From: Halichondria panicea | Lineage: Eukaryota > Porifera > Demospongiae > Suberitida > Halichondriidae | NCBI RefSeq assembly: GCF_963675165.1 | Contig: NC_087391.1 | Location: forward strand, 4,762,646-4,826,645 | Length of the DNA stretch: 64,000 nt | Reading direction: 5' to 3' | The notes under the pieces: generated by a model | Databases searched by the model: none | Told to the model about the DNA's origin: nothing | What the model saw: the letters and a program-made list of their open reading frames with translations, nothing else | Position numbers and translations under genes: made by a program | Shown: positions 1 to 64,000 of the stretch, piece by piece | Numbering within the stretch: position 1 is the first letter of the stretch | Layout of the letters: the number at the start of each line of letters is the position of its first letter

Positions 1-271
1 AATCTTCCAAAATTTCTCTACACACGAAACATGGGCTCCTTGAGATCAACAGATTGATAGTGACTTTAAATTGATCTTGTGTTAAGTTCAGTGATTTGAT
101 GTAGTATTTTAATTCATAGATGAAAATCCTCTCAGCATGATATCCGTTACCACTTCTCGTATAAAATTCCTCCGTGTTCCCATCGATGGTTACTACACCA
201 AGTGCTACAGTTGTATGTTTATGAGATTCTTCATCGTACAAATGTGTATAAAATTGAACTATTTTTTCCAT
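1..271 (-). CDS. AID/APOBEC-like deaminase, family B (N-terminal part, cut by window edge)
   Basis: Reading the minus strand from an ATG at 271 gives 90 open codons running off the left edge. The ATG follows the same leader (a TTTCCCATTCC-like stretch, then AGTC/AGTT) that precedes the ATG of the other B genes. The catalytic core is visible: Y-H-A-E at about residues 48-51, then 32 residues after the Glu, then S-P-C-F-V-C and R-E-x-L-E-D. This is the HxE...PCxxC zinc-deaminase signature; the S-P-C context fits AID/APOBEC. Relative to other B genes it has about two extra residues before the SPC (LLISRS instead of LSKS). No stop or frameshift is seen, so it could be functional, but the second domain lies outside the window. 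Deamination of cytosine in DNA or RNA is inferred from the family. Confidence 0.75.
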   Translation of the reverse strand, partial: MEKIVQFYTHLYDEESHKHTTVALGVVTIDGNTEEFYTRSGNGYHAERIFIYELKYYIKSLNLTQDQFKVTINLLISRSPCFVCREILED

Positions 272-997
272 GACTCTCTTTTGGAATGGGAAACTTCTTT
301 TGAATTCAGAGTTTTTATAGTTTCATAGTTTTGATTTTGGGGTTTTCTTATCCATTGACATATCTTCCCACATGCTAGCTATCCAACCCATACAAATTAA
401 AGCCAAGATAATTTGACACTTGCATACATTCCACATTGTTAGCTTTAAAGCTAGCAATGTGGCTATATAATGTTTACCATGTCAGTCGATAATTATGATG
501 TTTATAACACACACTCGGCAAAAATGTCGACGTCTATTCTATGATCGAGTGTTGTTGGCCACACACACTTCCTGTCCCAGCTCCCTATACTGAGAGCACA
601 TCGTTGAACCCTGCACTGTAACTTCCCTCTGTGGGTGTGATACTGGGGAGTGGGGTGGACTGCCCTCGACCCATCTCTGTATGTGGGTGTACAGAAGAGA
701 ATAGTCAAGGAATTGGCTTCCAGAGGACATAATTGCATTCTGATTGTCTTTGGTACCTCCAACCCTTGTAAACTTCACTGTGGTTGGAGGTAACAAAGAA
801 GAGAGTAGATGATCAGAATGCAATTAAAGTCCTCGGAAGCTAACTAAGAACTTTTAATTAGCCCTAAATATCTTCCTCTTGTGTGTGTAATGTGCATGTG
901 TGGTGTTTGAATTGGAAAAATAATCACAAACAGTGTCACATTCATACACTGTGCTCACACGAGCTAGTATAGGGAGTACCATGGCATTGTGTGTATG
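272..997. other. Non-coding stretch with WDR75 intron-derived repeat
   Basis: I see no supported gene. Around 596-690 lies a GTGGGTGTGATACTGGGG / GTGGGGTGGACTGCCCTC block that recurs near 12945, 13405, 34908, 48230, 61280 and 61740. It is usually upstream of WDR75 exon g, so it looks like duplicated intron sequence. A short inverted pair around 700-840 (AATTGCATTCTGAT versus ATCAGAATGCAATT) is also present. Confidence 0.5.
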
Positions 998-1668
998 GCA
1001 ACCCTTTCAAGAGTGGAGACTATCGGTGAGCTAACAGTGCCACTGTAGTGTACACACATGGAGCTTTGGTGTGCTTGTAATGTTTGATTAGTCAGTGTTT
1101 CCCAAGAGTGTGTGTGATCCACGTTGGGTGCCATTAATCTAACCTTCACAGTACTGTCTCTTATTCAATCTCATGTGCAAGCTAGCAGCTACTTGTTTCA
1201 TGGAATGTAAGCTCATTATTTGTTCCTCTTGTGTGTCTATAGATGTATGGTGTTTGGTCATAAGAGCTCTTCCCAGTATCTTGTGACAGCCTCAGAGACT
1301 CACCTCCAAGTCTGGGACCTCCTCTCTTGCTCAGGTGAGCATAGAGTGTGGTGATACAGTATCACTAAGCTATGGTGTTATGTTTTAGCAGCTACGTTTA
1401 AGCTGTAAGTTCACTTTCTGTACATTTTCCGCAGCAAGTACTTACAGTTGAGCTTATACCAAAGAATAGAAGACCTTGTGAGCATAATCTACCAAGGTCA
1501 CATGTATGCATTCATTCTTAGACCAGCTGTTATTGTGACAGTGTGCCCTGCCGTTGTTATTGAGTTTCTGTGCTTTCTTATCCAGTGCTGTGGTGTGTGA
1601 AGACCAGAGTGTGCTCCATGGTATCTGATCCTCTGAGTCAACTCACAGCTGTGTTTGTGCCCTCAGGG
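998..1668 (+). pseudogene. WDR75-like exon remnants (3' end of exon g, exons h and i)
   Basis: Three pieces match the WDR75 copy at 24 kb. The tail of exon g is at 998-1025 before a GTGAGC donor. Exon h is 1243-1334, encoding the VFGHKSSSQYLVTAS...WDLLSCS blade, with an AG acceptor and GTGAGC donor. Exon i starts at 1586 (CVKTRVCSMVSDPL). Exon g has lost its 5' half, and exon i runs at 1668 into an unrelated kelch-like fragment, so this copy cannot encode a normal protein. It is plus strand like all WDR75 pieces here. Confidence 0.75.
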
Positions 1669-1870
1669 AATCCCCCTCCCAGAGAGTTGAGACCTCCACT
1701 CACTGAAGGGGAAAAGACATACCAATCAAGATGAGCAGCTCGGTACAGAGTGTTGTTATCGGTGACACGGTGTGTGGTGGTGGTGCAGTCAATGATCCAG
1801 CTGGCAGATGTACAGTGATGAAGCTCGAGCAAGATCGATGGACCAAACTCTCAGTACACTGCCAACCATG
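1669..1870 (+). pseudogene. Kelch-repeat-like fragment fused to WDR75 exon i
   Basis: Directly after the CCTCAGGGAA of WDR75 exon i, the sequence switches to a segment encoding PPPRELRPLLT, then SVVIGDTV, a glycine run, and VMKLEQDRWTKLS. Hydrophobic-GD-VY-xGGG followed by Lx-D-x-W-x-x-L is typical of one kelch blade. The upstream and downstream parts lie in different frames around the ATG at 1731, so it is a broken fragment. A sister copy at 48615-48825 has the cleaner ending LSEYTANH. The parent gene is not in the window. Confidence 0.5.
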
Positions 1871-2904
1871 TATGTTGTGTTATCTTGCTAGGAGTCCTGA
1901 CAAGTTTTTGTGGTGTTTGCATATGGTCTCTTAGCTAGTGATTTTGGCCTAGTCTCCAAGTTTCTTTCCTAACAAATTTCACCTCGAAAACGAGCTACTA
2001 ACGCACAAATTGAATGATCTCCCACTAACACATGTATACCTAATGGACCCCCCACTCTACATGTAGGTATGCTGAGAGGGTATTGAGGTAGTCACTAGCA
2101 TGCTTACGCTGTTGGGGACCTCTGCTTCACCACTGATGGTACGTAATCGCCCCTCATCCCTAGGCTGGGTTTTGGTTTTGTTTTCCAGTAATCAATAATA
2201 TATTATTCATCCCTCACCTACAGTAACATAATTATGTGCACGTGTGAGTATTTAGCTAATTTTTTTTTTGTCTCCTAGCGGGTATAATTATTTGAGGGTA
2301 TAAATTTTCGCGAAAATTCCTTTAGAAAGGTTTTCACGGATTTAGAATAGCAGCGTTTTGCAGCATGCATGCATGCGAGATTAAATTCGCGGTTATAAAT
2401 GTTTGCGGTACATGCTGAATCAGCAAAAACCACCAACATTTATACGCTCGAAATATACCCAGGTATCTAGTTGCTCACTTCCTTCTTTCATGCTCCCCCC
2501 CACAGGCACGTATCTGGTCAGTGGTGGTGAGGAGGGTGTACTCGTCCTCTGGCAGCTGGACACACACAAGAGAGAGTTTCGTCCTCGTCTAGGCTCACCT
2601 ATCACACACCTCGCTTGTAGCCCTGGTGACAAGTACTTCACTGTCGGTCTGCAAAGCAATGGTGAGCCCTCAGGGGATACCATAGTCCCCCATCCTTGTG
2701 GTGGGTTTGGTGTGAGTCACTGTCTAAAATCGTTGCTCAGAATATTCGATTTTCAGAGATTATGTTTGCTTCTACAGCACTCGTGCAAATGTATGTATGC
2801 CTCGGTGCGCATGCGCAAGCGAAGTATACGGTAGTGTGTTTGTGTCTGTGTGTGTCTATCTGTCTGTGTAGACTGCTACAGCTGCACAAGGATCAATAAA
2901 GTGA

Positions 2905-3130
2905 AAGTAAGAGTTTCTATAGGCTTCTAGTCATGTTTTCTTGGATTTTAATTCGTGGATTTGCAAAATAATGCTTCGTTCTAGAGTTATGCCTAGTTTT
3001 GCTTACTTGGAATGTCATTGCAGCCTTTTCAGAAGAGCACGTAGCCAAACTTTTTACCGAGTATTGCTACTCTACTTAGTAGTTAACTCTAGCTACAAGA
3101 GTGAGAAGAGAGCTTCAAGGCTCTGCTGAC
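2905..3130 (+). repeat. Dispersed repeat, also at about 39905-40060 and 52630-52790 (inverted)
   Basis: A segment with GGCTTCTAGTCATGTTTTC, TTCGTGGATTTGCAAA and TTCTAGAGTTATGCCTA reappears in reverse complement downstream of the A-deaminase relics at 39.9 and 52.6 kb. No protein is encoded. It lies in the intron between WDR75 exons b and c. Confidence 0.45.
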
Positions 3131-3496
3131 TTTCAGCCATTAATTTTATACTTGAACTTTTGGCATCGATCGTTTTTTAACAACAATCATGGTCGATTAT
3201 TACCCACTCTTTGAGTTTTCCTGGATTTTGCATGCAGTAAAATTAAAAATGTTCATCATGATAATTATAATCAATATGCATGTGCATGTATAAAAGCTAG
3301 CTTAGTAGCTTTATGTTATGTAGCTTTGGCACCTCCACCGAGGCATCAGCAGCACCTGTGGTGCTTTCATTTCTATAACGACTTTGTTTGTTTCACTGTA
3401 CAGTTGATCTATGTTTTGTACACTTTAGCTCATTATTTTGTCTACGTGTGATTGTATGTTTGGTTTAATAGCGTGCTTTCCCCTCGCTTGTTTAAA

Positions 3497-3706
3497 TACT
3501 GTATAGTGGGTAAGTTTCGTGTGGTAAAAAATTCGTTCAATTCGATAAACGGTGGTTTTCGTGATTCGTTTAGTCTCGTTGCCTGCACTGCATTCCTACG
3601 TGGTAAGCCACGCCTGCGTTAAAATTTTGTGGAGGTCAGCTTGCCCATGAAAATAACGAATATTTTACCCCACGAAAATTACCCGCTATACGTATACGGT
3701 ATACAA
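3497..3706. mobile_element. MITE-like element of the CGCTATACGGTAT-end family
   Basis: One end reads ATACTGTATAGTGGGTAA. The other reads TTACCCGCTATACGTATAC, its imperfect reverse complement. The interior of about 200 bp has CGAAAA/TTTTCG motifs and no ORF. It is a non-autonomous inverted-repeat element in the WDR75 intron b-c. Related ends occur at 10334, 19815, 32715, 45764 and 58506. Confidence 0.5.
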
Positions 3707-4217
3707 GTACTTGTAATAATAGCTTTGCTAACGAAGCAGCCCAGTTGAATCTCGAGTCTATTTTCCAGTGGTGCAAATAGTATCAGGACTGGACACTGAG
3801 GTGGAATGGACTATTGGAGGATTGAGGAGGTCCCATACCTAGACTGTAGACCAGAATGGAATCAATACTGGCCTAGTGATCTGTCCACGTTCCATGTCTA
3901 TAGTGACCAGCAGTACGCCCGGGTTCATCCAGTTCTACGACCTAATCAAGGAGTCAGTCACCCAACAAGTGAGTATATAAAGTTGCTAAGTTAGTGCTGA
4001 TAGCTGTAAAGTTGTAATGATCATAATTAAAAACTAAAAGTTCCTCACACACACACACACGCACGCACGCACACTCTAGTTGAATGTGACGGACCTGAAC
4101 TATGTGTCTCGGCCTGATGACACACCCCTCTCTCTGACCACAGTGGACCACACCTCTTTCTCTCCTAATGGGGACTGGCTAGCCACAGTAAGTTAATATA
4201 CAGTACCCATAAATAAA

Positions 4218-4340
4218 ACTTGACGAGTTTCAAGACTTGGTACTGGCAGTTCATCGCACACTGCTATTGGTTCTAGTGTAAAGTTGACTCCGCTGTCTTT
4301 AATATTACATTTCCACTGCCAATTTCCACTGCCAGCTTTC
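4218..4340 (-). pseudogene. Relic of single-domain (S) deaminase 3' end
   Basis: Minus-strand sequence here aligns with the C-terminal region of the S gene at 18950-19080 (GVNFTLEPIAVCDEL region), including TTGACGAGTTTCAA and TTCATCGCACACTGC. It is then scrambled by a short duplication of the TTTCCACTGCCA motif. The catalytic HAE and PCxxC parts are absent. It sits downstream of WDR75 exon d, as do complete S genes in the other units. Confidence 0.6.
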
Positions 4341-4518
4341 CTCTAACTCCGCTATTAGGGAGGTGTTTCATACTTGTCCATTGGACCCGTGGATTATCAC
4401 CATACTTGCAAGGATTATCTTAATTACTTACTCAGACATCCCAGGTTAATATACAGTGGTTCAGCCATATGTCGAGTATCCTATGCACCTAAATTAACTA
4501 GCCATTGGTTGAAACAAA

Positions 4519-4740
4519 AGTGCATAAAAGAGAGAGAGCGTGTAACTTCCGTCTGCTACAGTACGGGCAGAATCCAAAACCACTACTATAAATAGAACTA
4601 TGGTCACGTGGGACTACATTCCATGCACATGCAGCAGTGAGAGATTTCAATAATTGTTCTATTTATAGTAGTGGTTTTGGATTCTGCCGGTACTGTAGCA
4701 GATGCGTAAGTTACACGCTCTCTCTCTTTTATGCGCTCTT
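4519..4740. repeat. Foldback element with about 80-bp inverted arms
   Basis: The left arm (about 4519-4598) and right arm (4656-4740) are near-perfect reverse complements: GCATAAAAGAGAGAGAGCGT, CTGCTACAGTAC and CCACTACTATAAATAGAAC appear in both. The loop is about 57 bp. It has no coding capacity. It is probably a foldback or MITE insertion and would form a long hairpin if transcribed. Confidence 0.7.
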
Positions 4741-4995
4741 GGTTGAAACTATACATACACTCAGCTCTCTAACTCTGGTTTTTCTATGGAACTATCACTT
4801 AATTGCTGCCTGAATGTCGGCATGGTATAATTGCAAACAACATGCAGTGATTCGAAGTACATGTAGTATCATTACCCTGTCAGCTTGTGCAATTGTAATT
4901 GTCAAATGCCACAACAAATTTGGGGAAAAGTGCACATGTAATATATGTACACATGCAATTAAGGCATGTCTATGAACAAGAAAAGTCTATATTGT

Positions 4996-6447
4996 TTATG
5001 TATGTATATTGCGCAATTTAAAATGTTCTTGTACCATCTGGTGTATTTCGTGTTTTTCCAACACGAATTCTTCTTCCTGTGATGACTGGCTTTGTTCTTC
5101 CGACGACTCTTCCTCTGAGGAAGAGACTGATCGCTCGGACATCTCTGAACTAGTCTCACTCATGTGTTGCATCGTTTCTTGTGTAGATGGCAGCATACTT
5201 GCCTCGCCCTGAATTGTGTGAGAGCTTGTTTCTTCATCTGAGCTTGATGAATAATCTGGAGAGTGCTGAGGTGGTGGTGTAGGAGGATACGTTCTGGACT
5301 CTATTTCTCCCTTGAGAATATCGAATTCATTTATCAATATCATATAATGTTGTTCAACTATTTGACGCGTCAAGGGACCAAATCGAACATATAAGGGTTG
5401 TAAACTGACACGGATTGATTTGCTTTCTAAACATCTTATCCACTGGATGAAACTGTATCTTTCTTCGTCTACAGGGATACTGGCGATGTGTAGTATCACT
5501 TTGTTCTTTACTCCATCAAACCTCTTTTCTCCCAGGAACTCTGTAATCCTCTCTTGGCATTTGGTGGAGGGTACGTGTGCACATACCAGTACAAGACACT
5601 TTCTGATGCGTACCCACGACAACGGCATTTTGATTTTGCATATTTTTTTCTCTATTTGATGGTTATTTCCATTTTCACTCATCTTTAATGATTCTCTAAT
5701 CTCTGTTGGTCGTTGCTCACTCCTCGTCACAGCTGAGACTATAAGCTGGAGTAGTATCATTTGCTGGTCACTTTTGTCAATAAAATATTTCTGTTTGAAC
5801 GCTGCCGACAATCTGAAGTGTTTAAACAGCTTCTTCACGTGTGTAGTCCCGTTTTGAATGTTGTCAATATGTTGGTTAACTTCAGTGCCCCTTTGTTGCT
5901 CGTTCATACTACTCGCCCTTACATCAGTTTCTGAAATCACATTGATGGCACTCAAACTGACTGAAACTCCTCGCGCTTCGAGGTCCTTTATCCAGTAATC
6001 TAATTTTATTTCTGCTTCATCAGGTGTAGACTTCTCTAAATACAATCGTGCTATCTTTAAAGTGAAGTAAACATTAGGTACACCGCATGAAATGAAAAAC
6101 TCTTGCAAGTCTTCTCGACATTTGAAGCAAGGGCTATTACTTATCAGCATTGTGACGGATAGACGTTCTGGTGTGATTCTTCTAAGCCATCTTCTAAGCC
6201 ATCTTCTAGCATTTCGAATAAATGCTTGTTCTGCATGAAGTCCAGGACCAGATGTTTCTACAAATTTTGTTGTTGTAGGTCTATTCTGTACTGTCAGTTC
6301 TAATTCACACGCAAGTCCAGTTTTACCTCGTTTATCCCAGAAACACTTTATAAAGGCTGGATCAAAGCTGTCCATGTCTTCAAAATCTTTTAGCCTCAGG
6401 CTAGTGGTCAACTCATCGTGGTCTGTTGTTATATATCCTTCAGCCAT
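4996..6447 (-). CDS. Two-domain AID/APOBEC-like cytidine deaminase, family A (copy 1)
   Basis: Single open exon of 483 aa. I start at the ATG at 6447 (MAEGYITTDHDEL), shared by all A copies; upstream codons open from TTG only. CCTCACAG two bases before the ATG looks like a 3' splice site of a 5'UTR intron. Domain 1 is about residues 1-175: H71-A-E73, 32 residues, then P106-C107-x-x-C110, followed by FxLKIARLYL, matching the strand and helix after the zinc site in AID/APOBEC. Domain 2 is about 215-360. It has lost HxE and has P-S-T-K-C where PCxxC would be, so it is probably inactive. The tail (385-465) is proline- then Ser/Glu-rich with CK2-like SSSEEE. No signal peptide is visible. It is antisense to WDR75 between its exons d and f. 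It is likely a nucleic-acid cytosine deaminase; the substrate is unknown. Confidence 0.85.
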   Translation of the reverse strand: MAEGYITTDHDELTTSLRLKDFEDMDSFDPAFIKCFWDKRGKTGLACELELTVQNRPTTTKFVETSGPGLHAEQAFIRNARRWLRRWLRRITPERLSVTMLISNSPCFKCREDLQEFFISCGVPNVYFTLKIARLYLEKSTPDEAEIKLDYWIKDLEARGVSVSLSAINVISETDVRASSMNEQQRGTEVNQHIDNIQNGTTHVKKLFKHFRLSAAFKQKYFIDKSDQQMILLQLIVSAVTRSEQRPTEIRESLKMSENGNNHQIEKKICKIKMPLSWVRIRKCLVLVCAHVPSTKCQERITEFLGEKRFDGVKNKVILHIASIPVDEERYSFIQWIRCLESKSIRVSLQPLYVRFGPLTRQIVEQHYMILINEFDILKGEIESRTYPPTPPPQHSPDYSSSSDEETSSHTIQGEASMLPSTQETMQHMSETSSEMSERSVSSSEEESSEEQSQSSQEEEFVLEKHEIHQMVQEHFKLRNIHT

Positions 6448-7028
6448 TGCTGTGAGGTTATTGACATCAATTTTATTTACCGCTAAGAAGTCTCTCAATT
6501 ACATAATTACTCAGCATATTACATATTTGGTGTTGGCCTTTTAGTGCTGCTATGGTAACGTCCGTATTTAGAGCATTGGTCTTACTTCACTGTTGATTAT
6601 GCCTTAATTGGCATGTAACACTCATTTTAATACTATAGTTTGATACATACAATGGTGTACACTACGTACTATGTTTACGTAAGGTTCAACAGAATTGTTA
6701 TAAGACCCAGATTGTGCTCCTGTTATTGTCTTTTGCAGTGTGTGTGTGTGTGTGTGTGTGAAGTGGTATACTTTCTGTTTGTGGTCATATATTGATGATA
6801 CCAAGTATGTACGTATATAAACTGCTAAGCTCAGTTGTCTTTCAACTGGAACTTGTGTGTGTGTAGTCTAGTGGAGTAATATATAGTCTAGTAGTACAGT
6901 ATGTGATTAGTGAATGGTAGGTACCTTTCCAGCTACACTGTGAATACAATTGTCCACTTGTGCATGCCCTCATGCTATGTACCAGTGTATACATGTAGCC
7001 TTACTCTATATTTTATTGTCTCCCTCAG

Positions 7029-9768
7029 ATACACTCTGAACACTTGTGTGGAGCCACCTCACGATCGACCTGTCACCAGCATCACCTTCCAACCACGTCA
7101 CCATACCAACAAGACGTCCAATCAGATCCCTCTATTGGTCTCCACGAGTCTAGATGGCCACTTCAAGACGTGGGTCCTCCTAGGAGAGGAAGTGGGTGTG
7201 TCATGGTCGTGTCAGGCAGTGGGTTACTACCATGGTCTGGAGAGTGTGGGGGCGTACTTCAGTGAGGATGGGTCACTACTGGCTGTCAACTTCAAGACTG
7301 TGAGTGCATGTTAATATTGGTTGAGGTTGAGATTCCTAGAAATCATTCATTCTCCTTATTCAATCTAATTACAATCACAAACAGCGTCACATGCACACAC
7401 TGTGTTCACAACCTTGACAATAATTATTCCTGGGGTATACTGATAGCTGGCTGACCCACTTTTCGCTTTCTCTCCCCCTGGAAATTTTCTCTGGATGAAG
7501 ATCTAAAGCTACATGTATACCTATATGACTCGTGTGTGTATGCGGGACACACTGTTTGTGCTCATACAAGCTAGTATAGGGACTACCATACCTTGTATTT
7601 TGAAAGCTATAGGGCATTAGCTGTGACTTGTGTGTGTGTGGAACATACTGTTTGTGAGTCTCTCTCTATCCAATATGTTCAGTGCCTGACTCTGTGAGCT
7701 GAGGAAGACTCTCTGCAACCCTTTCAATAGTGGAGACTATCGGTGAGCTAACAGTGCCACTGTAGTGTACACACATGGAGCTTTGGTGTACTGTAATGTC
7801 TGATTAGTCAGTGTTTCCCAAGTGTGTGGAATAGCCTGTATGCTATCCAGATTTATGCAAAGTACTGTCAGTACTGCACGTACAAATGTTGAATACCTGA
7901 GGCTAGCTGCTACATTACTTGTTTCATGGAATGTAAGCTCGTTATTTGTTCCTCTCGTGTGTCTATATATAGGTGTATGGTGTTTGGTCATAAGAGCTCT
8001 TCCCAGTATCTCGTGACAGCCTCAGAGACTCACCTCCAAGTCTGGGACCTCCTCTCTTGCTCAGGTGAGCATGGAGTGTGGTGATACAGTATCACTATAA
8101 GCTATGGTGTTATGTTTTAGTAGCTACATTTAAGCTGTAAATACACTGTCCCTACATTTGCCAGCAAATGTTTACAGTTGAGCCTTTTTAGCCAAAGAAT
8201 AGAAGACCTTGTGAGCATAATCTACCAAGGTCACATGTATGCATTCATTCTTAGACCAGCTGTTATTGTGTGCTCTGTTGTTATTGAGTTTGTGTGCTTT
8301 CTTATCCAGTGCTGTGGTGTGTGAAGACCAGAGTGTGCTCCATGGTATCTGATCCTCTGAGTCAACTCACAGCTGTGTTTGTGCCCTCAGGGAATGAACC
8401 ACACATTGTGAGTGCCTGTGCATGTGAACATCTCATATCTCATACCATTGTTGTCTTATCTTGCTAGGAGTCCTGACAAGTTTTTTTGTGGTGCTTGTAT
8501 ATGGTCTCTAGCTCTGCCTTGTAACAAATGTGCTAGTGATCATGAATAGTCTCCAAGTCTCATGTGTTTTCTCACAAATCTCACCCATGGCCATTAGTTG
8601 ATATTGTATTGAAATGGGCTCCTCACTTCATAACACATGTGTACCTAATGGACCCCCCCCCCCCTATACACACACACACACACAGTGTACCTGATTGACC
8701 CCCCCCACACCCACACACACACAGTGTACCTGATTGACCCCCCACACCCACAAACACACAGTGTACCTGATTGACCCCCCCCCCATATACGCACACACAC
8801 ACAGTGTACCTGATTGACCCCCCTTCCCCCACTCCACTGGCCGTACATCACTCTGTGTGCTCGGGGAAAGTGCTGGGGGGCGTGTTCCTACCCCCTCAGT
8901 CAGGGGGTACCTCTACACTGTACTTCATGGACAAGGCACAGGTTAGTACACTACCAGTGCTCTTATAGGAAGATTGTCTATTAGGTAATCAGAACTATAG
9001 CTGTTATCCTTTATAGTGCCTCATGGTTTTTCCATTCCTTTGAGCCATCTGGTGTGCAGTAGACTGCCTAACTATTACTCCTACAAGTGTATATGAAATA
9101 ATTGTTATGCCGCTACGTACATTCATGTGGCTTTCTTACCTACAGTAGCTGACCTAATTCTCTCCAATGCATAAGCTGCTTGGTCCTTTCTTTCCCATAA
9201 AGTGTAATAATTAATTAATACAAACATGTATAGGATCTCCGCAGATGCATGTACTAACTGTGTGTGTGTGTGTGTGTGCAGGTGTTGTATGGCCTAGAGG
9301 AGGAAGGTAAAGAGAAGAGTGATGACTCTCGGCCGTTACTAGGGGACAATGTTCCCACATCAGAGAGGGAATTCTGGGATATCTTTGGAGGCAGTAAACT
9401 ATATAACAGAGGTCAGTATAGTATCACAAGTGTGTGACAATAGGCTTTGCTATGCAATCTAGTATTTTATAATGTGCTACTTTTGCTACAGGTTCTATTG
9501 AACATGTAATGTACACGTCCAAACCATGACTCTCTCTACTCAGTGCCCCTCCCCACGTCCTCCCCCCAATGCCCTCCCTCTGTCTCCCGTTCCTCCAGTC
9601 ACGTACATTAGCAGGGGTCTAAAGGTCATTATGGTCGAGGACAAAGGTCAGCCAGAAGTGGGTGTGGCCTCTAGTAAAGCTAGTAATGGGAGAAACTTGG
9701 AGGTCAAGAACTATATGATTGGCCTGGCTAGTACTAGTAGAGCATTTCCGAGTAATGTGATATTTTGA
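7029..9768 (+). pseudogene. WDR75-like exons f-l (copy 1, broken)
   Basis: Exon f 7029-7299 is open (NTCVEPPHDRPVTSITF to CFSEDGSLLAVNFKT region). Exon g 7683-7742 lost 17 bp between two CTGTG repeats and reads TGA at 7695-7697. Exon h 7973-8064 is open. Exon i 8310-8407 lacks about 7 bp at its end relative to the 24-kb copy, shifting phase. Exon j is 8805-8941 and exon k 9282-9411. Exon l 9492-9768 has an early in-frame TGA and has lost most of the acidic segment. Splice borders remain. A normal WDR75 C-terminus cannot be made. An AATAAA at about 10212 could be an old poly(A) signal. Confidence 0.8.
8641..8804 (+). repeat. Minisatellite made of splice acceptor plus exon-j start
   Basis: About four units of (CA)n-CAG followed by TGTACCTGATTGACCCC lie just upstream of exon j. 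Each unit copies the exon's own acceptor and first codons (VYLIDPP). C-tract and CA-tract lengths vary among units. Equivalent arrays lie at 44080, 56806 and 34495. Confidence 0.8.
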
Positions 9769-10333
9769 ACCAACATTTCTTTTACACACAGTTAGTATTA
9801 TGTGGCTAGACTATAATCAAGTTATTAAGATGGTATGGTACAAAACTTGTCAGCTATTAGGATAAGTTCCTGTACTTATAGTCATCAATATCCACAGCCA
9901 TCCAGAGCTTCAAGATGTTTGCTGCAGACTTGTTATCTATAGTAGACATGCACTTACTATAGCACAGTACTGTAACAAAAGAGAGTAACAGTAGTTGTAT
10001 ACATGCATGTATGTACAGATAAAAATTTATATCGGATGGGTGAACAAACTTTTTTATCAATGTGAGAGGCCTCTGACCTTTGTACTCCTCTGACACTTAA
10101 TATTGTACCTGCTTACACTACCGCTTGCGCTAGAGGAGGTTGGCCACGCGTCATCATTCATGACGTCTCTGCTCACGTTACCATATACATGTATATAACT
10201 GAACAACTGTAAATAAAGCTCTTGCTTAATTGCTGAATTTATAACACCTGGCTAGCTGTGTCTGTTGTCTGGTTGTCTGGTTGGACCAGGATTAGCTAGA
10301 CTATAGGGTAGAGTCTAGTTTAGTGGTGCTGTT

Positions 10334-10539
10334 ACTGTATAGCTGGTTATTTTCGAGGCACGAAATGTTCGAGGTTTTCGAAGATTGACCCAGAAACACA
10401 AAAATTTGGTACCTCGAAAATTGGTTTACATGTAGTGGTCATTTGAACCGCTATCCTCGAAAATAAAATGTTCGAAAATGTTTTGTTTGGGCAATCCGCG
10501 AAAATTTAGTGCCCTGAAAATAACCCGCTATACGGTATA
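10334..10539. mobile_element. MITE with about 28-bp terminal inverted repeats
   Basis: The left end ACTGTATAGCTGGTTATTTT and the right end AAAATAACCCGCTATACGGT are reverse complements with few mismatches. The 205-bp interior repeats TTCGAAAA/TTTTCGA words and has no ORF. Copies at 45764-45968 and 58506-58710 sit at the same place in the duplicated units, so it was inserted before the duplication. Confidence 0.7.
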
Positions 10540-11048
10540 ATGTAGCTTGCAATGTACTGGCTGGCAAGAATCTAGTAAACACTTTATGCACTGATAACTT
10601 TCGGAATGGAGGGGATCGCTGGGGGTCGGGTTGGTTAATGTATTCAAATAGGCGGAGAGACACATAAATGTTGCCTTCAGTCTCTAATGACCGTGCAACA
10701 CCAGCTAGAAGTTTACATAGAAAATCATCTATGCCAGCTCAGCAAAAAAGTGGTGCACGTGATCGTGTCCAACGTGCTCTGCGCTTGCGCATTGCATGTT
10801 GGTTCTGACCGCTTGCATGACGAGTCATTCATTTTAGCACTCTAAAAACACACCATAATTATTACATTCATGCTATAATTATAATTATATGCTAAATCAG
10901 GATTGTTTGGTTTGGAGGTGGTCCAACTTCTTCTCCTGTTCTTTAAATATTCTCTAAGATAGTTCGTTATTAATCTGACCGGCATTCTTTATCGCCTCCT
11001 TATATCTATATAATGCATGTTCCTTCGTACCTTAGCATCCTGAAATGT

Positions 11049-12344
11049 TCAGCTATAGTATGACTGAAAAGAACATTGTGTCAATGACATTGTCGTGAAG
11101 CTGTTTACAGTGCTCAGTAATAATACTTCATCATTAATTAGTTGGACATTTTTTCGTACCTCAAAATCTAAACCTTGTCTTTGTCTCTTAGCATCCTCCC
11201 ACTGTTGTCTCTTCTCTGATGAAGCATTCTGTTCGCAATTAACTTGGCCTAGTTCCGCTGTTACATTGATTGCCTGGAGTTCTACTATGAGCCCTTCTCC
11301 GCAACGCTCAAACAGCCAGTCGACAATAGTCTTTTCATAAAAAATGTTAGCTACACGTAATATGAGTCTTGGCTTAACCACGTCATGAGGAATACTGGTG
11401 ATATTTTCTAAACAGTTTGGGCATGGTAAGTGCGTCACAGCTAATACAATAGTCTTACTCGATATACTCCAACTTTGCGGTTTTTTATGTAGATCTATAC
11501 GTGATAATGTATCACAACATCCTCTATCACCATGCTCTTCGATTGGTCTGAACATTTTTTCTTTACTCCTACCTACTGTATTCACAGCTTTTATTTGTAC
11601 TTGTGCCACTGCCACATACGCAGCTTTTGATGCATGTCTACTTTTGTAGAATGTTCGCTTTTCTCTAGCTTCCAGTGTTTCTTTCACTTCCGTCAAAGTT
11701 GTAAAGAGCCTCTTAGTATTCACTGGTATTTGAGCAATAGCTCGTAGTTGATCAACTGTGGTCACTATAGTATCTACTATAGTATCTATGCTTGTGTCTC
11801 TGTATCTTCTCTTCCCCTGTATTTTTCCCCACTCATCATCACTGGCTCCTCGAAGTCTATAATTAGGAATTTCAGTGACAACCGAAATTGGCTGAATACG
11901 CGTATGCACTATATTTTCGTTTAAATGAAAAAGCCAAAATGCCAAATCGTCGATAGTTTGTTTTCTACCTCCCCCATCTCCAAAGTACAGATTTGCTATG
12001 CGGAGTGTAAATGAAACTGTTGGTCCTTTTTTTGTTAAAGACTCAAGGAAATCTTCCAAATCTTCTCTACACATGAAGCATGGGCTCTATGAGAGATTGA
12101 TAGTGATTCCAATAGTAGCTCCTTGTAATAGTATCTGTTTCCTGAGTAAAACATTAGCGGGTGTAATGAAATTAATCTCAGCATGGATTCCTCTACTGCT
12201 CTCTGTTGTGATAGGAGTCATAACTCCATTGATGACGACAATACTAGATGCTACAGTTGATTGCTCACTAAATGGCACTCCTCCCCAGAATATTTTCTGG
12301 AAGCGTTCTTGGAGCAATGCCAAATCTCCTAGAGGTTCTGCCAT
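11049..12344 (-). pseudogene. Two-domain deaminase, family B (copy with one stop codon)
   Basis: The frame opens at the ATG at 12344 (MAEPLGD) and is interrupted only by TAG at 12087-12089, where the other B genes have AAG (Lys of the LSKSPC motif). Reading resumes in the same frame to 11049. Domain 1 has HAE, and C-F/M-x-C follows the stop. Domain 2 (about 11650-11150) keeps LPCPNC but has HGDRGCC where HxE is expected. A CCTTTTGCAG at 12397-12406 resembles a 5'UTR acceptor. This is probably a young pseudogene, since the rest is intact. A sequencing error cannot be excluded. Its closest relative is the open gene at 59245-60681. Confidence 0.75.
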
Positions 12345-13617
12345 GAGCTTCTTAAGAAATGGGAGATACTTTTTGTGAATTTGGGAGTTTTTATGTCTGC
12401 AAAAGGTCATGGTCATGGGTTGTGGTTGTGGTTATATCCCATCTGGCGCAAACTGAATGGTTTCAAAACCATACAAAGCGGAGATAAACTGATGAAAGAG
12501 TACACCTCAGTAATTACCCCAATCTGATCACGCTTATAATAATTGTTGTCTATGTACATGTCACTATTATGCATTATTAATATTATTATTATTACTGCAT
12601 GTATTCCACAATTAACCTCCTTAGGCACTTTTTGATTATTAATCAGCTAAATACCTCGTGCGTACGCAGCGCGCAGCAGGGTAGAGTGATTAGTGTGTGT
12701 GTGTGTGTGTGGACACATGAGCTGTTTGAGTAAACTATACATTCATGGACTGCTATTATGAGACAGTGGTTGAAAAATAATAGGCTGATAGTTGATTGTA
12801 TAGCCAATCTTCGAAGGGGACAAAAAACACTGTTCTCTAATCGATCTAATTGTTGCGATATAGATTCACAATCATTCCTGCTTCCTCATAATAATAATTA
12901 AGATTATTACGGTAAAGTTATATCCGTTTGCCGACATGCACTACCCTCTGTGGGTGTGATACTGGGGGGTGGGGTGGACTGCCCTCAACCTATCTCTGTG
13001 TATGTGGTGTTGGGGGGGGGGGGGGTCACAAACAGTGTCACATTTATTACACTATGCTTCACACAAGCTAATGTAATGAAAGTTAACACGCCTTGCCAAC
13101 CTCAGAGCCTGTATAAAGTTGTCAATATTTTGAAAGCTATCTATGACTTGACATGTGTCTATGCAGGACGCACTGATTGTTTCTCTCCCTCCCCAATGTG
13201 CAGTGCCTTCTCGCTATTCTGGCTCTCTGAAGTATGGCCACCTCGATATACCGGCCATTTGGTTTGGCACGGATTGCTAGCTAGATTAGATGTTTACGGC
13301 ACAAAACTCGCCCTGAATTGCAGCCACTCCTGCCACAAACTACGTTTATTACGGCTGGATAAGGCAAACTGGATTGTTGAACCCTGTACTGTAATCACTG
13401 CTCGTGACACTTCCCTCCGTGGGTGTGATACTAGGGGGTGGGGTGGACTGCTCTCGGCCCATCTATGTGTGTGTTTGGTGTAGACAGTCTCTCATTTATA
13501 CACTGTGTTCACACATCACAAGCTAGTGTAAAGAATTTCGAAAGCTATAGCTATTACTCGTGTGTGTATGCGGGACGCACCTTAATGGTTGTCTCTCTCT
13601 TTACCCAATATGTTCAG

Positions 13618-14257
13618 TCTCTGACTCTGTTGGACCCAGTGAACTGTGAGCCTTTATGCAAAATACTGAGTGCATACCTGTAGGCTAGCAGCTGCCGTAT
13701 AGCTGTACCTTACTTCATCGATGAGGTACAAATATTGAATACCTATAATTATAGGCTAGTAGCTATTTGTTGTTTCATGGAATGTAAGCTCATTATTTGT
13801 TCCTTTTGTGTGTCTATATAGGTGTATGGTGTTGGTCATAAGAGCTCTTCCCAGTATCTCGGACAGCCTCAGAGACTCACCTCCAAGTCTGGGACCTCCT
13901 CTCTTGCTCAGGTGAGCATAGAGTGTGGTGATACAGTATCACTAAGCTATGGTGTTTATGTTTTAGTAGCTACATTTAAACTGTGAGTAGTATACGTACT
14001 GTACTTGTACATGTTATGCCAGCAAGTACTTTCAGTTGTTGAGCTAAAGAATAGAAGACCTTGTGAGCATAATCTACCAAAGTCACATGTATGCATTCAT
14101 TCTTAGACCAGCTGTTATTGTGTGCTCTGTTGTTATTGAGTTTGTGTGCTTTCTTATCCAGTGCTGTGGTGTGTGAAGACCAGAGTGTGCTCCATGGTAT
14201 CTGATCCTCTGAGTCAACTCACAGCTGTGTTTGTGCCCTCAGGGAATGACACACATT
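13618..14257 (+). pseudogene. WDR75-like exon remnants (partial g, h, i)
   Basis: Exon g is truncated after GAACTGTGAGC (13618-13652). Exon h 13822-13911 lost a T in GTGTTTGGTC and two bases in CTCGTGACAG, breaking the frame. Exon i is 14162-14257. Downstream, exons j-l are absent and different sequence follows. The copy at 61949-62589 is nearly the same, but its exon h has only the first deletion. Confidence 0.75.
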
Positions 14258-14631
14258 GTGGGTGGCTGTGCATGTGAACATCTACTGTCTCCAAGGTTTG
14301 GATACGCTATCCTTTTTTGCTGTGAAGTCTACAAAAATCAGTATTGATTAATCGAAAAAAACTGCACTTTTTGAGCCGAGCTGTTAATTTATCTTGCAAA
14401 GGTCAACCATTTGCAATTATTGCACATGCAGCAGTACAGTGTATAATTAGATAGGCATGGTCTCTATAATTATAAATTGCTCCAACCATCCAAGATCTAA
14501 CCCCACTTGCTCTCTTGGGCCTCCCCACATTTCAAGGCCCTTACTCTCAAACAACACCTTCATTACCTTCTCTCCCACATGCATTACACCATCCTCCCAT
14601 ATTGTTTACTTCTTCTCTCTCTCTCTCTCAG

Positions 14632-15490
14632 ATGAACTAAAGAGAGGTGGTCTCAACAAGATAGCCAGCTGCTCAGACGAGGGGACAAGAAATCAGTTCT
14701 CTGAGCTACTACACTGAAGAGATTGTGACAAAAGTGTGTAGTTGGCAAACAATGAATTCGATTATGGAATGGGTCTCGAATGGACTTGTTTTGCCATGGC
14801 AACCTGCACTTACACACTTGGTACAAAGAGAACAATGTGACTCTTTTAATACTGTCTATGAGTTATCACAATGTCTGCACGATTGTTGCTCAATGAATTT
14901 TTGAAAAAAAATGCTGTAACTATAGTGGGATAGGAGTGGCTGTACGTCCAATTTCAAAGCTAAAAAGTTATGTTTAGTAACTGTTTGGTAGTGCAAAATA
15001 TGATTTGTTTTCGGGCTATTATTATTTCATAGCTAGAGTTGAGATACGAATAATATAAATAGTCAGCTACATGAGAGATCAGTTCTCTGAGTAGTCTTTG
15101 CTCTGAACATGTGAAGCAAGAAACCATCAACTATTAGTCTTGTTGCATGTGCACCACTCATGTTGCTTAAAATAATGTTGACCAGAAAAAAGAATGGGGG
15201 TGGGGCTGGTATGCCTGCAGCCCTGATGCGCATGCGTAGATCTGTTTTCAGCCATGTGCTGCTCAACAGGAGAAAGAGATCTAGCTACTGGGCGAATCAA
15301 ACTCAATGGAAGCCAGCCCAAACAAAGCAACTGGTAAGTAGATTTGTTGTGTACATATTATCCATTATAATACGTCTAGTCTATAAAATAATTATGTTAA
15401 TTATAGACTATATACCACATTGCCGGTATTCTGCATTCTGCAATGCAATGGATAACCAATTGTTGTTGTTGTTACAGATGTCTTCATGAT
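14632..15490 (+). other. Unassigned exon-like segments
   Basis: After a long CTCTCTCTCAG acceptor, 14632-14717 encodes a short tail ending NQFSELLH and a stop. Further on, a basic ORF (about 15160-15330) ends at a good GTAAGT donor at 15331, and a TTGTTACAG acceptor at about 15470-15478 follows. I do not recognise either protein. The pair is repeated at 62960-63814 with high conservation, but shared recent ancestry explains that. They could be UTR exons or parts of the gene donating the downstream flank. Confidence 0.3.
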
Positions 15491-15604
15491 TCAATCCAAA
15501 TGACAACCAAGATAACAGACCACTCGCTGCACATGCAGAGGGAGCTATGATGACTGTACACCCACTGTGCCAGACAACGTTGAAAGCGAAATAAGGTATC
15601 GTAT

Positions 15605-15755
15605 TACTAGAATAATTATGTTGCGATCAAAAAACCTTTGCGAATGTGCCAAATCAGCAGGCTATTTGTTCTAGGTTTTGCGATTTTATTATTGCGAATT
15701 GATCAACCCTCAGAGTTCGCATATGTTTGATACTCGCAAAACATTCTAGTAGTAA
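15605..15755. mobile_element. MITE-like element with TTGCGAAT/CTCGCAAAACATTCTAG ends
   Basis: A block with AACCTTTGCGAATG, GCGAATTGATCAACCCTC and CTCGCAAAACATTCTAGTA is flanked by CTAGAAT-type ends in opposite orientation. The same element is inside the A-deaminase relics at 39474-39668 and 52200-52392, and begins again at about 63940. Confidence 0.55.
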
Positions 15756-15759
15756 TATT

Positions 15760-17069
15760 ACTATAATTTATATGGCACTCCCCAAGATAGAGAATTCTTT
15801 CCTGTCCTTTTTGTCCCCCTCTGTATGAGCATGGACAGCACCTCTCACACTTATTATCCCATCACCCCAAACAGACAAGTAGGTAGTGCTTATGGTCTGT
15901 GGGTTTGCTAGAGTAAGCTTGTGGTCCCATTAGCTCTAATTTTCATAGCATGCTTGGGTGAACACACTGTGCTTGCAGGTAGATTAATTATTGTAGTAAC
16001 CTTTATTCTCTTCTCACATGTATAGTTAAGTTGTCTGATGCCACATGTATATAACTAACTTAGTCTAGTAACATAGCTAGAAGCTCTCTATATATATATA
16101 TTATTGTATATATAATTATATAGTTTCTTCTTTTGACTTTTGTTCGAGAGTATAGTAGTATAGAAGCCGCTCGCTTGTTTGCTGCAAATTCTACTTGTTT
16201 AAGTGAGTACTCATTTCGTGCAAAACTGCATGGGGGAGGAGCTGTATGTTTCCATTGTTGGTGGACTATAATTTTGTCCATAAGCCGAGCTAGATCAGGG
16301 TTGAATTGAATAGAGACACAGATTTAGAAATGATTCAGTTGATGATGATAATAGGTTGACTGTATAGTGACTAGTAGCCTTGGGATCTAGAACATGTGCA
16401 TTTGGTATCTGTATATAATTATGGTACCTATAATATAATAGTGTAAAGTTTACCATGCATGCAGTTGAAGTAAATACAGCATAGCTATATATAAGAGGAC
16501 TATAGACATGTCATAGGTTTTCCAAGTGTACATGTGCATAGCCCTCACGGTTTCTAGGATAGCCGTGAGATTGAGGCCGTTAAATAATGTTTGACTGACT
16601 AGAAATATATGACAGCTTGTAAACTACAAATAGCCTGGTACTATATTATGGAATTCGAGAGTATAACAGAAAACTCATTACACATGCGCATTGTGACTAC
16701 TGGACATTTCCTCTTGGGAACTGGAGGAGGGGCAGTAGCACTAGCTGGTATATACATATTTTAAGCCTCGGGTCATTGCAGCTGGTAAGGTTGAGCGTGA
16801 CGCAGGTGCATGGCATAATTTTTTTATGATAGCATTTGTTTATAATTAATAAGCAGTATTCTCAGGAGGCCAAACATTTACAAAACTGGTCAACAATTGC
16901 AAACACACTTACAATTTATTTTTGGTTGCTGGCTTTTTAGTGAGTCACGGTTGAGGTAGAGGTCTGCCGGGGAGTGGAGGTCTAACTGCATATTCTGAGG
17001 TAGCTATGAGAGCATGTCTCCACAGATGTTCAAATACTATTTTGCGGTAAAAACTACTGTTCACTCTAG
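15760..17069. other. Stretch without a supported gene
   Basis: AT-rich sequence with short TA-repeats near 16090-16130. Small ORFs on both strands lack recognisable motifs or repeated conservation. WDR75 N-terminal exons, which should lie upstream of exon a, are not found here. Confidence 0.4.
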
Positions 17070-18799
17070 GTACAACTATGCTGAGAGGGGAACTGAGGTA
17101 GTCAAGACAACCCTTCACTGGCATGCTCACGCTGTTGGGGACCTCTGCTTCACCACTGATGGTACGTAATCTCCAACCATGGGTTTTGGTTTAGTTTAGT
17201 TTTCCAGTAATTTTAAATCTTTACGTATCCTTACCTACAAGTATTGTGCACATGTGATAGTCTCTATATGTGATAGCAGGAGTGCATGAATATTCATACA
17301 CTCCTGGTGATAGTCTCCTACATGTGATGCACTTGTAAGTTATGTATAGCGTTGCCTGTGTCTAGAATTGTCTAGTTGCTCACTTCATTCTTTCATGCTC
17401 CCCCACAGGCACGTATCTGGTCAGTGGTGGTGAGGAGGGTGTACTCGTCCTCTGGCAACTGGACACACACAAGAGAGAGTTTCGTCCTCGTCTTGGCTCA
17501 CCCATCACACACCTCGCCTGTATAGCCCTGGTGACAAGTACTTCACTGTCGGTCTGCAAAGCAATGGTGAGCCCTCAGGGATGATTCCACTGCAGATACC
17601 ATAGCGCCCCCATCCTTGTAGTTAGTTTTGTTGTCCAGATCTCAATTTCAGAGATTATATTTTGCTGCTCTACTTCCTAGACACTGCCGCTCGTACTTAT
17701 TATGTTGTCTTGCTAATTACCACTACCATTATTTTGATTTCACATGTACATATAGCTTTAGGTGCTTTGAGTGCATAATGATATGTGATTGTGTGTTTGG
17801 TGTAGTGGCTTGTGTCCTTCATTTGATGGTAAATAGGGTGCTTCCCCCTTTGCTTGTTAATATACCAGTACCGTAAATTTTTGTGAGGTGCAACATTTCT
17901 AAGGACAGAGCAGTTTTAACGCGATAATTAAAAGGGTAAACTCCCACGCACCGGTATTTCACATGCAAAGCTCTTGGTGGGTGTGGTTTCCTGGCATTGA
18001 ATCGCAAATATTACGACCCACGAAACATTTTCCGCTTTACGATACTTGAATAGTAGCTGGGCGAATAAAGAAGCTCGATGTAATAATAAAAAATTATGGT
18101 GCATTATTAACCATCTGACCGTTGATTTCCAGTGGTGCAAGTGGTGTCAGGACTGGACACTGAGGTGGAATGGACTATCGGAGGACTGAGGAGGTCCCAG
18201 ACTGTAGACCAGAGTGGAATCAATACTGGCCTAGTAATCTGTCCACGTTCCATGTCTATAGTGACCAACAGTACGCCCGGGTTCATCCAGTTCTATGACC
18301 CAGTCAAGGAGTCAGTCACCCAACAAGTAAGTGTTTGAACATTGCTAAGTTAGTACTGTAAAGTTGTAATGAAATGTCTTCATAATTAAACCAAAAGTCG
18401 TTATCTGTGCAAGTTGTATGAGCAGTTCTTCTCTGGGTTACTAGCGAGGATTCCTCACACGCACACACACACGCACACACACACTAGTTGAATGTGACGG
18501 ACCTGAACTACGTGTCTCGGCCTGATGACACGCCCCTCTCTCTGACCACAGTGGACCACACCTCTTTCTCTCCTGATGGGGACTGGCTAGCAACAGTGAG
18601 TGGATTAGTTTAATAGCTGTTATATGTGACCGAGAAATTATATAATTATTGCTTGAAACAACAGTAAAAAAATCACATTGCTACTGTACCTAAACAATGT
18701 GTAACTAATAATTATGCTCTAGGTTGAAAGCAGAGATGATGGTAAGACTGTCCCTGAGTTACGGATGAAGTTATGGCAGTACAGCTCCTCTCAACAAAG
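17070..18799 (+). CDS. WDR75: WDR75 homologue, exons a-e (best copy, one frameshift)
   Basis: WDR75/UTP17 is a WD40 protein of the small-subunit processome (t-UTP/UTPA) acting in nucleolar pre-rRNA transcription and processing. Exons: a 17070-17161 (LHWHAHAVGDLCFTTD), b 17409-17566 (VSGGEEGVLVLW, then PRLGSPITHLA), c 18133-18326 (GFIQFYDPVKESVTQQ), d 18488-18595 and e 18723-18799 (ELRMKLWQYSSSQQ). Borders are GT-AG and phases join correctly. These segments parallel the middle of human WDR75: LHWHHDM, SGG.ESVLVxW, PRLGxxIxHI, GHLQFY and LQMKLW. One defect is an extra TA in exon b around 17521-17524, absent from other copies, which shifts the frame. It is either real damage or a sequence error. 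The N-terminal third of the protein is not in the window. Transcription continues to exons f-l at 23276-26469. Confidence 0.8.
17865..18050. mobile_element. Degenerate MITE in WDR75 intron b-c
   Basis: The segment begins with CAGTACCGTAAATTTT and ends with ACGAAACATTTTCCGCTTTACGATACT, an imperfect inverted pair like the CGCTATACGGTAT family. It has no coding content. At the same intron position copy 1 has a different related element (3497-3706). Confidence 0.4.
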
Positions 18800-18922
18800 G
18801 TCAGGCTCACTTTTAGGTAGTCTCAGTGGAGAATTGGCTCTTGGTTCTGTATATTTGTCTTGTTGTCTCGGTGCAGCGTTAATTTTCTGAACATGATCCG
18901 CAATTTTAGAGTCGTATAGTTT

Positions 18923-19508
18923 TCATTGACATATTACGCCTTCAGGGTTCACTTGACGAGTTTCAAAACTTGGTACTGGTAGTTCATCGCACACTGCTAT
19001 TGGTTCTAGTGTAAAGTTGACTCCGCTGTCTTTCATATTCCATTTCCAGTCTGCCAGCTGTACTGTAATTGCTCTGCCACTAAGCCGTTGGGTTGATTTT
19101 CCATGATACAGGTAGCCAATGCAAAGCTTGTAGTTAACAGTAAGCTTAAGCCTCTCTCTCCAGTCCACGAGCATCTTCAGTTGCAGATTGACATTCCAAA
19201 CAAGGATTGCTGGTAGCCATTGTGGTGAGGCTTATTTCTGTTTGCTCTGTTAGATCTCTCCCATCTAGCCAGGCTGATATTTTCCTTATAGCAGCTAGCT
19301 CAGCATGCTCTGATTTGGCTGTTTCTGATCTATCTGGATGGCTCTCTCCACTTGGTTTCAGTGTCACTTGGCTTACAGCTACTATTGTTAAGCTGTCTTG
19401 GTTTTGAACTCTATAGAAGCGATGCTCGTCTTGTGGCTCAAGCCAGTCAATAAAGTCGCGTAGTATTTCTGTTACAGTAGCTGTATTAATTGTTGGAATA
19501 GTTGTCAA
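18923..19508 (-). pseudogene. Single-domain AID/APOBEC-like deaminase (S), frameshifted
   Basis: Two minus frames together give an S-type protein: 19508-19146 contains SEHAEL, then about 33 residues, then SNPCLEC; 19174-18923 continues DWRERLKLTVNYKL and YLYHG. Relative to the S genes at 38 and 50 kb, about two bases are missing near 19170-19185, just after PCLEC, which splits the frame. There is no in-frame ATG at the 5' end (the frame opens from TTG), as in the other S copies. It lies antisense in WDR75 intron e-f, about 120 bp beyond exon e. Confidence 0.75.
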
Positions 19509-20784
19509 TCACTTTTTTCAGTTTCAGTATTATGTATATAACGGTAATTATACACGAAGTTAGAATTATATACAAACAAATAGAATGCTTAAAAGTTACC
19601 ATTTGTGGCCATTGATACCGAGTACTTGAAACTAATCTTTCAACTGAAACTTGTGGTGTGTGGTCTAGTGAGTAGTGATTTTACCAATAATAAGTGTGTT
19701 GTGAACAATCACATCACGTAATTTTATCATTACTTACTATGCGATCTTATACGTGTTGTACAGAGATTACAGCCACCCTAATTGTATGCTACAAAGAAGC
19801 TACAGGTAAAATGGAAACATTTTGTGGATGTCAGCTTGCCTACAAAATAACAAAAATGTTACCCGACAAAAATAACCCGCTATACGGTATATAAGTTCTT
19901 AAGAAGCTATTCCTCAGTGTACAAGGGATTCTTTAAGACATTCTGCACCCACTTTCCTAACAACTCAAACCATGGATATTTTTTCTCAGTTTTGCTATCA
20001 CTTACACAAAGCACATGACCTCTCAGACTTGACTTAACTTACCTACAATAATTATGTTTACAGCAGTGCATGCAGTATAGTGTACAACGCTCCTTTCTTT
20101 TAGGCATAAACGTTACACATCTTCTCAGGTATGCTGAGTATCACTACCTCAGCCTAGACATAGGTGTTATTATTCACTTGGAGCACACACCTCTCTTTTT
20201 GGAACTGTTGCGCTTAAAATATGAACATACATGTAGTCTTTATCAACAACGTAATGGCTAAAAAAATTCATTCCTCTTCTCTTTTTGCACACAAAAAGTA
20301 TGGCATATATTGCACTCAGCCCTCGGGGCTGTACGAAAAAAAAAGTGGAAGTGTATAGATGTTTTTGAAGTTATTAGAAATGGCCGGGGAAAGCACCCAA
20401 AAGCATGGAAACAAGGTGACTGGGGGAACAGACAATAATATAATACAGTCTAGACTGTTCATGGCGCTGTGCCGGATTGACTTATAGCTTTTGGTGCTTT
20501 CCCCAGCTAATCCGAGGAACTTTTACATTGAAACGTTATTGTGGTCTTGTGGTATAGCATTGTGGCCATTGGTTGGAAATACTTGAAACTATACACTCAG
20601 CTCTCTAACTCTGGTTTAATTGTCTATGGGACTATTACTTAATTACCGGCTGTATGTTGGCATGGTATGATTGCAACCAACATGCAGTGATTCGAAGTAC
20701 ATGTAGCATCATTACCTTGTGCAATTGTAATTGTCAAATGTCCCAAAAAAATTTAGGGAGAAGCACACATCAATTAAGGCATGT
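19509..20784. other. Intron stretch with two MITE-like elements
   Basis: No gene is supported. A CGCTATACGGTATA end is at about 19878-19892. A 127-bp element at 20382-20508 has near-perfect inverted ends (GGGGAAAGCACCCAAAAG versus CTTTTGGTGCTTTCCCC). The rest is intron between the S and A deaminase genes. Confidence 0.5.
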
Positions 20785-22603
20785 TTATGAGTCTATATAT
20801 GTATATTGTGCAATTTTAAGTTTTCTTGTACTAGCTGGTATATATATTTCATATTCATCCAACACGAATACTTCTTCCTGTGATGACTGGTTTTGTTCTT
20901 CTGACGACTCTTCCTCTGAGGAAGAGACGGACAGCTTGGACATTTCTGAACTAGTCTCATTCATGTTTTGCGTCGTTTCTTGCATAGATGGAGACATGCT
21001 TGTCTCGTCCTGAATTGTGTGAGACCCTGCTTTTTCATCTGAGCCTGCTGACAACTCTTCCTCTGAGGAAGAGATGGACAGCTCGGACATTTCTGAACTA
21101 GTCTCATTCATGTTTTGCGTCGTTTCTTGCATAGATGGAGACATGCTTGCCTCGTCCTGAATTGTGTGACACCCTGCTTCTTCATCTGAGCCTGCTGACA
21201 ACTCTTCCTCTGAGGAAGAGACGGACAGCTCGGACATCTCTGAACTAGTCTGACTCTTGTTTTGCATCATTTCTTGCATAGATAGGGACATGCTTGCGTC
21301 GTCCTGAACTGTAAAAGAGCTTGTTTCTTCATCTGAGCCTGATGAAGAGTACTGAGATGATGGTGTAGGAGAATACATTCTGAACTCTATTTCTGCCTTT
21401 AGAGTCTGAAACTCGTGTTTCAATTTAGCATGTCGATCAGTTATTTGGCCCGACAAGGAAGGAAATGGGGCGTAGAAAGGTTGTAGACAGACATGGATTG
21501 ATTCATTCTCTAAACATCTTATCCACTCGATGAAACTGTCTCTTTCTTTGTCTACAGGGACTTTGGCGATGTGTAGTATCAGTTTGTTATTTACTCCGTC
21601 AAATCTCTTTTCTTTCATGAACTTTGTAATCCTCTCTTGGCATTCAGTGGAGGGCACACGTGCACACACCAGCACGAGGCACTTTCTGATGGATACCCAT
21701 GACAACGGCATTATGATTTTGTGTATCGTCACCCTGGATGGATCTCCTAGGTAATTTTCATCTTCATTATCCATATCCATCTTTATTGATTTTATAATCT
21801 CTGTTGGCCGTTTCTCACTCCTCGTTACAGCTGATGCTATGAGCTGGACTAATATCATTTGCATATCACCTTCGTCTATAAAATATTTCTGTTTGAAATC
21901 TGGTTTTAATCTGAAGTGTTTAATCAGCTTCCTCACATGTGTAGTCCCGTTTTGAATGCTATCTATTTGCTGACTAATTTTCACATCTTCTTTTTTTCTA
22001 GTCTTCCTTTGTTTCTTGTTCATACGTATCGTTGTTGTTGTTAGCGCATCTACTTCTGAAATCACATCAATGGCATTCAAAATGACTCTAAAATTTCGTA
22101 TTTCGAGGTCTTTTTTCCAAAAGTCTAGTTTTCTCTCTGCCTCATCAGTTGAAGAACCATCGCAATACAATCGTGCAATCTTGAGATTGAAGTGAACAGG
22201 CACATGGCATGAAGCAAAAAACTCTTGTAAGTCTTCTCGACATTTGAAGCAAGGGCTATAACTGATCAACATTGTAACAGATAGAGCTTCAAGTGTGAAT
22301 TTTCTATTTCGTCTAAGCCATCTTCTAGGTCTAAGCCATCTTCTAGCATTGCGAACAAATACTTGTTCTGCATGAAGACCGTGCATGATTAGATACTGCC
22401 ACAAATTTTTCTGTTATATGCGCATATCCTGACATATTTTGTTGTACTGTCAGCTCTAACTCACAGGCAAGTCCAGTGCTTTTACACCGTGGATCATAGA
22501 AACACTTCAACACTGAATCGAAGCATACCTCCTCTTCAAAATCTTTTAGCCTCGGGCTAGGGTTCAGCTCATTGTGATCCCTGGTTATATATCCTTCAGC
22601 CAT
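20785..22603 (-). pseudogene. Two-domain deaminase, family A, with 49-aa tail repeats (one frameshift)
   Basis: The ATG at 22603 (MAEGYITRDHNEL) opens a frame that goes out of register by one base near 22375-22410, just before the HAE. The second frame runs to 20785 without a stop. Domain 1 has GLHAEQVF and SPCFKC with LKIARLY. Domain 2 lacks HxE and has P-S-T-E-C. The tail contains three tandem units of a 49-residue Ser/Glu block (SAGSDE...HTIQDE...SSEMSELS.SSSEEE), 147 bp each, at about 20890-21330; the other A genes have one. The single frameshift is the only visible lesion, so it may be recent or an error. It lies antisense inside WDR75 intron e-f, upstream of the S gene in its own orientation. 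Confidence 0.75.
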
Positions 22604-23275
22604 TGCTATATATGATTTTAAAGAACAATTACACGATTAGTCAGCATACATATGTGGCGTATGTGGTGTGTGCCTTTTTAATGCTCGCCATGGTAACTTG
22701 ATTCAAAGTATTGTTATAATTCATTGGTCACTGACTCAAATAGTAGGTACCATCATTATGTAGTAGGTACTATTGTGTGCTTACCATACTATTGGTTGTG
22801 CGTTGAGATGCTGGCATGTGTAGCACTTAATTATGGCTCGGCTGATTGATAATCTCTATGTACGCATATAATTTACTGTGTCAACAGAATCCTTATAAGA
22901 CCTAGATCTTGCATAATGTATGTGTTGTTGGTACGTACATGCATGTATCTATATTTACCATTTGTGGCCATTGATACCAAGTACTTGAAACTGCTCAACT
23001 CTAAGTTTCAGTGGTCTTTCAACTGAAGTTGTGTGCGTGGTCTAGTGAGTAGTGATTTTATCGAGAAGTGTGTATGTCATTATCACATCACGTGATTCAT
23101 TGTTTAAATGAATGCTGTGCCTTTCCGCAATGTACATCTATGTCCAACAACACAATTGACTCCATAATTAATTATAGTACTGTCTGCTAGCTACTTTATA
23201 CATTATACTCTGCCAAAATTAATAATTATTGACACATATACAGTAATCATGATTGTATTTTATTGTCTCCCTCAG
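22604..23275. other. Intron stretch upstream of the A deaminase
   Basis: It holds the probable minus-strand promoter and 5'UTR of the A gene and the end of WDR75 intron e-f. A CATATATAG two bases before the ATG mimics a splice acceptor, as in the other A copies. I see nothing else. Confidence 0.35.
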
Positions 23276-26200
23276 ACACACTCTGAACACTTGTGTGGAG
23301 CCACCTCACGATCGACCTGTCACCAGCATCACCTTCCAACCACGTCACCATACCAACAAGACGTCAAATCAGATCCCTCTATTGGTCTCCACAAGTCTAG
23401 ATGGCCACTTCAAGACGTGGGTCCTCCTAGGAGAGGAAGTGGGTGTGTCATGGTCGTGTCAGGCAGTGGGTTACTACCATGGTCTGGAGAGTGTGGGGGC
23501 GTGCTTCAGTGAGGATGGGTCACTACTGGCTGTCAACTTCAAGACTGTGAGTGCATGATAATAATTATTGGTTGAGGTTGAGATTCCTAGAAATCATTCA
23601 TTCTCCTTATTCAATCTAATTACAATCACAAACAGCGTCACATGCACACACTGTGTTCACAACCTTGACAATAATTATTCCTGGGGTATACTGATAGCTG
23701 GCTGACCCACTTTTCGCTTTCTCTCCCCCTGGCAATTTTATCTGGATGAAGATCTAAAGCTAAATGTACCTGTGACTCGTGTGTGTATGCGGGACACACT
23801 GTTTCGTTTGTACTCATATACAAGCTAGTATAGGGACTACAGCACCTTGTATTTTGAAAGCTATAGTGCATTAGCTATGACTTGTGTGTGTGAAACATAC
23901 TGATTGTCTCTCTCTCTCTATCCAGTGCCTGACTCTGTGGGACCCAGCGAACTGTGAGCTGAGGAAGACTCTCTGCAACCCTTTTAAGAGTGGAGACTAT
24001 CGGTGAGCTAACAGTGCCACTGTAGTGTACACACACGGAGCTTTAGTGTACTTGTAATGTCTGATTAGTCAGTGTTTCCCAAGTGTTTGGTGTTGGGTAC
24101 TATCCATTGATTTATGCATCTTAGTTCATCTCGATCACGTACAAATGTTGAATACCTGAGGCTAGCAGCTACTTGTTTCATGGGAATGTAAGCTCATTAT
24201 TTGTTCCTCTTGTGTGTCTATATATAGGTGTATGGTGTTTGGTCATAAGAGCTCTTCCCAGTATCTCGTGACAGCCTCAGAGACTCACCTCCAAGTCTGG
24301 GACCTCCTCTCTTGCTCAGGTGAGCACAGAGTATGGTGATACAGTATCACTATAAGCTCTGGTGTTATGTTTTAGTAGCTACATTTATGCTGTGAGAGTA
24401 TACGTAGTGCACTGTACATGCCAGCAAGTACTGTCAGGTGTTGAGCTAGACTGTACTATCAAGGCCTCTCACACATGAATTTATTTTCACTGTGCTTTGT
24501 TGTTATTGAGTTTGTGTGCTTTCTTATCCAGTGCTGTGGTGTGTGAAGACCAGAGTGTGCTCCATGGTATCTGATCCTCTGAGTCAACTCACAGCTGTGT
24601 TTGTGCCCTCAGGGAATGACCCACCATCCACACATTGTGGGTGGCTGTGCATGTGAACATCTCATACCATGCCATCATGCATGTTGTCTTATCTTGCTAG
24701 GAGTCCTGACAAGTTTTTAAATAATTATTATCTTAGCTAGGCCTTGTAAGTCTCCTAGTCTCCCCAGTTCTTATATAACATGTGTACCTAATAGACCCCC
24801 CCCCTACACTCACACACACACACAGTGTACCTGATAGACCCCTCTTCCCCCACTCCACTGGCCGTACATCACTCTGTGTGCTCGGGGCAAGTGCTGGGGG
24901 GTGTGTTCCTACCCCCTCAGTCAGGGGGTACCTCCACACTGTACTTCATGGACAAGGCACAGGTTAGTACAACACTACCAGTGCTCTTCGGAATATTATA
25001 ACTTGCAAACCTACAGTAGCTATTGCGTTAGTCTCTCTGTAAAGTCCTATAAAATTTTTGCATGCAATGCATACATATACAGAAGTATTATCTCCGTGAC
25101 CCAATGTCGTATGTGTTTATTATGTTGTGTGTGTGTGTGTGTGTGCAGGTGTTGTATGGCCTAGAGGAGGAAGGTAAAGAGAAGAGTGATGACTCTCGGC
25201 CGTTACTAGGGGACAATGTTCCCACGTCAGAGAGGGCATTCTGGGATATCTTTGGAGGCAGCAAACTACAAAACAGAGGTCAGTGTCAGTGTCAGTGTGT
25301 AGCTAATAGGCATTGCTTAGCCTCGATTCCAGGCCGCTTGAACAAGGCGGCCTGGTATACCTTGTATGCGCATGCGTGTACATTACCCCAAAAAGGGGGT
25401 AATCCGTGTATTTGTGGATACTGTCAGTAAAATAAACCGTATACTATTTGTATTCTGATTTTACAGTCCGTTACATAGAAGTATTGTGCAAAGATGACTG
25501 AGTTCTTACGCCCTTTATTGTATCAAGCCAAGTCTCTACTTAACGACACCCTACACTGTAAGGCTACAGGAAAGGCATGATATGTTCCTGTGGGTCCCCT
25601 GATGAGGCTGTGGTAATATAGACCAGGCAAGTGTTCTGCTACTAAATCTTGCCTTTATGTTCGACAAGAAGTCATTGCTGAAGATAAAGAAGCTAATTAT
25701 TACTCCTGAAAGCTTTTAATAAGCTTTAACTCGACACTCAGGAAGTTATTCACTCAAGATCTTCTGATGTATTAAAGAGTCCACCACTCTTCCTAGCTGG
25801 CAGCTCTAGCTGTCTGGGAGGCTTTCTTGAACTGTCTCTTTGATAAACAGAGCTAGAAGAAGCAACACTGCTGCAGCATAATTATTCTACTTTGATTAGT
25901 GTCTCTGAAAGCTGCCATTGTGGTCACATTGTCATACGTATTATTCCCTTTTGTAACTTTGTCCGTTTTTTTACAATTTGTATGATGAAATTGTTGTCAA
26001 TTATTTCGCGCATGCGCATACAAGGTATACCAGGCCACCTTGTTCAAGCGGCCTGGAATCGAGGCTAGGCATTGCTATGCATAACATATTATTATAGCGT
26101 TTTATTATGGCATTTATTTTACAATGTGCTACTTTTGCTACAGGTTCTACAGTACACCACAAGTTGAACAGCGCGTCCAAACCATCACTCTCTCTACTCA

Positions 26201-26469
26201 GTGCCCCTCCCCACGTCCTCCCCCCAATGCCCTCCCTCTGTCTCCCGTTCCTCCAGTCACTGTTACCACATCGGCAGGGGTCTAAAGGTCACCTTGATGA
26301 AGACATGGTCGAGAGTGAGGTAGAAGGTTTGAGTTCAGAGGATGAAGGTCAGCCAGAAGTGGGTGTGGCCTCTAGTAAAGCTAACAATGTGATGGAAGTG
26401 GACATTGAGTGTAGAGACTTGGAGGTCAAGAACTATGACTGGCTAGTAGAGCATTTCAGAATAATGTGA
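23276..26469 (+). CDS. WDR75: WDR75 homologue, exons f-l (open copy)
   Basis: Continuation of the gene from 17070. Exons: f 23276-23546 (PVTSITF, VSTSLDGHFKTWVL, CFSEDGSLLAVNFKT), g 23936-24002 (CLTLWDPANCELRKTLCN), h 24228-24319 (QYLVTASETHLQVWDLLSCS), i 24532-24636, j 24826-24962 (VLGGVFLPPQ...LYFMDKAQ), k 25149-25278 and l 26144-26469. All are open, the phases fit, and l ends in TGA. The match to human WDR75 is clear: TASKDGYFKVWIL, CFSEDGSLLAV, WNLLSC, QWGVFVP, and the C-terminal HTPAHVLPS, an acidic stretch, then DYSW. Here these read SAPPHVLPP, DEDMVESEVE and YDWLVEHF. Exons a-l sum to about 585 codons, so roughly the N-terminal 30% is missing. A 750-bp transposon sits in intron k-l. 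The exon-b frameshift (17.5 kb) is the only coding lesion seen. Confidence 0.85.
25318..26067. mobile_element. Non-autonomous Mutator-like transposon with 9-bp target duplication
   Basis: The 750-bp element starts TAGCCTCGATTCCAGG and ends CCTGGAATCGAGGCTA. The terminal inverted repeats extend about 58 bp, through TATACCTTGTATGCGCATGCG. Direct 9-bp copies of GGCATTGCT flank it (25309-25317 and 26068-26076). The paralogous intron at 28374-28382 has a single GGCATTGCT, which is the empty site. No transposase ORF is inside. Long TIRs plus a 9-bp duplication fit Mutator-like elements. It lies in WDR75 intron k-l. Confidence 0.85.
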
Positions 26470-27178
26470 TATTCGATATTTTTTGTGAACCAAGCATTCT
26501 TGACAATACCAGGAGCAGATTACAGAACCTCTTAACAATACATGTACACAATACATGTATATGTATATGCACGGCTACACTATACTACCAGAGGTAATTT
26601 CTGGAATCAAAACATTTGTGGTTGAGCAATTAGTTCGTGGTAATAATTTCGTGGTTATACACTGCAATGATGATTGATTAATTCGTGGGTAAAATGTTTG
26701 TGTTCCTGTATTTAACCACGAAAATTACTTTTAACATCTGCATTGTTACGTAATTAGCTGGAAGCCCCACCCACGATGACAGAGGTCATGGAAGGGTTGG
26801 GCCATTAGTGAAGGAGACCTTCACCCAGCCCAGCACTAATCACGACTAGAGCCTAGTCGGTGAAGTTGAACAAACCAAAAACCAAAAAAGAACAACCACA
26901 GGGGACCGGGCGGGTGGGAAAAAAGATAATGTCTTGTAATGTTTGATTAGTCATTGTTTTCCTAAGTGTGTGGTGTTGGGTACCATTAATCTAACCTTCA
27001 ATTTATGCAAGTATTCAAACTCATGTGCATAATTATGTTGAAGGCTAGGAGCTACTTATTTCATGGATGGCATGTAAGCTCATTACCTTAAGGTCACAGG
27101 TACATTTGTCTGTGATTTCACTCAATTTTGCTGTGATATTAAATTCTGCTAAATTTTGCTCAAGTTGTTTGTCTATAG
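26470..27178. other. 3' flank of WDR75 with MITE-like sequence
   Basis: Between 26590 and 26750, repeated TTCGTGGTAAT / ACCACGAAAATTAC words form an imperfect inverted element, copied at 28890-29040. No gene is seen. At about 26935 the sequence rejoins WDR75 intron g-h-like sequence (TGTTTGATTAGTCA). Confidence 0.45.
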
Positions 27179-28779
27179 GTGTACAGTGTTTGGTTATAAG
27201 AGCTCTTCCCAGTATCTCGTGACAGCCTCAGAGACTCACCTCAGCTCCAAGTCTGGGACCTCCTCTCTTGCTCAGGTGAGCATATAGAGTGTGGTGATAC
27301 TAAGCCATGGCATTATGTTTTTTAGTAGCTACATGTTTACATTTGAGATGCGAGTAGTTGTGCATAATTGTATATACAGTCGGCACCAAGTACTGAAATG
27401 TACTTCGTTTAGCTAAAGAATAGAAGACCTTGTGAGCATAATCTACTGAGGTCACATGTATGCATTCATTCTTAGACCAGCTGTTATTGTGTGCTCTGTT
27501 GTTATTGAGTTTCTGTGTGCTTTCTTATCCAGTGCTGTGGTGTGTGAAGACCAGAGTGTGTTCCATGGTATCTGATCCTCTGAGTCAACTCACAGCTGTG
27601 TTTGTGCCCTCAGGGAATGACCCACCATCCACACATTGTGGGTCACTCTGTGTGCTCAGGAGTCAGGACAAGTGCTGGGGGGCGTGTTCCTACCCCCTCA
27701 GTCAGGGGGTACCTCCACATACACTGTACTTCATGGACAATGCACAGGTCAGTAGTGTACCATACTATATAGTGCTCTTAGGAACCATGCATACAGGGTT
27801 TCATCTAGTGGGAGGGGGGGCAGGGGTGAACCTTTCCCCCCAAATAATGACATCATCACATTAGTATTGTCTCTATGATGTGCAGTATAATTATAACTAG
27901 TGATGCACTAACATGTAAGGCATATGGTGTGCCTGTAACTATTGGTTTACCTACAGGTGTACATATACCACCTTGTTGTACATTCATGTGGCTTTCTAAC
28001 CTAGGGTAGCTGTTACCTAATTCCCTCCACAAATGATTGGTCCTTCTTTCCTTCTTTCCTGCTGTTCTCTATTTCATTGTACTCGTAATATTATGTGCAC
28101 CCTTCTTTCTCAGCATGAAGTGTTTACGTGCAAATTATGTAGAGGAGTGAGTATCAGATGCATTTACTGTGTGTGTGTGTGCATATATTAATAATTGGTG
28201 TGTGTGTGTGTGCAGGTGTTGGTTGTATGGCCAAGAGAAGGAAGGTAAAGAGAAGAGTGATGGCTCTCGGCTGTTACTAGGGGACAATGTTCCCACGTCA
28301 GAGAGGGCATTCTGGGATATCTTTGGAGGCAGCAAACTACAAAACAGAGGTCAGTGTCAGTGTGTGGCTAATAGGCATTGCTATGCATAAAATAATTATT
28401 ATAGCATTTTATTATGGCATTTTACAATGTGCTACTCTTGCTACAGGTTCTACGGTACACCACAAGTTGAACAGCACGTCCAAACCATCACTCTCTATAC
28501 TCAGTGCCCCTCCCCACGTCCTCCCCCCAATGCTCTCCCTCTGTCTCCCGTTCCTCCAGTCACTATTAACACATCGGCAGGGGTCTAAAGGTCACCTTGA
28601 TGAAGACATGGCCGAGAGTGAGGTCGGAGATCTGTTCAGAGGACGAAGGTCAGCCAGAAGTGGGTGTGGCCTCTAGTAAAGCTAGCAATGTGATGGAAGT
28701 GGACATTGAGTGTAGAGACTTGGAGGTCAAGAACTATGACTGGCTAGTAGAGCATTTCAGTATTCGATATTTTTTGTGA
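27179..28779 (+). pseudogene. WDR75-like exons h-l (broken tandem copy)
   Basis: Exon h 27179-27275 carries an extra six bases near CACCTCAGCTCC. Exons i and j are fused at 27533-27747, with the intron and the start of j gone. Exon k 28216-28349 has a 4-bp GGTT insertion and soon hits TAA. Exon l 28447-28779 is frameshifted in the acidic region (GTCGGAGATCTG). It derives from the 24-26 kb copy before the transposon insertion, since its k-l intron carries the empty site. Confidence 0.8.
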
Positions 28780-29299
28780 ACCAAGCATTCTTGACAATAC
28801 CAGGAGCAGATTACAGAACCTCTTAACAATAAATGTACACAATACATGTATAATTATGTATATGCACGGCTACACTATAATACCACAGGTAATTTCTGGG
28901 AATCAAAACATTTGTGGTTGAGCAATTAGTTCGTGGTAATATTTTGTGGTGATGTACACTGCAATGATCATTCTTCATTCGTGGGTAAATATTCGTGCTC
29001 CAATATTCAACCACGAAACCCCTTCCCTCCGAAATTTACTGATCAGGTATTAACATTGCTCAAACTTAAATACTGTGAACATCTCTCATGCCATACCATT
29101 GTTGTGTTATCTTGCTAAGAGTCCTGACAAGTGTTTGTGGTGTGTGCATAATGGTCTCCTAGTTTAGGCCTTGTACAATTTGTGCTAGTGATTTTTGCCT
29201 TAAAATCTCACCCATTGAGCTACTAACTCATGAATTCCTGCTTGTTTGGAATGGTCTCCCCACTTCATGTATACCTAATGTGCACGTGTCAAGGGCAGT

Positions 29300-29840
29300 C
29301 CACCCATGTGTACCTAATGGACCCCCCCTACACACACACACACGCACACATTGACCCCTCTTCCCCCACTCCACTGACCGTTGACCCCTCTTCCCCCACT
29401 CCACTGACTGTACATCACTCTGTGTGCTTGGGCAAAAACTGGGGCGTGTTCCTATCCCCTCCGTTGTTTACTTATAGGAACATAAACAAATCACGAGGCG
29501 CCTGCGTATGCCCTAGTCATATTGTGCTACTTTTGCTACAGGTTCTACACATCACAAGTTGAACAGCACGTCCAAACCATCACTCTCTCTACTCAGTGCC
29601 CCTCCCCACGTCCTCCCCCCAATGCCCTACCCTTCCTCTGTCTCCCGTTCCTCCAGTCACTGTTGGCAGAGTCTAAAGGTCACTTCGATGAAGACATGGC
29701 CTAGAGTGAGGTTTGAGTTTAGAGGACAAAGGTCAGCCAGAAGTGGGTGTGGCCTCTAGTTAAGCTAGCAATGTGATGGAAGTGGACAGTGTAGAGACTT
29801 GGAGTAAGAACTATGACTGGCTAGTAGAATAATTATTTTG
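29300..29840 (+). pseudogene. WDR75-like exon j and l fragments
   Basis: 29300-29460 holds a degraded exon-j start with a duplicated CTCTTCCCCCACTCCACTGAC segment. Exon l restarts at 29542 after TTTGCTACAG (SLLSAPPHVLPP) and is truncated and shifted in its acidic part (CTAGAGTGAGG). Exon k is absent. This is a second partial repeat of the gene's 3' end. Confidence 0.65.
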
Positions 29841-30559
29841 AGCAATAAAAATTCCTCAACGTTACTATTAGAGACGGGTAGTAATTCAATCTGTTTTTAG
29901 GGTACTCATTTTGGCGGATTTGTAGTAGCACAATATTTTAAGGTTGAACAGAAAAGATATAGTGCGTCCTGCATAGACACAATCATGTCAAGTCAAATTA
30001 CAAGGTGTGGTATATACGTAAGCAACTATTATATACAGCCCATTGTTGTCTGGCTCTGTCATACTATGTGTTCATGTACTCCCTAATCTCTTATTACACG
30101 AGTAACCATACTATTGTTATGATGCAGTTCTCTGCAGTTTTAATATTATTATTTTCAGCCGTGGCCATTATTTGAAAATAATACGTCGTCATTGACAGCG
30201 TGCAATTACTCGACAAGTAATTGCACATTGTCAATGCATGACAACGTGCAATTATTGGACCGGATATGATACGGCTGTACAAGTTCCAGTGCACTAATAG
30301 CACATCATACGATTATCCCAAAAACCACAGCTAGGAGCATGCAGGTGATTAGCTATACATGTGTATATATTATAATTATGTCAGCATGCCAAAAATATGT
30401 TATAGTATGCATTCTCTAAATACAAACTATGTTTTGCAGACAAACTACACGTATACTCATAATAAGTGTTACTCTGTATTATTTTTGGGCACATGATGTT
30501 TTTATCTGAATTTTATCCAATAGTTCCGTCACTTCCGCTGCTTTCCATGCGATATTTTA
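29841..30559. other. Intergenic stretch with a hairpin
   Basis: No gene is seen. At 30192-30234, GTGCAATTACT and AGTAATTGCAC form a stem of about 17 bp with a 5-base loop. A third GTGCAATTA copy follows at 30246. The flanks contain ATACG/CGTAT-like inverted words, so this may be a small MITE. Confidence 0.45.
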
Positions 30560-32104
30560 TCAATCATAGACAAAAATCGAGCCAGCTTCAAAACACTTGA
30601 TATCTTCGCGTAACTTTTTGCATGCTTTTTTCAGACGTTCGACTTGTTTTTTTATCTCATCATCTAAGTTTTCCCTTTGTTGTTTGACTTTTTCCCACTT
30701 TTTTTTTGAAACAAGAGTTGGGCAATTAACCTTACCTAGTTCCTCTACTACTTTGATTGCCTGTAGTTGCACTATGAGCCCTGCTTCGTCAAGGTCATAT
30801 AGCCATTCGACGTGCTCATGAGAAATGTTAGCTACACGTAATATAAGTCTTAGTTTATCCTTGTGAATTTTACTCTTGATGATTTGTTCTAAACAGTAAA
30901 AGCATGGGAAGTGCGTCACAGACAATGCAATGGTCATACTCTCTATACGCCAACTTAGTCGGTTTGTATAATTATTCTTTGCATATAGCTTCTCTATAAT
31001 CCCTGGTATTGTAGCACAACATCCACGTTGACCGTCATAGTCCTCCTTTGTGTCCGATTCTTTTACGTCCGATTCTTCTGCGTCCAAGTCCGATTCTTCT
31101 GCGTCCGAGTCCGATTCTTCTGCGTCCAAGTCCGATTCTTCTGTGTCCGATTCTTTTGCGTCCAATTCCTTTGCATCCAATACGATTATTGGTGTAAAAA
31201 CTTTCACCTTATGTCGATTTAACGGATTCACAGCGTTTATTTGCAATTGTGCCACACACACACTGGGAGAGGCTTTTGTTTTCTGACTTTTGTAGAATTT
31301 TTGCTTTACGACAGTGTCCATTTTCATTTTCATTCGTGTCAAAGGGATAGAGAGTGTCCTGGTTCTCAGAATTTTGTTAATTTCCTTGACTAAATTCGTT
31401 ATGTTTTTATCTTTCTGTTTTCTTATCGTTATTCTGTTTTTGAGTATCATATTCCATTCTTTTTCACTTATATTCTTTTCATCCTTGTTTTGGGCAACCG
31501 TTATGAGCTGATCTGCCGGAAAATCACTGGAATCCGCCTTGACTGTACATTTATCTTTCTTCTTTTCTCTTTCTTTGAGTAACATTTTCCATTCTTCAGG
31601 GTTCACACTCCCTTCTCTAGAAGGTGAACAAATTTCTTTGACAACCAAAATTGGCTGAACATCAAAGAAATCCACTATACCGTTTCTGTTCAAATGATAA
31701 AGCCAAAGTGCCAAATCTAGACAGATTTCAGCATCACTTCCCCATTTACCTTCGTGATACAGATTTGCTATCCGTAGTTTAAATGTGACTCTTACTCCTA
31801 ATTTATTTTTTAGAAACTCAAAAAACTCTTCCAAATCCTCTTTACACTGGAAGCATGGGCTCTTCGAAAGATTGATAATGATATCAACATTGCCTTTTTG
31901 TATCCATGGCTTAAATCGGCATTTCGTTTTAAATTCTTTGATAAAATTAAATTCAGCGTGGGTTCCTTTGCTGCTCACCGCATTAATATTTCTCCAAAAC
32001 TGGTCATTGTTGAAAACAGTACCATATGCTGCAGTTTCTTTATCTTGATACACCTGTCCCCAGAATATTTTCCGATAATTTTCTCCAAGGTGCCTTTGAG
32101 CCAT
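30560..32104 (-). CDS. Two-domain AID/APOBEC-like deaminase, family B, with acidic repeat
   Basis: Open single exon of 514 aa from the ATG at 32104 (MAQRHLGENYRKIFWG), after the leader motif shared by B genes. Domain 1: H49-A-E51, 31 residues, then P83-C84-F-Q-C87-K-E-D-L-E-E-F, followed by FKLRIANLY. A long linker (about 160-310) is Lys/Glu-rich. An acidic repeat of (L/S)DAEESD units at about 31050-31190 precedes domain 2. Domain 2 keeps FPCFYC and LRLILRVANI but shows only GCC where HxE is expected, so it may bind zinc without full catalysis. The C-terminus is a Lys/Glu coiled-coil-like helix. It is the most diverged B copy and lies between two WDR75 remnants. The function is inferred: nucleic-acid cytosine deaminase. 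Confidence 0.85.
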   Translation of the reverse strand: MAQRHLGENYRKIFWGQVYQDKETAAYGTVFNNDQFWRNINAVSSKGTHAEFNFIKEFKTKCRFKPWIQKGNVDIIINLSKSPCFQCKEDLEEFFEFLKNKLGVRVTFKLRIANLYHEGKWGSDAEICLDLALWLYHLNRNGIVDFFDVQPILVVKEICSPSREGSVNPEEWKMLLKEREKKKDKCTVKADSSDFPADQLITVAQNKDEKNISEKEWNMILKNRITIRKQKDKNITNLVKEINKILRTRTLSIPLTRMKMKMDTVVKQKFYKSQKTKASPSVCVAQLQINAVNPLNRHKVKVFTPIIVLDAKELDAKESDTEESDLDAEESDSDAEESDLDAEESDVKESDTKEDYDGQRGCCATIPGIIEKLYAKNNYTNRLSWRIESMTIALSVTHFPCFYCLEQIIKSKIHKDKLRLILRVANISHEHVEWLYDLDEAGLIVQLQAIKVVEELGKVNCPTLVSKKKWEKVKQQRENLDDEIKKQVERLKKACKKLREDIKCFEAGSIFVYD

Positions 32105-32560
32105 AACTTTCTTTAGAAATGGGAAATTTTTTTTAATTTTGGATTTATGACTACCATAAGGCTAACATCTGTTGCCCAGAACAAATTTGAAGGGTTTCAA
32201 AGCCATTCAAAGTTGAGATGTACTGATCAAAAGGTGAGGTTCAGTGAGTCAGCTACCCCAATCAATCAAATTATCGTGTTACCTACGTTACACTATAAAT
32301 CCTAGCATGTGTTTATTTACTACAAATTAAGATTTATTTGCAGAACGAATAAGACTGAAATGGTATATTGTATACAAACTATGCACTATTAATATGGACA
32401 ATAAGTGTCGTTTCTGTTTAAGTTGCAATTGTGTGTGTCTTGTAAGAGCTACTACATGAACACATAAATTAACTTTCAAGAGTTGTATTGCACAATTTGA
32501 CACTTATTTGCCATCCAAATTTTAAGGTTATGGGTAGCAGTTGCACCCACTCATACAAAT

Positions 32561-33297
32561 TGGGACCCTGTGAACTGTGAGCTGGAGAAGACTCTCTGCA
32601 ACCCTTTCAAGAGTGGAGACTATCGGTGAGCTAACAGTGACACTGTAGTGTACACACATGGAGCTTTAGTGTATTGTTGTTTTGCTGAGTGTGTGGTGGT
32701 GTTTAGTACTTGTCAACTACCGTATATAGCGCAAGGGGCTTAATTTTCACTGTTTCATGAGTTACCAATCTTACACGAAAAATTATTATCTGCTATAACG
32801 TGCAAAAATTAAAGGCGTGGCTTCCGGGAAGCAGTCAACCCACAAATTTTATGCAACGAAAGGCTTTTTAGAGGCCATTCTACGAAATATAAATGCCTCA
32901 AAAATGTCTTGCTGTACGGTATATAACCTTTGGTTTATGCAATCTTATGTACAAACTACAAGCAGTCTAGTAGCTATATATAGACTGCATGCTTGTTCCA
33001 TGGAATGTAAGCTCATTATTTTGTTTCTCTTGTGTGTGTCTACCGTGTATGATGTTTGGTCGTAAGAACACCTTTGTCAAAATAGACCAGTACTTCATGC
33101 ATGAAGACCTTGTGAGCATAATCTACCAAGGCCACATGTATGCATTCATTCTTAGACCAGCTGTTATTGTGTGCTCTGTTGTTATTGAGTTTGTGTGCTT
33201 TCTTATCCAATGCTGTGGTGTGTGAAGACCAGAGTGTGCTCCCCTCTGAGTCAACTCACAGCTTTGTTTGTGCCCTCAGGGAATGACCCACACATTG
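32561..33297 (+). pseudogene. WDR75-like remnants of exons g, h, i
   Basis: Exon g tail 32561-32625 lacks its start. Only a trace of exon h remains near 33045-33070 (GATGTTTGGTCGTAAGA). Exon i at 33211 has lost its acceptor AG (TCCAA) and an internal stretch. A MITE-like element occupies about 32715-32930 (ACCGTATATAGCGCAAG ... TGCTGTACGGTATATA), probably the cause of the damage to h. Confidence 0.65.
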
Positions 33298-33337
33298 TCA
33301 TTGTGGGTGCATGGCTGCTGTGCGTGTGAACATATAC

Positions 33338-33465
33338 CAGAGGAGGCATGACAGGTACTAGGTGCGGTGCAGCTCAAGCAATTAGCCTCTGATTACACTC
33401 AGCAAAAACATACGACGTGGGCGGATAATTGCTAGAGCTGCACTGCACCTGTCATACCTCCTCTG
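33338..33465. mobile_element. 128-bp palindromic MITE
   Basis: The ends CAGAGGAGGCATGACAGGT and ACCTGTCATACCTCCTCTG are reverse complements with one mismatch. Complementarity continues inward (GCGGTGCAGCTC versus GAGCTGCACTGC, AGCAATTA versus TAATTGCT). It has no ORF and is inserted in the WDR75 exon i flank. Confidence 0.7.
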
Positions 33466-33914
33466 TTGTCTTATCTCTTTGGAGAAGTTTTTGTGGTATT
33501 TGCGTAATTATGGTCTCTTACATGTGACACACATATGCATAGTCTCCATGCAACTATCATGTCTTTCCTAGAAGATGAGCTACTAACGCATACATCGTTG
33601 TGATAATTGCTTGTTTGGAATGGTCTCCCCAGTTCATAACAAATATGTACCTAATGGACCCCCCCCCCCACACACACACACACACACACGTAGCTGCATT
33701 GATAGTTTTGTCAGTATATATAGCTGTGTTGTTTTTTCCCTCCGTAAGCTGCTTGGTCCTTTTGCTTATAAAGTGTTAGCATGCAATTCTCCCAATGGTC
33801 AGATTGTACTGTGTGTATGTGTTGTATGGTCGAAGGCATAAAGGCTATAGCAGCTACATTACTTGTTTCATGGAATGTAAGATCATTATTTGTTCCTCTT
33901 GTGTGTCTATATAG

Positions 33915-34732
33915 GTGTATGGTGTTTGGTCATAAGAGCTCTTCCCAGTGTCTCGTGACAGCCTCAGAGACTCACCTCCAAGTCTGGGACCTCCTCTCTT
34001 GCTCAGGTGAGCATAGAGTGTGGTGATACAGTATCACTAAGCTATAGTGAGTAGTACGTACGTATATACTCTGTGTACATTTGCCAGCAAGTACATTCGT
34101 TGTTGAGCTAAAGAATAGAAGACCTTGTGAGCATAATCTACTGAGGTCACATGTATGCATTCATTCTTAGACCAGCTGTTATTGTGTGCTCATTGTTATT
34201 GAGTTTGTGTGCTTTCTTATTCAGTGCTGTGGTGTGTGAAGACCAGAGTGTGCTCCATGGTATCTGATCCTCTGAGTCAACTCACAGCTGTGTTTGTGCC
34301 CTCAGGGAATGACCCACCATACACATTGTGGGTGGCTGTGCATGCCACATCTCAAGGAGTCCTGACAAGTTGTTGCATAATTATGGTTTCTTAGCTAGGC
34401 ATTGTACAATTGTGATTTTGGCCAAGTCTCATTCCTAACAAATTTCACGTATTAAGTCTTAATGATATTGCTTGTTTGGAATGGTCTTCATAAATGTGTA
34501 CCTGATTGACCTCCCCCCCCCCCACACACACACACACACAGTGTACCTGATTGACCCTCCCACACACACAGTGTACCTGATTGACCCCTCCTCCCCTACA
34601 CACAGTGCACCTGATTGATCCACTCAACTGACCGTACATCACTCTGTGTGCTCGGGGCAAGTGCTGGGGGCGTATTTCTACCCCTTCAGTCAGGGGGTTA
34701 CATCCACACTGTACTTTATGGACAAGGCACAG
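33915..34732 (+). pseudogene. WDR75-like exons h, i, j
   Basis: Exon h 33915-34006 is open with one Tyr-to-Cys change (QCLVTAS). Exon i 34225-34327 ends out of phase relative to the 24-kb copy. Exon j 34606-34732 is short of several bases (GGGGGCGTATTTC). Before exon j, 34495-34605 holds the acceptor minisatellite. No exons k or l follow; a CA/TG array does. Confidence 0.75.
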
Positions 34733-34931
34733 GTCAGTACCATACAAGTGATCTTAGGAACAATAATTATTGTTTGTAGGTTAGTTTTGTTGCTTCAATA
34801 AAATGCATGGTCCTTCTGTTCCTTTGAGGCATCTGCCTGTAGGAGACTGTGTAACCATGGTCCTTTCGTTTGTATAAAACAATACTTACAGTGATATTAT
34901 TTCCATACCATGGGGTGGATTGCCCTCGACC

Positions 34932-35164
<233 letters not shown>

Positions 35165-35314
35165 CTTTCATTTATACACTGTGCATGCTCACACATCACA
35201 AGCTAGTATAAAGAGTACGTATCACACCATTGTATTTAGAAAGCTAGCTATGACTCGTGTGTGTATGCGGGACGCACCTTAATGATTGTCTCTTTCTCTA
35301 TTCAATATGTTCAG

Positions 35315-36085
35315 TGTCTGACTCTGTGGGATCCAGTGAACTGTGAGCTGAGGAAAACTCTCTGCAACCCTTTCAAGAGGTGGAGACTATCGGTGAGCTA
35401 ACAGTGACACTGTAGTGTACACACATGGAGCTTTGATGTATATTTAGCGTTTGGTACCTGTAAGCTCGCTTTATGCAAAATACTGATATGCAGATGTTGA
35501 ATACCTGTAGGCTAGCAGCTGCCGTATAGCTGTACCTTACTTCATCGATCAGGTGCAAATATTGAATACTTATATATAGGCTAGTAGCTATTTGTTTAAT
35601 GTAAGCTCATTATTTGTTCCTCTTGTGTGTGTATGGTGTTTGGTCATAAGAGCTCTTTCCAGTATCTCGTGACAGCCTCAGAGACTCACCTCCAAGTCTG
35701 GGACCTCCTCTCTTGCTCAGGTGAGCATGGAGTGTGGTGATACAGTATCACTATAGGCTCTGGTGTTATGTTTTATGTTTTAGTAGCTACATTTAAACTG
35801 TGAGTGTATACGTACTGTACTTGTACATGTAAATATGCCAGCAAGTACTGTCAGTTGTTGAGCTAAAGAATAGAAGACCTTGTGAGCATAATCTACCAAG
35901 GTCACATGTATGCATTCAATCTTAGACCAGCTGTTATTGTGTGCTCTGTTGTTATTGAGTTTGTGTGCTTTCTTATCCAGTGCTGTGGTGTGTGAAGACC
36001 AGAGTGTGCTCCATGGTATCTGATCCTCTGAGTCAACTCACAGCTGTGTTTGTGCCCTCAGGGAATGACCCACCATCCACACATT
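35315..36085 (+). pseudogene. WDR75-like exons g, h, i
   Basis: Exon g 35315-35392 has an extra G (AAGAGGTGG), shifting the frame. Exon h (about 35631-35720) has lost its TATATAG acceptor. Exon i 35981-36085 is intact with the same 3' end as the 24-kb copy. The series then jumps back to exon a at 36339, showing head-to-tail partial duplication. Confidence 0.75.
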
Positions 36086-36338
36086 GTGGGTGGCTGAACA
36101 TCTCATATCATGTTGTCTTATCTTGCTAGGAGTCCTGACAAGTTTTTGGGTGTTTGCATATGGTCTCTTGGCTAGTGATTTTGTCCTAGTCTCCATGGAA
36201 GTTTCATGTATTTCCTAGCCCAGTAGTCTTAGAAAATGAGCTACTAACGCACAACTGTTGTGCGATTTGCTTGTTTGGAATGGTCTTCCCAGTAATAACA
36301 CTATGAACCGTACCTAATGGACCCCCCCCCCACTCTAG

Positions 36339-37932
36339 GTACAACTATATAATGCATTGAGGTAGTCACTGGCATGCTCACGCTGTTGGGGACCTCTGCT
36401 TCACCACTGATGGTATATACGTAATCTCCAACGGTTTTTGTTTTGAAATCTTCATGTATCCCTCACTTACATCAGTAACATAATATGCACATGTGATACT
36501 TTGTAATCACAAGCTATGTATAGCGTTGCCTCTATCTAGAATTGTCTAGTTGCACCTTTTTCTTTCATGCCCCCCCCCCCCCCCACAGGCACGTATCTGG
36601 TCAGTGGTGGTGAGGAGGGTGTACTCGTCCTCTGGAAGCTGGACACACACAAAAGAGAGTTTCATTCTCGTCTTGGCTCACCCATCACACACCTCGCCTG
36701 TAGCCCTGGTGACAAGTACTTCACTGTCGGTTTGCAAAGCAATGGTGAGCCCTCAGGGGGTACCGTAGTCCCCCATCCTAGTGGTTAGTTATGGTGTATG
36801 AGTCACTGTCCAATAATCTAAAATCGTTGCTCAGAATATTTGATTTTCAGATATTGTGTTTGCTGCTACAGCACTCATGCAAGTGTATTTTCTATCAGGA
36901 CTTGGTAGATTATGTTGATCTATGTTTTATACTATAGTACACTTTAGCTCATAAGTCATTGTTTTGTTTTTATTGTTTAACTGACCACTACCATTTGGAT
37001 TGCACATGTACGTGTGGCGTTAGGTGCTTCCCTTTTTATTTGTTTGCTGTGCGTGTGATTGTATGTTTGGTTTAATAGCTTATTTGTGTCCCTACGTGAT
37101 TTCCCCTTGCTTGTTTAAATGTATCAGTACTAGCTCTGCTAACGAAGCAGCTCATACAATTTAATAATAATGAATCCCGGGTCTATTTTCCAGTGGTACA
37201 AGTGGTATCAGGAGTGGACACTGAGATGGAATGGACTATCGGAGGACTAAGGAGGTCCCATATCCAGACTGTAAACCAGAATGGAATCAATACTGGCCTA
37301 GGGATCTGTCCACGTTCCATCAATAGTAGTGACCAACAGTACGCCCGGGTTCATCCAGTTCTACGACCCAGTCAAGGAGTCAGTCACCCAACAAGTGAGT
37401 GTTTGAACTTGCTAAGTTATGGTAGTACTGATCGTAGGACCATTATATTATTGCTATGTACATAGATGTATATGCATGTACCAGCTATATTTATATAGCA
37501 GGTATATTCTCTATAATTATTGGTTACTAGCAAGAGTTCCTCATTTGCACACAGAATGTGACGGACCTGAACTACGTGTCTCGGCCTGATGACACGCCCC
37601 TCTCTCTGACCACAGTGGACCACACCTCTTTCTCTCCTGCTGGCTAGCAACAGTAAGTGGATTAGCTGTTATGAAACTGAAAGTTTACTATAGAAGAACA
37701 GTAACACATTGCTACTGTACTAAATCAAACTATTTTTGCTAGTTACCTACATGTAATCAAACTGATATGTGCTAGGTACCTTCAAACTGATATGTGCATG
37801 CTAGGTACATGTACCTACATGTAATTACATTAAAAACAAACTGAAAATGTGGTAGGTTGAGAGCAGAGATGATAGTAAGACTGTCCTTGAGTTACGAATG
37901 AAGTTATGGCAGTACAGCTCCTCTCAACAAAG
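36339..37932 (+). pseudogene. WDR75-like exons a-e (unit at 37 kb, broken)
   Basis: Exon a 36339-36412 is internally deleted. Exon b 36589-36744 is open. Exon c 37194-37394 shifts frame at TCCATCAATAGTAGTGACC (the 18-kb copy has TCCATGTCTATAGTGACC). Exon d 37555-37652 lost several bases and reads a stop (GGC TAG). Exon e 37856-37932 is open. The S deaminase follows tail-to-tail. Confidence 0.75.
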
Positions 37933-38053
37933 GTCAGGCTCTCTTCTTATTGGTGCTGTATATTCATCCATTTAGTGTGTCTTAGTGAAGAGTTAACACA
38001 GTCAACGTTATGTGCAATAGCTGAGTCCGCCTTTTCTCGTTTAAGTTTTTTGA

Positions 38054-38740
38054 TTAGTGTCTTACTCTCACATACAGAGCACGATGATTTCTCCCGGATT
38101 CGCTTGAGTGGTTTAGCTCCACCAGTTTTTGAACTCCCTCTTTGTTGGCATGATTTGCACTTAACTTGACGAATTTTATGATCTGATAGAGTTCATCACA
38201 TACTGATATTGCTTCTAGTGTAAAATTGACTCCACTGTCTTTTATGGCCTGAATCCAAGCCATCAGGTTTTGTCTAACTTTGGGATCTTTAAGGCGTTTC
38301 TTTGGTGCTGCTGTTAGTGTCGATTCTAAATCATGATAAAGGTAGCTGATACGAAGCTTGTAGTTGACAGTAAGCTTAAGCTTCTCTCTCCAGTCTAGGA
38401 GCATCTTCAGTATTACAGACTGACATTCCAAACAAGGACTGCTGGTAGCCATTGTGGTGAGGCTTATTTCTGTTTGTTCAGTGAGATCCTTCATCATCTT
38501 ATCAAGCCATTCTGATGCTTCCCGTACAACGGCGATCTCGGCATGTTCATGATCTTTTCCTGTCTCTGATCTGAATCGATAGCTCTCTCCACTTTGTTCC
38601 AGTGTCACATGACTTAAAGCTACTATTTTTGAGCTGTCTTGGTTGTGAACTCTATTGAAACGATCTTTGTCTTGCCGTTTGAGTAGGTCACTGACATCAC
38701 CTAATGTTTCTGGAGCTGTATTGTTGGGAAAGTTAGCCAA
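38054..38740 (-). CDS. Single-domain AID/APOBEC-like deaminase (S) with frameshifted C-terminus
   Basis: Frame of 228 aa containing EHAE (H66, E68), 34 residues to P102, then SSPCLEC (C103, C106), followed by LTVNYKLRISYLYHD. The deaminase core matches the copy at 50653. Two extra bases (GATAGAGTTC versus GATAGTTC, near 38190) switch frame after about residue 184, replacing the Cys-rich tail of the sister gene. There is no ATG: the frame opens from TTG at 38740 with a TAA two codons upstream. A 5' exon must therefore supply the start if it is expressed. It could be a pseudogene. Confidence 0.65.
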   Translation of the reverse strand: MANFPNNTAPETLGDVSDLLKRQDKDRFNRVHNQDSSKIVALSHVTLEQSGESYRFRSETGKDHEHAEIAVVREASEWLDKMMKDLTEQTEISLTTMATSSPCLECQSVILKMLLDWREKLKLTVNYKLRISYLYHDLESTLTAAPKKRLKDPKVRQNLMAWIQAIKDSGVNFTLEAISVCDELYQIIKFVKLSANHANKEGVQKLVELNHSSESGRNHRALYVRVRH

Positions 38741-39092
38741 TAACTTTTAGTAGTTTTCCGCAATTATCTATAATGATGTTTGCTAATGCTTGTACATCCA
38801 ACCACATTCTCATGTACATACATGTATAGTAACTTACAGTTTGTAGCCGCCATTGAGTAGAATACTATACTGCTCTCTAAGTCTATTAGTGGTTTGTCTA
38901 TGGGAATATTGCCGCGTAAATATGGGCATCACGTGATTACAGTGATTCATTACTATTATATTATTGCCTTGTCAGCTTATTCAAGTGTGTGATTGTCAAA
39001 AGTCTTGGATAAAAAGACATGTCTATGTAATGCTGCATATGCTTAAAAACTTTTGCAATTCTTATACTGGCCGTCGTGTTTGTCTAACACTT

Positions 39093-39895
39093 TTTTCTTC
39101 CGACACTTGGAGGAGAGGGACTGCTCGGACATCTCTGAATTAGTCTCTCTTATATCTTGCATAGATGGCCCAACTGGTGACATACTTGCCTCGTCCAGTA
39201 TTGTGTAAAAGCGCGTTTCTTCGTCTGAGTTTGATGAATAAATCTGAGATGGTGATATGGGAGGATACAGTTAGCTAGGACTCGATTTCCTTTCGAGTCT
39301 CGAACATATTTTTCAATGTTATATATCGTTCAATTATTTGTCCTGACAAGGATGGTAATGAAGCATAGAAAGGTTGTAGACAGACGTGGATTAAATTTCC
39401 TCTTAGACGCTCTATCCACTCGATGAAATTGCGTCTTTCTTCTTGTACAGGAACTTTGGTGATATGTAGTACTAGAATATTTTGCAGGTAAAAAACCTTT
39501 GCGAATGAGCTAAATCAGCAGAAAATGTGACCCTATGCGATCTAACTATTGCGTTCTGGCAAGGATCGTGTGTATAATTTAGGTTTTGTGATTTTATTGC
39601 GAATTGATCAACCCTCGCAAAGTTCGCATATGTTTGATGCTCGCAAAACATTCTAGTAATACGGTATCAGGTACCAGTTTGTTCTTCACTCTCTGTTGAC
39701 ATTTGGTGGAGGGCACGTGTGCACATGCATACTAGTACGAGATATTTTCTGACAGATTCATGACAAAGGAATTTAATTTTACCTATTGCCTCCTCAAACA
39801 GCTGATCTCTTAGGTATAATCTTTCTCTCCGTTTATCTTTACTTGATCTCTGTTGGTCGAGCTGAGGCTATAAGCTGGAGTATAGTATATCATCA
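39093..39895 (-). pseudogene. Relic of a family A deaminase interrupted by a MITE
   Basis: Minus-strand sequence matches the Ser/Glu tail and second domain of A genes (GGATGGCCCAACTGG-like tail, ACAGACGTGGATT, CTGTTGGTCGAGC). It has stops and gaps, and the catalytic first domain is missing. At about 39474-39668 it is split by a CTCGCAAAACATTCTAG-ended element like that at 15605. The same relic lies at 51812-52620. Confidence 0.7.
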
Positions 39896-40427
39896 TCACT
39901 GTAAGTAAAATTAGCCATAACTGGAGAACAAAGCTTTAGTTTGTAAATCCACGAATCAAAATATCCAAGAGAACGTGGCTAGAAGCCTATAAGAAGCTGT
40001 TAGTTTTTGTCGTATTGCAACCGTTATCGCTGGAATACACACACACACGCACATACAGTCAGCTTTACCATATCCCTCGTGTGGATACGCCTCAAGGCAT
40101 AAATATAGCATTTTTGCCGAAAAAGGAATCTTTAGAGGTGCTATTTAATTCTAGCACTATAACTGATGTCTGACTTGGCTTGGGGTGATACCACAGGATT
40201 TTACCAACAAGCAGACCAATTAAAGTTATGACCTAAACATTATTCATCTCAAACAATGTGTACAATACTACAAGATTAACTAATCAATGAAGAAGAAATT
40301 TATTATCTTGTAGGGAACAATGGGTAATAAGTGGGGGATAGTGGGAGTCAGCTTGTGCAATCGTGTATTGTCTGGTATAAAAAATCTTGGATTAAAGTAT
40401 ACAATAAGACCTGTCTATGGTATAATG
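39896..40427. other. Spacer between A relic and A gene
   Basis: It carries the inverted copy of the 2905-3130 repeat at its start and otherwise AT-rich sequence. No gene is seen. The same spacer is present at 52620-53154. Confidence 0.4.
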
Positions 40428-41894
40428 CTATGGTATTGGTATAAATGTGTTGTTTTCGTCCAACATTAATAACTCGTCTTGTGATGACTGGCTTTGTTCT
40501 TCCGACGCTTGTTCCTCTGAGCAGAAAGACATCTCTAAACTAGCTGAATTAGTCTCGCTCATGTCTATCGTTTCTTGCATAGATGGCCCAACTGGCGACA
40601 TGCTTGCCTCGTCCTGAAATGTGTAAGAGCTCGTTTCTTCATCTGAACGCGATGAAGAATCTGTAGTGTGCTGAGATGGTGGTGTAGGAGGATACATTCT
40701 GGATTCCATTTCTCCCTTGAGAATATCGAATTCATTTATCAATATCATATAATGTTGTTCAACTATTTGACGCGACAAGGAACCAAATGGAACATAGAAA
40801 GGTTGTAAACTCACACGGATTGATCTGCTTTCTAAATATATTATCCACTGAATAAAACTGTCTCTTTCTTCGTCTACAGGGATACTGGCGATGTGTAGTA
40901 TCAGTTTGTTTTGCACTCCGTCAATCCTTTTTTCTTCCATGAACTCTGTAATCCCCTCTTGGCATTCGGTGGAGGGCACGTGTGCACATACCAGGACAAG
41001 ACACTTTCTGACGTGTACCCATGACAATGGCATTTTGATTGTGCGTATCTCTTTCTCTATTTGATGGTTATCTCCATTTTCGTTCATCCTTAATGATTCT
41101 CTAATCCCTGTTGGTCGTTGCTCACTCCTCGTCACAGCTGAGACTATGAGCTGGAGTAGTATCATTTGGTGGTCATTTTCGTCTATAAAATATTTCTGTT
41201 TGAAGTCTGGCGACAATCTGAAGTGTTTAATCAGATTAGTCACGTGTGTAGTCCCGTTTTGAATGTTGCCAATTTGTCGGTTAACCCTTGCGTCTTCATC
41301 TATTCTAGTGGTCTTTTGTTGCTCGTTCATACTCACCGTTGTTGTTAGCGCATTAGTTTCTGAAATCACATTAATGGCACTCAAACAGACTGAAACTCCT
41401 CGCACTTCAAGGTCCTTTATCCAGTAATCTAATTTTCTTTCTGCTTCATCAGGTGTAGACTTTTCTAAATACAATCGTGCTATCCTTAAAGTGAAGTAAA
41501 CATTAGGTACACCGCATGAAATGAAAAACTCTTGCAAATCTTCTCGACATTTGAAGCAAGGGCTATTACTTATCAGCATTGTGACAGATAGACATTCTGG
41601 TGTGATTCGTATGTTTTGTCTAAGCCATCTTCTATTTTGTCTAAGCCATCTTCTAGCGTTTCGAATAAACACTTGTTCTGCATGAAGTTCAGGACCAGAT
41701 GTTTCTACAAATGTTGTTGTTGTAGGTGTACTCTGTACTGTCAGTTCTAATTCACACGCAAGTCCAGTTTTACCTCGTTTATCCCAGAAACACTTTATAA
41801 AGGCTGGATCAAAGCTGTCCATGTCTTCAAAATCTTTTAGCCTCAGGCTAGTGGTCAACTCATCGTGGTCTGTTGTTATATATCCTTCAGCCAT
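40428..41894 (-). CDS. Two-domain AID/APOBEC-like cytidine deaminase, family A (copy 3)
   Basis: Open exon of 488 aa from the ATG at 41894 (MAEGYITTDHDEL), with the CCTCACAG acceptor-like motif just upstream. Domain 1: H71-A-E73, then 38 residues, then P112-C113-F-K-C116, then FTLRIARLYL. The spacer is longer than in copy 1 because RRWLRQN is present twice. Domain 2 is degenerate (P-S-T-E-C, no HxE). The tail has one Ser/Glu block ending SSQDELLMLDE. The protein equals that at 53155. It is antisense to WDR75 between exons e and f, and lies beyond the S gene and A relic. Confidence 0.87.
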   Translation of the reverse strand: MAEGYITTDHDELTTSLRLKDFEDMDSFDPAFIKCFWDKRGKTGLACELELTVQSTPTTTTFVETSGPELHAEQVFIRNARRWLRQNRRWLRQNIRITPECLSVTMLISNSPCFKCREDLQEFFISCGVPNVYFTLRIARLYLEKSTPDEAERKLDYWIKDLEVRGVSVCLSAINVISETNALTTTVSMNEQQKTTRIDEDARVNRQIGNIQNGTTHVTNLIKHFRLSPDFKQKYFIDENDHQMILLQLIVSAVTRSEQRPTGIRESLRMNENGDNHQIEKEIRTIKMPLSWVHVRKCLVLVCAHVPSTECQEGITEFMEEKRIDGVQNKLILHIASIPVDEERDSFIQWIIYLESRSIRVSLQPFYVPFGSLSRQIVEQHYMILINEFDILKGEMESRMYPPTPPSQHTTDSSSRSDEETSSYTFQDEASMSPVGPSMQETIDMSETNSASLEMSFCSEEQASEEQSQSSQDELLMLDENNTFIPIP

Positions 41895-42463
41895 TGCTGT
41901 GAGGTTATTGACATCAATTTTATTTACCGCTAAGAAGTCTCTCAATTACATAATTACTCAGCATATTACATATTTGGTGTTGGCCTTTTAGTGCTGCTAT
42001 GGTAACGTCCGTATTTAGAGCATTGGTCTTACTTCACTGTTGATTATGCCTTAATTGGCATGTAACATTCATTTTAATACTATAGTTTGATACATACAAT
42101 GGTGTACAGTACGTACTATGTTTACGTAAGGTTCAACAGAATTGTTATAAGACCCAGATTGTGCTCCTGTTATTGTCTTTTGCAGTGTGTGTGTGTGTGT
42201 GAAGTGGTATACTTTCTGTTTGTGGTCATATATTGATGATACCAAGTATGTATGTAAACTGCTAAGCTCAGTTGTCTTTCAACTGGAACTTGTGTGTGTG
42301 TAGTCTAGTGGAGTAATATATAGTCTAGTAGTACAGTATGTGATGTGAATGGTAGGTACCTTTCCAGCTACACTGTGAATACAATTGTCCACTTGTGCAT
42401 GCCCTCATGCTATGTACCAGTGTATACATGTAGCCTTACTCTATATTTTATTGTCTCCCTCAG

Positions 42464-45198
42464 ATACACTTTGAACACTTGTGTGGAGCCACCTCACGAT
42501 CGACCTGTCACCAGCATCACCTTCCAACCACGTCACCATACCAACAAGACGTCCAATCAGATCCCTCTATTGGTCTCCACGAGTCTAGATGGCCACTTCA
42601 AGACGTGGGTCCTCCTAGGAGAGGAAGTGGGTGTGTCATGGTCGTGTCAGGCAGTGGGTTACTACCATGGTCTGGAGAGTGTGGGGGCGTGCTTCAGTGA
42701 GGATGGGTCACTACTGGCTGTCAACTTCAACACTGTGAGTGCATGTTAATATTGGTTGAGGTTGAGATTCCTAGAAATCATTCATTCTCCTTATTCAATC
42801 TAATTACAATCACAAACAGCGTCACATGCACACACTGTGTTCACAACCTTGACAATAATTATTCCTGGGGTATACTGATAGCTGGCTGACCCACTTTTCG
42901 CTTTCTCTCCCCCTGGAAATTTTCTCTGGATGAAGATCTAAAGCTACATGTATACCTATATGACTCGTGTGTGTATGCGGGACACACTGTTTGTGCTCAT
43001 ACAAGCTAGTATAGGGACTACCGTACCTTGTATTTTGAAAGCTATAGGGCATTAGCTGTGACTTGTGTGTGTGTGGAACATACTGTTTGTGAGTCTCTCT
43101 CTATCCAATATGTTCAGTGCCTGACTCTGTGAGCTGAGGAAGACTCTCTGCAACCCTTTCAAGAGTGGAGACTATCGGTGAGCTAACAGTGCCACTGTAG
43201 TGTACACACATGGAGCTTTGGTGTACTGTAATGTCTGATTAGTCAGTGTTTCCCAAGTGTGTGGAATAGCCTGTATGCTATCCAGATTTATGCAAAGTAC
43301 TGTCAGTACTGCACGTACAAATGTTGAATACCTGAGGCTAGCTGCTACATTACTTGTTTCATGGAATGTAAGCTCGTTATTTGTTCCTCTTGTGTGTCTA
43401 TATATAGGTGTATGGTGTTTGGTCATAAGAGCTCTTCCCAGTATCTCGTGACAGCCTCAGAGACTCACCTCCAAGTCTGGGACCTCCTCTCTTGCTCAGG
43501 TGAGCATGGAGTGTGGTGATACAGTATCACTATAAGCTATGGTGTTATGTTTTAGTAGCTACATTTAAGCTGTAAATACACTGTCCCTACATTTGCCAGC
43601 AAATGTTTACAGTTGAGCCTTTTTAGCCAAAGAATAGAAGACCTTGTGAGCATAATCTACCAAGGTCACATGTATGCATTCATTCTTAGACCAGCTGTTA
43701 TTGTGTGCTCTGTTGTTATTGAGTTTGTGTGCTTTCTTATCCAGTGCTGTGGTGTGTGAAGACCAGAGTGTGCTCCATGGTATCTGATCCTCTGAGTCAA
43801 CTCACAGCTGTGTTTGTGCCCTCAGGGAATGACCCACACATTGTGAGTGCCTGTGCATGTGAACATCTCATATCTCATACCATTGTTGTCTTATCTTGCT
43901 AGGAGTCCTGACAAGTTTTTTTGTGGTGCTTGTATATGGTCTCTAGCTCTGCCTTGTAACAAATGTGCTAGTGATCATGAATAGTCTCCAAGTCTCATGT
44001 GTTTTCTCACAAATCTCACCCATGGCCATTAGTTGATATTGTATTGAAATGGGCTCCTCACTTCATAACACATGTGTACCTAATGGACCCCCCCCCCCCC
44101 CCCTATACACACACAGTGTACCTGATTGACCCCCCCACACCCACACACACACAGTGTACCTGATTGACCCCCCACACCCACAAACACACAGTGTACCTGA
44201 TTGACCCCCCCCCCATATACACACACACACACAGTGTACCTGATTGACCCCCCTTCCCCCACTCCACTGGCCGTACATCACTCTGTGTGCTCGGGGAAAG
44301 TGCTGGGGGGCGTGTTCCTACCCCCTCAGTCAGGGGGTACCTCTACACTGTACTTCATGGACAAGGCACAGGTTAGTACACTACCAGTGCTCTTATAGGA
44401 AGATTGTCTATTAGGTAATCAGAACTATAGCTGTTATCCTTTATAGTGCCTCATGGTTTTTCCATTCCTTTGAGCCATCTGGTGTGCAGTAGACTGCCTA
44501 ACTATTACTCCTACAAGTGTATATGAAATAATTGTTATGCCGCTACGTACATTCATGTGGCTTTCTTACCTACAGTAGCTGACCTAATTCTCTCCAATGC
44601 ATAAGCTGCTTGGTCCTTTCTTTCCCATAAAGTGTAATAATTAATTAATACAAACATGTATAGGATCTCCGCAGATGCATGTACTAACTGTGTGTGTGTG
44701 TGTGTGTGCAGGTGTTGTATGGCCTAGAGGAGGAAGGTAAAGAGAAGAGTGATGACTCTCGGCCGTTACTAGGGGACAATGTTCCCACATCAGAGAGGGA
44801 ATTCTGGGATATCTTTGGAGGCAGTAAACTATATAACAGAGGTCAGTATAGTATCACAAGTGTGTGACAATAGGCTTTGCTATGCAATCTAGTATTTTAT
44901 AATGTGCTACTTTTGCTACAGGTTCTATTGAACATGTAATGTACACGTCCAAACCATGACTCTCTCTACTCAGTGCCCCTCCCCACGTCCTCCCCCCAAT
45001 GCCCTCCCTCTGTCTCCCGTTCCTCCAGTCACGTACATTAGCAGGGGTCTAAAGGTCATTATGGTCGAGGACAAAGGTCAGCCAGAAGTGGGTGTGGCCT
45101 CTAGTAAAGCTAGTAATGGGAGAAACTTGGAGGTCAAGAACTATATGATTGGCCTGGCTAGTACTAGTAGAGCATTTCCGAGTAATGTGATATTTTGA
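42464..45198 (+). pseudogene. WDR75-like exons f-l (unit at 42 kb, broken)
   Basis: Exon f 42464-42734 is open (last Lys changed to Asn). Exon g 43118-43177 has the 17-bp loss giving TGA. Exons: h 43408-43499, i 43745-43842 (same short 3' end as at 8310), j 44235-44371, k 44712-44841 (E in place of A in SEREFWD) and l 44922-45198 with the early TGA. Exon borders are preserved, but the reading frame is not. Confidence 0.8.
44080..44234 (+). repeat. Acceptor/exon-j minisatellite (second array)
   Basis: Several units of CACACAG-TGTACCTGATTGACCCC precede exon j. The first unit has a longer C-run and shorter CA-run than at 8641, so the array has changed length since duplication. Confidence 0.8.
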
Positions 45199-45763
45199 AC
45201 CAACATTTCTTTTACACACAGTTAGTATTATTTGGCTAGACTATAATCAAGTTATTAAGATGGTATGGTACAAAACTTGTCAGCTATTAGGATAAGTTCT
45301 TGTACTTATAGTCATCAATATCCACAGCCATCCAGAGCTTCAAGATGTTTGCTGCAGACTTGTTATCTATAGTAGACATGCACTTACTATAGCACAGTAC
45401 TGTAACAAAAGAGAGTAACAGTAGTTGTATACATGCATGTATGTACAGATAAAAATTTATATCGGATGGGTGAACAAACTTTTTTATCAATGTGAGAGGC
45501 CTCTGACCTTTGTACTCCTCTGACACTTAATATTGTACCTGCTTACACTACCGCTTGCGCTAGAGGAGGTTGGCCACGCGTCATCATTCATGACGTCTCT
45601 GCTCACGTTACCATATACATGTATATAACTGAACAACTGTAAATAAAGCTCTTGCTTAATTGCTGAATTTATAACACCTGGCTAGCTGTGTTTGTTGTCT
45701 GGTTGTCTGGTTGGACCAGGATTAGCTAGACTATAGGGTAGAGTCTAGTTTAGTGGTACTGTT

Positions 45764-45968
45764 ACTGTATAGCTGGTTATTTTCGAGGCACGAAATGTTC
45801 GAGGTTTTCGAAGATTGACCCAGAAACACAAAAATTTGGTACCTCGAAAATTGGTTTACATGTAGTGGTCATTTGAACCGCTATCCTCGAAAATAAAATG
45901 TTCGAAAATGTTTTGTTTGGGCAATCCGCGAAAATTTAGTGCCCTGAAAATAACCCGCTATACGGTAT
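45764..45968. mobile_element. MITE, orthologous copy of 10334-10539
   Basis: It has the same inverted ends (ACTGTATAGCTGG ... CGCTATACGGTAT) and interior at the same position downstream of exon l. It was inherited by duplication rather than inserted anew. Confidence 0.7.
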
Positions 45969-46465
45969 AATGTAGCTTGCAATGTACTGGCTGGTAAACA
46001 CTTTATGCACTGATAACTTTCGGAATGGAGGAGATCGCTGGGGGTCGGGTTGGTTAATGTATATTCAAAATAGGCGGAGAGACACATAAATGTTGCCTTC
46101 AGTCTCTAATGACCGTGCACACCAGCTAGAAGTTTACATAGAAAATTATCTATGCCAGCTCAGCAAAAAAGTGGTGATCGTGTCCAACGTGCTCTGCGCT
46201 TGCGCATTGCATGTTGGTTCTGACCGCTTGCATGACGAGTCATTCATTTTAGCACTCTAAAAACACACCATAATTAGTTACATTCATGCTGTAAATATTA
46301 TATGCTAAATCAGGATTGTTTGGTTTGGAGGTGGTCCAACTTCTTCTCCTGTTCTTTAAATATTCTCTAAGATAGTTCGTTATTAATCTGACCGGCATTC
46401 TTTATCGCCTCCTTATATCTATATAATGCATGTTCCTTCGTACCTTAGCATCCTGAAATGTTCAG

Positions 46466-47732
46466 CTATATATAGTATGACTGAGAAGGACGTTTCAATG
46501 ACGTCAATGTCAATGACATTTTCATGAAGCTGTTTAGTAATAATACTTCATCATTAATTAGTTGGACATTTTTTCGTACCTCAAAATCTAAACCTTGTCT
46601 TTGTATCTTAGTATCCTCCCACTGTTGTCTCTTCTCTGATGAAGCATTCTGTTCGCAATTAACTCGGCCTAGTTCCGCTGTTACACTGATCGCCTGAAGA
46701 TCTACTATGATCCCTTTTTGATGACGTTCAAACAGCCAGTCGACAATAGCCTTCTCATAAGGAATGTTAGCTACACGTAATATGAGTCTTGGCTTAACCA
46801 CATCATGAGGAATACGAGTGATATTTGCTAAACAGTCTCTGCATGGTAAGTGCGTCACAGCTAATACAATAGTCTTCAATAAACTCCAACTTTGCGGTTT
46901 TTTATGTAGATCTATACGTGATAATGTATCGCAGCATTCACTTTCACCATGCGCTTCGATTGGTCTGAACATTTTTTCTTTACTCCTACGTACTGTATTC
47001 ACAGCGTTTATTTGCACTTGTGCCACTGCCACATACGCAGCTTTTGATGCAGGATTACTTTCGTAGAATGTTCGCTTTTCTCTAGCTTCCAGTGTTTCTA
47101 TCACTTCCGTCAAAGTTGTAAAGAGCCTCCTAGTATTCACTGGTCTTGGAGCAATAGCTCGTCGTTGATCAACTGTGGTCACTATACTATCTACTATAGC
47201 ATATATTATCGTGTCTTTGTCTCCGAATTTCAGTGACAACCAAAATTGGCTGAATAACAAGCGTATGCACTATATTTTCTCTGTTTAAATGACAAAGCCA
47301 AGATACCAAATCTTCAATAATTTCATCTTTACCTCCCCCATCTCCGAAGTACAGATTTGCTATGCGCAGTGTAAATATAACTCTTGCTCCTCTATTTACA
47401 CGTAGATAGTCGAAGAAATTTTCCAAATCTTCTCTACACGTGAAGCATGGGCTCTTTGAGAGATTGATAGTGATTTCAATATTAGCTCCTTGTCCTCCGA
47501 GCACCTTTGTAACATCCTCGATGAAAGCAATCTCAGCATGACCTTTCTTGCTGTTTTTCGTTTGGAATTGGAATTCTGCCCTGTAACTGTCCCCATTGAT
47601 GACAACAATACTGAATGCTACAGTGTTTAAATCACTAAATCCATCCTTTTGGTAGAATATTGACTTATACTCCTCATTTTCGAGCATTGACAGATCAGTT
47701 GGTGTTGCCATCATCACCATCATCATCGCCAT
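46466..47732 (-). pseudogene. Family B deaminase split between domains
   Basis: The first frame 47732-47187 (181 aa, MAMMMVMMATPTDL) holds a complete domain 1: GHAEIAF, then 30 residues, SPCFTC, FTLRIANLYF, ending after QPILVVTEI. The second frame (47260-46466) holds domain 2 with LPCRDC and HGESECC. Compared with 59245-60681, the linker encoding the DDEWEKIQ region is deleted and the frame changes. Domain 1 alone could still make a single-domain deaminase; the full protein cannot be made. CTTTTTTGCAG at about 47782 resembles the B-family 5'UTR acceptor. Confidence 0.75.
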
Positions 47733-48531
47733 GACTTTCTTTAGGAATGGGAAACTTCTTGTAAGCTCGGAGTTTTATGTCTGCAAAAAAGGTCGTGGTT
47801 TTGGTTTTGCTTATCCATCTTCCCATGACGACTATACCAAACCATACAAAAAGTGAAATGAGCACTGATCAAAAGGTGAAGGTCGGCATGTCAGTTACCA
47901 AGGATCTGAACAGTAGATAATAATTATAATAATAAGATTCGTGCAGTGGTGTTTCCAGTATTTCCCTGAAATTGTACCCTTTGTTTGTGGCGTACGGTAA
48001 CCCGGACTTTTGTAGGATTTTACACCTACAATAATTATGCTGATTATCAGTTCCATGAAGTATTAATTAGTTTCGTACAACGCTTTTAAATTACATGATT
48101 GATTCAAAAGTGAAAACAATACATACAAAATTATCAAGGTCAGTTGGCGAATGTTATTGTTGGCCACACCCACTTCTTGTCCATCTAACTCCCTACTGAG
48201 TGTGTGCAAACTGGAGAGCACATTGTTGAACCCTGCACTGCCCTCGGACCGTGTGTGAGGAGGGGGGGGGGGGGAAGAATCACAAACGTACAGTGTCACA
48301 TTTATGCACGTGCTTACACAAGCTAGGGAATACCGCACCTTGTAATTTGAAAGCTAGCTATGTCTTGTGTGTGTATATTAAGGGACATATGTTTATGCAT
48401 GATTAAAGATTATTTCTCTCAATCCCTCCCGATGCAATGTGCAGTACTTAACTGCAACAATAATTATCATTCTTAGACCAGCTGTTATTGTGTGCTCTGT
48501 TGTTATTGAGTTTGTGTGCTTTCTTATCCAG
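47733..48531. other. Stretch without a supported gene
   Basis: It contains the B-gene leader, an AT-rich segment and, near 48190-48400, the WDR75 intron repeat seen at about 560-700 (TTGTTGAACCCTGCACTG, then a G-run). No ORF with recognisable features. Confidence 0.4.
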
Positions 48532-48825
48532 TCTGTGGTGTGTGAAGACCAGAATGTGCTCCATGGTATCTGATCCTCTGAGTCAACTCACAGCTGTGTT
48601 TGTGCCCTCAGGGAACCCCCCTCCCAGAGAGTTGAGACCTTTACTCACTGAAGAGGAAAAGACATACCAATCAAAATGAGCAGCTTGGACAGAGTGTTGT
48701 TATCGATCATCACACGGTGTATGTTGGTGGTGGTGGTGCATTCAATGATCCTGGTAGGTGTACAGTGATGAAGCTCGAGCAAGATCGATGGACCAAACTC
48801 TCAGAGTACACTGCCAACCATGTAT
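48532..48825 (+). pseudogene. WDR75 exon i fused to kelch-like fragment (second copy)
   Basis: Exon i (48532-48614, missing one base at its start) joins at CTCAGGGAA to the same kelch-like piece as at 1669. Here it reads VGGGGAFNDP, VMKLEQDRWTKLSEYTANH. The identical junction in two places shows the chimera was duplicated as a block with exon a downstream. Confidence 0.6.
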
Positions 48826-49039
48826 GTTGTCTTATCTTGCTAGGAGGAGTCCTGACAAGTTTTTGTGGTGTTTGCGTATGGTCTTTTAGCTAGTAATTTT
48901 GGCCTAGTCTCCAAGTTTCATACAAATAAATCTCACCTCGAAAACGAGCTACTAACGCACAAATTGTTGTGATATTTGCTTGTTTGGAATGGTCTCCCCA
49001 ATAACACATGTATACCTAATGGACCCACTCTACATGTAG

Positions 49040-50638
49040 GTATGCTGAGAGGGGTATTGATCTGAGGCAGTCAAGACAATCCTTCACTGGCATGCTTACG
49101 CTGTTGGGGACCTCTGCTTCACCACTGATGGTACGTAATCGCCCCTCATCCCTAAGTTGGGTTTTGGTTTGTTTTCCAGTAATCAATAATGTTATTATAT
49201 TCACCTACATCAGTAACATAATGTGCACATGTGTAATCACAAGCTAAGTATAGCTTGTCGCCTCTATCTAGAATCGTCTAGTTGCTCAATTCTTCATTCA
49301 TGTTCCCCACATCTCCCAGGCACGTATCTGGTCAGTGGTGGTGAGGAGGGTGTACTTGTCCTCTGGCAGCTGGACACACAAGAGAGAGTTTCGTCGTCAT
49401 CTTAGCTCACCCATCACACACCTTGCTTGTAGCCCTGGTGACAAGTACTTCACTGTCGGTCTGCAAAGCAACGGTGAGCCCTCAGGGGATACTATCCTTG
49501 TGGTTGGTTTTAGTGTGTGAGTCACTGCCCAATAATCTTAAAATCGTTTCTCAGAATATTCGATTTTCAGAGATTGTGTTTGCTGCTACAGAACTTGTGC
49601 AAATTTATTTTCTATCAGGACTGGGTAGATTATGTTGATCTATGTTCTATTTTCTACCCTTTAGCTCGTTTTTTTGTTTAACTGACCACTACCATTTGAT
49701 TGCACATGTACGTGTGGCGTTAGGTGCTTCCCCTTTTATTTGTTTGCCGTGCGTGTGGTTGTATATGTTTGGTTTAATGGCTTATTTGTGTCCCTACGTG
49801 ATTTCCCCTTGTTTGTTTAAATGTATCATGCAGTAATAGCTCTGCTAACGAAGCAGCTCATGCAATTGAATCCCTGGTCTATTTTCCAGTGGTACAAGTG
49901 GTATCAGGACTGGACACTGAGATGGAATGGACTATCGGAGGACTAAGGAGGTCCCATACCCAGACTGTAGACTAGAATGGAATCAATACTGGCCTAGGGA
50001 TCTGTCCACGTTCCATCAATAGTAGTTACCAACAGTACGCCCGGGTTCATCCAGTTCTACGACCCAGTCAAGGAGTCAGTCACCCAACAAGTGAGTGTTT
50101 GAACTTGCTAAGTTAGTACTGTTAAAGTCTAATCGTAGGACCATTATATTATTACTATATATGTACATATAATATAGATGTATATGCATGTACCAGCTAT
50201 ATTTATATAGCAGTTATATTCTCTATAATTATTGGTTAAGTTCCTCATTTGCACACAGAATGTGACGGACCTGAACTACGTGTCTCGGCCTGATGACACA
50301 CCCCTCTCTCTGACCACAGTGGATCCGGACCACACCTCTTTCTCTCCTGCTGGGGACTGGCTAGCAACAGTAAGTGGATTAGCTGTTATGAAACTGAAAG
50401 TTTACTATAGAACAACAGTAACACATTGCTACTGTACTACTATTTTTGCTAGTTACCTACATGTAATCAAACTGATATGTGCTAGGTACCTTCAAACTGA
50501 TATGTGCATGCTAGGTACCTACATGTAAAATTTCATTAAAAACAAACTGAAAATGTGGTAGGTTGAGAGCAGAGATGATGGTAAGACTGTCCCTGAGTTA
50601 CGAATGAAGTTATGGCAGTACAGCTCCTCTCAACAAAG
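49040..50638 (+). pseudogene. WDR75-like exons a-e (unit at 50 kb, broken)
   Basis: Exon a 49040-49130 has a net five-base gain (GGTATTGATCTGAG). Exon b 49320-49473 lost two bases in the CACACA run. Exon c 49890-50090 has TAG at 49973-49975. Exon d 50259-50369 is open with a six-base gain. Exon e 50562-50638 is open. The multiple lesions make this a pseudogene. Exon e's donor lies 15 bases from the S gene's last codon on the other strand. Confidence 0.78.
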
Positions 50639-50652
50639 GTCAGGCTCACTTC

Positions 50653-51444
50653 TTATTGGTGCTGTATATTCATCCATTTAGTGTGTCTTAGTGAAGAGTT
50701 AACACTGTTAACGTTACGTGCAATAGCTAAGTCCGCCTCTTCTCGTTTAAGTTTTTTGATTAGTGTCTTACTCTCACACACAGAGCACGATGATTTCTCC
50801 CGGATTCGCTTGAGTGGTTTAGCTCTACCAGTTTTTGAACTCCCTCTTTGTTGGCATGATTTGCACTTAACTTGATGAATTTTATGATCTGATAGTTCAT
50901 CACATACTGATATTGCTTCTAGTGTAAAATTGACTCCACTGTCTTTTATGGCCTGAATCCAAGCCATCAGGTTTTGTCTAACTTTGGGATCTTTAAGGCG
51001 TTTCTTTGGTGCTGCTGTTAGTGTCGATTCTAAATCATGATAAAGGTAGCTGATACGAAGCTTGTAGTTGACAGTAAGCTTAAGCTTCTCTCTCCAGTCT
51101 AGGAGCATCTTCAGTATTACAGACTGACATTCCAAACAAGGACTGCTGGTAGCCATTGTGGTGAGGCTTATTTCTGTTTGTTCAGTGAGATCCTTCATCA
51201 TCTTATCAAGCCATTCTGATGCTTCCCGTACAACGGCGATCTCGGCATGTTCATGATCTTTTCCTGTCTCTGATCTGAATCGATAGCTCTCTCCACTTTG
51301 TTCCAGTGTCACATGACTTAAAGCTACTATTTTTGAGCTGTCTTGGTTGTGAACTCTATTGAAACGATCTTTGTCTTGCCGTTTGAGTAGGTCACTGACA
51401 TCACCTAATGTTTCTGGAGCTGTATTGTTGGGAAAGTTTGCCAA
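50653..51444 (-). CDS. Single-domain AID/APOBEC-like deaminase (S) with C-terminal Cys pairs
   Basis: Open frame of 263 aa. Core: H66-A-E68, then S-S-P102-C103-L-E-C106, then a long helix and LTVNYKLRISYLYHD, which fits the RLY/NLY position of AID/APOBEC. The C-terminal part is Lys/Arg-rich with C194-x2-C197, 22 residues, C220-x2-C223, a possible zinc ribbon that could bind nucleic acid. There is no ATG: the frame opens with TTG at 51444 and a TAA lies just upstream, so a separate 5' coding exon is likely. The last codon is about 15 bp from the donor of WDR75 exon e on the other strand. It is the only S copy with both core and tail open. Confidence 0.78.
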   Translation of the reverse strand: MANFPNNTAPETLGDVSDLLKRQDKDRFNRVHNQDSSKIVALSHVTLEQSGESYRFRSETGKDHEHAEIAVVREASEWLDKMMKDLTEQTEISLTTMATSSPCLECQSVILKMLLDWREKLKLTVNYKLRISYLYHDLESTLTAAPKKRLKDPKVRQNLMAWIQAIKDSGVNFTLEAISVCDELSDHKIHQVKCKSCQQRGSSKTGRAKPLKRIREKSSCSVCESKTLIKKLKREEADLAIARNVNSVNSSLRHTKWMNIQHQ

Positions 51445-51811
51445 TAACTTTTAGTAGTTTTCCGCAATTATCTATAATGATGTTTGCTAATGCTTGTACA
51501 TGTACTACAACCAACCACATTCTCATGTACATACATGTATAGTAACTTACAGTTTGTAGCCGCCATTGAGTAGAATACTATACTGCTCTCTAAGTCTATT
51601 AGTGGTTTGTCTATGGGACTATTGCCACGTAAATATGGGCATCACGTGATTACAGTGATTCATTACTATTATATTATTGCCTTGTCAGCTTATTCAAGTG
51701 TGTGATTGTCAAAAGTCTTGGATAAAAAGACATGTCTATGTAATGCTGCATATGCTTAAAAACTTTTGCAATTCTTATACTGGCCGTCGTGTTTGTCTAA
51801 CACTTTTTTTC

Positions 51812-52620
51812 TTCCGACACTTGGAGGAGAGGGACTGCTCGGACATCTCTGAATTAGTCTCTCTTATATCTTGCATCGTTTCTTGCATAGATGGCCCAAC
51901 TGGTGACATACTTGCCTCGTCCAGTATTGTGTTAAAAGCGCGTTTCTTCGTCTGAGTTTGATGAATAAATCTGAGATGGTGATATGGGAGGATACAGTTA
52001 GCTAGGACTCGATTTCCTTTCGAGTCTCGAACATATTTTTCAATGTTACATATCGTTCAATTATTTGTCCTGACAAGGATGGTAATGAAGCATAGAAAGG
52101 TTGTAGACAGACGTGGATTAAATTTCCTCTTAGACGCTCTATCCACTCGATGAAATTGCGTCTTTCTTCTTGTACAGGAACTTTGGTGATATGTAGTACT
52201 AGAATATTTTGCAGGTAAAAAACCTTTGCGAATGAGCTAAATCAGCAGAAAATGTGACCCTATGCGATCTAACTATTGCGTTCTGGCAAGGATCGTGTGT
52301 ATAATTTAGGTTTTGTGATTTTATTGCGAATTGATCAACCCTCGCAAAGTTCGCATATGTTTGATGCTCGCAAAACATTCTAGTAATACGGTATCAGGTA
52401 CCAGTTTGTTCTTCACTCTCTGTTGACATTTGGTGGAGGGCACGTGTGCACATGCATACTAGTACGAGATATTTTCTGACAGATTCATGACAAGGGAATT
52501 TAATTTTACCTATTGCCTCCTCAAACAGCTGATCTCTTAGGTATAATCTTTCTCTCCGTTTATCTTTACTTGATCTCTGTTGGTCGAGCTGAGACTATAA
52601 GCTGGAGTATAGTATATCAT
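51812..52620 (-). pseudogene. Relic of a family A deaminase interrupted by a MITE (second copy)
   Basis: Duplicate of 39093-39895. It has Ser/Glu tail and second-domain sequence with stops and no catalytic domain. The MITE-like insert is at about 52200-52392. Confidence 0.7.
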
Positions 52621-53154
52621 CATCACTGTAAGTAAAATTAGCCATAACTGGAGAACAAAGCTTTAGTTTGTAAATCCACGAATCAAAATATCCAAGAGAA
52701 CGTGGCTAGAAGCCTATAAGAAGCTGTTAGTTTTTGTCGTATTGCAACCGTTATCGCTGGAATACACACACACACGCACATACAGTCAGCTTTACCATAT
52801 CCCTCGTGTGGATACGCCTCAAGGCATAAATATAGCATTTTTGCCGAAAAAGGAATCTTTAGAGGTGCTATTTAATTCTAGCACTATAACTGATGTCTGA
52901 CTTGGCTTGGGGTGATACCACAGGATTTTACCAACAAGCAGACCAATTAAAGTTATGACCTAAACATTATTCATCTCAAACAATGTGTACAATACTACAA
53001 GATTAACTAATCAATGAAGAAGAAATTTATTATCTTGTAGGGAACAATGGGTAATAAGTGGGGGATAGTGGGAGTCAGCTTGTGCAATCGTGTATTGTCT
53101 GGTATAAAAAATCTTGGATTAAAGTATACAATAAGACCTGTCTATGGTATAATG

Positions 53155-54621
53155 CTATGGTATTGGTATAAATGTGTTGTTTTCGTCCAACATTAATAAC
53201 TCGTCTTGTGATGACTGGCTTTGTTCTTCCGACGCTTGTTCCTCTGAGCAGAAAGACATCTCTAAACTAGCTGAATTAGTCTCGCTCATGTCTATCGTTT
53301 CTTGCATAGATGGCCCAACTGGCGACATGCTTGCCTCGTCCTGAAATGTGTAAGAGCTCGTTTCTTCATCTGAACGCGATGAAGAATCTGTAGTGTGCTG
53401 AGATGGTGGTGTAGGAGGATACATTCTGGATTCCATTTCTCCCTTGAGAATATCGAATTCATTTATCAATATCATATAATGTTGTTCAACTATTTGACGC
53501 GACAAGGAACCAAATGGAACATAGAAAGGTTGTAAACTCACACGGATTGATCTGCTTTCTAAATATATTATCCACTGAATAAAACTGTCTCTTTCTTCGT
53601 CTACAGGGATACTGGCGATGTGTAGTATCAGTTTGTTTTGCACTCCGTCAATCCTTTTTTCTTCCATGAACTCTGTAATCCCCTCTTGGCATTCGGTGGA
53701 GGGCACGTGTGCACATACCAGGACAAGACACTTTCTGACGTGTACCCATGACAATGGCATTTTGATTGTGCGTATCTCTTTCTCTATTTGATGGTTATCT
53801 CCATTTTCGTTCATCCTTAATGATTCTCTAATCCCTGTTGGTCGTTGCTCACTCCTCGTCACAGCTGAGACTATGAGCTGGAGTAGTATCATTTGGTGGT
53901 CATTTTCGTCTATAAAATATTTCTGTTTGAAGTCTGGCGACAATCTGAAGTGTTTAATCAGATTAGTCACGTGTGTAGTCCCGTTTTGAATGTTGCCAAT
54001 TTGTCGGTTAACCCTTGCGTCTTCATCTATTCTAGTGGTCTTTTGTTGCTCGTTCATACTCACCGTTGTTGTTAGCGCATTAGTTTCTGAAATCACATTA
54101 ATGGCACTCAAACAGACTGAAACTCCTCGCACTTCAAGGTCCTTTATCCAGTAATCTAATTTTCTTTCTGCTTCATCAGGTGTAGACTTTTCTAAATACA
54201 ATCGTGCTATCCTTAAAGTGAAGTAAACATTAGGTACACCGCATGAAATGAAAAACTCTTGCAAATCTTCTCGACATTTGAAGCAAGGGCTATTACTTAT
54301 CAGCATTGTGACAGATAGACATTCTGGTGTGATTCGTATGTTTTGTCTAAGCCATCTTCTATTTTGTCTAAGCCATCTTCTAGCGTTTCGAATAAACACT
54401 TGTTCTGCATGAAGTTCAGGACCAGATGTTTCTACAAATGTTGTTGTTGTAGGTGTACTCTGTACTGTCAGTTCTAATTCACACGCAAGTCCAGTTTTAC
54501 CTCGTTTATCCCAGAAACACTTTATAAAGGCTGGATCAAAGCTGTCCATGTCTTCAAAATCTTTTAGCCTCAGGCTAGTGGTCAACTCATCGTGGTCTGT
54601 TGTTATATATCCTTCAGCCAT
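53155..54621 (-). CDS. Two-domain AID/APOBEC-like cytidine deaminase, family A (copy 4)
   Basis: Open 488-aa frame from the ATG at 54621. I see no amino-acid difference from the gene at 40428-41894. Key residues are H71, E73, C113 and C116, with the doubled RRWLRQN between. The second domain is degenerate. The TTG-opened extension upstream of the ATG is not counted as coding because the copy at 22603 lacks it and a splice-acceptor-like CCTCACAG precedes the ATG. Confidence 0.87.
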   Translation of the reverse strand: MAEGYITTDHDELTTSLRLKDFEDMDSFDPAFIKCFWDKRGKTGLACELELTVQSTPTTTTFVETSGPELHAEQVFIRNARRWLRQNRRWLRQNIRITPECLSVTMLISNSPCFKCREDLQEFFISCGVPNVYFTLRIARLYLEKSTPDEAERKLDYWIKDLEVRGVSVCLSAINVISETNALTTTVSMNEQQKTTRIDEDARVNRQIGNIQNGTTHVTNLIKHFRLSPDFKQKYFIDENDHQMILLQLIVSAVTRSEQRPTGIRESLRMNENGDNHQIEKEIRTIKMPLSWVHVRKCLVLVCAHVPSTECQEGITEFMEEKRIDGVQNKLILHIASIPVDEERDSFIQWIIYLESRSIRVSLQPFYVPFGSLSRQIVEQHYMILINEFDILKGEMESRMYPPTPPSQHTTDSSSRSDEETSSYTFQDEASMSPVGPSMQETIDMSETNSASLEMSFCSEEQASEEQSQSSQDELLMLDENNTFIPIP

Positions 54622-55192
54622 TGCTGTGAGGTTATTGACATCAATTTTATTTACCGCTAAGAAGTCTCTCAATTACATAATTACTCAGCATATTACATAT
54701 TTGGTGTTGGCCTTTTAGTGCTGCTATGGTAACGTCCGTATTTAGAGCATTGGTCTTACTTCACTGTTGATTATGCCTTAATTGGCATGTAACACTCATT
54801 TTAATACTATAGTTTGATACATACAATGGTGTACAGTACGTACTATGTTTACGTAAGGTTCAACAGAATTGTTATAAGACCCAGATTGTGCTCCTGTTAT
54901 TGTCTTTTGCAGTGTGTGTGTGTGTGTGAAGTGGTATACTTTCTGTTTGTGGTCATATATTGATGATACCAAGTATGTATGTAAACTGCTAAGCTCAGTT
55001 GTCTTTCAACTGGAACTTGTGTGTGTGTAGTCTAGTGGAGTAATATATAGTCTAGTAGTACAGTATGTGATTAGTGAATGGTAGGTACCTTTCCAGCTAC
55101 ACTGTGAATACAATTGTCCACTTGTGCATGCCCTCATGCTATGTACCAGTGTATACATGTAGCCTTACTCTATATTTTATTGTCTCCCTCAG

Positions 55193-57940
55193 ATACACTC
55201 TGAACACTTGTGTGGAGCCACCTCACGATCGACCTGTCACCAGCATCACCTTCTAACCACGTCACCATACCAACAAGACGTCCAATCAGATCCCTCTATT
55301 GGTCTTACGAGTCTAGATGGCCACTTCAAGACGTGGGTCCTCCTAGGAGAGGAAGTGGGTGTGTCATGGTCGTGTCAGGCAGTGGGTTACTACCATGGTC
55401 TGGAGAGTGTGGGGGCGTGCTTCAGTGAGGATGGGTCACTACTGGCTGTCAACTTCAAGACTGTGAGTGCATGTTAATATTGGTTGAGGTTGAGATTCCT
55501 AGAAATCATTCATTCTCCTTATTCAATCTAATTACAATCACAAACAGCGTCACATGCACACACTGTGTTCACAACCTTGACAATAATTATTCCTGGGGTA
55601 TACTGATAGCTGGCTGACCCACTTTTCGCTTTCTCTCCCCCTGGAAATTTTCTCTGGATGAAGATCTAAAGCTACATGTATACCTATATGACTCGTGTGT
55701 GTATGCGGGACACACTGTTTGTGCTCATACAAGCTAGTATAGGGACTACCGTACCTTGTATTTTGAAAGCTATAGGGCATTAGCTATGACTTGTGTGTGT
55801 GTGGAACATACTGTTTGTGAGTCTCTCTCTATCCAATATGTTCAGTGCCTGACTCTGTGAGCTGAGGAATACTCTCTGCAACCCTTTCAAGAGTGGAGAC
55901 TATCGGTGAGCTAACAGTGCCACTGTAGTGTACACACATGGAGCTTTGGTGTACTGTAATGTCTGATTAGTCAGTGTTTCCCAAGTGTGTGGAATAGCCT
56001 GTATGCTATCCAGATTTATGCAAAGTACTGTCAGTACTGCACGTACAAATGTTGAATACCTGAGGCTAGCTGCTACATTACTTGTTTCATGGAATGTAAG
56101 CTCATTATTTGTTCCTCTTGTGTGTCTATATAGGTGTATGGTGTTTGGTCATAAGAGCTCTTCCCAGTATCTCGTGACAGCCTCAGAGACTCACCTCCAA
56201 GTCTGGGACCTCCTCTCTTGCTCAGGTGAGCATGGAGTGTGGTGATACAGTATCACTATAAGCTATGGTGTTATGTTTTAGTAGCTACATTTAAGCTGTA
56301 AATACACTGTCCCTACATTTGCCAGCAAATGTTTACAGTTGAGCCTTTTTAGCCAAAGAATAGAAGACCTTGTGAGCATAATCTACCAAGGTCACATGTA
56401 TGCATTCATTCTTAGACCAGCTGTTATTGTGTGCTCTGTTGTTATTGAGTTTGTGTGCTTTAATTCTTATCCAGTGCTGTGGTGTGTGAAGACCAGAGTG
56501 TGCTCCATGGTATCTGATCCTCTGAGTCAACTCACAGCTGTGTTTGTGCCCTCAGGGAATGACCCACACATTGTGAGTGCCTGTGCATGTGAACATCTCA
56601 TACCTCATACCATTGTTGTCTTATCTTGCTAGGAGTCCTGACAAGTTTTTTTGTGGTGTTTGTATATGGTCTCTAGCTCTGCCTTGTAACAAATGTGCTA
56701 GTGATCATGGAATAGTCTCCAAGTCTCATGTGTTTTCTCACAAATCTCACCCATGGCCATTAGTTGATATTGTATTGAAATGGGCTCCTCACTTCATAAC
56801 ACATGTGTACCTAATGGACCCCCCCCCCCCCCCCTATACACACACACACACACAGTGTACCTGATTGACCCCCCCCACACCCACACACACACACAGTGTA
56901 CCTGATTGACCCCCCACACCCACAAACACACAGTGTACCTGATTGACCCCCCCCCCATATACACACACACACACAGTGTACCTGATTGACCCCTCTTCCC
57001 CCACTCCACTGGCCGTACATCACTCTGTGTGCTCGGGGAAAGTGCTGGGGGGCGTGTTCCTACCCCCTCAGTCAGGGGGTACCTCTACACTGTACTTCAT
57101 GGACAAGGCACAGGTTAGTACACTACCAGTGCTCTTATAGGAAGATTGTCTATTAGGTAATCAGAACTATAGCTGTTATCCTTTATAGTGCCTCATGGTT
57201 TTTCCATTCCTTTGAGCCATCTGGTGTGCAGTAGACTGCCTAACTATTACTCCTACAAGTGTATATAAAATAATTGTTATGCCGCTACGTACATTCATGT
57301 GGCTTTCTTACCTACAGTAGCTGACCTAATTCTCTCCAATGCATAAGCTGCTTGGTCCTTTCTTTCCCATAAAGTGTAATAATTAATTAATACAAACATG
57401 TATAGGATCTCCGCAGATGCATGTACTAACTGTGTGTGTGTGTGTGTGTGCAGGTGTTGTATGGCCTAGAGGAGGAAGGTAAAGAGAAGAGTGATGACTC
57501 TCGGCCGTTACTAGGGGACAATGTTCCCACATCAGAGAGGGCATTCTGGGATATCTTTGGAGGCAGTAAACTATATAACAGAGGTCAGTATAGTATCACA
57601 AGTGTGTGACAATAGGCTTTGCTATGCAATCTAGTATTTTATAATGTGCTACTTTTGCTACAGGTTCTATTGAACATGTAATGTACACGTCCAAACCATG
57701 ACTCTCTCTACTCAGTGCCCCTCCCCACGTCCTCCCCCCAATGCCCTCCCTCTGTCTCCCGTTCCTCCAGTCACGTACATTAGCAGGGGTCTAAAGGTCA
57801 TTATGGTCGAGGACAAAGGTCAGCCAGAAGTGGGTGTGGCCTCTAGTAAAGCTAGTAATGGGAGAAACTTGGAGGTCAAGAACTATATGATTGGCCCGGC
57901 TAGTACTAGTAGAGCATTTCCGAGTAATGTGATATTTTGA
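55193..57940 (+). pseudogene. WDR75-like exons f-l (unit at 55 kb, broken)
   Basis: Exon f 55193-55462 has TAA at 55254-55256 (CAA in other copies) and a lost base at GGTCTTACGAG. Exon g 55846-55905 has the 17-bp loss. Exons: h 56134-56225, i 56475-56572, j 56976-57113, k 57454-57583 (with the ancestral AFWD) and l 57664-57940 with the early stop. Confidence 0.8.
56806..56975 (+). repeat. Acceptor/exon-j minisatellite (third array)
   Basis: Units of (CA)n-CAG-TGTACCTGATTGACCCC as at 8641, with tract lengths differing from both other arrays. Confidence 0.8.
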
Positions 57941-58505
57941 ACCAACATTTCTTTTACACACAGTTAGTATTATGTGGCTAGACTATAATCAAGTTATTAA
58001 GATGGTATGGTACAAAACTTGTCAGCTATTAGGATAAGTTCTTGTACTTATAGTCATCAATATCCACAGCCATCCAGAGCTTCAAGATGTTTGCTGCAGA
58101 CTTGTTATCTATAGTAGACATGCACTTACTATAGCACAGTACTGTAACAAAAGAGAGTAACAGTAGTTGTATACATGCATGTATGTACAGATAAAAATTT
58201 ATATCGGATGGGTGAACAAACTTTTTTATCAATGTGAGAGGCCTCTGACCTTTGTACTCCTCTGACACTTAATATTGTACCTGCTTACACTACCACTTGC
58301 GCTAGAGGAGGTTGGCCACGCGTCATCATTCATGACGTCTCTGCTCACGTTACCATATACATGTATATAACTGAACAACTGTAAATAAAGCTCTTGCTTA
58401 ATTGCTGAATTTATAACACCTGGCTAGCTGTGTCTGTTGTCTGGTTGTCTGGTTGGACCAGGATTAGCTAGACTATAGGGTAGAGTCTAGTTTAGTGGTA
58501 CTGTT

Positions 58506-58710
58506 ACTGTATAGCTGGTTATTTTCGAGGCACGAAATGTTCGAGGTTTTCGAAGATTGACCCAGAAACACAAAAATTTGGTACCTCGAAAATTGGTTTA
58601 CATGTAGTGGTCATTTGAACCGCTATCCTCGAAAATAAAATGTTCGAAAATGTTTTGTTTGGGCAATCCGCGAAAATTTAGTGCCCTGAAAATAACCCGC
58701 TATACGGTAT
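58506..58710. mobile_element. MITE, third orthologous copy
   Basis: Same inverted ends and position as 10334-10539 and 45764-45968. Confidence 0.7.
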
Positions 58711-59244
58711 AATGTAGCTTGCAATGTACTGGCTGGTAAACACTTTATGCACTGATAACTTTCGGAATGGAGGAGATCGCTGGGGGTCGGGTTGGTTAAT
58801 GTATATTCAAAATAGGCGGAGAGACACATAAATGTTGCCTTCAGTCTCTAATGACCGTGCACACCAGCTAGAAGTTTACATAGAAAATTATCTATGCCAG
58901 CTCAGCAAAAAAGTGGTGATCGTGTCCAACGTGCTCTGCGCTTGCGTATTGCATGTTGGTTCTGACCGCTTGCATGACGAGTCATTTATTTTAGCACTCT
59001 AAAAACACACCATAATTATTACATTCATGCTATAATTATAATTATATGCTAAATCAGGATTGTTTGGTTTGGAGGTGGTCCAACTTCTTCTCCTGTTCTT
59101 TAAATATTCTCTAAGATAGTTCGTTATTAATCTGACCGGCATTCTTTATCGCCTCCTTATATCTATATAATGCATGTTCCTTCGTACCTTAGCATCCTGA
59201 AATGTTCAGCTATATATAGTATGACTGTACGTTTTAATATGGTG

Positions 59245-60681
59245 TCACAATGACAGTTCCTTTAAGCTGTTTACAGTGCTCAGCCATACTTCATCATTAA
59301 TTAGTTGGACATTTTTTCGTACCTCTAAATCTAATTCTTGTCTTTGTCTCTTAGCATCCTCCCACTGTTGTCTCTTCTCTGGTGAAGCATTCTGTTCGCA
59401 ATTAACTTGGCCTAGTTCCTCTGTTACATTGATTGCCTGGAGTTCTACTATTAGTCCTTCTCGGTGACATTTCAATAGCCAGTCGACAGTAGTCTTTTCA
59501 TAAATAATGTTAGCCACACGTAATATGAGTCTTGGCTTAACCACATCATGAGGAATACGAGTGATATTTGCTAAACAGTCTCTGCATGGCAAGTGCGTCA
59601 CAGCTAATACAATAGTCTTACTCAATATACTCCAACTTTGCGGTTTTTTATGTAGATCTATACGTGATAATGTATCACAACATCCTCCATCACCATGCGC
59701 TTCGATTGGTCCGAAAATTTTTTCTTTACTCCTACCTACTGTATTTACAGCAATTATTTGCACTTGTGCCACTGCCACATACGCAGCTATTGATGATTGA
59801 CTACTTTTGTAGAATGTTCGCTTTTCTCTAGCTTCCAGTGTTTCTTTCACGTCCGTCAAATTTGTAAAGAGCCTCCTAGTATTCACTGGTCTTGGAGCAA
59901 TAGCTCGTAGTTGATCAACTGTGGTCACTATAGTATCTATGCTCGTATCTTTGTCTCTTCTCTTTCCTTGTATTTTTTCCCACTCATCATCACTAACTCC
60001 TTGAGGTCTGTAATGAGGAATTTCAGTGACAACCTTAATGGGCTGAATAAGCGTATGCACTATATTTTCGTTTAAATGAAAAAGCCAAAATACCAAATCG
60101 TCGATATTTTGTTTTCTACCTCCTCCATCTCCGAAGTACAGATTTGCTATGCGGAGTGTAAATGAAACTGTTGCTCCTTTTTTTATTAAAGACTCGAGGA
60201 AATCTTCCAAATCTTCTCTACACATGAAGCATGGGCTCTTTGAGAGATTGATAGTGATTGCAATATTGTCTCCTTGTTGTATCTGTCCCATGAGTAAAAC
60301 ATTAGCTTCTCTGATGAATAAAGTCTCAGCATGGGTTCCTCGACCGTCACTCACTGTTGGGTTAGCATGAGTCATAACTCCATTGATGACAACAACACTA
60401 AATGCTATAGTTGATAGATCATGATATGACATCCCCCAGAATATTTTCTGGAATTGCAATGCCAAAAGTCCTAGTTCTAGAGGTACCGGTGCAGCCATGA
60501 CTTTCTTTTCTCTTTTAGTGACCAAAGTCTCATCTTGACCGTTACTCGCTGTTGTGATTGAATAAGTCTTAAAGTTATTGATGACAAGAACACTAGATGC
60601 TCCAGTTGATTGCCCCCCTAATTGCACTCCTCTCGGTCTTCTCCAGAATGCTTTCTGATATAGTTCAATTAGAAAATTCAT
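59245..60681 (-). CDS. Two-domain AID/APOBEC-like deaminase, family B, with extra N-terminal half-domain
   Basis: Open 478-aa frame from the ATG at 60681 (MNFLIELYQKAFW), chosen because it follows the TTTCTAAAGAAAGTC leader common to B genes. An acceptor-like CCTTTTGCAG lies at 60731-60740. Residues 1-60 repeat the start of a deaminase domain (YQKAFW, VLVINN, ASNG..ETL) without HA. A second start-like VMAAPVPLELG, FQKIFWG, VVVING then leads to H117-A-E119, 30 residues, P150-C151-F-M-C154 and FTLRIANLYF. Domain 2 keeps LPCRDC and LRLILRVANI but has HGDGGCC instead of HxE. It is probably active through domain 1. It is the open counterpart of the stopped gene at 11049-12344. Confidence 0.85.
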   Translation of the reverse strand: MNFLIELYQKAFWRRPRGVQLGGQSTGASSVLVINNFKTYSITTASNGQDETLVTKREKKVMAAPVPLELGLLALQFQKIFWGMSYHDLSTIAFSVVVINGVMTHANPTVSDGRGTHAETLFIREANVLLMGQIQQGDNIAITINLSKSPCFMCREDLEDFLESLIKKGATVSFTLRIANLYFGDGGGRKQNIDDLVFWLFHLNENIVHTLIQPIKVVTEIPHYRPQGVSDDEWEKIQGKRRDKDTSIDTIVTTVDQLRAIAPRPVNTRRLFTNLTDVKETLEAREKRTFYKSSQSSIAAYVAVAQVQIIAVNTVGRSKEKIFGPIEAHGDGGCCDTLSRIDLHKKPQSWSILSKTIVLAVTHLPCRDCLANITRIPHDVVKPRLILRVANIIYEKTTVDWLLKCHREGLIVELQAINVTEELGQVNCEQNASPEKRQQWEDAKRQRQELDLEVRKNVQLINDEVWLSTVNSLKELSL

Positions 60682-61948
60682 GACTTTCTTTAGAAATGGG
60701 AGATACTTTGTGAATTGGGAGTTTTTATGTCTGCAAAAGGTCATGGTCATGGGTTGTGGTTGTGGTTATCCCATCTGGCGCAAACTGAAGGATTTCAAAA
60801 CCATACAAAGCGGAGATAAACTCATGAAAGAGTACACCTCAGTAATTACCCCAATCTGATCACGCTTATAATAAAATTGTCTTGTTGTCTATGTACATGT
60901 CACTATTATGCATTATTAATATTATTATTATTACTGCATGTATTCCACAATTAGCCTCCTTAGGCACTTTTTGATTATTAATTAGCTAAATACCTCGTGC
61001 GTACGCAGCACGCAGCAGGGTAGAGTGATTGGTGTGTGTGTGTGAACACATGAGCTGTTTGAGTAAACTATACATTCATGGGCTGCTATTATGAGACAGT
61101 GGTTGAAAAATAATAGGCTGATAGTTGATTTGTATAGCCAATCTTCGAAGGGGACAAAAAACACTGTTCTCTAATCGATCTAATTGTTGCGATATAGATT
61201 CACAATCATTCCTGCTTCCTCATAATAATAATTAAGATTATTACGGTAAAGTTATATCCGTTTGCCGACATGCACTACCCTCTGTGGGTGTGATACTGGG
61301 GGGTGGGGTGGACTGCCCTCAACCTATCTCTGTGTATGTGGTGTTGGGGGGATCACAAACAGTGTCACATTTATTACACTATGCTTCACACAAGCTAATG
61401 TAATGAAAGTTAACACGCCTTGCCAACCTCAGAGCCTGTATAAAGTTGTCAATATTTTGAAAGCTATCTATGACTTGACATGTGTCTATGCAGGACGCAC
61501 TGATTGTTTCTCTCCCTCCCCAATGTGCAGTGCCTTCTCGCTATTCTGGCTCTCTGAAGTATGGCCACCTCGATATACCGGCCATTTGGTTTGGCACGGA
61601 TTGCTAGCTAGATTAGATGTTTACAGCACAAAACTCGCCCTGAATTGCAGCCACTCCTGCCACAAACTACGTTTATTATGGCTGGATAAGGCAAACTGGA
61701 TTGTTGAACCCTGTACTGTAATCACTGCTCGTGACACTTCCCTCTGTGGGTGTGATACTAGGGGGTGGGGTGGACTGCTCTCGGCCCATCTATGTGTGTG
61801 TTTGGTGTAGACAGTTTCTCATTTATACACTGTGTTCACACATCACAAGCTAGTGTAAAGAATTTCGAAAGCTATAGCTATTACTCGTGTGTGTATGCGG
61901 GACGCACCTTAATGATTGTCTCTCTCTTTACCCAATAATTATGTTCAG

Positions 61949-62589
61949 TGTCTGACTCTGTTGGACCCAGTGAACTGTGAGCCTTTATGCAAAATACTGA
62001 GTGCATACCTGTAGGCTAGCAGCTGCCGTATAGCTGTACCTTACTTCATCGATGAGGTACAAATATTGAATACCTATAATTATAGGCTAGTAGCTATTTG
62101 TTGTTTCATGGAATGTAAGCTCATTATTTGTTCCTTTTGTGTGTCTATATAGGTGTATGGTGTTGGTCATAAGAGCTCTTCCCAGTATCTCGTGACAGCC
62201 TCAGAGACTCACCTCCAAGTCTGGGACCTCCTCTCTTGCTCAGGTGAGCATAGAGTGTGGTGATACAGTATCACTAAGCTATGGTGTTTATGTTTTAGTA
62301 GCTACATTTAAACTGTGAGTAGTATACGTACTGTACTTGTACATGTTATGCCAGCAAGTACTTTCAGTTGTTGAGCTAAAGAATAGAAGACCTTGTGAGC
62401 ATAATCTACCAAAGTCACATGTATGCATTCATTCTTAAACCAGCTGTTATTGTGTGCTCTGTTGTTATTGAGTTTGTGTGCTTTCTTATCCAGTGCTGTG
62501 GTGTGTGAAGACCAGAGTGTGCTCCATGGTATCTGATCCTCTGAGTCAACTCACAGCTGTGTTTATGCCCTCAGGGAATGACACACATT
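61949..62589 (+). pseudogene. WDR75-like exon remnants (partial g, h, i)
   Basis: Truncated exon g is 61949-61982. Exon h 62153-62243 has the one-base loss in GTGTTGGTC but keeps CTCGTGACAG. Exon i is 62494-62589. Exons j-l are absent, as at 13618-14257. Confidence 0.75.
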
Positions 62590-62959
62590 GTGGGTGGCTG
62601 TGCATGTGAACATCTACTGTCTCCAAGGTTTGGATACGCTATCCTTTTTTGCTGTGAAGTCTACAAAAATCAGTATTGATTAATCGAAAAAAACTGCACT
62701 TTTTGAGCCGAGCTGTTAATTTATCTTGCAAAGGTCAACCATTTGCAATTATTGCACATGCATGGCAGTACAGTGTATAATTAGATAGGCATGGTCTCTA
62801 TAATTATAAATTGCTCCAACCATCCAAGATCTAACCCCACTTGCTCTCTTGGGCCTCCCCACATTTCAAGGCCCTTACTCTCAAACAACACCTTCATTAC
62901 CTTCTCTCCCACATGCATTACACCATCCTCCCATATTGTTTACTTCTTCTCTCTCTCTC

Positions 62960-63814
62960 TCTCAGATGAACTAAAGAGAGGTGGTCTCAACAAGATAGCC
63001 AGCTGCTCAGACGAGGAGACAAGAAATCAGTTCTCTGAGCTACTACACTGAAGAGATTGTGACAAAAGTGTGTAGTTGGCAAACAATGAATTCGATTATG
63101 GAATGGGTCTCGAATGGACTTGTTTTGCCATGGCAACCTGCACTTACACACTTGGTACAAAGAGAACAATGTGACTCTTTTAATACTGTCTATGAGTTAT
63201 CACAATGTCTGCACGATTGTTGCTCAATGAATTTTTGAAAAAAAATGCTGTAACTATAGTGGGATAGGAGTGGCTGTACGTCCAATTTCAAAGCTAAAAA
63301 GTTATGTTTAGTAACTGTTTGGTAGTGCAAAATATGATTTATTTTCGGGCTATTATTATTTCATAGCTAGAGTTGAGATACGAATAATATAAATAGTCAG
63401 CTACACGAGAGATCAGTTCTCTGAGTAGTCTTTGCTCTGAACATGTGAAGCAAGAAACCATCAACTATTAGTCTTGTTGCATGTGCACCACTCATGTTGC
63501 TTAAAATAATGTTGACCAGAAAAAAGAATGGGGGTGGGGCTGGTATGCCTGCAGCCCTGATGCGCATGCGTAGATCTGTTTTCAGCCATGTGCTGCTCAA
63601 CAGGAGAAAGAGATCTAGCTACTGGGCAAATCAAACTCAATGGAAGCCAGCCCAAACAAAGCAACTGGTAAGTAGATTTGTTGTGTACATATTATCCATT
63701 ATAATACGTCTAGTCTATAAAATAATTATGTTAATTATACCACATTGCCGGTATTCTGCATTCTGCAATGCAATGGATAACCAATTGTTGTTGTTGTTAC
63801 AGATGTCTTCATGA
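62960..63814 (+). other. Unassigned exon-like segments (second copy)
   Basis: Duplicate of 14632-15490: a CTCTCTCAG acceptor, a short tail ending NQFSELLH, and a basic ORF with a GTAAGT donor. I do not recognise the product. Confidence 0.3.
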
Positions 63815-64000
63815 TTCAATCCAAATGACAACCAAGATAACAGACCACTCGCTGCACATGCAGAGGGAGCTATGATGACTGTACACCCACTGTGCCAGAC
63901 AACGTTGAAAGCGAAATAAGGTACCGTATTACTAGAATAATTATGTTGCGATCAAAAAACCTTTGCGAATGTGCCAAATCAGCAGGCTATTTGTTCTAGG

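Follow-up and report, generated by a model that had tools for sequence, protein, structure and literature searches.

AID/APOBEC-like deaminases arrayed with partial WDR75 copies in a probable sponge

What are the deaminase-like genes crowded onto one strand of this locus, and how did they become so numerous? We analysed a stretch of 64,000 nucleotides (the window) and establish the family, the architecture, the genomic setting and the selection pattern of these genes. On balance, we think it probable that the locus is a birth-and-death cluster of intracellular AID/APOBEC-like C-to-U deaminases, a probable defence mutator amplified together with pieces of WDR75 in what is probably a sponge.

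The deaminase copies and their family

A sequence-only reading had proposed an expanded minus-strand cluster of at least twelve deaminase copies, and the cluster proved larger. Searching by tblastn with the S, A and B proteins of the window itself, we found 15 AID/APOBEC-like places there, a mix of complete, broken and relic copies, all on the minus strand:

1..322, minus strand: N-terminal part of two-domain deaminase A3, whose 419-aa open frame runs on to C15:4761708, left of the window; groups with A in the tree
4247..4315, minus strand: B-type deaminase relic (23 aa, 78% identity)
4996..6498, minus strand: deaminase S3, an open two-domain gene; the ATG at 6447 is the likely start (MAEGY...)
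11082..12431, minus strand: deaminase A4, split by a single stop into ORFs 11049-12086 and 12087-12431
18923..19508, minus strand: deaminase B5, single-domain, frameshifted (tblastn and frames)
20785..22636, minus strand: deaminase S4, two-domain, broken near the N terminus; the long ORF 20785-22413 retains HAE and SPCxxC
30560..32161, minus strand: deaminase A5, two-domain, open; 533-aa frame with an acidic repeat between the domains and two SNAD4 stretches
38054..38746, minus strand: deaminase B6, single-domain; frame diverges from B7 past the deaminase domain
39106..39499, minus strand: S-type C-terminal domain relic (tblastn)
40428..41945, minus strand: deaminase S5, an open two-domain gene; the ATG at 41894 is the likely start
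46466..47774, minus strand: deaminase A6, with a frameshift from one domain to the next that leaves ORFs 46466-47269 and 47187-47774
50653..51450, minus strand: deaminase B7, an open single-domain gene that probably starts in a short exon upstream (by eye)
51820..52226, minus strand: S-type C-terminal domain relic (tblastn)
53155..54672, minus strand: deaminase S6, two-domain, open; identical to S5
59245..60765, minus strand: deaminase A7, two-domain, open; 506-aa frame

The array continues past both window edges along one chromosome (C15:4724215-4861968, 138 kb) and comprises 27 places by our own count, relics included. A further group of deaminase-like genes is present on C13; like the tandem partial WDR75 copies and the degenerate second domain described below, it went unmentioned in the sequence-only reading. 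That reading had the right number of open two-domain genes in the window, namely five (4996, 30560, 40428, 53155 and 59245), but listed 50653, which is single-domain, in place of 53155. It also placed a partial B gene at the edge; an edge gene is there, but it groups with A (support 84, long branch), although the two sets of type letters may differ. P0002 is 97.5% identical to S3, and the A copies on a contig of apparently the same species differ from those here, with identities of 92.7% and at most 68%.

Do these genes belong to the AID/APOBEC branch, as had been proposed? Profile searches agree, and the likeness is no accident: of the ten window ORFs scanned, nine passed the curated threshold of one or more AID/APOBEC Pfam models, with best E values from 2e-6 to 1.5e-12, and the tenth, the C-terminal half at 46466, gave a weak cytidine-deaminase Pfam match alone (E 0.15). 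At E 0.01, SNAD4 was matched by 21/21 proteins of the alignment labelled A3, and NAD1, APOBEC_N and APOBEC3 by 20/21. All 39 PDB sequences matching this alignment's sequence profile at the same threshold are named APOBEC or AID, counting fusions and "single-stranded DNA cytosine deaminase", and the best matches are APOBEC3G. The expected motif (HAE...SPCxxC...(R/K)IA(R/N)LY) is present: its H, A, E, P, C and C are invariant in 9/9 aligned proteins, and in a second alignment the catalytic residues of the N-terminal domain are invariant in 17/17. The Trp before SPC is absent, with K, N or Y in its place, so that most aligned proteins read S(K/N/Y)SPC against SWSPC in APOBEC3G; this Trp is a feature of vertebrate AID/APOBECs, not of the whole branch. 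Together, the sequence comparisons support membership of the AID/APOBEC branch, with SNAD4/NAD1 as the probable nearest relatives.

In types S and A the catalytic motif is complete in the N-terminal domain, and a second, degenerate copy of that domain follows. Profile-profile alignment is the basis for calling these proteins two-domain: hhalign relates the C- to the N-terminal domain at 96.6% (E 5.5e-10) in type A and at 87.7% (E 3.4e-6) in type S, and S to A at 97.0%. The type A C-terminal domain retains PCxxC but has CC at the expected HAE position, whereas that of type S has PSxxC and is without HxE. C-to-U deamination of RNA or single-stranded DNA would most likely take place in the N-terminal domain, which has the His-Ala-Glu and SPCxxC residues. 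By analogy with the second domain of double-domain APOBEC3 proteins, the catalytically dead C-terminal domain may bind nucleic acid or partners.

Nesting in tandem WDR75 copies

The plus strand of the window consists of pieces of WDR75, recognized by the Pfam WDR75 propeller models. WDR75, or UTP17, is a WD40 protein of ribosome biogenesis. A complete gene lies left of the window (C15:4718530-4729196, 819 codons, every intron GT-AG); its product shares 33.7% identity with human WDR75 across 784 aa (E 2.7e-127). Exons 1-6 of the gene are single, and exons 7-18 are tandemly repeated. The second-propeller exon occurs at 11 places in the cluster, with one weak match elsewhere; first-propeller matches are intron-split and mostly under that model's cut-off. 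Deaminase genes lie antisense to these copies, B and S in intron 11 and A behind exon 18:

2496..9764, plus strand: partial WDR75 with exons 8-10 followed by 12-18; exon 12 spans 7014-7310, exons 15 and 18 contain indels, and the limits given take in at most 15 nt of flanking sequence; S3 and a relic of type B run antisense between its halves
17081..26484, plus strand: partial WDR75 with exons 7-18; exon 12 spans 23261-23558, exon 8 has gained 2 nt and exon 9 has lost 6 nt; intron 11 contains B5 and S4 in antisense orientation
36366..45194, plus strand: partial WDR75 with exons 7-18; exon 12 spans 42449-42745, and exons 9, 10, 15 and 18 contain indels; intron 11 contains B6 and S5 in antisense orientation
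49045..57936, plus strand: partial WDR75 with exons 7-18; exon 12 spans 55178-55473, and exons 8, 9, 10, 12, 15 and 18 contain indels; intron 11 contains B7 and S6 in antisense orientation

There is also an insertion of mitochondrial COX1, read with TGA as W, which appears to resemble demosponge COX1.

What multiplied these units? In our reading, the 3' two-thirds of WDR75 came to lie in tandem, and unequal exchange among these copies would have multiplied the deaminases along with their WDR75 surroundings. Alternatively, the 3' part of WDR75 may have been amplified or kept for itself, as extra or alternatively spliced C-terminal parts, with the deaminases as passengers. Two features of the exon copies fit this alternative: (i) exon 14 keeps its splice sites in many copies (AG 20/21, GT 20/21); and (ii) amino-acid changes are scarce, singletons included (0.65 of the neutral level when all exons are taken together, p 0.006), and exons 8-11 have 12 changes at 400 nonsynonymous sites compared with 23 at 126 synonymous ones. 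However, exons 1-6 are not repeated, frameshifting indels are common in exons 8, 9, 10, 15, 16 and 18, exon 18 singletons look neutral, and exon 15 splice sites are less kept (AG 19/22, GT 17/22). The shortage of changes could equally stem from the working gene repeatedly overwriting its copies, and the deaminase frames remain open in the same units. We therefore regard WDR75 as an unlikely driver. Exon copies, many of them frameshifted, resemble one another far more than their introns do. Protein-level selection as the sole cause of exon conservation was rejected because shared synonymous variants, too, are 5-6 fold rarer in the exon copies than in introns. We also considered a diversifying cassette array of the lamprey VLR or chicken Ig type, since a complete gene occurs next to partial copies and deaminases, and rejected it on the shortage of amino-acid changes in the WDR75 copies.

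A more speculative idea, to which we give very little credence, is that the array is functional and not hitch-hiking, locking defence deaminases to an essential ribosome-assembly gene. Antisense transcription through WDR75 introns and exon copies would then damp WDR75, hence ribosome production, while the mutators are made, and the exon copies would be kept alike as sequence matching WDR75 mRNA or as templates that overwrite one another. Amplification of the deaminases together with WDR75 pieces remains our preferred reading. The locus illustrates a way in which an animal immune-type family can multiply, by nesting in an essential gene whose downstream part is co-copied, and it sets side by side deaminase frames that are open and diverging and host-gene exon copies that are broken yet alike.

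Selection and probable function

Are the open frames working genes? Young, functionless duplicates in a dying cluster could also be open: 7 of the 27 places on C15 carry open two-domain frames, many of the rest are interrupted or relics, and S5 and S6 show 0 differences in 1518 nt, so their duplication is recent or their sequences were converted. But the open frames compared, S5/S6 apart, stand at dS 0.16-0.57, where neutral simulation gives a P(open) of 0 to 0.0085, and S and B are under purifying selection, making decay a distinctly improbable account. Omega is 0.45-0.52 among S3, S4 and S5 (S3 against S4 and S5, 0.47 and 0.52), and 13/15 B pairs lie at 0.30-0.65 with p<0.05. Purifying selection is thus supported for S and B. 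Type A runs near 1: its open copies have omega 0.72-1.23, and 3/20 A pairs lie below 1 at p<0.05. Type A may be under relaxed constraint; its open frames are kept despite a neutral P(open) of 0 to 0.002 per lineage.

What would such enzymes be for? The AID/APOBEC family includes RNA editors, and APOBEC1 edits or regulates host transcripts. The deaminases could be active in this way, with no defence role, and purifying selection on S and B would suit such a task. The large number of copies, their differences from one contig to another and an omega close to 1 in open A genes argue against it, being more usual for defence genes, and we find host editing hard to favour, if slightly less so than decay. 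The family and the fast evolution of type A make an innate DNA/RNA mutator system, as first suggested, plausible; such a system would naturally serve to restrict viruses and mobile elements. A C-to-T context or strand bias, sought in the cluster's own introns, was not found among small counts, and therefore no enzyme footprint was found there. The commonest intron changes were C>T (24/171) and G>A (20/164), which usually are the commonest. The open genes are test proteins for whether early-branching animals use AID/APOBEC enzymes as mutators.

Comparison with known systems

SNAD4 (secreted novel AID/APOBEC-like deaminase 4, PF18750) is, according to PMC11004436, known only from sponges. This, the spliced WDR75 and the COX1 insertion with TGA=W are consistent with the invertebrate genome originally proposed. 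The copies resemble SNAD4, their best or near-best Pfam family, in the zinc-deaminase core and the probable sponge host, but differ in being two-domain in S and A and nested in WDR75. By hydropathy, with inferred start codons, no signal-peptide-like start was seen in 8 gene starts (maximum over 12 residues within the first 40, -0.25 to 2.02), whereas a C13 relative reaches 3.38 on the same measure. The copies thus appear family-like yet are not to be called secreted, being without an evident signal peptide.

NAD1 (novel AID/APOBEC clade 1, PF18778) is matched by 19 C15 and 4 C13 places, a profile likeness to a model that overlaps SNAD4 and APOBEC_N. Unlike known WDR75/UTP17, exons 7-18 are tandem here, with deaminases nested antisense. 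Among genome_contigs and viral_contigs, related loci with their surroundings were sought, and none passed confirmation. None of the matches listed in the open-licence literature reports deaminases nested in WDR75; within that limited search, sponge SNAD4 is already known and the nested arrangement is without an earlier report.

Double-domain APOBEC3 proteins such as APOBEC3G likewise hold two homologous AID/APOBEC domains per chain, and APOBEC3 genes show tandem expansion and fast evolution. The active domain of APOBEC3G is the C-terminal one, and double-domain APOBEC3 proteins keep the zinc motif in both domains. Here, in contrast, the full motif is N-terminal, and the zinc motif is not kept in the second domain, where the Glu is missing in type A and, in type S, a zinc Cys as well. 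The plan of one active and one dead domain is apparently an independent parallel to double-domain APOBEC3.

Extent, family and architecture of the deaminase cluster

The sequence-only reading counted at least twelve deaminase copies on one strand of the window (C15:4762646-4826645). Using window proteins of the three types (S, A and B, numbered by order along the cluster, with letters that may differ from those of that reading) as tblastn queries, we found 15 places there, all minus. With D1, a divergent single-domain deaminase, added as a query, the cluster extended to 27 places across C15:4724215-4861968, relics included and again all on the minus strand. As lower bounds for the genome (131.5 Mb in 39 contigs), the NAD1 profile found at least 23 places (19 in this cluster, 4 on contig C13) and SNAD4 at least 23 (20 and 3). 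Seven two-domain frames are open (S3, S5, S6, A2, A3, A5 and A7), and the five of them wholly inside the window agree with the earlier count. S5 and S6 show 0 differences in 1518 nucleotides and lie in 11-kb segments that are 95.9% identical, which points to recent duplication, or to conversion. S8 stands alone at the right end of the cluster.

The placement in the AID/APOBEC branch, also proposed earlier, held: at least one Pfam AID/APOBEC model scored over its cut-off in 9 of 10 window ORFs scanned, the tenth being a C-terminal half. SNAD4 was matched by all 21 aligned proteins, and NAD1, APOBEC_N, APOBEC2, APOBEC3 and others by 20 of 21. When the profile of these proteins was searched against the PDB, all 39 sequences found were named APOBEC or AID, fusions counted. 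No signal-peptide-like stretch was present at the 8 deaminase gene starts checked, and thus, by hydropathy, the cluster deaminases are predicted not to be secreted.

Proteins of types S and A contain two domains; those of type B, and D1, contain one. In all 17 proteins aligned, H-A-E and S-P-C-x-x-C are intact in the N-terminal domain; the C-terminal domain of S and A is homologous to it, yet degenerate. In A, PCxxC is kept and CC stands at the expected HAE position (a pairing made by eye, as the profile alignment begins after it), and in S the motif reads PSxxC. Read by eye, the start of the B genes seems to lie on a short exon of its own; B1 has no ATG there.

A WDR75 array as genomic setting

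The plus-strand ORFs between the deaminases match both propeller families of WDR75, a ribosome-biogenesis WD40 gene. The cluster has 11 occurrences of the second-propeller exon, with a single weak match elsewhere in the genome (C15:11114). Two features of this region are:

C15:4718530-4729196: complete WDR75 gene in a hand-made model, with an uninterrupted frame of 819 codons over 19 exons (numbering 1-18, as exon 4 is in two parts).
C15:4836490-4837266, minus strand: D1, a 258-aa single-domain deaminase of divergent type with a Lys-rich tail, at the usual place of an A gene.

Every intron of the complete gene is GT-AG, and its product is 33.7% identical over 784 residues to human WDR75. Exons 1-6 occur once; each of exons 7-18 is found again, whole or in part, 4 to 22 times. 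The B genes lie directly after exon 11 and the S genes directly before exon 12, thus both in one WDR75 intron; the A genes and D1 are found between units, past the last exon of one and ahead of the next unit's first exon. The 3' end of exon 11 shares 9 nt, antisense, with the final codons and stop of B1, B2 and B8. A long (TG)n/(CA)n tract at about 34890-35170 of the window and further CA/TG-rich stretches in unit introns are all possible sites of unequal exchange. Right of the cluster, exons at C15:4873113-4873961 match the gamete fusogen HAP2/GCS1.

What keeps the WDR75 exon copies alike? The copies (window 2496-57936; C15:4722535-4868299; plus strand) are homogenised up to their exon edges, with introns several-fold more diverged. 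Between units, exons 12-15 have a mean dS of 0.034 and dN of 0.013 versus 0.134 in their introns, with dS the lower value in 51 of 55 pairs; exons 8-11 have a dS of 0.091 and dN of 0.019 versus 0.238, dS again being lower in 13 of 15 pairs. Divergence climbs within 10-40 nt of the edges. With one near-identical row left out, synonymous variants common to several copies reached 0.17-0.19 of the intron frequency and synonymous singletons 0.49 (exons 12-15) and 1.00 (exons 8-11). New mutations thus enter the exons at between half and the full rate seen in introns, and old ones are missing, a pattern more in keeping with gene conversion over exon-sized tracts than with constraint at each base. Alternatively, selection may act on the copies themselves: their singletons are poor in amino-acid changes (0.65 of neutral over all exons, p 0.006), those of exon 18 alone being neutral-looking. 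Because many copies are frameshifted, we tentatively favour gene conversion from the complete gene, which would overwrite the copies, over use of the copies; conversion templated by RNA or cDNA is a further candidate cause.

Selection on the deaminase types

Omega (dN/dS) was computed by NG86 for pairs with at least 60 usable codons, which removed 3 of the 21 S pairs and 1 of the 21 A pairs. Among S3, S4 and S5 omega was 0.45-0.52 (p 8.5e-4 to 1.1e-7). It ranged from 0.28 to 0.92 over the 18 listed S pairs, with p<0.05 in 14; the remaining four all include the broken fragment S1a. For B, 13 of 15 pairs gave 0.30-0.65 with p<0.05, the exceptions being B2-B5a (0.76) and the near-identical B6-B7. 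The 20 A pairs spanned 0.59-1.23, with p<0.05 in 3, and the six among open copies 0.72-1.23. By domain, the dead (second) and active (first) domains of S are about equally constrained (0.41-0.52 versus 0.36-0.48); in A the dead domain shows 0.75-1.85 and the active core 0.60-1.12. Under neutrality, simulated with substitutions only and with lineage divergences chosen by hand from the NG86 pair comparison, each of seven frames (A2, A3, A5, A7, S3, S4, S5) had a 0 to 0.0085 chance of staying open. Thus, the A copies change fast and yet are kept open.

Age of the types and proposed origin

Homologues in a large protein set numbered 5 for S, at least 17 for A (among the 8000 best candidates; one is the window's own) and 18 for B. 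A 126,308 bp ENA contig encodes proteins identical to A1 and A2 and two B proteins; one of 537,604 bp carries S5 at 99.8%, A7 at 92.7%, two B proteins and a further A protein whose identity to the cluster copies does not exceed 68%. If the latter contig is from the same species, copies differ between haplotypes or individuals. A quick first-domain tree, with long branches flagged, sets each type apart by a branch (support 84 for A, 98 for B and 98 for S); the distant homologues P0005 and P0022 stand beside S and A, respectively, so the types predate the present unit duplications.

A second NAD1/SNAD4-like cluster (C13:3447363-3456778, plus strand) has four profile matches, single-domain deaminase ORFs, and a weaker fifth ORF with DAE in place of HAE. 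Three ORFs have a hydrophobic N-terminal stretch by eye (computed for one) and thus are perhaps membrane-anchored AID/APOBEC-like enzymes. Elsewhere, C1:5280527-5280718 is a nuclear stretch of mitochondrial COX1, with TGA read as Trp.

We propose that deaminase genes nested antisense in WDR75 would have multiplied along with it by unequal exchange, some newborn copies being kept and many lost. The first domain would probably act on foreign single-stranded nucleic acid, deaminating C, and the dead second domain would probably have a binding role; family membership and the evolutionary pattern suggest defence.

AID/APOBEC-like genes are already known from sponges (PMC11004436). Nested genes are common in some sponges, with 2432 in Aphrocallistes vastus according to PMC10282587. 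Our limited literature search found no earlier report of the active-plus-dead two-domain form or of its nesting in a partial WDR75 array.
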